In this document: positions 1-64,000 of the stretch, one piece after another | Layout of the letters: each line of letters opens with the position of its first letter | Position numbering within the stretch: the first letter of the stretch is position 1 | NCBI GenBank assembly: GCA_905250025.1 | Contig: CAJNOJ010000048.1 | Location: forward strand, 1 to 64,000 | DNA length: 64,000 nt | Reading direction: 5' to 3' | DNA from: Adineta ricciae | Lineage: Eukaryota > Rotifera > Eurotatoria > Adinetida > Adinetidae | Notes under the pieces: model-generated | Database searches by the model: none | Seen by the model: the letters and a program-made list of their open reading frames with translations, nothing else | What the model was told of the DNA's origin: nothing | Made by a program: the position numbers and the translations under genes

Positions 1-3000
1 TACCACGATCGCTTATATCTTTGATTATTTTGTCCATTGATCGAACATCAGGTAAACCATTTAAATACTTGTCCCAAGCACTACCTTTATTGTGACAAAA
101 GTTAGTATGTCCTGGACAATCACCAACCCAAACGATCATCTTTGCTGCACATGAAGGTTGATCGGGGTTTCGAACAGACGAACGAGTTTCCTAAAAAAAA
201 ATCAAATAGTTGTTTATTTCTGTAAACGTAACGAAATTTCTTTCAGCTCTTACTGGAATCGGCGTCCAGCTCAATCCTAAAGCTTTTTCCAAACCACCTT
301 GAACGTCTTCACATGCATCATCATTTGCAATTGGTTTTTGACTTGCTATTTTCACGCGCACTGCTTCGAAGTTTTTTGATTCTTGAAAATCAATCACATC
401 AAAACGTTGATCGTTGTTTGCAAAGTCACGGTATGCAACAAATGCCATTCGTAAAATCGAGCTTTTACCAAATTTATCTTTCGTCTCTTTTTGAATATTT
501 TCCGCAATGGATAATATATGAGTTTTACCTGCTTCAATCCAAGGCCCCATGGAACCAGTACAATCCATAACGAAGCAAATCTCTATAATCAGTGGATTAT
601 CAAATGCATTGTTGGAAAATGTCAATTCAATCGCATCATGAGCATTTTTTGTGATTAAATCAAAATATCTTTGCATTTTCACATCTTTCCAAATATCATC
701 CGTTGATGAATAATGTTCTTGATTTTCTCCAAGAATTGCTGACAAATTTTCTTCATGAAACAAGAGATCATTCGGTGTTTGTCCATCGGTTTGCTCATTT
801 GACCATTGAATCAATGCGTCCGAAAGTAAAGATGGATTTTGTGTAATAATCCAATCATTGAATGCTAAACTGACTCCATTTGATTCAAATCCGAGACCTA
901 AACCAAGAACCGTGATTAATTGTTGTTCAGCATAAGAAATCATTCGTTGAATAAACGCTCCACGTGTATCATAACCATCGGTGAAGACAAAGATCATCAT
1001 TGGACCATTGTTACTATTCGCAGCTGATTGTTGGCGAAGTAATTCTGATGCTGCAAATACGGCGTCACTTAACAATGTGCATTCACCATCAATTTTCAAT
1101 GCACTTAGAAAATGATGTAGAAACAATCGATCATAATTTTGCTTATAAGTTTTTATTAGTTCGACTTTCCGTCCAAATGCTAAGACATTGAAGTCTTCAA
1201 TACCGATGCGATTCAATGCTGCACAAAATGATAAGAAGATGTCAACAGCAGCAAAATAACTTGGTCCTGTCATTGAAACTGATTGATCCAGAATCAAAGC
1301 AATACGATATTCAGGTTTCGGTGCACCAATTTGATTTAAATAAATGCGATTGTATTGACCTTGTGTACAAATAAATCGAACAATGCCTGGAATATACAGT
1401 CGATTTCCTCTTGTATCAGGCAAAGATTGTGTTGGTTTATATGCTGGAAGAATATTATCTTCTAAAGCTCGAACTAAATCATTGATCGAAGATTCAGATT
1501 GTTGTTCAAGTTGTTGTAAAATCTTATCAGTATTCATAAGAATGGCTTCATGAGTTTCTAAATTTGAATAACTTTGTTCTAGCGCAGTCATTATTTTATC
1601 AAAATGTTCATGAAATTCTTTTGAAGCATGTGATAAATCGATGTCAAATTGTGATTGAGCTGTTTGTCGTTCAAGTTTTCGTCTTGAATCACTAATGTAT
1701 GATCGACCTGTATAATGAATTTCAGGATGTTTCCAACTTGTTACATCTTCAAAACGAGATAAAATAAATGGAATGATTCGGTTGATTTTAGTCAGATTCA
1801 TTGAAAGAGATGTTTTCATATTACTAATATTTGGTTTAAGATGAGTTAATATTGATTCTTCAATAAGATTAACCAAGTCGTTGACAACTGTTTTTGTTAA
1901 TATGTTTAATTGACCAATTTCGATCAATTGATTCCGTCCAGGTGCAACACTCGTAATAAATTCTTTTGTTTTCAGTTCATGTGCAAGACTTTGTTTTTCG
2001 TAGTCAGTCATCTGTTCGACATCTTTTCCTCTGGATGGTAACGGAGGTACAATACAAACGATATAGAGTTTCGCATCTGCTTGTTCTAATTCTGTATGAA
2101 ATAATTTTGGATCTGTTTGTGGTGATATTCCATCAGTGATCATGATAATAAAACGTTTCGCATTTGCCTTTTTCGGTTCACCAAACAGTTGATTATTCAC
2201 GGCGACTTGTCTTAAAGCTGTTGCTGGTAAAGTCTTTTCATCTGTAGTAAATGATTCGAGAATGAATTGTCCTTGTGCCAAATATTTCTGTTGAAGATTT
2301 GATGTTTGATCATCGGATGCGATTTCAACGGTTTCATGCATTGACATGTATGAAAGTGGCCTAAGAATCTTCTGTTCACCACCAAATCTTAACACAGCAA
2401 ATTTCCATTCGAGTCGATGAAATGTTTCCATGAGAATTACTAAGGTGTTGAGAGCTTCTTGAATCTTTTTTCCATTCATACTTCCACTATTGTCAACACA
2501 GAAGATAAACTCAAACTGAAGATCACTTTGTTGATGATTGTAGACACGTGCCAAAGCTGAACGTAAACGTGTTAATAACATTGTTTGAATATTTCGTGTT
2601 AGGCGAGCTAATAGAGCGTACCGTGGTTTGTTTAATTGAATATTAGGTAACTGTTCCGGGTCGCACGTTTCTGTGATTTGCCCAATGTCGTATTTGTTAA
2701 CAGATTTCAATAAATTGTTGAATGCGTTTTTTGCTTGTTCTTTTAAATCTTTTCTACGAACTGTCATTCGATACTTTTTCGCTTCTGAATTATTTGACGT
2801 TTCTTCAACTTCGTCAATAATTTTCACACGCATCTTTTTACTCAAAAGTTTTTGATGCGTTTCAGTGGATGAATGAGTACCACCTAGATTCGACTGAACA
2901 GAACCTCGATCATCAATTTCTAAAATAATGTCTCGATCTACGACGGAACTATCTTCTGTTTTCAGTGATGTTGCTCCAGTTAGATTGGACATATTTTTCA

Positions 3001-6000
3001 TTTCTCTGTCATCATCATCGTCGTTTGTATTGACATTTTTGTCATAGTTGGAAAGTAGATTTTCCAGTTGAACACCGAATCGACTGGATGCGGATTTTTC
3101 CGACAGTGTACCTTCGCTAAACTTCGAATCTTCAAAGGTTTGCATTAATTGTTGAATTTGATCGAGAACAATACGTTCTTGTGCTTGTTGACTTAGCTCA
3201 GAATGTTTTATCTCAGGTATGTCTCCATCTTCAGGTATATCATAGTCTTCCAAGAATTCGCTTTTCTTATTCGATTTCCACATTCGACGTAGTTCTTCCG
3301 ATTCGCAAAGTTTATCTAATACTTGAGTTAAATCAATTTGAATTGCATGGCATTTGTCTTTGATATGACCACTGATATCATATGTATATCGATCAATCCA
3401 TTCTAAGTGTTTATATAAGTGTAATGACACGGAAAACACTTGTGGAAGATCTGATGTAGCGAGCTTTTTTATTTCTTCACGCATTTTATTTGCTGCCATT
3501 TGTTGTACAGCGCTGATTGTTAATTGAATGGTTTTATTTATTTGACTCGCTTTTGACAAATATGTTATTGTTTGCGAAAGATCGAAATCATCATGTTGTA
3601 GTATACTGGTGATTTGTTCGTCAGATTCTTGATTTAAACGAACAATTTGTTGTGTTAATGTTCGAATTTCCTTTTCGGCGACGACTCGATTCTCCAGAGA
3701 AATATTACTTGGTGATGACGGTTCAGGAGTGATTGGATTCTCATCTAAAATTCCATGTGAAACGGAAACATCGTGTATGTCGGCAGTTCGATTCAATTCT
3801 ACTTGGGTGGAAACAGGACGTGCTAAGGTCATAGTATACGAAATCGATGGTTTAATTAGCTCTTCTTTTTTGTCAAGCATAGGACGAGTTACCGATTGTT
3901 TTGTTTCGATTCGAGTTACTATGTGTGTTGTATCATTGAAAAGGTTTTCCTGAGTTCCATTGATTGCTAGTCCAATAGCTTCTAAGACCAATGTGATTGT
4001 ATTATTTGCTTTAAGGAACATCGCGATGCCTGATATTGTGGAAAACGCTGCTCGAATTGCATCAGGATGATCTGGACGACTGCTGCTGATCAAATCGAAT
4101 GCTGTTTGGACGAGAAAAGAAAGCTGTTCCGCTTGTTTATTTCTCATTGTTGATGGTGGAAATGTTTGAATCATTCTTGTCAATCTCATAACAGCGTTCC
4201 TTATGTTTTTACCTGTTTCGAATAAATGGATCTGCGGCGTGTCAATGCCAAATAGAGACATGAGTTCAATAGAAATCGCCAGATATTCATCCTCTGAGAG
4301 CGTCTTCTCAGTGGGAAAATTGTTAATGATCCTACTCGTATTTTTGAAGATTTGTTTTTCTTCATTATTAAATAATGAATTGGCAATTGAAAGAATTGAC
4401 TCATCGGTGATTGATTGTCGATCGAGTTTCTTATGCAATAATTTAAATATTGATTCGAGATGATCATAATAACCTGGTGGAAGATAAGTTTTCAGAGTTA
4501 CTTGGAATTGATTCAATACTCGTTGAACATCATTTGATTCGATTGATGCAATTAAATCATAAATCGCTGCAAGTCTGTTTCTCAAAACTTCATTTGATAA
4601 ACACGATGAAACAATGTTTAAGGTAGTTTTTAGTAGATTAATCTTTGCTTTATTTGTACTCTTTTTCGTGCGCTCAAATTCTTTTGCGAGCTGATAAATC
4701 GAACGTAGATAAGTTGATAAATCTGTCTTTAATTCGTCTTTGACGTATAGTATTTTCAAAACTTCAAATTGATCGTTTGTTTGAGAGAAAACTTTTGATA
4801 AGTCGCTAACGAACGGTACAGCGTGCTCTGGTGAACGTTGAAGATATTCAGATGCAACTAAAACAATAGCTGCTTCTCGATCATAATTTTGAACATGTTG
4901 GATCAATTGTAAAATCAATGTCAACGATCGGGCAGTTTGCGTATCATTCAAAGAAATAATCAATTCAAAAGCATGTTCAAGAGAATCTTTCGTTATCGTT
5001 GACCGTGTCGATAAACTGTCTAAAATGTTGACAATTTGACAAATTTCTTCTTTCATCGAAGGAAAGAGCGTAGTAGCTTGCGAAATAGCTAGTGTTTTCT
5101 TATCATTTTGTAAATTCACATAGATTTTCGAAATAACTTGAAGCGTTGCAGATAGTTTCTCCGATGCCATGAGAGACGCTAAATCTAAGATGACTGGAAT
5201 AAGGCTTTTTCGTGTGACATCTTGTGAATAATCTAATCTTTCAACTGATTCGAATATCTGCCGATATCTTTGTTGATTTAATAATAGAGAAGAGAGTTTT
5301 CGCAATGCTTCGTATTTATTGGTTTGAAGTAGATTCAATACTTTCAATGATTTTGAAAATGCTCTACTAGTTTCGATGCCATAGTCGTCATATATCCTTC
5401 TCAAAAGCACATCCTCTTTCTGTTTTGTGTTTGCAGCCCATCGTTCGATTCTTTCATTAAAATCTATTCGGATATTGTCTGGGAGGAGCTGTGCAATATA
5501 TTTCAAAGCTGTAATGGGTTCATTGGCACCACGTTGCATAATTGCACCTAAAGTAATCTTATCATTGTTGACAAGTTCGGACTCGATAATTTGTTCACTC
5601 CATTCACAAATTTGTTGTCTTGAAAGGTCAGAAATGTTCGTTGGAAGAGTAAGAAATGTGCTACGAATGTTATCAGAAGCTTTCTCATCCGAAATTAGAG
5701 ATAAGACGTTGTCTATCATGAACACATCTTGATCGTTCATCATAGACGACGGTTGCATGGCTTTGACAATAGGTTGAAGAGATTCTTTCAATTGAAGATT
5801 AGGAATACATGAAATTGTTTCTAAAATGATGACATGCATATCTAAATCTGGACGTTTTTCATTGGAAACTGTTCGAAGATTTTCAATTGAATTGATGATA
5901 GAATCTGATCGATCTACAAATAGTATTTTGCTTTTGTCCAAGGGATGGAGCTCAAGATAAGAAGAATTTTTCATAGAACTCAAGAACTGATAACTCAATC

Positions 6001-9000
6001 GTAAAGCATCAAATGGTGTTAGTGTTTTCGAATCTGTTAATGAAAGGATTTCTAACAAATCGTTTGCATACTGTCTTCTATATGGATAAAGAACACCATA
6101 TAAGATTGACAGGTGAAGTGTCATTGCATACAGATTGTTCGCTGTAATTGCATCGAACAATTCTCGTAAAGTAATGGTTAATCGATCTCGATGTCGAATA
6201 TTGAACTTTGTAGCGATATGTTCTTCACATTCCGCAAGAATATCTGCAGTTGATACTGAACTTGAAGGTTGACGAGAACGCTCGACCAATTTGAGTACAT
6301 ATTCTAAACCTTCTGAAGCTAATCTCGGCATTTGATGATAGTAATAGGTGAGCTGAAATGCATATTCTACTAAATTTGCTTGTGATGATACGTCCGCTAG
6401 TTTTATAAATACTTTTGATAAACGTTGACAGTTATCAGAACCAAAAGATAACATTGATCCTAGTATGCTGAAATACATTTTTTTACCACAGACTGATGTT
6501 TGATCAGAGATGAGAATAACAGAAACAATGGTTTGTAAACCGTGAACCATTTTTATATCAAAATATGGTTTCAATGATGAACAGAGATCAATGACTATCT
6601 TCGGCCAATTTTGACTGATTTGATTTGAAGTTTGAAGTCGTTCGTTGATATTTGACAGTAGACAGTATAGAGAATGTAATGCGTCTCTCAGCTCCTTGTC
6701 AAATGTCGACGACAGAAATATGGTTGTGAAGGCAATGGAAACGAAATCGGTGATGCTCAAAGTAGTTCCATTGTTCATTAATTTTTCACTTAATTCAACA
6801 AATTCAATAATATTTTTGTATTCATTTCTTTGCTCGCGAATGTAATTCAAAATCGATCGGGTTGATAAAGAACCGTCAGTACTGAACGGTGGTCTTCGAA
6901 TCAAATCAATATCGGGTAAGTTAAAGTTGAATTCGTTAGCTTTCTGAACAATTTGGTTTTCAATGATTGGTTGCGAATTGAATGCAAATTGAAGTAAATA
7001 ATCAAGAAATTTCAAGGAATTTTGGGTCGATTCCGAGCTCATTTGAAGTAGGAGATGTTTTATCGGCTGATAAAGTGTTTTAGTTTGTTCGATTATTGTT
7101 ATTGTATCGAGAACTTTTTCAACAAAGTTTTTCAACTGTTGTCGTTGTTTTCCTGACAGTGATGTTCTATTAGGTTGAAAGCTGATCAAATTAATTGTAT
7201 AATCTAAAAGACGCCTCTTTGCCTTTTCTTCTCGTTGTAGATCGAGATGATTTTGTCGTTCGTATTCAATTAAACGTGCTAAGATCTGTTCGCCAGGCAC
7301 TTGAGCATATTCCTCGAAAAGAACAGCTAAACTTTCAGCATAGTAAACTGCGAACGCAAGACTTTCATTATTTGTTTCATTTTTTGCACCAGAAATTACA
7401 CGGGATAAAGAATCATTGAAGATTTTCTCTAATCTTTGTTTTAATTCAGTCCATTCATTACTTGCAATAGAACTTAATGCTTGAAGGAGATTTTGTCGAA
7501 TTGTTGCTACATAAGCTTGATGTTGAGTTGAGTGTGATTCGATTGCTGTTAGGATCGATTCACAAGCATCTAAATAAGCCTGATTTGGTTCACTTGAGTT
7601 CGAATAAGCCAAGGCGGTGAGAACAATGATAATTGGACTAATGGCAGTTGCTGCTCGTTGGGAATAAGGTTTTGTGCTGTCTTCGAGAAGAGCTTTCAAT
7701 CGTTGTTCAATGTTTGAATTCGTTAAATGTTTCCACGGTGTGGGAAGATCAACCAAATTAGTTCGCGTTGGTAAATTCTCAGCGGATTTAATGCGTCCTG
7801 CTATAATTAATTTATTACTCTGAATTGTGTAAGTCGAAAATCGAGTTAGAAATGGAATATCGATTCTGAAATTCCCATTGGTTGCACTTTCTTTGATTTC
7901 AATGAGGAATGCGATTTTTCGAGAGTTTCCTGGAGAAACAATGACGTTTCGATCGCAGTTTGATATATTCAAATCAAAAGTATTATTTTCTATTGGCTCT
8001 GGATTAACTTGGCCTGAAACGTGGCCAGTATTGTGAAGCACAATTGAAAACAGACCTAATTTTGAATTTGCTGCTGTTGTACCACAATGAATAAACGGTG
8101 GGTCAAGTGAAATTATTGGAACCATACGTTTACAATGAAAAGGTATACGAATAAGTGACTCTTCAAAATTTCCTTCGAGAATTAAGTTACAATCAAATGA
8201 TGCTAGTTTCTTTTGCACTTCATAGATATAAGGACAGCGAAATTCTTTAAATGCGGCAATTTTTAATGGGAAGCAAACTTCGTCGGGAATGGTTAGATAC
8301 GCTGATGTAGCATGAATATGATCGACAATCATTGGCACCGGACCTTTGTTAGAGATGATAATATTATCTTTAATCTGGTCTTGGCTTTCTTGTACTTTCA
8401 GGTTTGTTAGAGATTGAAGTAATGTAGAATCTAGTTTAGGCCAATCAGCTGTTGTGTTGAATTTCAATCTGAATCGAGGATTTTGTATTGCATGAATAAA
8501 ACAAAGTTCAACTGTACTAATCAATGACTGATGAACGGATTTGAGATCGAATTGAATTTGCAACGGCAATGACCGTCCGGGATCTAGGAGTGCTTCTGAA
8601 TGTGATAAATGTGTAGTGACAGTAGACGAATCAGAATTAGTCTGGGCTTTCAGCACCATTTGTATTTCACTTGTGTTTCGAATAAATAGTTCTTCTGAAA
8701 GAATTGTATTGGGAACACAAGGTTCTAATTCAACGGTGTGTTCCGTTCCAGTCAGCAGTTGAGATCGGTAAAGCAGTTCATAAGTAATACGACGAGTTTT
8801 GCCTACGCAGAGAATACGATATTTGAAATCTTTGCGGAAGTAGATTTCATAGGTACATGTAACATCCTGTACCAAGTCTTGGATGTTCCAACGTATGGAT
8901 AATGTCCGTGATTCGTGAGCCAATAGAAGCAAATTTGGATTTCGATTTTCGATTTCAAATCGACCTGTCGCACCGCCTTCTCGTCGAATTTTCACGCGAA

Positions 9001-12000
9001 GGTCGATTGATGTCGGATTTGTTAGTATAAACGATCGTGTGATATGGGATGCTGAACGTAATGCAACAACACCAAAATCCATAGAATATGTTGAAATTGC
9101 ATTCGTTGATGGAGATTCGTTTGTAGTTTGACACTGAGGTAAAGTAATATCAATAGCAAATTGTCGAACTTCACAACGAAGAAAAAGAGGAATCGTTAAT
9201 GGGTGATTAAGTAACTTCATTTGCCATTCTTGACCATGTTTACCTTCTTGAACTGACCTATCAAGTAGAACTTTAACTAAGCTAGTACTTTGTGGATTGA
9301 CAACAAGTATCAATGGTTGAATTGTAAATAAAGTGGACGAATTTGCTGAAGCAGTTGATGAAATGGTAAAATGAAGTTGATCATCACTGTCGTTAAAAAT
9401 TTCAATGGTTTTCGTTTTCATTTGTACGGGTGACCAATGCTGAATAACTTCTTTCATTTGAATAGTCAACGATGAACAAGAAGACGAATAAATTCCTTGC
9501 CGTTTTGTTACTGTTATTTTACTGATCTCTGGTGATCCAGTTGACGTAGTTAGTGTTTTGCCATTTATAGCACTTTGAATGGCACGGAATTCAACGTCAC
9601 AAACTGATTGACGAACTGAACGTACGTGCTTTCTACGTTCTTGAATCGAAGTAATAATTTCATCAAAAGTAGACGAATATGTCTCGACTTCTTCGGCAGT
9701 AAGAACTGATATCTGATCTTTTTTTAACCAAGATTCTTTTATTTCACTGACCAGATTTAAAGTTTTCTCACAATGATCTTTCGTTTCCAAAAAGTAACGA
9801 ATCAATTGCATAAATTGTATTTCAACATATCTTACGTCTTGTTTCATTCGTACAGCTAAACTTACATGATTCGTCATGATTTTTAAAGCATTTTTCATTA
9901 AACCCAACATTTCGGGCGTTTGCAGTTTGTAAATAGTTTCTGTCGATATGTAACCAAAACTATCGACTAACCGAACAGTACAAACTACTCTGTCGATGTT
10001 ATTTAATGAACCCAATAGTTGCGCTTTAAACTTGTCATATGATGAAATTGTTTGTTGTATGGAAATGAACGCTACTTGCAATTCGCATAGGCCTTGATAA
10101 AGTTTGTCGAAATGAAATTTTTCTTGAAAGAGTTTTAAGTCTTCTTTGAGAGATTCCGCTGAATTAAATTCCAAGATGTTATTATTAGCGAACAAGGAAA
10201 GTTCAGCATCGTTAATAATCGTATTCAATTTTTGTATTACTTCTGTGAGATTTTTCTTGAAATCTTCGTCTTGAGATAATGATTGTGTCATTAGATAGTG
10301 ATGGGTGGGCGGATCCGATTGATCCAAAGATTGAAGGTCCTTTTGTCGGCCAACAGCTGCCAGAGAACGAATATCCTCCTGTGCTGGCGGAGGAGGATAT
10401 TCCGGTGGAATAGGCATTTCATATACTGTTGACCGGATCTTTTGATTCGAATGACATTGTTTTTCAAGGCTTGAAATCCAGTTTTTAAGCTGTTTAGATC
10501 TCTGACATGGTTGTAAAGCTTTATATTTTGTATACATTTCACTATACCGATGGTCTATAGTATGAATTGCTGCTGTTGTCGATGTTTGGTGTCCGGTTAC
10601 GTTGATCGTTTCCATCAAATTAATGGATAGATTATGATGAATTTCTAAAATGATTGAACGTGCTTCACAGAGTCCAAAATCATAACGAATACTGGTATTA
10701 TTTTGTAGACACATTTGTGGATATTCAAGAGGTATACGAACTATTTCGGTCCAGTCGTTGGTATATTCGTAACGTACACGTAAAACTAACCACCAAACAT
10801 TTGATGATGGATTTATTGCGTGGTACCCAAGGTTTTCTACACAGTAAATCGATCCCGTTCTTACCAGTGGTTTCGATGGACAGTTAAATTCAGTACGATA
10901 ATCATCAGAAACGAATTGAACCATAGTACTCCACATATTTCGATTAGCTCTGCCTCCGGAATAGTCTACACAATAAACAACTCTTTTGACAACCACTTGA
11001 ATTGAATCAATCTTGACCATGTTCGCTAGTTCTCTACCTTCAAGATCTTCATTTAATTGACATTCAACTGGAACAACTTCGTTCAAGTTGACTAGTTGTT
11101 GTACAACGTTTACTACTTCATTGGTCAATCTGTTATGGTCATCAATGGCAAAATGATTTGATGGAATTTTTGCAGCCGATAATAGGCTACCGATAAATTT
11201 CAAATCACTGAATATTTGATTTATACTCGATTTCGTTTGTTGAATGTTTGACTGTATCTTTTTACATTGTTCCGAGTATTGATTGTATAAATTGCGATAT
11301 TTTTCTTTGGAATTTTGAATGCGTCGACCATAATCGGCTTCGATTTGTTCTGCAACTTTCTTATTAAGTTCTTCTCGCCGATCAACTAATTGATTTATCT
11401 GCTCTTTCCATTGTTGCACAATCGAAATCAGGTTTTCTCTAATGTTCTCAGACTTTTCAAAATAGTTTTTCTCAATCCCACTTTTCAAACATTGTAAATT
11501 ACTCATTGCAAGACGCAAGGATTCAAAACGAAATAGTTTTGTTAACCGAGTCAAGTACACAACAATTGGTTCATCATTAATCAGATCTTTCGCGGAATAT
11601 CTTCTGTTGAATTGTGCAATCGGTAGTTGAAGAAACTGACGAATATCGTCCGCCTCTCTACAGAATAAATTGACAACTACAGAATATTTTAATTGTTTGT
11701 CCTTTGATTTCTTAGACGACGTTATCGAACCAGCGAATGAACGAAGAATTTCTGCTGCTTGCGTCCAACCTTGCACGAGAAATTGTGCTAATTGTGTATA
11801 CCATTCGATACCTGCATCGAAATCACTTATCATTTGAGAATATCGAGCTAAGTTAGCGGGCATTAATGTTTCGATGAAAGTGACTTCGTCGATGGTTAAA
11901 CGTTGAAAGTTTTCGTTACGAAAAGGCGCTTGCAAAATTTCTATTTCATTTTGTTGATATTGTTGAAATGATTGAAGGAAAAAGAGAACAAATTCGTCAA

Positions 12001-15000
12001 TGAAGTTTTCTAAGATTGATCTTAAATGGTTCAAAGAGTCACTCAATTTTGATCGCTCTTTTTGTAAAAACTTCAGAAAAATGAATCCTTGATTGGCCAA
12101 TGTATCTAATTTATCCTTTTGAATATAATCTAAAATCTTATTTCGAACGGACTCAATTGGTAAACATGGAAAATCCATAATAGTGACAAAATCTTCTTGA
12201 AATGCTTCGTATGCTTTGATTGTGTCCGGTTCTAATATATCATTGGAATGGTTGAGTATTCGCATCAAAATATCTCGAATGTTACTGATGAAAATATTCA
12301 GAACATAACTCACTTGAATGAGACTACTAGGTTTTGTTGGTACATTAGCTATTCCTAAAAGTTTTCCCATTTGTCGTTCGATATCATCAAGTAATGCGGA
12401 TGGATTATGGCAAATATTGCTAAATGTATGTGTGTAATGGAATTGAAGACTATGCTGTAGAAGAGCAAAATCATGGCGTAGACGTTGATGAAATTCTTTC
12501 AATGAATATTCATCAGTCGGAATATTCGTGCCTGGTACATCAGAATTTTCACGAAAACCACTCAATTTTATCAGTTGTTTCATGTTATCATCCCATTCGA
12601 TGGATTCATTTCCGACTGTAACGATTGATTTTCGTAGTTCAGCTAAGTTTAGAGCGTTTGACTCTTGGTTTTTCCACAATTGAATGAGAAAAACTGCAAT
12701 ACGAGCATAAAGACTTGAGCAATGAAAGAGAAGAACTGATAAGTTCTCTACTGAATAATAACCACGAGCCTTAATAGCAAACGTTTCCATTTTTCGAGCA
12801 ACTGTAGTCAATTCTTGAATAGTCTGCGGCATTGTATCGATATTTAAAGTAATTGACGACAGATCGGATACTTTAACAACCGATTGAAGTAATTTTTCTG
12901 TATTATTAACAATTGAACGTGTTTCATCAAGTGTACTTTCAATTGATTTCACATGTCGATTGAATTGACCACGAAGATCGGCAAGCCAATTCTGTACTGA
13001 ATTGATGAATTGCATATATGCTAGATTATAAGCTAACATCCAACGTTGCAAGAATTGATGTAATCGATCATCATTCGTTAACCATTTGGAAATGCTTTGA
13101 TAATCTTTCGAAGTTTTATCAAACTCTTCTTTTAATTTGGTAAGCGTTTCTTGAACACGAGAAGAAAATTGCTGGAAATTTTCATCGGAGAGTTCACGAA
13201 TCTTGTCTTTGACTTTGAAAAGATAATCATAGAATTCTCCAGGTGTTCTTAACTGTAATTGATCATCATTCACTACGTTAGCACGGTTTTCAAGCGAATC
13301 AATCAGACGACATGATAAACCATTGCTTTTTGTTTGTAACTCTTGACTAAGGTTTAACAAATTCGAAATTCGAAAAGCGGCACCGTTATTGAGTTCTCGT
13401 TGAAATTTGCGTTCTTCCCGTTCACATTCAAGATCGAAATCAAATTTTTGCCTTTGTAATTCTTGACGATCACGATCAGTTAGAATTGCAGAATTCAATT
13501 GTGATTCAATCTTTTGTCTTCGTGTTTGACAATTTTTTAACTCATATCCTTTTTCGTTCATCAAACAATAGGTAAAATTCAGATAATCTGTCGCCAGAAC
13601 TGAATCGGATTCTTTCAAATTGTCTGCGAAAGTCTTCAGACGTGGTCGTAGTTCAGCAAAGATCTTATTTAATAGGAATTGTAATTGAAGAGCAAAGAAT
13701 GCATGATATTCATTACATTCTGACAACTGCCGATATCCGTATCGAAAAATCTGGACTTGTTCTCCGACTTCTTTTACTCGGCGGGTAAATATTTTTAATA
13801 ATTCCGTAAGTTTATTTGAATTCGTTGTACTACCATCGTACATTAGTGGTATTGTAGATACACTATTTTTATTTTTTAAAACTAATTGATTGTCATATAT
13901 TTTTTGGACGGATCTGCAGAAGATTTCGCCGTCGAAATATCTTTCTAATTCGGAATAGTTTTGAAAATCGAATGTGTCGAATGGAATCGACTTGAGAAAG
14001 AATGTTGACAAATCAGGAAACAGAAGAGCTATACAATCCGATAGACGTAGATACGATAATTGAATGCCAGCATGTTGATTATAACTTGCTTGATCATGTA
14101 GGATTTGCGTTAATGTTTCATGTCGTTTGTTGAGTTGAACAAGAAGAGGATAGACATGGATTAATTTACAGGAATCGACATCTTTATCATTTGTTTTAAC
14201 CAGAAGAAGGTTCATTTTATCACACGGATTCATTGTTTTCAACTCATTGTACCGTTGTTGGACAAGATTAGTTAATATTCTCTCTTGAAAATTGTCCAAT
14301 TTATCTTTAGGTAAATGAAAGGAATCCGACATCTGTTGACTTTGTTCTTGACATAGTTGTAATAAGCTTCGACAAAGTTCAGCTGATGATCTGCAGTCGA
14401 CAAGCATGAATGTGCTCATTAAGGACTTCAAAATCTCTGTAGTGGATTCAACTGATGAATCGGTATCTTCGTTCGACGAGCATAGTTGATAAAGTAAAGT
14501 TTCGACTTTTCTCCATCGTAATTCATTGGTTTGACGACGGAAATAATCGAGTAAAAATGTCGATGCCGAATCGTCGGTTGAACATTTTTCATCCAACAAT
14601 GATTTAATCGAGTTGAGAAGTGCATCTCGTTCATCATCGAACAACGTCGACGAATTCTGAACAGTTTTGCTGAGCAGATCGTTTGAATGATCCAGAATTT
14701 GTTCCTGTTTGTATCGTTTCACATTGAAAATATCCACTTTCTTATGCTTGATTGTTTCATGTGAAATATGTTTTTGTATTTGTTTGGGATATTTCCTCCA
14801 CTCTAATAGAGCCACATCCGTCAATGGCGTTCGATTCCGTTTGATTTCATTCAATTCCATCAATAACATGACAATCGCATGTTGAATTCGCGGCAATTCT
14901 TTCTGTTTTGTCACCTGTAACAATTGTTCAAGTTCCTGTTCCACTTTGGATAATTCCATATTTTGCACTTGAAGCATATCTTCATTTGCATCTGTCTTGA

Positions 15001-18000
15001 AAGATGTACGTCCAACTCGACTTTTTAAAGTTCGTTCTTGAGAATTGATTAGAACAGGTAGGCTGATTTGAATCATATCTTTAATTTCAGCTGCAGTGAA
15101 AATTTCCAATTCTTTCGTCTCATCCCGAGTTAACTGATCAGCTGTTTTCAGCTGTATCATTGCTGCAGATTGCAATATTTGCTCGTGATATTCAGTCAGT
15201 TTTCTTTCGAATTCATCGACTGAAGTTTTGAAACTGTATGTATCAACCTGATCCATTATGAACTTCACGATTGCTATGAGTAAATCGGAAGTCTTATGAG
15301 CGGTTTTATAAAGATTAATATCGTTCATATTGCTTTGATTTCGTAGAAGCAGTTGCAAGAGTTTCCATTGAATTCGGTGTAACCGATTGATGAGAGTGGA
15401 AATAAACACGTGAAATTTCGTCTGATCGTCGGCTAAGTGTGCTTTTAATTGATTCAGAACAGGATATTGTACTTGTTTTTCGTAAACAAGCGACAAAAGT
15501 CGAGCTTTTGCATTGGATTCTTTCGGTATGCATAGTGCGAATGTGTTTTTCAGTTTTGTTTCTAATTTTTCAATTTTAGGTCTTTCGAGATCATTTCTCA
15601 GTTGATCAAGCGACTGAACTAAATCATCGAGCTGAAGGGTTTTTGCTGATGAAACTTTTTCAAGCATGGTTTTCGTTTGTTGGATGATTTTGAGAAAGAA
15701 TTCAATGTCTTTTTGTATTTCAATATCAATTGGATATTGACAGATTTGTTGATCGTTGCGAATGACTCCTGAACGTCGTTGATCGTGAATCCAATTGAGG
15801 ATATCTGAACGAATTTGTTCGAGATATTTTTGTTCGATCGGAAGCGGTTGATCTTTAATTAGTTGAGATTTGGAAAATAATTCTTTGATGGCAAATGGAA
15901 GAAGAAAATGAGCCAAATCTTTCTTAATGTTTGTCGAAACACGTCGTTGACTAACTTCGACTTGTGTTGTCACCGATCGTTGATGAATTTCAATTTCAAG
16001 ACGATCTAGAAATTGAACGAGAGTTTTTTCAACCACCACTTTTTCTGTTTCTTGTGCAAAAATGAAATGAATCACGGAGACTTTGTCATTGAGATGTGCC
16101 ACACCTTCGCCATTGATCAAGTACCGATTGAACGAACTTTTATCGATAATTAGAAAGTTTGTCAATTGAACGTTGATAACAATATCAAAATCATTATTCG
16201 ATTCCAGCGATTTCCGTATAATGGAATTCATATTGTCTTCTTGGCAAATAAAGAGAAGAATGTTTTGCTGGAATAGTTTGGGATAAACCAGTTGCATCAA
16301 AGCGAGAGCGGAACGTCCGTGTGGTGTATCAATATCACTAAAATTGATCTTTTGGAAGATCTCTCGTCGAAGAACTTCACCATTCAACTGATTTGTATCT
16401 TTATCAAGACATGTATATAACGAATAGATTTGATTGGAGCTGTATTCTTTCAGATAGATACCGGAGATAGTTTCGATCAGTTGGTAAACGTGATTTTCTT
16501 GCCGTTGTTGAGCGTATTTGCTGATGTTGTCAAACCAGCCTTTCTCTTCGTATTGCTTTAAGCATGTTTTAAGTGGAACAAATTGATCAAAGATCCTTTC
16601 TTGTAACTGTTCGAATGCTTCGAGAGCAGCTAGATGACGATATTTTTCGTCCGTTAATTCCTTTTCTTTTTTCCCTGCAACAAGTATTTTGTGTTCAATT
16701 TCACTATCTTGTGACTGCCCGGATTGAAGATGTTGGTCAACTGTTCGATGAATAGCACGAATTTTCTCATCGATCTCGGATGGATTTGGAAGCAAAGCAC
16801 TTTGATATTCATTGTACTTCTCTTTAACTCGGTCGAGCTCAGTTTTGCGTGATTCAACTTCTTCGAAAATCTTTTCAAGAATCGTTTGAATGCAAAAAAT
16901 TAGATTCAAAGACGTCAACAAATTCGAAAAATTCAGCAGAGGTTGTTGTTCGCCGAGTGTATCAACAAACTCTGGTTTTATTTGGAAATTCATGGTTAAT
17001 TTACAGGCGACATTTAACTCCAATTTTGATGCAGCGATCAGGATAAGTTTCTTTTCATTCATTTTCGATAGATATTGATATAATCTCAAGATAATATCCG
17101 AACGTTGATCAGCTGAATATATGATCGGAAGCGATTGAACCTTTTGTAGATGAACATTGATTAAATTTAATGATGATGCTGATTCATTCGATTCATTGCC
17201 ATTAGCAGTAAAATTCTGCTGTCGTAATGACTCTTGAGTTTGAGAAAGGATGTATAAATCAGCTTTAGCTGTTGGTTGACAAGGAAATGAAATCCATTTG
17301 GTATAGGTTTGTAGAATTAATAAACGATTTAAATCTTCTTCGATCATGTAATTATAATGTTCGACGAGAGAAGATCGAGACGAACTGGAAACCGATTGAA
17401 ATTTTTTCGCTAATTCGATTAAACTATGTACCGTCGACGTTAGTCGCTGTAGTTCGTTGAGTCGGTGTTGCGCGTCGAGAAAGGAAGTTTGTCGAATAAA
17501 GTCAAAACTTAGTTTCAAACATTCGGTTATTGTATTATCCAATCGAATTAATGTATCTTCTATCTGTTCGAATGGATTGAGAAGTTTAATTGCTTTAAAA
17601 TATCTATAAACTTTAATGAGGTATTCTTTAAGATCAGATGCGAATGATGTTGGCTTCTGATTGGAAGTAAGAAGTTGTGTTCGAATACGAGATATATCGA
17701 GTTCATCGGAAGTTTCATGCTTGATCTTTAATAAAGGTTGAATGAAATCGAATAATGCGAGAACATAATCATGAAAATTTTCTCGATCGAATAAATCATT
17801 CGGAAAACTTGTTTCGATCATGCGTAAATGAAGTTCTAATATCGATTCTTCAATGATTGCAGCCAAATTATGGATGTATCTCGATGGTCCATACCATTCC
17901 ATTTGTTCTTCGAGATTTTCGGCTGCTGACATGGATGTTAACATTGGTAATGTTAAGTAGCTTGTTTTATTATGAATGTCGCGATGTTTCAAATGTTTAA

Positions 18001-21000
18001 TGAATGATGTGATTACAGCCAGTTTTCCCGGTTTGTCTAGAATTGGATCGATATAGCTTCGAAAGATTGAAATTTGTAACGCTTGAACTGGATTATCTCC
18101 TTTCATCGCATAAGTTTGTACAATTCGTGTTGCACGTTTTAAATTCTGATACGAATATTTATACGATGGAATCAGTTGAAGTTCTTTTTCGTTCGATAGT
18201 TTCTGTGATGATGCATGAACTCTGAGAAGAGTCGAAGTTAATTCTTGTCCGGCATTGATACCTTGAAGCTCACCTTTGATCAATTCAAACAAATCATGTT
18301 CATCAACATTATCAACTGTTAATTCTTTATCTAATTTTTGCATACGAATGATCAAACAACGATTTCTCCATGCACTTGATAACTTATTGGCCATTTTTCG
18401 ATTAGTATTTGCGATAACAAACAAACGAAAATCCTTATGAATTCCATGGCCACGACGATATTGATACGCATCAGCTGATTCATACAAGGTTAATGTTGGT
18501 TCAGTTTCAGCTAAGGAATTCAAACGTTCAACAACGTCACCACGTGCACAGTTGATATTATCTAATAAAATCCAATCGCCTCGTTCCATCGCTTGGACCA
18601 AAGGTCCTTTATTGAATGTAAATGTCAGACCTTCACTTAATCGTTGTGCTAATTTGCAATCATCTTCTGTTTGTTCTAGTGCGTCGAGGTATTTCTCAAT
18701 TTCATCTAAAATGGACTTTTCTTGAGTTTGTCTGGAATGTTTCAAACCAGTTTCTAAGATCAATTGACATTGCTTGTAAGCCTTTTGTCTTTCTTCAATG
18801 TCATCTAAGAAATTCAAAATTTAAATAAATACATTACTCGAACAATGACTTACCACTTTCCCAGTGATAAAGAATTGATCTCATGTTGAGTATCAAAGTT
18901 TCTGCATCTTGAGATTTCTGCGCCAGTGGTATTAAAGTTGTTAATGTAAATCGAACAACATCATTCAGAAATGCGTGACTGTTTTGCTTTCGGCGTTGTT
19001 CGTACGATTGTTTATTAATAATAGTCCATGAGCCGAGTAAATCAGATGTGGTGGTTTCATGAGTCAAATTCAAAACTAGCAGACGCCGTCCACAAAGTCG
19101 AGCCAGTTCACAAACAATGGCTGTTTTTCCAGCACAATCATCGCCTTCAATTAGAACGGTTGCTTTGCTGACTGTTGCAGCAGCGAGTAATTGTAATTTT
19201 TCTAATGTTCGTTGACTATGAACACAAGCTCGATAATGCGATGGATATTCTTTCTTTTCAATATAAACAAAACCTAAGCGAACGTAACCTTGAAGATTTA
19301 AATCAGTATCAATCATTGTTGGTCGATTTTGGCGTTGATGAGTTGTATTCTTCAAAGGAAAATGTTGACGAATTACATCTCGAACAAGTTCTTGATCATG
19401 ACTATTTTCAAAACGAGATGCATAGACAATGTCCAGATATACATGAAGACTTCGAACAAGATTTTGATCTTCTATTTTGTTGAAACTATCGTCGTCATCA
19501 TCGTCGTCATCAGCAATCATAGACGTTGTCATTGAAGAAGAACTCGTCTGTTCAGCAAGATTCATATGAGCTCGATGTGTTACTGAAAGAGCGTCGATGA
19601 GATTTGATAGCTTTTCAATATCTCTTAAATTGAAGTCATACGGTCCACCGATGCGACCAATTTGTCTTAATCGAGCTTTTTCATTGATTTCAAAATGAAA
19701 TGCATTGATCTTTCTAATTAATCTACTTGTTAGATAACCCGCAACTAGATGAGGATACAAAATCGTTTTAGTAATTTGTTCGAACTCTTGAAATTCGAAT
19801 GGAGCCAAATGAACTTGAAGAAAATGTGTTTGAGTTGATCGAGGTAGTTTTTCTCTTCCGCCACCGATCGATGATGGATTCATTGCAGCGATCACAATTG
19901 AACCTTTAATTCGAATTGGTTTTGCTAATGCTGGAATAAATAATTCGTCTTCGTTTGCAAATAATGGCGTCAGTTGGTTTAAAAGTTCTTTTCTAGCTAG
20001 ATTCAATTCATCAAATAGGAGAATAGAATTTTCAAGATTCTTTGTCAATGCTCGGTAAAGAGGACCTTCTTGAAATTCAAATGAGCGTTGTCCATGAATA
20101 ACACGTGGAACGAATGAACCGATCAAATCTTCGAATGTTGTGTTACTACTAAAATTGATTCGAACAACATCGTAACCTAACATTTCGCCTAAAACTTCGA
20201 CAATTCTTGTTTTACCCACACCAGGTGGACCAACAAGAAGTTGTCTTTTAGAAGAATGCAAAGAAAATACAATTCTTGATAAGTTATTCAGAACAGATTT
20301 TGTGACTGCTAATGGAAATCGGTAATCTTTTGACAAAGGTTTTGCTTGAGGAGCAAACGGAGCGATCAATTTATTAGATTTTAATATCAAAGCCCAATGC
20401 TTTCGTTCACTTGGTGTATTAGGCTGCAAAGTTACCTCTTCTACTTTACACCATTGATCAAGTTCAGTGTAAACACCTAATTCATCGAATTGCTCATCCA
20501 ACTTCATGCAATCATATGAGCATTTGAATGCTGCTAGCACTTTCCCCCAAGCAACATTTGCTGATTGAAATTTTGATATAATCGATTTTTGTGTTTGAGC
20601 AATATTGTCAAGAAAGAGAAATCTCACACACAGTGCAGCTGCTATCTCTGTCGGCATTGATTGTTGATTTAAATGTAAACATTCAGCGAACTGAATGAAA
20701 TGTCGAGAATTTATTTCATCGATTAGCATCGCCTGTGAAATGATCGGTGAAAGCTCTCGAGCAAATGTTTCAATTTTTTCATCAAATTCCGCTTTTCTTT
20801 CGACGTTTGTTTCAATCTTTTTTGCTAATTCTTTCATTTCAATATTATCATATGGTTGGACACGAATTTCCGTCATTCGTGAACGAGTAGCTGCACTTAT
20901 CTGCAAACGGTGTTCGTTTCGTTCATCAATATGCACAGTTGCAAATACTTGAAAACTTGGGAGAATTGGAATTTTTGATCGATGTGCTTGGTTGTCATTC

Positions 21001-24000
21001 GTTGAATCACCACTGACAAAGTCTTCGTAGAGAGTAAATGATGGTTCGGTTTCGAACAAGCTATTTAAACGTTCGATGACTGCTTGTGATGGCTCATTAA
21101 TATCTTCTAAAAGTAAAATTTGTCCTTCTTTCACGGCACTTGTTACAGGTCCGTCTTGGAAAAGGAAAATATTCGTCTTTCCGTCTTGAACTGCTTTTTG
21201 AATTTCTTTTATTATTTTTTCACAACGAATTTTGATCAGATTCACACCATTTTCATGTTGAACAAGACTGCATACGGAATTCAACTGTTTAATCGTTCGT
21301 TGTAATGTCTCATCGATTACTTTAAAAGCTTCAGATATTGGATTGACATCAGTCAGAGTGTTGAATGAAGATACCGAAGTTGATCTCGAGAGATCCGAAA
21401 GTGCTTGTGTATCATGAACAAATGCTAAAAGTTTATCTTCTTTTGACATCGGTATTTGGCTTCGTGACGATTCCTGATCATTATCATCGTCGTCAGTCGC
21501 AGCAAATGGGTCTTTTATTTTCTTTTGAATTACCGAAACTATGCTAGTAGGTGCACCAATCGAAGCATTTGCTTGAACGATTTCATCATCATCATCGTCA
21601 TCACTATCAGCTGCAAAAGGATCGCGAATTTTTTTTCGTTGTACTATTCTTGTTATTGTGAATTGCGGAGTCGGCGCATCATTCGCACTTTCGTCTTCTT
21701 CTTCTTCGTCATTATCAGCTGCGAAAGGATCGCGTATCTTATTCGCTTGTGCTGTGGTAGTTGCTAATTGAGATATTGGTGCTCTTTGTGTATTTTCATT
21801 GTTAACATCATTATCGGGAGCTGCAAACGGATCGAAAGATTGTTTTTCTTTTTGTTGACTTCGAACAATATCATTAATTTGCTCCACACTTTCAATCCGA
21901 TCAACATCGTCATCATCATGTTTCACAGACTTGTAAAACGATCGACTCGGTGGTGTTAGTGAATGAGGACTTTCCGCATGTACTAGATCAGGTAGAAGTT
22001 CATCGTCAATGGAATCGAGTGAGAGATCTGAAGAAATGGTTTCGGAAATTGGCCCTTGTAATGTTGCTCGTTTTGATCTTGTTTCATGTGCTTGCTTTTT
22101 CAATGCTTGAATAAATTTGTCTGTACCTCGTTCGAGAGGTTCAATATATAATTCATAAAAACGATCTAAATCTTTAGAATTTGGTTGTGAAATCAAATGA
22201 CCACAACTATTGACACGATTGTGAAATTGTCTTAAGGAGCTAACTAATAGGTTCAACGCGTCTGCAAGTGTATAAGGTCTATGGGAGAAGAAAAATTAGA
22301 AGTGAATGGATTTAATTTTTAGAAAACAATTTTACCTGATTGAACCAATTAGATCATTAGTTTCTGTTGCTGTTGAACATGTGATTGTACAGAGATTTGA
22401 CAGTTTATTCGTTAATTGCGCCCAAACTTTAATCAAATGAGATTTATAACAAGTTGGACCTAATAGAAGAACAGGTTCATGTTGTTCAGCAGCGGCGAAG
22501 ACTCTCCAAAGGGCAAGAAGAAAACTTCTAGGTGCATTGGATAGCTGCAGTTGATTGACAGCTTCACGATTAGAAAAATCATATGAAATAGTCAAGTCAG
22601 GTGGACGAGTTAGAGAAATTTGCTGTTCATCGATTCTTATTTGAATTGATGCATCAATTAAATCTGGTAAAGCTTGTCGATCTTTTAGACAAACAAGCAA
22701 ATCGCTATGATACTGCTTTGGTACTCTCGATTCCAATAGTCTTAGTGCGTGTTCTTCCCATGAAACATCTGGCTTTTGCTGTTTTCGACCAATCCATTTG
22801 ATGACTTCACGCATTGTTAACTTTAATTTGGGTGCACCTAATAAACCAGAACATTTATTTTCGATAAATTGATTGACAATTGTGATTGTTGAGGCGATAC
22901 GTGGAGCGAATTCGGCCAAACGTATATTTGATCCTTGAAAGCCAGGTAGTTTTCTTTGCATTATAATAAAAGTTAATTCATCTCGAGAGAAGTTCTCAAA
23001 AAAGATTTCGAGAAATCGCGAACGTAGAGTTTTTGGAAGTTGTTTACGTCCAGCATAGGTTGTACCATTTTGAGTGGCGAAAAATCGAAAACCATCTTGA
23101 GCGAAAAGAACGCGTCCTGTATTTGGCACAGTCAAATGTTTTTGACCTTCGAGGATTGGGTAAAGCACATTCATGACAGCTGGTTCAGCTAAGTCAAACT
23201 CATCAGCAACGAACCAGTGACCTTCAGACATAGCACAAGATAATGCACCTGGCAGAAATTCACCATTTGGCATATAAGAGCCAAAGTAATCTTGAACAGT
23301 TGTTCCTTTTGTATTGTTAACACGATAGAGACGCTTGTTTTGACAGTGTGCTAAATATTCAATCAAACTTGTTTTGCCTGTAGCAGCTGGACCTTCGAGT
23401 AGAACTGGTCGAGAACAGATAATTGATGCACAGAGCCGTTTTGCTGCTTCGTAGCGTGCGGGTGTTTGAGTACCGTCAATGATATGTTCTCTATGTCGTT
23501 TACGCTGTTCTGCTGAAACACATACATCGAAAAAATTTATTGTTGTAGGCCGAGCTTTTTCTCTCAGATAAGTTTTAATATTCGTAGAAATTGGAGTATC
23601 TTTTGAAATGACTAATTCTAAACCAGCGAGTAATATCGAATAGATATTTGATCGAAGATCTTTCGTGAATATTGAATGTTTCAATTGAAAAGCACAATCG
23701 AACCATTGTACAAGTTGCCCTATTGTTAGTGGTTCAGATTTCAATTGATCATAAAGATAGTTAATCAGTGGTTCGTTGTCGTCAATAGGAAAATACGATC
23801 GAAAGAGATTTTGATACGTTTCAAGTGATGTCAGATTCAAACCTTGATAATAAAGTATGAGGAAACGATTGTATAAAGCAGGTGTTAATTCATGATTTGT
23901 TTCAATTGACGCATTTTGTAAACGTTCAGTTGGTGGTGACATTGTGGCAATGATACGAAAACGAGGTGAAATTTTGACTGGTATTGTTTCATTATTTTCA

Positions 24001-27000
24001 ACCTTAATCCATTGTGCTGGCTGTTCGAGAACAGAGTTGAGTCGTTCAAGAACGGCTGATGATGCTTCAGAAAAGTTTTCAAGAATTAGCCAATGACCCT
24101 TTTCAGCTGCTTCACTCACCGCTCCATCTTGCCATTCAGGAGACTGCGGATGTGGGACAATGGAACCAACTAGAGCTGATGGTTCTGTTTGTGGTGTTAT
24201 ATACAGGTGTTGACAGCGTACTTGTGCAGTTGTAGCAATCGATCGTACAAGGTGGCTTTTTCCTGATCCTTCGGGGCCGACAATCAAAATTGGCTGAGTT
24301 GGAGTTGAAGACAAAATATAATGAACAATTCGACTTGCTTCACTATCAAGATAAAATGCTGGGCGGGCTGCTGAAAGTGGCGGAATTGATTTTTTAATAT
24401 CAATATTAGATCTGGAATATTCTCGAACAATATAATCAATAATTTTGTTTCGTTGTGTGAGAGTGCGACATAAATTGCTGTAAGTTTCCATGAGTAATCT
24501 TGATAAAACCGCTGTGTCTTCTCCATAGTGTTTCTCTAGGACTGACCATAATAGTTCGTAGGAACAGTCATAAATCTGCTGAAATTTGTCTCCTTCATGA
24601 AGTGTTCGAAAAGCGAAATTATGTATTTGAACAATTCTTTCTAATTCTTCGGGGCGATGTGGTTCACGTAACTGGCATGGCCATTCATCTTGAATACGTT
24701 TGACTGAGACCGTCAAAATTTGTAGTAATAAACGTTGATTTAATCGGTATCCAATTCTATCGCGCATCTGAAAATCGATTGTCAATGTTCGATTAAACAA
24801 TGGATCTGTATGGAAAACTTTTTCGATTTCTTTTGCAACTTTTTGTTGACTAATCTGTTGACGAAAGCGTGCTCCATAGATAATGAAAGCCTGTTCAGTA
24901 GCAATGTTATCAAATTCTTTTGCTGGAAGTTTTTCCACTGATTGTGAAGTGTTAGCAAACACTTTTCCATAGTTACACAAACTTTGACACCAACGAAAAA
25001 GTTCTCGAATTGTAATTTCACCATAATTTCGATTATTTTCAGGGAAGTTCGTATTCTGTACCAAATCCATCAAATTCTCATGTAGTTTTATCATAAAACT
25101 CGTTAGATCAACAAATAGGACTTTTTCAAGAGTTAAACGACTTTGAATAATCTCAGTTAATTCGTCAGTTTCAGGAGCATCGACAATAAAAATGCTAAAA
25201 CGATTGAGTAAAGCCGTCGATTGTTCATCTCGTGCACCTTTATATCGACCAATCGAAGGATTCTGCGTAGCAAAAAGACGAAAATCCGGATGCATTTTAT
25301 ATGTTCGATAGTTGACATCACTTTGAGTTTCATCTTCATTCTCAACATTAGGTAAAATCAAAACACCTGATTCGATTGCTTGTTCTATTGCTTGAAGTAC
25401 ATTTGATGATGCCAAGTTCAATTCATCCAATAGAAGCCAAAGGCCGTGACTGTATGCATATGTAAATGGACCTTCTTCAAACTTTAATTCAATGGAATTA
25501 TTATGTTGAAATTGAATTGAACCAAATAGAGCAGCGACATCAGTTTTTGATGATAAGTTAAAACGAATTAAAGGTCGTTTGAGATCAGCGGCAACATCAA
25601 GGATTAGACTTGTTTTTCCAACACCTGTTGCACCTTGTAACAATAAGTGAATTGGTGTTCGAATACATTCGAGAATACGTTTGCGATTGAGAAGCATTGT
25701 TTTCGTTCGGACTAATTGTGCAAGCGCATCACGTTTAGGAATGAGGCATTCCATATCTGGTGGACATGGACTGACAGATTGTTTAATTGGATTTAAAGAA
25801 GAATCGTCCTGTTTCGATGAATCTTCGTCAACAAGCGATTTTTCTAAATCTTTGATTAAATTCTGAAAATCGGCTCGATTGACCATACAAAAAGTGAGTT
25901 TCGAATTGGAACGAAAGTTTTCGCGTTCTACAAGATATGTTGAATAAGAAGTTTCATCCTGAACTGGTTGAAAATCTGTTGTAATAGGACGGTTGACATA
26001 ATTTTTATCTTTGATCGTTGTTAAAAACTTCGTTAAATCATTTGGTTGAATACTTAATGAAATACTTAGCAATCGGGCAATAGCCAGTCGAATTGTTGAT
26101 TCTTGATGTAGAAGTGAAGAGAAGAACATCGAAATCGACTGTTGAACGAACAGTGAGAGAAACTGGAAGCTTGGCAGTGGAAGAAAATGAACTGTTTGCT
26201 GAAGTTTTTCTTCTAAAAATTTGATTAATTCGTGTTTATAAATGCCAAAATAACTCTCGGCAATCGTCGGTTGAAGATAATAGGAAAATGATGAGTTACT
26301 GTTGTTCTGCGAAGCTTCATTATTGCTGTCCTGAACGTTATCGTTGGTTATCAGTGACAAAAACAGTAATTGTTCTAGCCAATATTTTACAAGATCGTGT
26401 TGTTTTGTTTTTGCAAGAAAAGCACAGAATTTGAACATTTCCTTAGATTCAACTGAAAAAAATAACGTGGATTGAACGATGATTTTCATCTCATCAGAGG
26501 AGAACGTCAATGATTTCAGTAGGTTTCGATTGATAAATTGAAGAAGGAGCAATGCGCTTGTTGATAATAAGCGTCGACGAAATGCAAAATCATCTAGAAA
26601 TGTATTTTCCTTGTCATTGCTCAAAATTCGCCGGAGAATTTCGATTAGCGATTGACAAAGCTTGTTCAAATCTAAAGTTGCCGAATGAAGTTTTGAGATT
26701 GATTGAGTTTCAAAGATTTTTTGTAGTAGTTGCAACAATTCATTCAATAGACGGTAATTTTGTCGATAAATTCCAATTAAGTCGAAAAAAACCGGTAAAC
26801 TCGTCAAAATTTTCCATCGATGAAAGTTATGGAGTCGACAAACTTCAAGTAAGCGAATGCTCGACATTTGAATCTGTTGATTGTTTGGATCTTTGTATAA
26901 AACCTCGAGCATCATTGCAGTTGAATCATCTTCGTAAAATTGAGTGAGAAACTCCAGTGATGTTTGTGAATGATTCAAATTCGAATACAACAAATAAAGA

Positions 27001-28598
27001 AACAGAGACCGATGAATGTTGTGACAAAATTCTTCAAAGTCATTTGTCGTTTTCGTCATGGGTAATAACAAACGATCAACATTCCGGTGTATCAAATCGA
27101 CAAAGAACTGATAATATTGTTGATAATACGGAGGAATTTCGTGACTTTTTCCCGGAATTTTGCTCAATCTTGCAGCCAGCATTGACAATAAATGACATAC
27201 TTCCTCAATCTGCCAGTCTTGTGAAACTTTCAGGCAGACGTTTAATAAAACTGGATCGATTTCAAACGTTTGTTTGATAATCCGTGTTTCTATGAGTGAC
27301 GTTATAATTTTCGGTGTAACTACAGGTGTCAATAGAACCTCGTCGGATAATTCGAGGTCGCTGATCAAAGAACAGATTAAATTTGTACTCATCCATCGAA
27401 TCGCCGTGTCATTGTGATTGAACATAAACAGAAAAAATTCTTTCACGTCATCTTCAGCAAATCTTGATGAAGACCGAAGATAATCCAATGCAATCTGTTG
27501 AATCTTTTCCAAAAGGAAATTCCATTGTGACCTTTCCTCGGAGTTCTCAGAGTGTTGTAAAGCATAGAATAAAAGCATTGCCAATGGTGCCAAGAATGTC
27601 GGGCGGGCATGAATGTTATTGTTACGATAGAAAAATTCACATTCGTCTGTCCATTTGACTTTACAGTCCACGGAAATCAATTGATTTGTGTGATGATTGT
27701 TGCCCATCCGACTTGGCTTGTACTCAAGTTGTTCGATGAACTGCTTTTCCATAGATTTTAACAAACCTTCGTCTTGAGTTTTATCTTTATCAATAACTTC
27801 GATCTTAACTATTCGATGGCGTTGCAAAGCAAATGAAACTATCAATGATAAACAATGGTTATCATTTATCAAAGCATCTTTGATAAAATCTGTACGACAT
27901 AAGTGAAGTAAAATCTCTTCTAGATTGATGAGTTCATCGTCGGTTTTCCGCGATATTTTACCTCGAGCGTTTTCAAGAAAAACAGCGTATTGTTCAGCTA
28001 TATCAATTGGATATGTGACCGGATTTGAAATGGCTTCATAAGTTGTTGAGTCTTTAGAAAATGGAAATGCTCTTTTAGATTGGTATTTTTCTTTCATTGT
28101 CGACGGATTCACGCCGCGTGATTCTCCTAACCATTTCTCTTTTGACCACGCTTGAACTGTGATTACTGGTGTCGGAGCATAAAGTTTCGAGCGAGAAACA
28201 ATAGAAATTATTGAGAAATAATAATGCTCATCTTCTAGCACTGAACTGTGAGCAATTAATCGGTTGAATATTTGGAAAAAATCGGATGAAAATGTTTCAT
28301 GTGTGGAATAAAATCTATAACACGGTAAAATTAATGCACTAATTAAGATTGAAACTATTAGTATATCATCATCAGTTTGGTTCACATATTCTAGTTCTTC
28401 TTTCAACGTTTTAAATGCATCTTCTATTGATTTTAATTCCGCTTTTTGTGCTTTTATTACATTCGATTGCGAAAATTTGCGTAGCTCCTCAAGTGATTTC
28501 GACAGTAATGTTGGATTACGACTGAAGAATAGGTTTTTAAACTTCAATGAAATTTCCCGAGTGGGAAAATTTTGTGTAGCTGTAGATTGTCCTGCCAT
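1..28598 (-). CDS. Giant six-AAA (midasin/dynein-type) protein with ASH-like and triple VWA domains, 3' partial
   Basis: One gene in four exons: 28598-22336, 22278-18854, 18804-254 and 190 to beyond position 1, with introns of 57, 49 and 63 bp. All joins keep frame (about 9,476 residues seen). Start is the first ATG, 28598. Residues 1-940 are helical. P-loops lie near residues 989 (GATGVGKTS), 1443 (GPEGSGKS), 1738 (GPAATGKTS), 2048 (GPTCYKSH, degenerate), 2772 (GPPGVGKT) and 3136 (GDDCAGKT); Walker B is intact (DELN, DEFD, DELN) in modules 1, 3 and 5. A long helical linker follows, with a beta-rich patch near 5900, an ASH/MSP-like block at about 6330-6890 and helical repeats. VWA domains begin near 8664 (DNSGSM), 9067 (DQSVSM) and 9311 (DCTGSM). 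Ring, linker and C-terminal MIDAS recall midasin, but the length, ASH block and VWA number do not fit MDN1. Probably a mechanochemical remodeller; substrate unknown. Confidence 0.88.
19488..19520 (-). repeat. Aspartate-codon microsatellite in the giant gene
   Basis: A (GAC/GAT)n run encodes an eight-residue Asp stretch after AAA module 5 of the giant protein. It is a small in-frame low-complexity tract and a likely site of length variation. Confidence 0.75.
21500..21840 (-). repeat. Four DPFAA-acidic repeats inside the giant protein
   Basis: Within exon 2 of the giant gene, the motif DPFAA followed by an Asp/Glu/Asn run occurs four times at about 36-residue spacing (roughly residues 2237-2350). 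The flanks are KIRDPFAADNDEEEE, KIRDPFAADSDDDD, KIKDPFAATDDDD and a more diverged SFDPFAAPDND. They lie in the insertion between Walker A and Walker B of AAA module 4. DPF is a known binding motif for the AP-2 alpha appendage in endocytic proteins; whether it acts that way here is not shown by the sequence. Confidence 0.8.
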
Positions 28599-29467
28599 GC
28601 AGAAGCCTTTCAATTACTGCATACGATTATATGCAATGTTTTTATCTATAAAAAAAGGTAAAGCGTATATTCGTCCTATAATCAATTCTTCTCCGCCTTC
28701 GAAATGTATTTAGCCTACCAATCGAGTAATTAGTGTTACTTGTTTTACGAACACAAAGAACACTGTTATATATTACTGAATTTATGACTTCGACACGAAG
28801 ACTTCTTGTCTTTTAAGTCAGTAGCATAATCACCAGATAGTATTTTGTTCACTTGAATAGTTGTATTTCTTGAAAAATATTGTTTTAGTAGATAGTTGCC
28901 ACGAAAACAAAAAAAGCATCGTTTGACTAAAAGCATCCAATGAATGAAACTTACATGGACTAAAAAATAAAAAAGCAAACAAAAGGTTCCTTCATGCAGG
29001 GAAAAAACCCAAAGAACGAGATAAAAGTTAAAATACACTATCGCATGTAATGCATTACGGGTTATAAAAATAAAACCATTTCAAGAGAAAAAACCCTCAA
29101 CTACATTGGTTGCGGGTTTTTTTTCCATAGTGACATAATACTTATTTATTATCTGCCGCGTTCGTGCACAATTGCGGAGGTATTCTTATCGTAAATAAGA
29201 AAACACACAACGAGCTGAAAGGGGAAAAAGAAAGAAATCGGTAACAGTGTGTTTTTTATGTTTAGTAATAAGACATAGGCTAGTTTGTTGTATCGTTTTC
29301 ATTTCATTGAAATCGTAGGATGGGAAAATACCAATAATCTTCTCGTCCTACTCCATCACATTGTTATCGACAGAATTCAGTTTTTGTTGTTGCACATAAA
29401 GAATCAGTCAGACTATTTTCGTTTTTTTGTTTCTAGATCCTTCTATTTATTTGGTTTACTGGAAACC
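28599..29467. promoter_or_regulatory. Divergent intergenic region between the giant gene and coiled-coil gene 1
   Basis: About 870 bp separate the two divergent start codons, so both promoters should lie here. A splice-acceptor-like tract (pyrimidine run then TTTCTAG, AG at 29435-29436) precedes the right-hand ATG and could be the acceptor of a 5' UTR intron or of spliced-leader trans-splicing. No confident gene is seen; the open frame on the minus strand at 28766-29038 has no recognisable composition. A 14-bp hairpin is noted separately. Confidence 0.5.
29088..29122. repeat. A-rich/T-rich inverted repeat hairpin
   Basis: Arms 29088-29101 (AAAAAACCCTCAAC) and 29109-29122 (GTTGCGGGTTTTTT) are complementary with one mismatch and a 7-nt loop. 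It resembles an intrinsic terminator in shape, but in a eukaryotic promoter region that reading is not warranted. Confidence 0.6.
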
Positions 29468-32400
29468 ATGTCCGATAGTTCGTCGAGTGAAGACGATTCT
29501 GATGAAGACGCTATTGATGAGGAAGAACAGGAGCGACAAGAGGAAGATGCTCTTGCGCAATTGAACAACACAATAGAAGAATTATCAAAAGAAAAGGAAC
29601 GAGTAAACAGCGAAATACAAAAGCTTCAAGCTGAGCAAAGTTCTCTAAAAGGCGACGTTACTAAAAATGAAGCTCTTGTGACAGAATTACATGCAGAAGT
29701 CAAGCGTCACAAGGAAAAGTTGGCCGAAATTGAGAAAGAACTAAACGACTTGGAATCTCAGCGCGTTCATCTGGAAGAAGAACTCGAACAGCAAGAGCGT
29801 GTTCGTGAAGAACAACAACAAGAATTAGAGAAACAAATCGATTTATTAGAAACTTTACAAGACAAATTGGATGAACTTGAAGAAGAGAAAAAACGTTTGG
29901 AAGAACACCAAGAAGAACTTGAACGTGAAAAACAAGAAGTTGAACAAAAAATAGCTGAATTGCAACGAGAAATTCAACAATTGGAGCAAGAAATAAAAGA
30001 AATGTTGCAAAGAATTCAACAGCTTGAAAATGAAATCAAGCGTCTTCAACAGGAGATCGAACATCTTCAAGAAGATATTCGAGAGAACGAACGAAAAAGG
30101 CAAGAAGTTGAACAAAAGATTGAACAACTTGCACAAACAATTGTGAATTTGGAACGCGAACGTGATCGGTTAGAAACTGAAGTTGCTCGAATTGATGATT
30201 TAATCAAACGTATCGAACTTCTCATCGATATGAAACAAAACAATATTGAAGAATTTCGACAGTTACTAGCTGACCTACAACAAGAATTGCAGAAAGCGCA
30301 GCAACAACAGGAGCAAATTAAAAAAGAGATTGAACAATTGAATCGACAAGCTGTTCAAGTTCGAAATGAACTTAAACCATTGCAAAACCAGCTAAATCAA
30401 CTAAATCAAGAAATCGCTCGGCAACAAAATGAATTGAGAAAAGCTATTGAAGCTGCCGAACAAGCAAAGTAGACGCTTCGTTTTCTTCTTTTAAGTTGAA
30501 CAATCACTTCTTGTTTGTTCATTTAGACAAAAATTTAATCTTAAACAGCAAGAATCCACGAAACTTCAACAAGAGGAAAGACAATACACGTCACAAATTG
30601 AAACCAAACAGCAAGAACATACCAAACTTCAAGGAGAAAAGCAAAATCTAGAAGCTGAAGACAAAAGATTAAATGATGAATTAAAAGTATTGCAGAATAA
30701 TTTAAGGACCGCTGAGACCAATCTCGACAATTCCACGAGAAAGTTGATTGAAGATAAAAAACTTCTTCAACAGCGTGAAGAAGCACTTAAAACAGCTCAA
30801 CAGAAACATCGCAAGGCCGAAGATGATTTACGAAAACAACAGCAAGTTGTTACGGACCTGAAACGTGACTTACATCTTGCAAAACTCAAAGAGCAACAGT
30901 GTAAAGCCGAGGAGCAAAAAGCTCAGGCTGAAGTAACCTTAGCTGAGCAAACTCTACGAATGGAAGAGGCGAATTTGCGACTAGCAAAATTTGAATTACG
31001 GCTTGCTAAACTTGACACTAATCCTTCGCCAAATCTTGCTGCAAAAGAAGCGGCTGTACAAAAATGCCAAGCCGCTGTTCAAAAGGCGAGAAATGGTCTG
31101 AGAAATAGTAAAAATGCCCATCAGAAGAAGAAACAAGACCACGAACAAGCTCAAACAAATCGAAAGAAAGTTGAAGAGAAAGTTCAACAAGCAGAGAAAA
31201 ATTTGGAGGCGCGAAACACCGATGCCATCAATAAAAAGAAAGAAGTGGACACCGCTCAAAAGAATGTGACTGATCAAAAGAAAACGATTGAACAGACGAA
31301 TAAAAACATTGAAACTTATAGAAAACAACGCGAAGATCTTACAAAACAAAGTAAAGATAAAAGAACGGCCATAAACAACGTTAAAAATCAGATCAATACG
31401 AAGCAAAAATCAATGGAAGAAACACAAACTAAAATCAATGATTTAACCAAGAAGAGAACAGCCGTTACTCAAAAGAAAGCTCAAGTAGAAAGAGAATTGA
31501 CTGGTCTCAAAACCGAAAGAGATACGAAACTCAATGAGCAAACTCAAAAACAAAATAAACTCAATGAATCAAAACAAACTCAAAGAAATGTCAATGCACA
31601 AGTTGAACAAAAACGAGGAAGTGTCGCAAATTTTGAACGAAATATTACACAAAAGCAGCAAATGGAGAATGTCATCAAAGGAAAAATAAGCAACGCACAA
31701 GAAAATGTCAAATTAGCAAGTAAATCAATCATTGAACTGAAATCAGAGGTTCAACAGCAACGAACTCGTCGAGACACAACAGAGAAACAACGTTCGAAGT
31801 GTGAACAAGATCTACAATCATCGAAAGGTAAAATTGAAAGTTTAGAAAACGATAAACGACGACATGAAGAGGATCACAAACGGTTAGAGCGCGATATTGA
31901 GAAAAAACATCAAGATTTGGTTGAAAAACAAAATGATTGCCAACAGGTTCAATATAAAGTAGAACAAAATCGAAATGAAGTTCAAGCGAAACGCACTGAG
32001 TTTGAACAGCAGAAGCAAAGAAAGGTGGAATTAACAAGTGCTCTAAACGAAAACAAACGAAAAATGCGAGCAGCGGATTCAAAAATCAAAGAAACAAACA
32101 GAAAAGTAGATCGACAACAACGATTAAAAGAATCGGCCGAAAGTAAAGTTCGAGAAACTGAACAAAGTATCAAATCCAAGGAAAAAGAATTGGATCGGTT
32201 GAATAAAAACATTGTTACTATCGAGCAAAAGCGAACCGATGTGGAAAATTTACATCAAACGGCTTCTAAAAAGCGGGAAGAAGCAGAAGGAAAACAGACA
32301 CTTCTTAAAAATCGATTGGCCGATTGCGATGGAAAAATGGCTACACATCGTGCACAAGCGAATCGTGTCAGTCGAGATCTTATAACGAAAGAACGTGAAC

Positions 32401-32498
32401 GTTACAAACGAGAAAACAAGAATACTACATCTGACAAGAATATTAAAAAAGAAGTAAAAAAATCACGTACAAACGCGAATCGTCAACAGAAAACATAG
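29468..32498 (+). CDS. Long coiled-coil protein (island coiled-coil gene 1)
   Basis: Two exons, 29468-30468 and 30527-32498, joined across a 58-bp intron (GTAGAC donor, TTTAG acceptor, phase 2, splitting a Lys codon AA|A), give 990 residues. Start is the first in-frame ATG, in the good context ACCATGTCC. The N-terminus is acidic and serine-rich (SDSSSSEDDSDED). The rest is nearly continuous heptad coiled coil rich in Glu, Gln, Lys and Arg, ending in a basic tail. There is no membrane segment or enzymatic motif. The neighbouring gene at 36611-39629 is a paralog: same two-exon layout, intron at the aligned position and phase, matching blocks near the C-terminus (SIIELKSEVQQQ here, SIVELKADIQEQ there). 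Similarity to myosin tails or SMC proteins is compositional only. Probably a structural or scaffold protein; function unknown. Confidence 0.85.
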
Positions 32499-32629
32499 CA
32501 TTAAAGTAGGCTACTCAGACAATTTCATTCGATACCTATTTGTATTCGTTTACTCTCGAATAAAAGTCATTTTGCTTCTTTATGTGCAGCATTTCCTACT
32601 TTGATTTAAGTTCAGTTTTAGATAAACGC
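32499..32629 (+). promoter_or_regulatory. Short spacer with poly(A) signal and trans-splice-like acceptors
   Basis: The spacer between the two same-strand genes holds AATAAA (32559-32564), followed 24 nt later by a pyrimidine-rich acceptor ending GTGCAG (AG at 32588-32589), then TTCAG. This order is what an operon-type junction resolved by spliced-leader trans-splicing would look like. SL trans-splicing is known in bdelloid rotifers; its use here is inferred. Confidence 0.4.
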
Positions 32630-35600
32630 ATGTCGAGCGAGTTTCACTCGTTTATTGATTATGTGTCTCTTAGAAGATCTGACGATGACGACATCGAGTA
32701 TGATACGGATCGAATGGACGAAATCCGTAAGAGATTTGAAGAACTATACGAAGGTAAAAATATAGACGATGGCTGCGAACGACGCGATACCTTGGAAATC
32801 TTGATGACTGAATTGAAAATAATTAACGATGAACCTAATTTCAAATATCTTGATTTAGTTGTTCGACAGGAATCTGATGATGGGATTAAGATCGAATTAG
32901 GACAGATTTTTCAGCCTTCTACGGAAATGAGTGATCCAATTGATAGCTTTAGAAATGTAACGACAACACCGCCTGTTTCTGAATTACCAATAACAGTTGA
33001 ATCATCTTCCACACCATCAGCAGCAGCAACAACAACAACAACAGGGCCAGCAACCACACCAGCAGAAAAAACAGAAATCATCGACGATGTTATTTGTATA
33101 ATCCATCAAAAGAGTCTACCACGGGATGAAATTCAAGATTTTTTCAGAGAATTTCTGTTTTTAAAAGTTCAACCACCTCAGTAAGTTGCAAAGATATCTG
33201 TCACAATGCTATTTTTGTATTTTAGGCAACAATCAATTCCTCCTGAATTCGATGGCGAAGCTCATGAATTAGACAAGGGTACTATGTTGGATTTATTTAT
33301 TCGACAACAAATGTTAGATCGAGATTTAATTACATTTGTAAGTCCAAGAAGTCGTTTTCGTCTTGTTGATCCGATTAGTTTGACTGATGAATTTGATTCT
33401 TGGATATTCGATCATTTTCATGGTCTGATGGATCTTTGGCTAGCTATTGATTTGACAAATCAAAGAAAATTTCCCGAAAAATGGAAACTCAGTGCAACAG
33501 CGAATATAAAATATGCTATTGTCGAACAGTTACCATCGGCTGATGCTGAACAGACAAGGAAACATATTGAACGGCCAAGTACAAAACAATTGGAAGGTTT
33601 CATTCGAGATATTTGTCAAATTGAAGATAATGGTTTAGCTGATGTGTGGCTTAAAGCATTGAGAAAAAAAGAAAATATTGAAACCTACGCTCATTTAGCA
33701 AATCTCAACCAACAAGAATGGGAAAAGATTGATGAACTACCAATGAATGCGTTGAAGATAATAAAGTTTTATGTTGACAGAGAAAAGCAAATGACTGAAG
33801 AGCATAAAAAGAAAAAAGTTGCTGGTACCAATACGAGTAAGAAAGGCCCGGATCAGTTTGATAAAATTTTATCTTTGTTTGTGTAGCACAAAATGATTCA
33901 TATTCGAAATCAGAACTGCGTGCTAATTTACATATGATTAAGTTATACTTTGCCCGGCAAGTAGAAGATCAAGAAGGGGTTCCGACGCTTCCCAGATTAG
34001 AAAAATTCTGCGTTCAAACAGCATTTAAAGAAATGCGTGACGAAGGTTATGAAGATGACGGACTTTTCGATGAAATGCAACTATTCTTTCAGCCATTGAC
34101 AATCACGGACGATGAGTTATCTATTGATGCCGCAATCATATCGAGTGTGCTTCAGGCCGAATTCACGAAAATGGACCATTTACGAAATGAAATCAACACC
34201 TTAAATGACAAATTGGAAAGTAAAAAAACGGAGTTAAAAGCTACACAAAATGAATATACAGACTTAGAGACACAGCGAAATGAAAGTGTAGACTTTAATT
34301 CCAAAAGACCGCCTCCGAGTAATTTTCAAGAGAGAGCAGATCGAGCTCAAGAACGGACGGAAAAAGATAAAACATGGAAGAAAACGAAAGGCGATTATAC
34401 AAAAAAAATTCAGAATTTGGAGGACAATATCAAAGTAATTGAAACATCGATTGCCACTTTCCAAAAAGAACTCGACGAGGTGAAGAAAACTTCAGAAAGT
34501 CATAAAACAAAAATCGATCAAAGATTAGTGAAACCTCATCGAGGATTTATTATGTATGGCCCACCGGGTATGTAAGAGGTCGAACTCCACGCTAGAACTA
34601 AAACTCGAACTACTTTTACATTTAGGCACGGGAAAGTCAGTAATTATGAGTAAACTAGCAAAGAAAATCGGCATTGCTATGCTTGGACCACCACTCGCAG
34701 CTGGAGAACTTGAACGGCCTTATGTTGGTCAATCGGAAGCGATAATTTTAAGTCTTTGCATCCGCGGAAATCGCTTGCCTCATTTAATGTGTTGTGTTTC
34801 GATTGATGAAATCGATTCACTGGCTCCCAGGCGCGATGAAGATTCCTCTGAAGGCAAAGTTGCTAAAATCAGTGTTTTATTATCGGTGATTGAAGGCATT
34901 AAAGATGTACCTAATCTGATGTTCTTTTCGGCAACGAACCGTTTGCACATGATGGATGAGGCTTTTCTTCGCCGTATGTCAGGAAAATTCTTCGTTGGGC
35001 GGCCATCATCGAGTTCCAGAAAAAAAATTCTTAAAAGCATTCCAGATCACATCATAAAACCGGAAATTCGAGAAAACTTAGCCATAGCGACAACAAATTT
35101 CAGCGGCGCAGCTCTAAGGTAAATTCTATTTTTTAAAAGATATTATCAAATAAGGATATTTTAGCGCGTTGAGAAGTGCGATTACGGTTCATGATATCGC
35201 TGTGCGTCGTGTCAAACCAAACTATGAAATGCAAGAAAGTGAAGCATTATTACTAGCTGATAAAGTCGCTCAACAATTTCAATTATTTCTTGGTCTTGAC
35301 ACATTACCACGATTGATCTTACAAAATCTTTATGCACGGCAGCAATCATCGTCAAGAAGGGTGCAAACGCAAAGGGTTGGACTGCTCGATGAGTATCGTT
35401 TTACAGGAAAGATAATCATTAGTCTGGAGAAAAAGGAGAGATGCGTACGAATCGAAGGAATTCGGACAGAAGACGATGAACTTTATATTACTGAAGATAA
35501 TTTGAATGACACTGAACAGAACCTTCAACAACTACTTGAACGCATTACGAGTTATGGCAACGATCGTAATGTTCAATTGTTACAATTAATCGATTTGAAT

Positions 35601-36419
35601 TTACTTTCATCCAAAGGTGCATACGAAGAAAAGAAAATCTTCGAAACACTAAAAGAACGTTATGATGAATGTATCGCTTATAAACGTTCAATGATCGTCT
35701 ATGATCTGGACTCGTTAATTGGTGTAAATCGATCGGAGTCGGAATCATCCATGGGAACATCGATTAGTTCATCGGTCGTGAATCAAAGTATTTACACTTA
35801 CGTTGTCAGTCGTTTTCGAGAGGCGAAACTCGAAGCAAGTCAAGAGAATAAAAATGAAGTCAACGAACGATGGGCAATCGCTGTTTCACGTGATCAGTTT
35901 TTATTGAAAAAATTCGCAGCCGACGTTAATTTTACATTGACAGAAGATCAAGAAAGAGAGCAAGAAGAAGAAGAACGTCGATCCAAGGTCCCAATATTTT
36001 GCGCAAAGTGTCGAGACTATTATCTCGAAACCGAGAATAAAATGGGTGCTTGTACTTATCATGATGGCTTTGTCTACGATAATCTCTCGGACATTTTAGA
36101 TAAATACACTCCGAGTAAAGCAATTCAAATGCTGAACAAAGAAGAAGCAGCTCCATCGTCAGATGCAGCACAAAAGGATCAGGCAGACCGGAGAAAAACT
36201 CGATTAAAATATATATGCTGTTCGGCGACACTCCAAGTTGGCTCCGGTTTCAACGGTTGCCGGAAAGGCGAACATAACTTTGGTGATGAGGATGAGAAAA
36301 GGCAACATGCAGGAATGAAGAAGAAAGATCTAATTAGCAAATGGGAAGAAGTCTGTTTTTATAGTGATGATAATTGTCAAGCACATGATGAGCTGATGAA
36401 TTCTAGAGGAAGTCCATAA
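32630..36419 (+). CDS. AAA ATPase with coiled coil and C-terminal CHORD-like zinc motif
   Basis: Five exons: 32630-33180, 33226-33836, 33887-34567, 34626-35118, 35165-36419 (introns 45, 50, 58 and 46 bp), 1,196 residues. An in-frame ATG at 32582 lies inside a splice-acceptor-like tract, so 32630 is preferred; using 32582 adds 16 residues. Order: acidic N-terminus with a Ser/Thr/Pro linker; a small helical, SAM-like domain at about 304-370; coiled coil at about 478-602; one AAA module with GPPGTGKS near 610 (P-loop split by intron 3), Walker B CVSIDEID near 670, sensor SATN and FLRR arginines; helical region; Cys/His domain from about 1057 (CAKC, then GACTYHDG, CC, GCRKGEH), resembling a CHORD-type zinc fold. 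The AAA module is of the classic FtsH/katanin/NSF type. It sits between two paralogous coiled-coil genes. Role unknown; a remodelling ATPase of the same locus is the inference. Confidence 0.85.
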
Positions 36420-36610
36420 CGAAAGACATAATTCATGACACTTTTTTTTATTACAAATTCATAAGAGGCCTAGTTTCTTTCATCGAAATTTAAAGCTGGG
36501 TCTCGGTCATTTAGAAATATATAAATGAATCTAGTTCAACAAAAACACATTGACTCAAAATAATACATTTAGGGGAGAAGTTAATGGTAACAAAGGAGAT
36601 TTAAGCATAA
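36420..36610. other. Convergent 3' intergenic spacer
   Basis: This 191-bp AT-rich spacer lies between the tail-to-tail stop codons of the AAA/zinc gene (+) and coiled-coil gene 2 (-). It presumably holds both 3' UTRs. I see no further gene in it. Confidence 0.6.
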
Positions 36611-39600
36611 TTAAGATTTTTTCTTTCGAATGTGGTCACTTTTGTGATGAGATTTTGTTGTTCGCTCCTTTTCTTTCTCACGTAATTTGTTGTCATTAGT
36701 GGAGAGTTCGGAATAAGTTTTCAGTTCATGGTTTTTAAGTTCAATATCTCGGTCAATTAGATGAATTTGTTTCTTGCATTCAGACCTTTCCTGCTCCTTT
36801 GCATTCAATTGTCGATAACGATCAGCTTTTTCCACTGCAGCATTTTTCCAATGTTCTAAAGTTTGATTTTGTTCATCAGCATATATTTGATATTCTTTGC
36901 GAGTGGCGTCAACACTCTTGTTGACTTCGCCTAACTCTTCAGTTTTACTTTGAACATCTTCCGCTGCTAGTTTTAGCTGATCTTCAGCTTCTAGTTTTGA
37001 TTGAGTTTGTTTTTCAATTCGCGCATTTGTTTGTTTAAGAGACGAGTCGATTGTCCGGAGTTTTTCCTTGTTTTCATGAATTGAATTTTTCAAGGAGTTT
37101 TGTTTGGTTTCAAGCTGTGAACATTCAACTTTCTTTGCTTTTAGATTATCACGATGTTGATCACGTTTAGCTATCAAATCCTGTCGTTTATTTTGCTTTT
37201 CAATCAATTCTTGACGTTTTTCTGCTAACGTTTGATCTAATTTCTGTTGTTCATCTTGACTTGTCTTCATTAGATTGTTGAGTTCTTCTGCTTGTTGTTT
37301 TGTCGATTGATATTCTTTATCGATATTAGCTTTTTCTTTTTCAACAGATTTTTTACGCGTTTGTTGTTCTTGAATGTCAGCTTTTAATTCGACGATTGAT
37401 TTGTCGATCATCGCAAAATTTGCTTTAATATTGGTTATTTGTCCTTTCAGTTCATTGTCTTCTTTCTTTTTCGCTGTAATTTGATTTTCAGTGTCAAGAA
37501 TTTCTTTTCGTTTGCTTTCGATCTGCTTTTGAAGATCCGTCTGTTCGACTTTCATTTGTGTGATTTCTGCTGTTCTACTATTCAATTCATCAAGTTTAAC
37601 CCTTTTCTGCGTTTCGACATTTTGAATAGTTTGTTGTGCTTGTTGAACCCTTTCGCTGGCTACTTTTTTCTTCTGATCTAGGCTATTGAGATCGGATTTC
37701 ATACTATCAAATCGACGTTGCTGGTTATTAGCTGTTCGTTGTGCTTTCTCAAGCTCCTTTGCTTTATCTTTTTTAGATTTCTCTGTTTCCTTGAGTTTCT
37801 TCTGTGAATCTTGAAGTTTCTGATCTGCATCAATCACAGTTTTCTTCTGATCTTGGGCACGTTTGTCCGCGGACTCTAATTCACTTTTACGTTGACTTAA
37901 TTCAGACTTTTTTGTTTGAAGGCTCGTCTCTTCGGTTTTTAGTTGTTCTTCTGATGTTTTGACATTTGCTTTCGATTGTTCGTGATCCGTAATACGTTTT
38001 TGGAGAACTTCATGTTGACGTCGTAAAGATGCTTTTGCTCGTTCTAACGTGGATTGACATATTTGTACAGCGATCTCTTTGGCAACAAGGAGAGCCATAC
38101 CGATCAATGGGTTTACCACCATAGCTCTGATTATCAAGGTCAAAGCTGCACTTGCAGCTTGTAATAAAGTTTGTGCTGTTTGTACTGCCATTTCGGTTTC
38201 CTCAACTTCTCTTTGAGCTTGCTCCCGGGATAAATTGCATTTCACTTCTTTTTCCCGACTTAACTGCAGCGTTTGTGTACATCTTCTGACCTTTTCTTCC
38301 TGATTTCGTAGTTCACGTTCTGCCCGTCCATGCGCGGTCTTGGCAAGTAGTAATTCGCGTTCATATTGCTTGGAAATTTCTTTTTCAGCCTTCAGTTTAT
38401 CTTTACATTTATCTCGGTCACTTTCAGCTTGTGTAAAATTTGTTTTGATTACCGTTAGTTCACTATTGAGTTGTTGCTTCTCATCCTCAGATTTCCTCTT
38501 TTCCGTCTCAAGTCGAGTCACTTCTGATTGCTTTTTGCTCATTTCTTCTTGAATTTTGCTCTCTTCTTCTTGGAGCCGTGCAAATTCGCCTTGTTTCAAT
38601 CTAATTGTTTGACTACAATTGACGATTTTTTTTTATAATAGAGAAGAGGCTTTCGTCTTGAACTCACTTTAACCGTTCGACTATTTCATTACATTTTCTT
38701 AATGCAACTTCTTTTTCTCGTAGAGCTCTAGTCATTTGTTTCAACTGTTGTTGTAATGGTTGAAGCGTTGGTCGAAGATCGCGAAGTTTCGTTGTTAAAT
38801 TATTCATTTCTTTTTCAAGTTGTATCTGCTTTCGTTGTGTTTCTTCTAAATCTTTTCTAAGATCAAGTTTTAGTTGCTGCAGATTCTTTTCTTCATGTTC
38901 TTTCAATGCAATCACTTCTGTTATCCGTTGGACAAGCTCTTCTAATCGGTGTAATTCAGCATTTAAACGGTCATGTTCGCGTTCTAATTTTATTAGAGTC
39001 GTGGTAATTTCATCGATTTTCTTCTGTAACTCTTCGATTTTACGTTCAGATGCTCGAATTTCTTCTAAATTTTTCAATTCTTCCTCTGCACGTCTTAGTT
39101 CAGTTTCAATAGCTTGTAGCTCTTGTAAAATCGTTTGCAGTTCCTTTTCAACATTTTGTATCTCAATTTGTATCGCACTTAGTTGTTTATTAGCTTCCTC
39201 TTGTTCCCTTGCAAGTGTTTTATTCTCTTCTAAAATGTTGGATTTTTCACCTTCTTGTTTTTCATTTTTTTCACGTAATTTTTCCACAAGTTCCGTCTGC
39301 TTTTCAACTTGATCTTGTCGATTTTCCTGAGTTTCTCGTTGACGACACAGTTGATTTTCGATTAAATCACGTTTATCTTCTGCTGCACTCAAGTCTCCAT
39401 TAACCTTCGTTAATTTACCCTTACCCTGATGAAATTCATTATGTATACCATCCAAATGTTTGTCAGTTTTTTCTACGCCATCTTTAATAATTTGATGTTC
39501 AGCTTCGAATTTATTAAAGGCGGCCGATAAAGGAACTTTTCGAGCTTCTAAATCACGGATTTGATTTGTGAGCGTCGTTGTAGTTTGTTCGTGTGTTGCA

Positions 39601-39629
39601 GGATCGTCGTATATAACTTCTGTATTCAT
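36611..39629 (-). CDS. Long coiled-coil protein with a hydrophobic hairpin (island coiled-coil gene 2)
   Basis: Two exons, 39629-38668 and 38600-36611, with a 67-bp intron (GTGAGT donor; phase 2, Lys codon AA|A), give 983 residues. Start is ATG at 39629. It is a near-continuous coiled coil and a paralog of the gene at 29468-32498: intron position and phase coincide, and segments align across the whole length. Unlike its paralog it carries a hydrophobic stretch near the middle (around 38040-38170: ALTLIIRAMVVNPLIGMALL), long enough for a membrane hairpin or a buried helical pair. The paralog has LDTNPSPN at this point. The C-terminus is basic (HHKSDHIRKKKS). It may anchor a coiled-coil assembly to a membrane; that is inference. 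Confidence 0.85.
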
Positions 39630-40502
39630 TGTGTTTCCTATTTATCAAATGAGCATTTTTAACGAATTCTATATCACCTAGCGAAATCATACGAAAAGAA
39701 AAACACGCGAGAGAAAAAGTCGAAACGAAAGAAAATAGCATCGTAGTTGTGTTTTTCTTTGTCGCTCGATTCTTCTTTTCGTAGTTGTAAAAAAAACACA
39801 AGCACCTATTCCGATTTGATTATAGCGCCAAGAGATTTCAAAGTGATGCGTTTATTCCTAGCATTATCTTCTCTCAAACTTCATCGCCACTACGACAATC
39901 AACTTACTTCAAATCTACTAAAACTGCTAAAAAAATCTGCACTGTCTTTGGTCTCTTTCTTTCTTTCTTCTAAGTAACATTGATTGTGCAAGAACACAGT
40001 AGACAACAAATAAAAATGATGTCAATATGGGAAAAAACCATTGAAAAATGAGAAACATACTCGTGTAGTACAATTGGTGTTAAATAGGAATAAAAATTAG
40101 TTAGTAGTTGAAATGGATTAGCACCAATTATTATTATGAAGATGTAGGCTTTTTCTTATCGGATGATTTTATTTTTTGGTATGTGAAAATAAATACGCGA
40201 TAGTTTTTTATTACTTTTATCTCACTCTCTGGGTTTTTTCCCTCCACGAAGGAATTTTTCGTTAGTTTTCTCTTTCTTTCTGTGTACCTTTCATCCATTG
40301 GACGTTCCTCATTAAATAGTAGTTGTTGCACTTTACTTTTCTAGTTGGCCCAAGCTGATCAGAGGTAGTTTTTAATATTTTATGAATCAACAAAACAAAC
40401 TTCTCTGACGAATTTGTCATTGCTATAGTTTGTTGGCCATTGCTTCAGAATTCATTCTGCATTCGACAATTTCATTATAGATAAATAACTGTCGAAAACT
40501 TG
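39630..40502. promoter_or_regulatory. Divergent intergenic region between coiled-coil gene 2 and the VLIG-like gene
   Basis: About 870 bp lie between the divergent starts, nearly the same size as the other divergent spacer of the locus (28599-29467). A possible acceptor (TTTCATTATAG) at 40470-40480 precedes the right-hand ATG. Short open frames here lack coding character. No specific regulatory element was identified. Confidence 0.5.
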
Positions 40503-43500
40503 ATGAGCAGAAACTCTTCAGTATCAACTTCGTTGACAGCAACAACAACGGATACCGATAACGAGAGCCCGATGCTTGCTACTAATTCACTGGACATAGA
40601 TTATAATTTAAAATTACGTCAACTTCTTCAGCTTGATGATTCTCATGACTCCCAACGCATTGCGGAAACCTTAATGGAACGTGGACGACAAGCTCTACGA
40701 GATCGTGGAGATGAATTACCATTCGATTCGAACGTTTTTGAAAAGCATATGTCAAGAAGCCCAAATGAGCTTTTATCGATTTTAAAACAATACAATGAGC
40801 TACTATTGGAAAAAGATGTTCATGAGGAATGGTTTCATCGATTCTTGCTGAAACTGCGAGGTCAATTCCACGTTGAATACGATTCTATTTTAACACAATT
40901 AGCTGAGTGTGGTTGTTTTAGATTTAACAAAATCAATGCAGTGTTATCTTTAATAGTTCAATTCTTCTTTAAATTTGGAGCTGATTCCGACGCAGATAAT
41001 TTGCTATTGAATCAAGTATTTGATTCAATGCTAAACGAAGGTTATGAGTCTATTCAAACTTACAAAGACCATCTTCGAGACGATCTATTGAAAATTCAGA
41101 TAGAGAACGACCAAAATGCTTTATATTTAGCTTTGAGAGATTATTTTCGTTCGTCGTTGCTCGACTTATTCAAGCAAGCACAGATTGATGCAAATGAAAC
41201 CGAAGCATTGGAGACGGTTTTGAATTGCGTTATGAAAGCTGGATGGTGGAAAGGTGTTCGTGAAGAGCAAGTGAAGCAAATCACCTCAATTAATATCAAT
41301 GCTTTCATTAAAAAACTGAAAGATTACTGTACGGAAAAAAAGATTCCTATACCCACCGAATTTGCTATGGCTAATAACGAAGAAGTTGAACAAGCACCAG
41401 AGCCAGAACCAAACGATGAGCATCAAGTTGTTCTTATGTGTACTAAAGAGGCTAAAAAACAAAATCTATCTGATCTAGTCACTGCAGGTGAACTAACGTA
41501 CATCAATCAAGTTTTTACTCAAATAATAGATACTATTGTCAAGGCTTATGCATCGAACAAAAGGTTTTTATCATTTATTAGAAGTTGTTTTACACCAATC
41601 ATGTACCTCTTGAAAAGATGTCAAAATTTAGACGATTTTTTCAAAGGTTTACATCGAGAATATTCAAAGTGTAAATTGACTGTTCGTAAACCGAAATTAA
41701 GTCTTCGTATGTTAATACATATTATATTATCCAATTCGGATTTGTCATTGTCAAGGAAGCTGATGTTTCTTCTAAGCAAAAGAAATCCTGTTCCATTACT
41801 TCAGCTATCGTCATCAAATCATCAAAATGACTACGTATTCGTTTCAAGTATCACTCATGTGTGGGATTATTCAAAACCAACACTTCTTTCATTTGGTATC
41901 GGTCCGTGTAAAGGCAAATCAACAATTCTTAATCGAATATTCCTTTCGTCGTTCGAGCGTTCCATGAACAGTATCTATTTTCAAAATACAATCGATATTG
42001 ATTTTGGTTCAAGTTTTCTCAAACCACGATTAGCAAATATCGCTGATGTCCATGGATCGATCGAGAAAGCGTTATTAGAACGTATCCATGAACTCTTTGA
42101 CGGATTTCTTATTCATATTCAATACGAGTATTTCCAAAATAATCGCGATTCCTGTGTCGATATTCTAAATATAGTGCAAAATATCCAAAAATATTGCTTA
42201 TTAATTATTCGTGATTGTCCAATCGATGATGATGATGATGATGATGACGATGATGATTCTGGAGTAAATTTACTGCCGGAGATCACTGACTATAAGAAGG
42301 TCTTTTTACGCAATGTTTCTGATCAAAGTAATCAGAAAAACGAAGATAGTATTAAGACATTGAATGACATAATTTGGAACGATTTGGCAGCGAATCCTCC
42401 GCGAGTTTCACCTTCAATTGAAACCGTTTTGGAAGATCTAATGGATGAAACATACAAACAAGAGACACATGAAGTTTTGAGAGCTATTTCACCACTGGAA
42501 CACGAGTTAATCAAGATAGCTGATGGAAAAGTCGCCGTGGAAGCCTATTTTCCTGAATATTTAATATTCGTTAAATTATGTGAATTAAAATTACAACTAG
42601 CAAATTTTAATTTCTACGCCCATCAAATTGATGAAGATGTCGACAAAGTTCGCCGTGAAATACTCCAAAAAGAGCATGAATTACAAAATGCAAAAACACA
42701 TCCAAATCGTATTCACCAATTATTTTGCGATATGTTAAACGCGCCCAATACGCTGGTACCCCTAGATTTATTGATTGCCAAATTAAAACAGGCACGTACT
42801 AAATACGTATCGCAGGCGGATATGGCAAGCAATATTTCTTTAGAAAAGAAACTATCTATCGATATTCTGTGGCGTAATACTATTCTTTGCAGTGAATACG
42901 AGACAAACGAAGTACAACAACATCTTCGAACGCAATATTCAGAATATATAAAGGCTGGTTTTCCGTTTGAAATTATCGACGGTGATAATTTGTACTTTCA
43001 ATATTCATTTCTATATGGAGCTTTACAAACTTTTCGTAGCTATCGGACACTGGTTATTAGTATCATCGGACCACAGAACTCAGGTAAAAGTACTCTATTG
43101 AATTATATGTTTGGAACTTTGTTTGATGTCCGTGATGGTCGATGTACACGTGGGGTTTACGGATCTTTGGTTAAAACCAATCGAACTGATTTTGAATACA
43201 TCATGTTAATTGATACGGAAGGTTTACTAGGCATCGAGGGACGAAATATTGAATATGATCGACGGATTGTTCTATTCTGCTTGGCCGTTTCACATGTAGT
43301 CATTCTCAACATGCGTGGCGAGATAAGTAAGCCAATAGAGACAATCTTAACATTATGTGCTGAGTCTTTAAATAAAATGGGTATTACGCACATGCCTGCG
43401 CCGACTGTTCATTTCGTTTTGAACCAGCAGGCCGATCCCAATATAGAAAATAACAAAGCAGCCATTAATAAAATTACTACTCAAGTCCAAAATCTTGGTT

Positions 43501-46500
43501 TAGGTGAATCTATTATTGTCAACGAAAATACCTTTCATGCGCTTCCATCAGCATTTCAGTCCGTGGGAAGGACACTTACATCGAACGAACACCTTCCTAG
43601 CAGATCAAACACTGTCTTCGAATTCATGGAATGTGTTCATTCACTGTGTGGAAAAATCATTGATTCCGCTGGATCGTCCATAACTGGAAAAAACGAACTC
43701 TTTTACCCATTACAATGGTTATCGCTATCACGAACCATCTTTGATACAATACAAAAATTCGCCGATCTTACTTGCTATCAAGATATTCATGAGAGAAATC
43801 TAGACAAAACTCTTCGTGAACACATTCAAACTGAACTAGCGAACGCTTTCTCGGAAGCATGTCGCAGCGATTTAATTATTCAATGTTCTGAGAAAACCGA
43901 ACAAGAACTTCGAGATTTATTCGAAGCACAACGACAAGTCATTGATGAACGAATAGGACGAAATCTCGAAGAACAGTTCAATCTATTGAAAGTACCGGGT
44001 ACACTTCGTCGGCGCACGAAGGAATTCTTGCACATACAAGTTAAGCAGATGTTCAAAGCTTTACATGTTGAGACGATTGCAGTCAATGAAAGAAAAAAAG
44101 TCGAAGCACTCATTAATAAAGGTAAAGATGAGCTGAAACAGTTAATCGAGAAGACAATTGACAATGAACGAAGAAAAACGACAACTGAAAGAATGCAAAC
44201 CGATAGCGCTAGAAACCAATTCGATGAAATGTTCGATAAAAAAATTCAAACCATCCGTTCCGGATTCATCCCAGAAGAACGTCTCAAACAAGCTTACACA
44301 AATATCTATGCAAATTATAATATCTACGAAAAAGAATGTCTCTTCAAATTTCAAGATATGTATTCTGAACACTTACGATTTCTCTCAAACCCCAATCAAC
44401 CCGAAAACCAATTCATTGCACAATTTCTAACAGAAGCGTATAAAGTAGATTCATTCAAAGCTCATCACTACAATCCAAATACGAATTACATTTCAGACAT
44501 GATCAACAGCCTTGTCTATCTGAATAAAGACTTACTAAAGCAAATCTTCGAGGAATGTTCTACATCATCAAACGACTTTCAAATGAAGATCAGAAATGAT
44601 ATTCAAAAGCAGAAACCTATTGAACAAGCTGATTCGAAATTAGACGAACGTCAAATGTATCTTCCAATATCAACCGTTTTCAAAGAAGTTATCAAACAAA
44701 TCACGGCAGTCATGCATTCGCTGGAAAGTAATGGCGTCAAACAAATTCAAATGGCTCTGATACAAAAGATTGTCGGTCAAATAAATTCCTTGATCATCAA
44801 TGTCAACGCCGAATTATCTCCATTTTGTCTAAGTTTATCTCGACCATTGAAATCAACATTTCATTCTTGTGCAGTTATTTTACTTACGAAATATTATTAC
44901 AACGAACAAAAGAAGTACTTCGATGAAACTTTATCGAGTTTAGACATGAAGAAAAAAGATTTCAAACTATATTTTACAAATATGGTTGATCGTGGTACTG
45001 AACTGGATAAAGAATATGCAATAAAACTTTGTAACGATCTAAAAGAAGGCTTTATTCAATTAATGTTCAACGATGGACAAGACGTAATCGACAAAGTAGT
45101 GAACCGTTCGATATACCTCAATCGGCAATGGATACAAAATGCTTGTGATGATAAACTATTGGCCGATCAAACAACTCAATTTATCTTAAATTATATACGA
45201 AATCCAAGAGAATCTTTTAAACAATTGTTCAAAGAGAAATGGCAAGATGTTGAAACCAAGATTAATCAAGAATTAGCGTTAAAAAAAGCCGACTATATTA
45301 GTGTATTAAAAGAATATTTTACTTGTATGAATAGTAAGTCGATATTCAATAAAAGCACGTGATTAGATCTTGTTTATTTGTAGATCTGTTGAAAGAGATT
45401 CAAAAATTGCCATCTTCAGTCAAATTGGCTGGTGAAATATTTACAATTAAGGATTCAAATTCATTAAGCATGAACGAACAATTGAATGATAAGAAGTGCT
45501 GTTTAACAACACTGCTAGAGCAATACTTGACTAAGCGTGACATACCTAGTTCAATTGAACAAAACAATCGAAATTATATCGTTAGTGCCCAAGCTGCTCA
45601 CTTTTTTCAGTCATTATTAAAATCAAGTGAACCAAGTGATGCCTTATCGAAGATATTGATAGCACTCTCCCCTTTCAATCAAATCTCGATCGGAAATTTG
45701 GAAACATTCTCACACGCTTTAGCCGAGCAGCGCGATGTTTTCATTACGGAATTAGACAAAGCTGATGTTTGTTTTAAAAGTGTTGATAAGCGCAACGTTT
45801 ATGAAAATCTTTTGGACAGAGTACTTGGGTGTCCAGATCTTTGTCCATGTTGCAATCGACCATGTGACGTTGATCATACAAAAATGCAGTCTAAACCAGG
45901 TTCGAAAAATAATGAACACCTCTGTATGTCAGGCCATACATTTTGGGCAATGAATGGTTATAAATTTGAAATAAGTGAAGAGACATCATTATTCACATGT
46001 GATCAAATACAGAACAACAACATTGTCGTTGTTGGACCCAGACGTTACCAATGGTCTCAGTTTAAAATCGAGCATCTAGATTGGTTATTCGATTCATCAC
46101 TAAACAGACATGATTTGAATGCCGTACACAAGAAATTTTCGGCAATATGGAATAAAGTTGGACCACAACTTTGTCAAGAATATGGAATGACGTTTGTGAC
46201 ACGTAATACAGAAAGAGCATCTTCGAATGCAATCTATACAGCACACCATTTCGTGCTACTTTTGGATGCATCAGCATCAATGGACAGCGAAATCCGATGG
46301 GGCTATCTGATGGATGCTGTCAGAGAGTTTTTAAAGCGTCGCCGCGAATTGAAAACTGATGATCGGTTTACAATAATCGTTTTCTCGGACTACGCAGAAG
46401 TGCAGATCGTAAATCAAGTTGTTGATGACGTCGATTTGCAAACGATCAAATACCATGATGGTGGAACATCTTTTAGCTCAGCATTCACTTGTGTTTCGGA

Positions 46501-46807
46501 AGTAATCAACCAATTCAAGAACAAGTCCAGTGTCAATTCAGTTCATCAAAATTTTGCTATCGTCTTCATGACGGATGGCGAAGATCAGAATAGTTTTGAG
46601 GAAGAAATAAATACACTGGTCAATACGCATCATTCTGTTATTAAGAAATTTTGCACATTGGCACTGACTGATCGTTGCGAATCCATTGAACGCCTGGAAG
46701 AAATTAACCGTAAGATGAATGGATCGTTCTATGATATTCAATCTCCAGCTGGTTTAGTTCCTATCTATGCTCAAATAGCTACAAGTACAACTGTCTCGAT
46801 TAGCTAA
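40503..46807 (+). CDS. Very large GTPase (VLIG/GVIN-like) with C-terminal zinc motif and VWA domain
   Basis: Two exons, 40503-45333 and 45384-46807, across a 50-bp intron (GTAAGT donor, TTTGTAG acceptor), give 2,084 residues. Start is ATG at 40503. The N-terminal third is helical, with a degenerate P-loop-like element (GPCKGKST, one residue short) near 466. The G domain has G1 GPQNSGKST near 854, then the conserved CTRGVYGS stretch, G3 DTEG near 903 and NQQAD near 973. This pattern is typical of interferon-inducible very large GTPases and their invertebrate relatives. After a long helical region comes a Cys/His cluster near 1759 (CPDLCPCCNRPC, later CMSGH), then a VWA domain starting near 1903 (DASASM, with TDGED later). 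Mammalian VLIGs are about 2,400 residues and, as far as I know, lack VWA. Likely a cytosolic GTPase, possibly in innate defence; unproven here. Confidence 0.88.
42223..42258 (+). repeat. GAT/GAC microsatellite encoding poly-Asp
   Basis: A tandem GAT/GAC run codes for about eleven consecutive Asp residues in the linker between the degenerate P-loop region and the G domain of the VLIG-like protein. It is in frame and likely polymorphic in length. Confidence 0.85.
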
Positions 46808-46953
46808 CTTTGACAACTGAACGATTGTTCATCTTTCTTCTCCTTTTTTTCCTCTTTCTTTCTGTTTGTATCGATATTTATCATCCCTGAATAACTCTGT
46901 TATCAATCATGCCCACTAAATGGAGTTGTGTAGAAGTCGTTAACTCGAAGCTT

Positions 46954-47430
46954 CGAGTTTTAAACTATTCAACTTTTAAATCTTATAAATTTAAAATTCG
47001 AAGTTTCGAGTTTTCCGCTTAGCAACTCGTAAGTGATTGATCATAAATCCAGGAGTGACTCATTATTAACTATTAGGTAACTGTTGATTACATATTAACC
47101 GACCGATTACTTATTATCAATCAACGGGCTATCAAGTAATCGGCATCTCACTATTAAATGCTACTTAAGCATTTATTCAGTATATGACTATGAACTATCA
47201 GCCAACTAACGCTAACGAATCCCGTTCATATTGACCCGGACTATGCCGTTGTCAGCTGCATACTCCCCAACACCCTCATCCTCATGGTAATCAGTTAGTT
47301 AATAATTGATAATCAGTTAGTCATTTAATAATTAGCGTTTATTTAGTGGATATTTAATAGCCAATTAGTCGAGAGTTTAAAACTCGAAGCTTCGAATTCT
47401 AGGTTTATAAGTTGAATAGTTGAAAACTCG
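46954..47430. mobile_element. MITE-like element with about 52-61-bp terminal inverted repeats
   Basis: The left end (46954-47014) and the reverse complement of the right end (47379-47430) align. Both read CGAGTTTT, AACTATTCAACT, TATAAA and ATTCGAAG in the same order and close on CGAGTTTT, with one gap of about 8 nt. The repeats enclose about 365 bp of AT-rich DNA with no open frame of note. Similar sequence extends some bases outside both arms (CTCGAAG, AGTCG), so the true ends may lie slightly further out. Size, inverted ends and lack of coding capacity fit a non-autonomous DNA transposon; superfamily unknown. Confidence 0.65.
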
Positions 47431-48028
47431 AATAGTCTCTTCGACTTTTATATGTACATCTTAATAGGAAACTATAGAATATACGAAAAGCTTCTTTGAC
47501 GTTTTTACCGAACTTTGAGAATGAGTTGATTTTCATTGATTGGCTGACACTCAAATGGATATTGGATTTAATTATCCTATACTACCTTTTGGTTTGAGTT
47601 TTATTTTGATTAGTTTAAAAACATCTGGCTTACATTTAAAAAAGTTAATCAGTAATGAATAAAAATTAACTTTCATTTATTAATATAGTCCATATGTCAC
47701 ACATGAAGCTATCACGAAGGCGATGAAAACATCAATAAACGTACAAAAAAGACCAGCGACCAATAATTGGTAAGAATTTGTAAGCATTGAATGTGATCCA
47801 CAGGTGATCCAGTTAATATCTGTCGGATTTTAAACATAATTGTTGGTACTTGCATGCCTATGACCGATGTCAACGTAGAAATAATTGCTCCATAAGGAAC
47901 CTTGACAATATCTAACAATACAGCATATGAGAAAAGGTCGCTAAGACTATTGTGCACAAAAAATGAGCCTCAATAAGACACAAATGATCAGATTTGCTTC
48001 TTCGTGTTTGATTTAAAGAAGCATCTGG

Positions 48029-48242
48029 TACCCAGGTTATTATGGCACGGTCGGCTCCGGCCGGTTAGGTTCGTTTTCCGACTATTTCCTTGCCGCCGGA
48101 AGTTCAAACGTAGGTTCCAGTCATTCCCTGCAAACTTCGAGCTTGAAACGGTCAGGAGCTGATCGGATATTTCCTGTGCGATTCCGGTCGGAGCCGACTC
48201 AGATTCCAACGGATCCCGTCGCCGGAATGATCGACCTGGGTA
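48029..48242. mobile_element. GC-rich short element with nested inverted repeats
   Basis: This roughly 214-bp block is clearly GC-richer than the surrounding AT-rich DNA. Its ends are inverted copies (ACCCAGGT at 48030-48037, ACCTGGGT at 48234-48241), and a second inverted pair lies inside (GTCGGCTCCG at 48050-48059, CGGAGCCGAC at 48189-48198). The open frame on the minus strand here looks incidental. It is best read as a small non-autonomous transposable element or fragment, but the inner spacing is not symmetric (12 versus 35 bp from the outer arm), so it may be a deleted copy. Confidence 0.5.
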
Positions 48243-49609
48243 TGGGCACTCTTCGTTTCTCGAGCACTATGTTTATCATTTTTCTGCTGCATGTTAACGT
48301 TAAAATCGGGATATAGAGACCGAAAATACACTAAACCACGTAAAAATATTGGAGCGTCACGTAAGAGATCGATGATCTTCTCGTAAAATTCCTTTAAGCA
48401 ACGAATGATAAAAACGAAAATTAATCCAAGCGCCTACCATTGCAAAATGATGTGTTTTAGAAGACCTATAAAACGATCAAACTGATTTTCATCTTTTGTT
48501 TCTGAGTATTACCTTCAGTAAATCCTTTAAATAACGATAAAAATATTCTGCACAATGTTAAACGAAACAAAGACGGAATAATATGAATTGGAACTCGAAG
48601 AGTATGTAGCATGAACAAATGGTCGATATTTTACTGGCTAGATAATCATCTATTCATTTCTTACATTTTTTTTTCTTCCATAGAGGCGTATTTGAATCGT
48701 GATTTCAGGATAGATTTCGCTCTACGAGGTCATACATTATTGAAATCTTCCTAAAGATACAAATTGAGGAAGAACAGGTATTTGATGCCGCACACTTATG
48801 GAGAAACATCTTGTATCTTTTTTTCTTACAACGAAACTTGTTGAGAAGCCTTCAAAGAGAGACTAGATATTTTTCATTGATTTAAATCAAGGTCATATCA
48901 CAGGTGGTCTTATCTGTGGTATACATTTGAGATTTTGGTCATTCAATGGAATCTGTCTCTATGTTAAACGATTTGAAGAAGTACATAAGGTATTGTTGTA
49001 CAATCAACATCTATAAAAAAAACAGCTCTTATAATCTGACTAAAGCTTTAATTATAGACCGGCTTTAGATTATTTTCAATCGAAGCTCAGATAAAGACGT
49101 AATAGGAGGTATAGTTGCGACTAATCTTCTGTTTTATGTATAACTTTAAGATTGAGATATTCTTCAGTAGCTTTGCCAAATGATAAAATCATCGTGCTTC
49201 ATGATAACTGTTTGAATCAAGTACACTCAACAATTGGTTTTCCAATTCAGTTAAATATCAACTAATCATGAGAACTGAGCATGTTCAAGTCAAGTATTTC
49301 TAAATAATAGTTTTTCCATTCTATCCGAAAAGAAGAAAGAATACACATTATTCATGATATTCGATTTATTAACATTGGCAAAAGAAGAAACAAAAACGTG
49401 AAACTAAGAAAAACTGTACGATTGATTTTCTTGTACATCAGTTATATTCTTAATTATCATTTTGTTCTCTGATAGGCAGCAAAAAATATAAAAGAAAACT
49501 TTCTCAAGAAAAAGTATACAACTCTCCGAGTCACCTTCGGCAAATCGAATGACCAAGAGTAACAGCAACTTGATAATCATTCCGACTGCAAGTGAGCATA
49601 AAGGCTCAT

Positions 49610-49915
49610 TTACAATGGTTTCACTTCTTGTTTGACGAAATCAATTATGCTCAAACCTCCCATTTCATGCTCATCCTCGAATATTTCAGTATCGCCACTA
49701 GTTCTGTTTCCTAAAATATTCCATCGATTGATGCCAAAGAATAGGGCGAAAAACCAGGCTGGAATATAGAATGAATACAGAAATGTCTGGACCATCCATA
49801 CAACGCTGACATGAACCAGTAGCCAAACCTGCACACTGCCAATACACGATTCTTGCTTTTCTTCGAATGTAGATCTGTTGAACGTTTTAAGTAGATTTTC
49901 AAACGACGAAATCAT
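49610..49915 (-). CDS. Possible small two-helix membrane protein
   Basis: An ATG-initiated single-exon frame of 101 residues. It has a polar N-terminus (about 25 residues), two adjacent hydrophobic segments (VQVWLLVHVSVVWMVQTFLY and IPAWFFALFFGI) and an acidic C-terminal tail (GDTEIFEDEHEMGG). The amphipathic layout and clean hydrophobic block look more protein-like than neighbouring shadow frames, but I recognise no family, and the position in a gene-poor, element-containing stretch leaves real doubt. It could be a lineage-specific gene, one exon of a larger gene, or chance. Confidence 0.4.
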   Translation of the reverse strand: MISSFENLLKTFNRSTFEEKQESCIGSVQVWLLVHVSVVWMVQTFLYSFYIPAWFFALFFGINRWNILGNRTSGDTEIFEDEHEMGGLSIIDFVKQEVKPL

Positions 49916-51252
49916 CGGTCAGGATTATCTAACAGTAAATGATCGAAACTAGTTTAGCATCGATATGTACGACGCGAACGTTCAAATGCTCGCTTATTTT
50001 CTGTCTGCAATATTGCCCAACATTTCATTCACTTTTCATCGACGTTCTCACTGATTGGATGCTGTCCGAGAATTGATTGACGCTTTTCTCGTCGAGAGAG
50101 ATGCATATAGCTAAATATACGCAATTGACTAACCTAAGCGTAGAATGATATTATAGATATTCATCACCTTAAGCTATACTTCAGTTGTTCGTTGATGAAA
50201 TTCAACACAAGGAAATAGTGGTAGCAGTGAGCAATAGAATCGCCTTAGATAGTGATCGATTAAATGAACAAATTCTTATTTTTCCATTGTGTATTGCAAT
50301 ACTTTTCCTCTCCTCTGATTAGTAGCGAATCATTACTGAATTTAAGGCTGTTTCCATTCCGATATTTGATACATTTTCTTTTGATGTTAACTCCTATACT
50401 TTCACAGATTCTTTTATAGGAATAAGAATATAATCAATCTCACTAGTAACGCCGTAGCTTATTTCAATATTTAATTCTAATCTAGTTTACACTTTCTGAA
50501 AGAAATCAACAGTACCTTGCGATTTTTCTGTGTGCCATATCCATTGCATCATCAAGACATGTTATATTTATAAGAGAAGTAGTAGGGCAAAGCGAAATTT
50601 GTCCTTGTAGTTGCTCATTTGTTGATGTTTCGTGTTCGCATAATCTTGCATATTAAGACAAACTCAAGAACGATGATTCACAATTTACTTTTTCAACTGT
50701 GAAAAAACTAACTCTTAAATTGAATCGAACGTCTTTTTCGCTTTCTATGTGATTATAATCATCAATATTAACATTGACAAGTGTTTGAAGACGATATTCC
50801 ATTTGGATTTTAGACAGAGCTGTTTGCAACTCATTCCAATATGATTTAGGAAATTCTTAAGTTTCTTGAGTGATTTTTGTTGTTGAAACAAGACTTCTTG
50901 ATACCATCGGTTAATTCATTGAATTTGTCACTCAAAACCATGTAAAAGATCCAAAAGTCTTTCCATATGTGATGTCGAATCAGGCTGAGTATGACGTTCG
51001 GTAGAAAAAATAAATATCATCACAACTGTTGTTATAAAGAATCAGTTTCAAGAACGGCCGAGGGTTAGAAAAGCATTCACATCCTCATTACCGCTTGTCT
51101 GGTTCCTATCTATCCTGAATTATATTGTTCCCTATTTTCAAATCTTTCCAACATAAGGCAGACGAAAAAAAACAAAAAAAAAACATTTTTCGTTCTTTTC
51201 GTTCGATGACACATCAGTTTTTCTCCATAGAGAAGAAAATAAAACTTCGTAC
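49916..51252. other. Intergenic region upstream of the MBOAT gene
   Basis: About 1.3 kb of AT-rich DNA with no supported coding exon on either strand. The part nearest 51252, with A-rich tracts and TTTTCG runs, presumably includes the promoter and 5' UTR of the acyltransferase. Confidence 0.5.
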
Positions 51253-52438
51253 ATGAACTACACATCTTACATCAAGGATTTGAGATCCATATTTCTACCG
51301 ACGAGTTTAGCTTTAATTACTCTTTACATTCCCATATTTCTTCTTTCCATATTCAATCGTTCAATTTCCTGTATATCTAAATGGTTTTTTACCATTCCGA
51401 TTGTTACATATCTTCTTGTCATTCCTACGTGTCAATCAGTTCGTTCTGTACCTTTACTCAACACGTGCGTAGCCAGTATTGCTATATATAATGCACAAAA
51501 AGTATGTGAATGGATCTTATTTCGACGTGTGGAATTCTCTCAATGGTCGTTCTTTGACATTCATCATGAATTGTGTTACTATCGTATTTACACACAACCG
51601 ATCAGTCTGAAAAGATTCGAACGAGTAAGAAAAGAAATCTTCTATTCAGGACCAATTCAATTCGATAGACATGTTTATGCTCTACTATATTTGTCGCGAA
51701 ATATCATCAAATATTATCTCATGTTCGATGGAACTGTTTTTCTACTGAACGAAGTTTTTAGTAGAGATTTATATGAGAAGTATTTCATCATACAGTTTTT
51801 TGTCAATCTGCTAAGTGGTTGTGCAGTTTATTCGTTTCTTTCGTTGAACTATGATATACTTCGTCATGTGCTCTGCTTATGGTTGAATCGTCCATTAGAA
51901 TTGATGCCAAAGTTGTTCAATGAACCGTATCGAGCTGTGTCACCGATAGATTTCTGGTCAAGATGGCACCAAGCGTAAGTAATCAACATGGATCATATAT
52001 TAGATTAGAGAGTTTATTCTGTTGTTATTTAGTTTTAAAAGCACCTGGACTGAACTAATCTTTAAGCCAATCTCAACTCTAATGTACTCACAATGTCCTC
52101 ATCTGCCCAGATCTATTGTTTATGCTGTTTCATCAATGTGCGTATTTTTATTTTCAGGAATCACACACGAATACTTTGTTTATATCACCTTTGAGAAGTT
52201 TTCTGGTGATCAGATCACATTCTTTCTCTGTCAAGGTGTTGCAGTTGTTGTTGAACATGCATTGAAACAGCAATTTCCTCAGTTATACATACCAAAACCA
52301 GTTGGGTTATTATTTACATTTATTTTTAATGGTATTACTGCTGGTTATTTTCTGCGACCATATATCGGATATTTCTCAAGACGATATATCTTCAAATATT
52401 CACTCGTTAATCTCATCGTACAATGGTTATTATCTTGA
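51253..52438 (+). CDS. MBOAT-family acyltransferase, wax-synthase-like
   Basis: Two exons, 51253-51974 and 52033-52438, with a 58-bp intron (GTAAGT donor, ATTTAG acceptor), give 375 residues. Start is ATG at 51253. It is very hydrophobic, with about eight predicted membrane segments. Around residues 232-247 it has SPIDFWSRWHQAFKSTW, the FW-x-RWH signature of wax-synthase/MBOAT proteins, here split by the intron. Near residue 285 SGITHEYFVY supplies the invariant MBOAT histidine. By family it should transfer an acyl group from acyl-CoA to an alcohol or similar lipid acceptor at the endoplasmic reticulum; the precise acceptor cannot be read from the sequence. An AATAAA overlaps the stop codon (52438-52443) and a second lies at 52612-52617. 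Confidence 0.85.
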
Positions 52439-52710
52439 ATAAAAGCGATTTTCTTTTTGTAAATTTTTTGTTTGGGTGGGTGAACCGAGCAATACTCTCA
52501 CTGTCACTCACATCCTGCGACTTTCCTTTCCTTTTCTTTTCTTTTTTTCTTCTCTGTTTATTATCTGTTCATTATCATCATTGTACCGCACGTGTATAAG
52601 ATCTATCGTTGAATAAATATCACGGTCGTTTCCTTTCAACTCATTTATACACACAAATGATTGATATAGACAAAAAAACGAATACAATCAATCACTGTGT
52701 CGGAAAGAGA
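52439..52710. other. Convergent 3' spacer with poly(A) signals
   Basis: This 272-bp spacer lies between the stop codons of the acyltransferase (+) and the PCGF-like gene (-). It carries AATAAA at 52438-52443 and 52612-52617 for the plus-strand transcript and a pyrimidine-rich TTTTC run at about 52520-52555. No gene is seen. Confidence 0.55.
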
Positions 52711-54088
52711 TTACATGCTCATTTGTTTTAAACTTAAATCTAACGGACTAGTTTCATCGAATGAAGATAATGAATCGATTGTCAATGAACGTTCAGGAAT
52801 ATATGGAGAAACTTTACAGATTGATTTCTCATGCAAATATATATCGAAGAATGATGGTGGAACCCGAACCATCGTTGGAATAAATCGTATACGTCGTCGT
52901 GGTTTCATTTTACATGAAGACTTCTTTAGTTTTGATTGATTCGTACATGAATTGACTAAATCCGGTAAGGCAACCAATGATGTTGATTGAGGTATATACC
53001 AATCATTCGTTGAGTTTTGCGATCGATATAACTTTACTTTCAGTTTTGAATCCATAGAGCTACTGGTAGGCGGTGGAACATCAACCTCTAATTGTGTTGG
53101 ATGTTTTGATTGATAGATACGTTTAAGTATAGCTTGATATCCACAAGAACTAATAACATATCGAATATCAAGCGACGGAATCTAATAGCAAAAATTTAAT
53201 TGCTCGATAGAGGAAGACTAGTTATTTTCGACTGACTTACTTTTTCTTGATACGATAAGTTGAAACAATAGTAGACGTCGATCAATCGTTCATCATCTGT
53301 ATTTAACGGAAATGATCGATAGAAAAGATCAACCTACAAAATCGGCATATTCGAGAAAAGTCAACAAAAAATAGAACGCAAAGTTCACTTTGAATGTCGA
53401 CGGAAGAGAATATTTCGTTTGAAGAAATTTTTGAATTGTTGATAGGGGTGTATGAATTAAGCATTCCAAATAGCACGTTGATAATTTCCTAGATGATTCG
53501 TCTAGGAGTACGCCCGACGACCTAAAAAAGAACGAAATGCACTGTCATGAAAAGTACCCATTGGGTACTCATTAACTACGCATATATAATCAACTCGACA
53601 GCTAACAATTAATTCAATTATAACGTGCTGGTCATCTAATGAGACTTACATATCCCAATACTCTAAATTGACATATGCGTTCGTATTGATATGAACATCT
53701 ATTGATTTCGATAAGTTCCTATCTAGATAATTGCATAGATAGATCATAAAATGAGATGACAAAGAAACCAATCTTCCCCTTACGTTGAAAGATTTTATAC
53801 AATAGCCGTTGATAAGTAAGATCAAGTTTGAGCGACTGTAATGGGTTCACAATTATTATCTGACACATTGGACACTTGCTCTGATTGTCTTTTTCGAAAT
53901 AATCCATTATACACGGCTGACAAACTATAAACAACGGCGATTTTCATAGGCCTGTTTAAATAGATTGAACGAAACTTACATCGATGAAAACACTCATTAA
54001 CGATCGTGGGTAGACGTATGAATTCATTACAAAGTGGACACTTGAAAAGCGAATTCAGTACGGAAGACTCAATGATGACTTTCTCCAT
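52711..54088 (-). CDS. Polycomb-group RING finger protein (PCGF-like) with RAWUL domain
   Basis: Six exons: 54088-53980, 53924-53784, 53722-53650, 53521-53389, 53333-53241, 53181-52711; 339 residues, all joins in frame. Start is ATG at 54088 (MEKVIIESSVLNSLF). A longer open frame upstream is probably 5' UTR. Exons 1-2 encode a C3HC4 RING (FKCPLCNEF, then ECFHRFCQPCIMDY, CPMCQ) followed by the PCGF-typical LDLTYQRLLYKI. Exons 4-6 encode a RAWUL ubiquitin-like domain (LSTIQKFLQTKYSL, FKVDLFYRSFPL, DVYYCFNLSYQEK). PCGF proteins pair with RING1 in PRC1 to ubiquitinate histone H2A, and RAWUL selects further partners. The C-terminal tail is basic and ends in SPLDLSLK, a canonical PxDLS CtBP-binding motif. 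Intron 3 (128 bp) is twice the usual size. Which PCGF paralog it matches is undecided. Confidence 0.85.
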
Positions 54089-54624
54089 CTGAAAAGAAAC
54101 TGAGCGTCCATACACGTGTGATATTGAACGAATGAGCGAACGAACGAGAAAAATATGTAGCGTCGGTGCGTGCGTGTATGTATGCATGTTGGTCAAAGGA
54201 AGTGTAATTTGTTCATGAAGATAGCCAATGCACACACGACTATCTTTTTTCAAATTCATGATTTTTACCCTGTACAAATGACTGCGATATTGAGATAATT
54301 AAAGTAATAAAATGTCTAGATGATATGTTCACAAGATAAGAACACTTGAATTGATTGAATTTTTCGTACCGAAGATCGTTATTTACTGTAGGGTAAAACT
54401 AACGAGTCTATTTTCATCTACTCGTTCATCTGAATACAATTCTGTTCTGGTAGAGTAAACAGAAAGGTAATTTCTTTCAATTTAATTTCCACAATGTACT
54501 TTATCGTCTGTCTCTGTTAGCAATCGTATATCCATCAGGGTATGGATCTGTTTTTATTTTCAAAAAACATTTAATCATGATAATACTACGTATTAACAGA
54601 CGAGTTATAAAAGTTCCTATACAT
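54089..54624. other. Spacer between the nuclear receptor and PCGF-like genes
   Basis: About 536 bp between two minus-strand genes. It should hold the 3' UTR of the receptor and the promoter and 5' UTR of the PCGF-like gene. An open frame continuous with exon 1 of the latter (up to 54277) has weak coding character. Nothing else is seen. Confidence 0.5.
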
Positions 54625-55812
54625 CTATATCGATAGCGAACGTGTTGTTTGTTCAACAATCGTATCAATCATTTGACCATGTTGAACATTGCTTTTTTCA
54701 TTAATACTATGAAGAAGATCAAGAATGTATTTTATCAATGAATTCAAACGTTTGACACTGGCAGTGAAACCGTATTGATAAATCAAATATTTCCAAAACA
54801 TGGTCACAAAGATGTTTTGTACTTCGAGTATTGTCATTGCATTCGATACACTTGTTCTTCTATTCGATTGATTAGGTGTGACAATCGAGCAATTCGTTGA
54901 AAAGGCTAAGATTAATAGCAAGATTTTGATCAGCATACTGTTTGGTTCTAAGCGCGAAACAAAATGAGTTGAATATTGAAAGATGTCATCACCATAAACA
55001 GCGTCACAACTAATCAGAAAGGTCATGTTATTAAGTGCACTCATTTCGCGTATGATAAAAACACAGTTCATTATGCTAGCTGTGTCATAATTCTGTTGGA
55101 TCAGTATTTGACGCGAGTTAACTGTGAGTTTTTGAAAGTATGGCGAACATTCGAAGAACGGTTGTAGTGCAGAAAGAAAAAATTGCAGTATGTTCATTGA
55201 TTTCGATACTTTCGAGCGTAGTTTAGGAGGTAATGATGATTGCTGAGCTAGAAGATGGTTTATATGTGGCATGATATTGGTTTCATCGTACGCATGAATA
55301 ATATTTGAAAGCAAGCTCCATTCATCAGTTGTCAAATTCGAACGATCATTTTGAAGGAGACCAATGGGTACAGGCTAATCGCGAGGAAATAGAAACATTG
55401 AGATTTATTTTAAAAAAAAAGGCAAACCTTCGGTAGTAGAGAAGCTGATCTCTGGCTGTTTGTTATCAAATGAGATCCATTTGATGATGGCCATCGACGC
55501 AACGAATGGAAAGTCATTCCAAGTTCATAGCATTTCTTCAATCGGCATGCTGAACAAGTACCTCGTGTCATTTTCGTAATTTCACAGTTGTCATTCGATT
55601 TACAGACAGGATCAACTTTCTTCATAGAGAAAAACATCACTGAAACAATATGTTAAGAGCGAAAGGGAATAGCTCACGATCAATTTTTGTGAATGTCGTC
55701 GAAAGAATGTTTTGCAAGACATACAAGTCATTACATCGAAATTGATACCGCGTGCGACATCACCGCAAACGAGGCAGATCAACGGCAGACCACAGTTTCG
55801 CTTCGTCACCAT
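54625..55812 (-). CDS. Divergent nuclear hormone receptor
   Basis: Three exons: 55812-55678, 55619-55428, 55374-54625 (introns 58 and 53 bp, all phase 0), 358 residues. Start is ATG at 55812. The first zinc finger is CLVCGDVARGINFDVMTCMSC, followed by KTFFRR; the second is CKSNDNC with a five-residue D-box, then CSACRLKKCYELGM. All eight zinc-binding cysteines are present. The P-box reads MSCKT instead of the usual EGCKG or GSCKV, so DNA specificity may be unusual. A short hinge leads to a divergent, mostly helical ligand-binding domain of about 240 residues with no clear AF-2 helix. Likely a lineage-specific receptor. The acceptor before exon 2 (CTATGAAG) is weak; a shift there would only alter a few residues between the fingers. 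Confidence 0.82.
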
Positions 55813-57443
55813 TGCTTAAGCACATACACACGCGTATTAGTATTCTGAAAGGAAAACAAATATCTCTACTACACGAACCAGCTGTTACAAGATCAAGTCA
55901 CGTATTTTCCTACAAAATAAAGCTCGATAAGAGATATGAACGACAACGCGCTTTTATCGCGAGGCAACTAAGGTGTTACAATATTTCCTTTCCTAGGAAA
56001 AAATGTTTAGATATAAATAGAATCTTAAAGTGACTAAGCCTTTTAGTTCAGTGAGTTTTAGATTGAAAAATCACTTGACAATAGACGATGCGTTGTACGA
56101 AATGATTCAAGGAGAGAGAAAAATCCTCTTTCTCTTTTCTCTTCCTTCTTTCATTAGCAAATTGACGAGTTAATATTTTATTCGAAAGAAAAAGAAAAGA
56201 AATTCATTCTATAATGAAATGACTATTTGCTGATTTAATGCACAGAAAATGACGCGGAGTGTTCAACTAGAAAAACATTCTTCTTTGCTTGAATTCCTTC
56301 AACTTTGTTTCATATCAAGGATTAGTACAGAGTACATCTCATCAGCGATTCTTATTCAATATAGATGCGCGTAAAAAAGCTATGTATATACAGTATAGCA
56401 AAGGATATCTGATTTAGACGAAAGAAAAAACCTTCTTACCCCTATATCGATGTTAACATTAGTGGTGAATCGTTACTCGTCTCATCTATACATACACATT
56501 TTATCCAACCCTCTTTAATCACTACATCACGTTAGGTTTTTTTCTCTCTGTCTCACTCTTCGATTTATATGATTCTTACTAATATGTACGAATAAACCCA
56601 GACGATGACGAGCTCGTTACAGTGTATAGTTTAGAAATGTATATGAAATAGAAAATGTCGTCATTTAAAGAAAATCCTTGTATACACATTGGCGACGACG
56701 ATTTTGATCAGATTTGCCAAATATATAATTAAAGTCGTGTTTTTCTTCGACTTGCGTCGTATTTTTTGTCGAAGAAAATACGACATATGCGAAAACAATT
56801 TGTTGGGCTGTAATTATCAAAATATTTTAGTGTAACTCATTCTCATAAACAAATATCCGACTAAATACAAAGACAATTTGTATAGTCTACTTAGTATTTC
56901 CGTTTTTACTGGACGTAAATAATGAACAGACTTGACTCGGTCATGCTCACCAGATGAGGAAAGCTGTTCCTACATTTCATTATCAAGAAAATGACACATG
57001 TATCTAATAAGATTGCTGTACTTACTATAAATGATTGAAATTTCTGATGTGCCACTCCTAAAAGCGAGAAAAACACTATAATTGATCCATCCGGAGTAAA
57101 ATTTACTTGTCTATGATTGACTTGATTGCTCAACCGTCGTACCTTTTCAAAAAAAAAAACACAAGTTTTCCATACAGTCTGAGTAAACGGTACAAGTCTT
57201 GTCAGTCGTCAAGTCGTATATGTCGAAAAGTCCGGGTTTTAGTTTATTAACGTTTAGAGTTAGTCTTATTCAGAAATCTAGAAAAACAAACAAACAAACA
57301 TACGAACAACATCAAAAACATACACAGACTAAACATGCATGTAAATAAGATTGATAAATAGTAGGAGAGGAGAAAAAGAGTAGTCAATAGTCTTGTAAGT
57401 CCGGTCAAGAAGTCAAAAGAAAGGATATATGCCCAAATACCAC
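55813..57443. other. Intergenic region between RBM45 and the nuclear receptor
   Basis: About 1.6 kb of AT-rich DNA between two minus-strand genes, expected to hold the RBM45 3' UTR and the receptor promoter. A possible orphan exon lies at about 57028-57150 on the minus strand. The rest shows pyrimidine- and purine-rich tracts but no supported gene. Confidence 0.45.
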
Positions 57444-59255
57444 TCACACTTTTTGTCGTTTCCGATGAACTACGGATGCTGCTGTTGTTGAATCAACAAA
57501 ATGGTCACCTTCAGTAATACGTATGCGCACTAAGGCGATTTCTTGTCCGTTCATCGTTTCCATAGCTGTGTCAGCACTGCATTCATCAGTGTACATAACG
57601 TAACACAATTGAGGATTGACCATCTGGATGTCAATTAAGTTTCCAAAACGGTTGAATACATCACGGATATAATTTTCGGATAGTGAACGTTGAGCTTTAA
57701 TTTGCAAAGTTTTCGCAACAGGAGCATCAAATGAGGCATATTTCTTTTTTGGCGGCAAAGGAATGTTACAAAAATCAACTGTTTGCTCTTGACTACCTTG
57801 TAGGTTACTCATCTGATGAATTAACTGTCCTATTCCTGATGTATCGCCATACTTTCCATTCTGGAATTTCTGTATCAAATCATTGATAATTCTAAGAAGA
57901 AAAGAAAGATTCCAGAAAAACGCGTCATCGAAAGCTTTACTTTGCATTGTAGTATTGAACAGATAGGATCTCTCCATCAGGAAATTGAAATGCATGCAAC
58001 TTCTCTCGTGCGTATGTGGCAAATTGACATGATTTATACCGAACAAGAAAATAACCTAAATTCAATATTCTCGCATCGAAAACAATTACAAGTGAAATTT
58101 CCTACGCTCATTAAATGTATTGAAATTCAACGCTGAGCATTCTTCCATATGTGGTACGAGATCGAATAATTTCGATACATGATATTCTGTTACTGTTTTT
58201 CCACAACGAACTATCAGACGACATTCCGTGTTGCTGTCAAGTAGGTGATACGATGTGGATGTAATTGTCTGGCCTAAATACGAATAGACACGGTTGTGTC
58301 GTTTCTCCAACTGAAAATATCCATTTACTTGACCACGACGGAAGTCGAGGCGGAGGTGAAGGTCGACGATCAGTTGGGTGTTGTTTAGTAGCTGAAGCTT
58401 TCTGACGATACGGAGGAGATAAAGCACCATAGGAGGATGAGATCTCTTCTGTATCTCGATGGCGTTTGGAAGAAAACGGTTGAGCAAATTTTGGTTTGTA
58501 ACCTATGAGGTCCTTTGTTCGATTACATACGGAGAAATGCAAGGCCTACTTGGATCACATTCTTCAAGTGCATAGGCGGCTTCGGACGCTTTTGAAAATG
58601 AAATGTAGGCAAATCCTTTATTTTCACCTGTTAACTTATCGACAATAATTTTAATGTAAATGATTGTACCATATTTCTGAAACACTTTACGTAAATCTTC
58701 TTTCGTCATATGTTTTGCTATCACCACAAATAAGCGTAACATCTTTTCGTGTTCATCAGGATCACGAACACTACCTTCCCGACGTGAACTGGATATGATA
58801 GCCTATGCAGAACAGAACATTTCCAGTTATTGACTTTCGGAGAAAGTCAAATTACTTTCAACGGACGTGCATGTGGCGAAATAACAGTTCCATCCATTTC
58901 TTCCATTGCATGAGCTGCTGCTGAAGCTTTTTCATATTTAATATAAGCAATACCTATTCAGAGAAGATTCATACGATATGAAATATAGTTAATCATTTCA
59001 AAAACCTTTGCTTTCTTGGTTTCGTCGATCTCGTACCATGTGAATGTCTTGAATAGTTCCATGAATTTGAAAAGCTTGTCGTAGTTCATCTTCTGACATC
59101 GCCTTAGGAATAAGTAAAAATAGTCGGCTGAAGGGTGGATCATCGACATCAGCTGTTTTATTGTATGTTGATTTTTGTTTATCTTCCGATTCGATCGGTA
59201 ACTGTTCATGGATGTTTTCTAACGATGCATCTCGACTTCGATTTAATTTGTTCAT
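57444..59255 (-). CDS. RBM45: RNA-binding protein 45 (four RRMs)
   Basis: Seven exons: 59255-59006, 58953-58856, 58802-58550, 58502-58329, 58273-58106, 58055-57941, 57891-57444, with introns of 47-55 bp; 501 residues (vertebrate RBM45 about 475). RRM1 has RLFLLIPKAMSEDELRQAF and SKGIAYIKYEKAS. RRM2 has RLFVVIAKHMTKEDLRKVF and NKGFAYISFSKAS. RRM3 is divergent (ECRLIVRCGKTVTEYHVSKL, then YFLVRYKSCQFATYAREKLH). RRM4 has LSENYIRDVFNRFGNLIDIQ. The tail HRKRQKV looks like a nuclear localisation signal. The vertebrate protein binds GC-rich RNA, self-associates and acts in neural RNA processing and stress responses. The family alignment fixed several joins, notably the donors GTAGGC at 58549 and GTAGGA at 58105, which restore RRM2 and RRM3. 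It starts 136 bp downstream of the next minus-strand gene. Confidence 0.9.
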
Positions 59256-59391
59256 TTTCTCTGCATATATAAATTAGCAATTATCAACAAAACTGCCGAC
59301 TTCTGTGTACTGTCTCTCTTCATGTACACATAGAAGCTATATATATACGTTTTATTGTAAAAGATGGCGCTATAATTCAGTTTCGTCTTGT

Positions 59392-60063
59392 TTACGAATT
59401 TAAGTAATCATACAGATTTGCCCAACGGATTTCTCGATGTTTCGATAAAAATGTCATTACTTGGTAAACTTTTCTAATTAAGAATAGTATTACAATGAGC
59501 AAGGTCAAAATTCCGAATAGAATCAATTTTCGATTCAATCGCGTCGCGGTTATGACGTAACTTACGACAAGATAACTCGTGAATGTTAATAGAATAATCG
59601 ATAGATTATCTGTAAATGACAATTGTCGTCGTTTTGCTGTTAAAGGATAATCTAATGTCATGAAGAGACGATGTTCATCATTAAAATGAACATATTCATA
59701 CAAAAGAAGACCACCGATCGATAGAATACAGAAAATAATCAATACTGTATTCAAAATAAGGATTACAGATGAACTCTTCGATTGAAAATCTTCTTGTTTT
59801 ACAAAAGATCTTTGAACAGATAATTTAATAAAATTCACTTGTTCAAAACTTGTTATTTGCTGAGTTTGCCGACGATCGAGTTCATTCTTAACCTCATTTA
59901 TTCCGGCCTGGACGAAAAGCTTTAATGCTACTGTATCGTACGCACCCCAGTCGATATCATACAACAGATTTGCCTCTTGCAATTGTCTGAGTATTTCAAT
60001 TTCTAATTGTATTCGTTGAAGAGATACTTCACCTGCTTCGAAATAATGATATGAATTTGGCAT
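59392..60063 (-). CDS. Unrecognised three-helix membrane protein
   Basis: An intronless ATG-started frame of 223 residues. The N-terminal 95 residues are soluble and helical (LQRIQLEIEILRQLQEAN, then GAYDTVALKLFVQAGINEV). Three hydrophobic segments follow, at about 97-124 (VILILNTVLIIFCILSIGGL), 152-172 (LSIILLTFTSYLVVSYVI) and 179-201 (LILFGILTLLIVILFLI), then a short cytosol-like tail. I recognise no family. It is wedged between FARSB (71 bp upstream) and RBM45 (136 bp downstream) on the same strand, so co-transcription is possible. A small endoplasmic-reticulum or organelle membrane protein is a reasonable guess. Confidence 0.75.
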   Translation of the reverse strand: MPNSYHYFEAGEVSLQRIQLEIEILRQLQEANLLYDIDWGAYDTVALKLFVQAGINEVKNELDRRQTQQITSFEQVNFIKLSVQRSFVKQEDFQSKSSSVILILNTVLIIFCILSIGGLLLYEYVHFNDEHRLFMTLDYPLTAKRRQLSFTDNLSIILLTFTSYLVVSYVITATRLNRKLILFGILTLLIVILFLIRKVYQVMTFLSKHREIRWANLYDYLNS

Positions 60064-60134
60064 TAGCCGCGCGCGTTCCTGTCTTTTATTTCTTGTCTTT
60101 TCTTTCGATTAAAACAATAAAATTCTTAGTTTCT

Positions 60135-62606
60135 TCAAACAAATGGCTCGATATTGATCTCGAGTGCTGAGCATGGCACTTTCAGTCCGAATTGTTCGAT
60201 TACATTCGGATGAAGAACACCGATGACACCAACGTTTTGACCTTTGACGATGACTTGCGCATACGAACCAGGAAAAAATGCGGAATCTAAAAGAACAAAG
60301 CCGTGCTGTTTAGAAATCAACTGACTCGCAATTTTACCTTCATATTGATTGTTTAAATAATAACCTTCATTACCGGATTGGCTCTCATTGTATGGAATTT
60401 TAACTAAAGTCATGATGCGATCGAGTAGACCGTGAATTATTTCAAAACCGGGTGTTCTATTGTAGAATAATGCACACAAATGTCGTTCATTGCGACTGCC
60501 GGTTTCTGAATAGAAGACAAACAAATCGTCACCGTATGTTTTGATCATACAACGAACCTTGTGTTGCATCTTTGAGAATGATATCCGAAACTTCAAAAAG
60601 CTGAATCGGCTGAGTATCTTGATTCTTGAAAATTGTCTTCAGTAAACCTGGTAGAAGTGTCGTTCGACCAATCTAAATCAAATCATTCAACGATAGTTTT
60701 CTCTTTTTCGTCGTCTCACTTGAAACTCTTGCGTTTTCGGATTAGCAATATGAACTGCCGGAATGTTTTCAATAGTTTTTCCGAATTTCTCTGCTACATC
60801 CGAACAAGAACATAGAGTAAATGTCAATGCTTCCGTGAAGCCAGCTTCAGCGACTGAATGTCGAATGAGATCTGAGACGCGATTCAATTCAAACTAAATA
60901 CAAACGAATAGGACCAAAGGAGACGATCACTCTCCGTTTACCTGATTTCCGATACAGCTTGTTTTCGGCACTGTTTTGACGATGTTGTTGAAACCGTAAG
61001 CAACAGCACAATCTTCAGCAATATCGCAGAAATGAAGAATATCGGTTCGCGTCACCGGAATTTCCACGCGAAGAGTGTCAGCATCGAGCACTGTAGCGCG
61101 AAGGCTCATTCGATTCAAAAGTGTTGCTGCTGTTTGAGCGTCGACACTGAAATCAAAGACGACTTTTCGTTCAAAACACGAGTAAAGGCTATTCATACTT
61201 GATACCGATACGTTGATTAATCTTTTTCACTGAGACTGATTCGAATCGTTCAGCTAAATTCTACGAATCATGCGGTCAAATACAATACCCATAGACATTC
61301 ATTCACTTACGGGATAAACAATGACTTTACCATCGACTTGCTCGACTTCGACCGGTTCAATCCTATCCAAAACAAATAACGTATTCGCACTCAACTTCAG
61401 AATGCGACCACCTACTCAAATGGTTTACTACAATATTGCGCGAACATTGTTAGCATGGTATTTAATACCGTATTGGCCTTGTGAAGATCCACTGCCGTAC
61501 ATTCGATGAAAACATTCTTGGTTTTCACACTCATTTTACTATGATCACCTGAAAATGTACATCAATCAGTCAGTCGGAAATTCCTTTAACAAACTCTTTA
61601 CCATTAATAATCGGGGGAAGTGACAAGACGACGTTATTGGAATCGTAAATCACCGGATAAACGTCGGAATCTTGAATGATGGAAACGTAACGTCTGAGAT
61701 GTGTATCCTTCTACAAAAAAATCGATGAATGTACTGCTTCATTTAATATCAAGCAAACGTTTTACCGCGTAAAATTCCAACATTTCATCCGCTTGCATTT
61801 CCTTTTGTTGATTTAACGATCGAAATTTAATTTGTTTCGGTTCGCGAGCATCGTAGATGAACGGCGGTTGAATTGTATCCAGATCATGAGTGCCAATTGC
61901 CACCAGTGTTCGATTACGACATAAATTTTGATGGAGTTTATCTTGAAGTTTGATGAAACTGTTATAACTATCAGGAGTAAATGATACATTGCGAAGAACG
62001 GCGCCAACGACAAACGGACGAATCCGTTGGGTCTAGAAAAAAGTAGAAAAAAAAACGATTCAGAAACAAACGGACGCAATCAACATACATTTGGTAAGAT
62101 TTTCATGCGAATTGATTTTTGATTCGACAATGTAAATTTTGGAAGTTCAGCTCTGAACATAGAGCAATAATCGAAAATTTTAGCTAACAGTCAAATGAAA
62201 GATATTACTTTTGTAAGAAGATATTTAATGCTCGACTTAGACCTTCCAAACAGAGAATATCATAACTACAATAGAAGACGCAATGCGTGAAAGAAAAGCA
62301 GCCGGTTTACAACAAACCGATTAGCTGGAATTTCGACTTTGTATTCAACATCAGTAGAATCGGGAATAGGTTCCTAGAAAAGAAAAACAAGAATTTCCGA
62401 TAAAGTAATCACATTTATTTAAAGTCCTACTTACAATTTTGTCTAATTCCAAACCATAGTCGAAACATAATTGATCAAATTCTTCGTCCGCTAGAAATCA
62501 AATCGTTCATTCTCAATATTCTCGTCATTATTTGCTTCATGAACTCACTGTATGTTCGGCCAAGTTCTTGGAAAAGTAAACTTCGTTTTACACCAATAGT
62601 AGGCAT
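60135..62606 (-). CDS. FARSB: Phenylalanyl-tRNA synthetase beta subunit, cytosolic
   Basis: Fourteen exons: 62606-62549, 62490-62435, 62373-62318, 62265-62209, 62152-62089, 62032-61766, 61710-61602, 61548-61416, 61362-61311, 61260-61199, 61146-60942, 60893-60720, 60672-60558, 60505-60135. This gives 592 residues (human about 589), with introns of 47-61 bp. The start [19 protein letters not shown] matches the family N-terminus. The B3/4 editing region is in exons 6-8 ([29 protein letters not shown]), the B5 domain in exon 11 ([19 protein letters not shown]) and the class-II-like core in exons 12-14 ([43 protein letters not shown]). It forms the alpha2-beta2 enzyme that charges tRNA-Phe in the cytosol and checks for mischarged Tyr. 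Nothing looks broken. Confidence 0.95.
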
Positions 62607-62876
62607 CTGAAACTGAACACAAAAGCAAACGTTTTAAATATATATATATATATATATATATGTATATGAATTTTGAATTATAAAAGAGAACAAGCAGCAC
62701 CAGTCGTACGCAAAGATATCTATGTATAAGTGAGGAGAATGAACGATATTAGAAAACATTGCACAAATAAAAACACTGTTGAATCCACAGGCATGAACAT
62801 CACTGTACAATTTTTGAAATCGCCTATGAAGGAAGAAAGTGATCTGACTACAAAGTTCGATAGACAATTTCCATGT
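62607..62876. repeat. Spacer with a (TA)n microsatellite
   Basis: This 270-bp spacer between the phosphatase stop and the FARSB start contains a (TA)n tract at about 62635-62660. It should hold the phosphatase 3' UTR and the FARSB promoter. No gene is seen. Confidence 0.7.
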
Positions 62877-64000
62877 TCATCTCATGTTCATATACTCTGG
62901 TGGATATGAAGATTGTTTCATATGTTGCTCAATAAAATATTCAATCACTCGATAAATAAATTCATATTGTCGTTCAGTTTGAACAAGACCTACGAATGAG
63001 AAAAAAAAACTTAGCAACAATCGAATTTTCCTGATGTCCTACCTGATCGTTGTGAACGAATGTGTGTTATGAGACCAGGTATTTCAATTTCAATATCAAA
63101 GCCTTCTGCACGAATTCGATTGAGTATCATATCAATGGCAATCGTTGCACCCGATCGGCCAATACCTGCACTGCAATGAACGATCATCGGGGATGTACAT
63201 GGTTCAGCTGCTGTTGGATTGGAACGACCGATTTTTTCGAAGAACTCAAGAAGAACACCCAATTGAACATTATCCTGTTGATTTGATACCAGCGGTGAGC
63301 CTACCAACGAATGAAAAGAAATTATATTTACTTATTCCTCTTTTTTTTGTCTTACCATGATCTCCCCAGGCTAAATATTGCCAATGAAGTATTTCCCAAC
63401 TTCGACCCTCCTCGGTCGTAATTTTCAGTGTACGCAAACGATAGTAACAATCATCATCATTCGATGGTTGTTGAGGTAGTTGATGGCCAGCTGATGGTAA
63501 TGATCGAAGAGCACGTGATGTACTATTGGGAGTTTGAGCGGGGCCATAGTTTGATTCATTTAAGTTTTCAACTGTTACAGAACCGTAAGTTTTGACTGTA
63601 TATACTTCAGGCCAATATCGTGCACATTTATTCTAAAATGAAAACCAAATATTCGCCAGTAGAATAGAAATCGATTTCAAATTATAAACACATACTTTCA
63701 TGCCTTCAGTTTCTCGAGTAATCATGACGATACACCGAACTGTTTCCTGTTGGACCATGTGCCAGAAATCATTGAGTGTTGCTGGCAACGGTCCTTGCGT
63801 TGCAATGTATTCTCGTCCGAGACTTTCAATAGGCGGACGAATTCGATTGGCATTGATGTAATCAGTGACAGGATAATTTTTAAGAATAACTCGTGTTTCA
63901 TCGTAAGGTAAAATATTCTTAAATCGATTTCTTGGTCGATTATCTGCTTTCTCTCCGTGCCGTTTATGGTACATCAGTGATTTATATTCTGATTGTTGGT
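62877..64000 (-). CDS. Non-receptor protein tyrosine phosphatase (SHP/corkscrew-like), 5' partial
   Basis: The 3' part of a gene that enters from the right edge. Exons: beyond 64000 to 63696, 63632-63356, 63300-63043, 62989-62877; introns 63, 55 and 53 bp; 317 residues seen. The catalytic domain is nearly complete: RNRFKNILPYDETRVIL, DYINANRI, YIATQGPLPATLNDFWHMV, KCARYWPE, the catalytic loop HCSAGIGRSG, and HIRSQRSGLVQTERQYEFIY at the end. The order and the Q-loop/C-terminal helix match PTPN6/PTPN11/corkscrew, so SH2 domains are expected to the right, unseen. The WPD loop reads WGDHG: the catalytic Asp is kept, the Pro is Gly. Such enzymes act in receptor tyrosine kinase signalling. A low-complexity insertion (about 63450-63560: Asn, Pro, Gln and Ser-rich) separates beta strands before the WPD loop. 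Confidence 0.9.

Follow-up and report, generated by a model that had tools for sequence, protein, structure and literature searches.

The window, that is, the whole 64,000-nucleotide stretch of Adineta ricciae DNA analyzed here, carries on its minus strand, from 28598 to 1, a gene that reads as one spliced frame of 9,476 residues with no internal stop. Three open stop-to-stop frames of this strand (28613-22332, 22295-18834, and 18820-191) are joined by splicing at 22336/22278, 18854/18804, and 254/190, and all three introns (57, 49, and 63 bp) start with GT and end with AG; when the third is not removed, a stop follows residue 9,433. An earlier note, made from the letters of this DNA alone, had proposed just such an in-frame joining of three frames across 49-63-bp introns into a protein of about 9,476 residues, which the stop-free spliced frame bears out. 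It had also seen the protein run off the window: because the window begins at base 1 of contig C48, the open 3' end of the gene is indeed an assembly edge, and since the relatives on contigs C75 and C141 stop about 60 residues beyond the point at which C48 cuts off, the full-length protein should, from the compared sequences, measure about 9,540 residues. Chance frames and a pseudogene were both rejected on the grounds of homology, a common intron, and selection. The features of the gene are given in table 1.

Table 1. Features of the giant minus-strand gene, in window coordinates and protein residues.
Feature	Residues	Coordinates	Strand	Remarks
N-terminal extension	1-960	25719..28598	-	no known domain; Pfam stretches of exon 1 start at residue 962 or later (best 25 of 45 families)
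AAA1	~960-1200	24999..25721	-	Pfam AAA_3/AAA_5; both Walker motifs intact (A, GATGVGKT; B, LLDE; motif table)
AAA2	~1412-1640	23679..24365	-	degenerate Walker B (LENF) beside an intact Walker A; lacks a large Walker A-B insert
AAA3	~1707-1925	22824..23480	-	Walker A/B intact; midasin AAA3 matches here best
AAA4	~2018-2590	20772..22547	-	P-loop shortened (GPTCYKSH); contains intron 1
Intron 1 (57 bp)		22279..22335	-	position and phase same in C75 homolog
AAA5	~2742-2960	19662..20318	-	Walker A/B intact; midasin AAA5 matches here best
AAA6	~3104-3410	18263..19232	-	Walker B LLDN; contains intron 2
Intron 2 (49 bp)		18805..18853	-	absent from C75 homolog
Long linker	3461-6290	9623..18112	-	no Pfam family matched at E 0.1 or below
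HYDIN/Cep192/ASH-type Ig block	~6357-6653	8534..9424	-	three matched stretches
Region without known domain	6961-8599	2698..7612	-	lone sub-cut-off match, Mad3_BUB1 (0.064)
VWA1	~8663-8821	2030..2506	-	DNSGS; Pfam VWA
Midasin MIDAS element (~100 residues plus VWA2)	~8965-9173	974..1600	-	DQSVS; host MDN1 match; Pfam VWA_2
VWA3	~9305 onward	1..580	-	DCTGS; Pfam VWA_4; split by intron 3, cut by contig end
Intron 3 (63 bp)		191..253	-	absent from C75 and C141 homologs

The six AAA modules expected from the earlier note were all recovered: Pfam AAA_5 matches three stretches in exon 1, three in exon 2, and one in exon 3, and the six recur in the same order in four relatives. Walker A and Walker B lie 66 residues apart in AAA2; in AAA4 an insert of about 350 residues with Asp-rich runs separates them. 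Upstream of the ring, the N-terminal extension is 34% identical to the C141 homolog. Within the block that the note had described as a beta-sandwich of ASH/MSP type, one ASH/HYDIN-type Ig model, HYDIN_VesB_CFA65-like_Ig, is over its cut-off in the window (1.2e-6), with ASH (1.9e-5) and Cep192_D6 (4.9e-5) under theirs and ASH matches found in four of four subfamily-1 sequences (up to E 1); this block represents a small part of the whole protein, and its profile gave no match to solved structures. The three predicted VWA domains were found too, the third one scoring under the cut-off in the window (VWA_4, 0.0013, 18.7 bits against a cut-off of 27) and being matched by VWA_4 in all four subfamily-1 sequences up to E 0.1, with 1.2e-8 in the best relative. 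Limited pattern scans of viral and prokaryote contigs, with two peptides each, returned no relative of the triple-VWA region.

This gene belongs to a set of at least six giant midasin-like genes in the A. ricciae genome, which fall into two subfamilies. The complete homolog C75B (9,281 residues) shares 40.6% identity with it over 8,957 aligned residues, the ring and the VWA domains being best conserved and the linker diverging fast between copies, and the main frames of subfamily 2 span 7,430, 7,493, and 7,717 residues. Across both subfamilies, each AAA slot forms a single clade in the tree, and in five of five paralogs AAA1, AAA3, and AAA5 retain the ATPase motifs that AAA2, AAA4, and AAA6 have lost. 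The dN/dS ratio ranges from 0.04 to 0.26 in seven of seven comparisons, indicative of purifying selection. The giant genes appear functional, probably with some job other than that of MDN1. An open-access literature search returned no description of the family beyond a mention in passing, by Nowell et al. 2021 (PMC7943196), of a 7,479-residue gene of Rotaria magnacalcarata with a partial and weak similarity to midasin over about 1,000 residues. This gene of another bdelloid is near the subfamily-2 frames in size and, as a putative relative, suggests that the family had already been glimpsed in print. The earlier note had called the protein undescribed and knew of no named protein with this order of domains; in view of the Rotaria gene, it is probably not wholly new to print. 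For a different rotifer, PMC6927961 concerns only a "Midasin" SNP.

Judged from its sequence, the window protein is midasin-class and not an unrelated design. Solved midasins rank first against exon 1 (1e-106), exon 2 (3.5e-70), and the exon 3 segment 3231-7163 (1.6e-33), far above the solved structures of NorQ, CobS, and dynein, and the Pfam Midasin AAA lid domain exceeds its cut-off of 22.7 bits in both exon 1 (43.2) and exon 2 (29.8). As in midasin (MDN1/Rea1), a chain of six tandem midasin-type AAA modules is followed by a long linker and by a C-terminal MIDAS/VWA domain placed after the same stretch of about 100 residues; in a genome-wide comparison, it is this stretch together with VWA2 that the host MDN1 (C135:233139-233747) matches at E 6.4e-9, with 24% over 181 columns in a local alignment to the MIDAS element. 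The midasin-like plan suggested by the earlier note is thereby confirmed, and the kinship is closer than the note implied, in view of the ring matches, the two lid domains over the cut-off, and VWA2 as the MIDAS unit. AAA3 and AAA5 are the modules that correspond best: the host AAA3 and AAA5 score highest against slots 3 and 5, and the host AAA3 groups with slot 3 in the tree (81/90). The host AAA4 scores highest against slot 2 (81 bits, against just 36 for slot 4) and the host AAA6 equally against slots 6 and 2, slots 1 and 2 being fragmentary in this module-by-module comparison. In the tree, the host AAA5 branches basally to the odd slots, apart from slot 5, and the odd/even split (92/97) is below the star threshold.

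The note had further held that this is not an ordinary MDN1, an identity that we reject because the genome has its own, separate MDN1 on C135. Against a strict definition of an MDN1 ortholog, the gene is not located on C135, AAA2 and AAA4 are degenerate in five of five paralogs, and the AAA2 insert is absent. The proteins also differ in size, the midasin chains of the PDB measuring 4,717-4,910 residues against 9,281 for C75B and about 9,540 for the window protein, and in architecture: about 950 extra residues precede AAA1, in line with the nearly 1,000 announced by the note, and an Ig block and VWA domains flanking the MIDAS have been added. According to PMC6920918, midasin needs AAA2-5 and has its pore occupied by a large AAA2 insert, whereas the giants keep the motifs of AAA1, AAA3, and AAA5 and the window protein is devoid of such an insert. 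Only two NLE-type UBL matches were found in the genome, which gives no sign that known ligands of midasin have multiplied there.

Other proteins combine comparable elements: VWA8 has AAA modules and a VWA in a single chain, and cytoplasmic dynein and RNF213 are giant AAA ring chains. These three identities were rejected on account of weaker or no matches. A gene on C10, which we take from its sequence to be VWA8, is much weaker against the window modules than the host MDN1 (best 43.5 bits vs. 119). The best dynein match (4e-8) concerns one module; Pfam AAA_7, in exons 1 and 2, and AAA_6, in exon 1, although over their cut-offs, are shared P-loop models, and dynein-specific motor domains were not found, Dynein_heavy being under its cut-off (for exon 1, among the best 25 of 45 families). 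RNF213 was not among the 11 and 24 solved-structure matches at E <= 0.001. Bacterial MoxR-vWA systems similarly couple an AAA ring to a VWA, but are described as a pair of proteins in PMC7159879.

With these observations in hand, we consider it fairly probable that the gene encodes one of at least six neofunctionalized remodelling motors of the midasin class, acting on non-ribosomal cargo. The slot placements of the host AAA4, AAA5, and AAA6, the missing AAA2 insert, and the mere two UBL matches weigh against this reading. The six AAA modules would form one ring, in which ATP would be hydrolyzed at AAA1, AAA3, and AAA5, and AAA2, AAA4, and AAA6 would be structural or nucleotide-sensing. Carried on the long linker, the C-terminal grip would consist of the midasin MIDAS domain set between further VWA domains; the MIDAS may bind a metal-coordinating ligand of the cargo, and the grip would then dock on the ring, whose ATP-driven motion would pull the cargo out of the large assembly that contains it. 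Targeting or docking could fall to the N-terminus and the Ig block. We advance only tentatively, as a conjecture in which we would place less trust than doubt, that bdelloids possess a second midasin system, whose giant rings would fire solely at every other site (AAA1/3/5) and use a grip of three or four VWA domains on a non-ribosomal assembly, for example in cilia or in an anti-invader response.

The neighborhood of the gene raises the question of an effector of innate immunity or conflict, in which a ring ATPase with VWA sensors would act against invaders in the manner proposed for RNF213, VLIG GTPases, or bacterial MoxR-vWA systems. Its immediate neighbors include a VLIG/URGCP-type GTPase that bears a VWA (40485-46807) and one copy of a multi-copy AAA family, further members of which occur about 10 kb or less from the giant genes C75A and C12; MoxR-vWA pairs of bacteria have been predicted to be conflict systems (PMC7159879), and the fast divergence of the linker between copies would also be consistent with such a role. 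However, genome duplication could have passed this linkage on, the 33 matches of the neighboring AAA family (from 48 scored candidates) include none on C141 or C112, the Pfam scans (for exon 1, the best 25 of 45 families) revealed no effector domain, and selection is purifying, and we deem an immune effector unlikely. Such an effector is defined by its job and is compatible with a midasin-type mechanism. Alternatively, Ig domains of HYDIN/Cep192 type could bring a midasin ring to complexes of the axoneme or the centrosome, as HYDIN/CFAP65/Cep192-type models match four of four subfamily-1 sequences and all three subfamily-2 genes (C75A, C12, and C112, the latter just under the cut-off). Yet matches to the HYDIN-type model also occur in 4 of 14 control genomes from prokaryotes, in 3 of them over the cut-off, and a genome-wide HYDIN-type scan (30 candidates, 14 matches) has no giant gene among the matches listed, which leaves a ciliary or centrosomal remodeler quite unlikely.

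That the ring and the MIDAS are homologous to midasin could also be expected of a diverged MDN1 copy still active in ribosome assembly, but the presence of a separate MDN1, together with the differences in the N-terminus, in the set of active sites, in the Ig block, and in the additional VWA domains, makes this improbable. Finally, a planarian Burro-like element is reported to have midasin homology (PMC6431247), and one could imagine that a gene of a mobile element had acquired part of midasin, as in this giant retrotransposon ORF. Here, by contrast, Pfam scans of four segments (for exon 1, the best 25 of 45 families) detected no gag, reverse transcriptase, or integrase, and the common intron and an end-to-end homology under purifying selection make such an origin highly improbable.

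To our knowledge, midasin has been treated as a single essential motor of ribosome assembly. If a neofunctionalized midasin-class motor is the correct reading of the giant genes, a ring-plus-MIDAS family with a changed set of motif-bearing ATPase sites and with added modules for targeting and gripping would imply that the mechanism is reusable for other cargo, and the family would amount to a natural experiment on which of its six sites a midasin ring needs.

The giant gene at the edge of contig C48 (CAJNOJ010000048.1) belongs to the midasin class. An earlier note had joined three minus-strand frames into one protein, and this is borne out, as the proposed splice sites give 9,476 residues without a stop, across introns of 57, 49, and 63 bp. 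Because the window starts at base 1 of C48, the open end of the frame is the assembly edge, and the homologs on contigs C75 and C141 of the same genome stop about 60 residues beyond where the window protein is cut. The GC content of the window (0.357), its intron sizes, its dS of 1.2–2.3 against C141 and C75B (one of two giant genes on C75), and the dS of 0.08–0.22 between two C141 copies fit a bdelloid close to Adineta ricciae, for which published values are 35.6% GC, a median intron of 55 bp, and a mean KS of 0.135 for homologs and 1.267 for ohnologs (PMC5916493).

Among solved structures, midasin is the best match of exon 1 (1e-106), exon 2 (3.5e-70), and the exon 3 segment 3231–7163 (1.6e-33), dynein being also matched by exon 2 at 4e-8, and exons 1 and 2 exceed the cut-off of the Pfam Midasin AAA lid domain (AAA_lid_7). 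The second midasin lid model, AAA_lid_5, matched contig C135 alone (one match, three candidates scored). Host MDN1, the genome's own midasin, is an intron-rich gene located there, separate from the giant, so that the claim that the giant is not an ordinary MDN1 stands. No PDB entry matched the 2,250 C-terminal residues at E ≤ 0.01, and a single one, named NDE1 (0.0058), matched the VWA profile. Since the host MDN1 C-terminus aligns (24%; E 6.4e-9 genome-wide, 9e-11 vs 2 kb) with window residues ~8965–9143, which are VWA2 and the ~100 residues preceding it, VWA2 is, judged by sequence, the midasin metal-site domain (MIDAS), and VWA1 and VWA3 are additions. Separately, the AAA modules of a gene on C10 (851–855 kb), a putative VWA8, weakly match those of the window.

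Searches of the genome (130.46 Mb, 1,033 contigs) recovered giant ring genes on at least C48, C75 (A and B), C12, C112, and C141, these counts being lower bounds because scoring covered the best candidates only. C48, C141, and C75B form subfamily 1; subfamily 2 comprises C75A, C12, and C112, whose main frames run to 7,493, 7,717, and 7,430 residues. C75B is complete (9,281 residues), shares the position and phase of intron 1 with the C48 giant, and can be aligned to the window protein at 8,957 positions with 40.6% identity. In 200-residue blocks, the identical fraction is 0.59 in AAA1 (1001–1200), 0.44–0.71 across 1401–3600 except for the AAA4 insert (0.32), 0.43–0.69 from residue 8601 onward, and 0.18–0.44 in the remaining blocks. 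Positions 53001–117000 of C141 are a mosaic in which stretches of N link two subfamily-1 copies (mutual dS 0.08–0.22), likely homologous copies that were mis-scaffolded. In all seven comparisons of giant genes dN/dS is 0.04–0.26, four being between the two C141 copies and three against the window, where dS is high and the values are rough.

Motifs were compared in five paralogs (C48, C75B, C75A, C12, and C112), all of which retain Walker A and a DE Walker B in AAA1, AAA3, and AAA5. In every one of them, Walker B reads EN or DN in AAA2, ED in AAA4, where the P-loop is shortened, and DN in AAA6; AAA4 carries a long insert with Asp-rich runs, and AAA2 has no long insert. The giants thus have intact ATPase motifs at AAA1, AAA3, and AAA5, whereas midasin requires ATP binding or hydrolysis at AAA2–5 (PMC6920918).

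The ring register was assessed by scoring profiles of the five paralogs against host MDN1 fragments, those of AAA1 and AAA2 being too short for placement. Host AAA3 and AAA5 score highest in slots 3 (158 bits, runner-up 129) and 5 (89 bits, runner-up 75), host AAA6 scores nearly equally in slots 6 (67) and 2 (66), and host AAA4, contrary to the proposed register, scores highest in slot 2 (81 bits, against 36 in slot 4). In a 34-row tree, every slot is a single clade spanning both subfamilies (98–100/95–100), and host AAA3 groups with slot 3 (81/90). Host AAA5, which covers 43% of columns, is basal to the odd slots and does not group with slot 5. The split of odd slots plus host AAA3/AAA5 from even slots plus host AAA4/AAA6 (92/97) is under the star threshold. 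Host AAA4 has a long branch, and AAA6 an odd letter make-up.

The Ig block of the window exceeds the cut-off for HYDIN_VesB_CFA65-like_Ig (1.2e-6), with ASH and Cep192_D6 under theirs; ASH and the HYDIN-type model match all four subfamily-1 sequences, up to E 1. In subfamily 2, C75A matches Cep192_D3 (6.6e-10) and HYDIN-type Ig (1e-8), C12 matches Cep192_D4 (1.1e-8) and HYDIN-type Ig (1.3e-6), and C112 is slightly under cut-off for HYDIN-type Ig (4e-5). Used as query, the block hit subfamily-1 places only (4/4). Against an Ig assignment count a genome-wide HYDIN-type scan, whose 14 matches listed among 30 candidates include none in giant genes, and the absence of any match of the block profile to solved structures. 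VWA, VWA_2, and VWA_4 each match all four subfamily-1 sequences, up to E 0.1, and there are four VWA places in C75A (the first under cut-off), four in C12, and, by Pfam, three in C112. Short frames (258–621 aa) on C145, C185, C252, C11, and C111 match VWA3 alone at 33–38% identity, and are perhaps a separate VWA family.

The C48 giant is adjoined by coiled-coil frames, an AAA protein that two such pairs flank, and GTPase and VWA frames that are possibly one gene.

Features adjoining the giant gene on C48
Feature	Position	Strand	Remarks
Coiled-coil-like long frames, first pair	29279-32498	+	Make-up similar to second pair
AAA protein over several frames	32564-36419	+	AAA 6e-16
Coiled-coil-like long frames, second pair	36611-39641	-	Opposite orientation to first pair
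VLIG/URGCP-type GTPase frame, then VWA-bearing frame	40485-46807	+	URGCP_GTPase 3.3e-27; VWA_2 1.3e-8 (Pfam)

The family of this AAA protein has 33 matches among 48 candidates scored in the genome; a member lies within about 10 kb of each of the C48, C75A, and C12 giants, and none of the 33 is on C141 or C112. This closeness to three giants is suggestive, although inherited linkage may account for it.

In midasin, a flexible tail carries the MIDAS, which binds to either Rsa4 or Ytm1 and docks onto the ring (PMC6920918). By analogy, the giant would be expected to pull MIDAS-bound cargo out of an assembly; hydrolysis may occur at alternate sites of its ring, the Ig and N-terminal modules may serve in targeting, and this cargo may be non-ribosomal. 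The genome has only two NLE-type UBL matches, so an expanded Rsa4/Ytm1 family probably does not supply the ligand, although the search may have overlooked copies split across exons. Related literature includes a Rotaria gene of 7,479 residues, described as having no known function and a weak resemblance to midasin, into which a retrotransposon has inserted in two individuals (PMC7943196), a planarian retrotransposon with an ORF homologous to midasin (PMC6431247), a midasin SNP named in another rotifer (PMC6927961), and MoxR–vWA coupling (treated in PMC7159879). The window giant is a real and selected member of a multi-gene variant of the midasin class, which bears an unusual active-site pattern.
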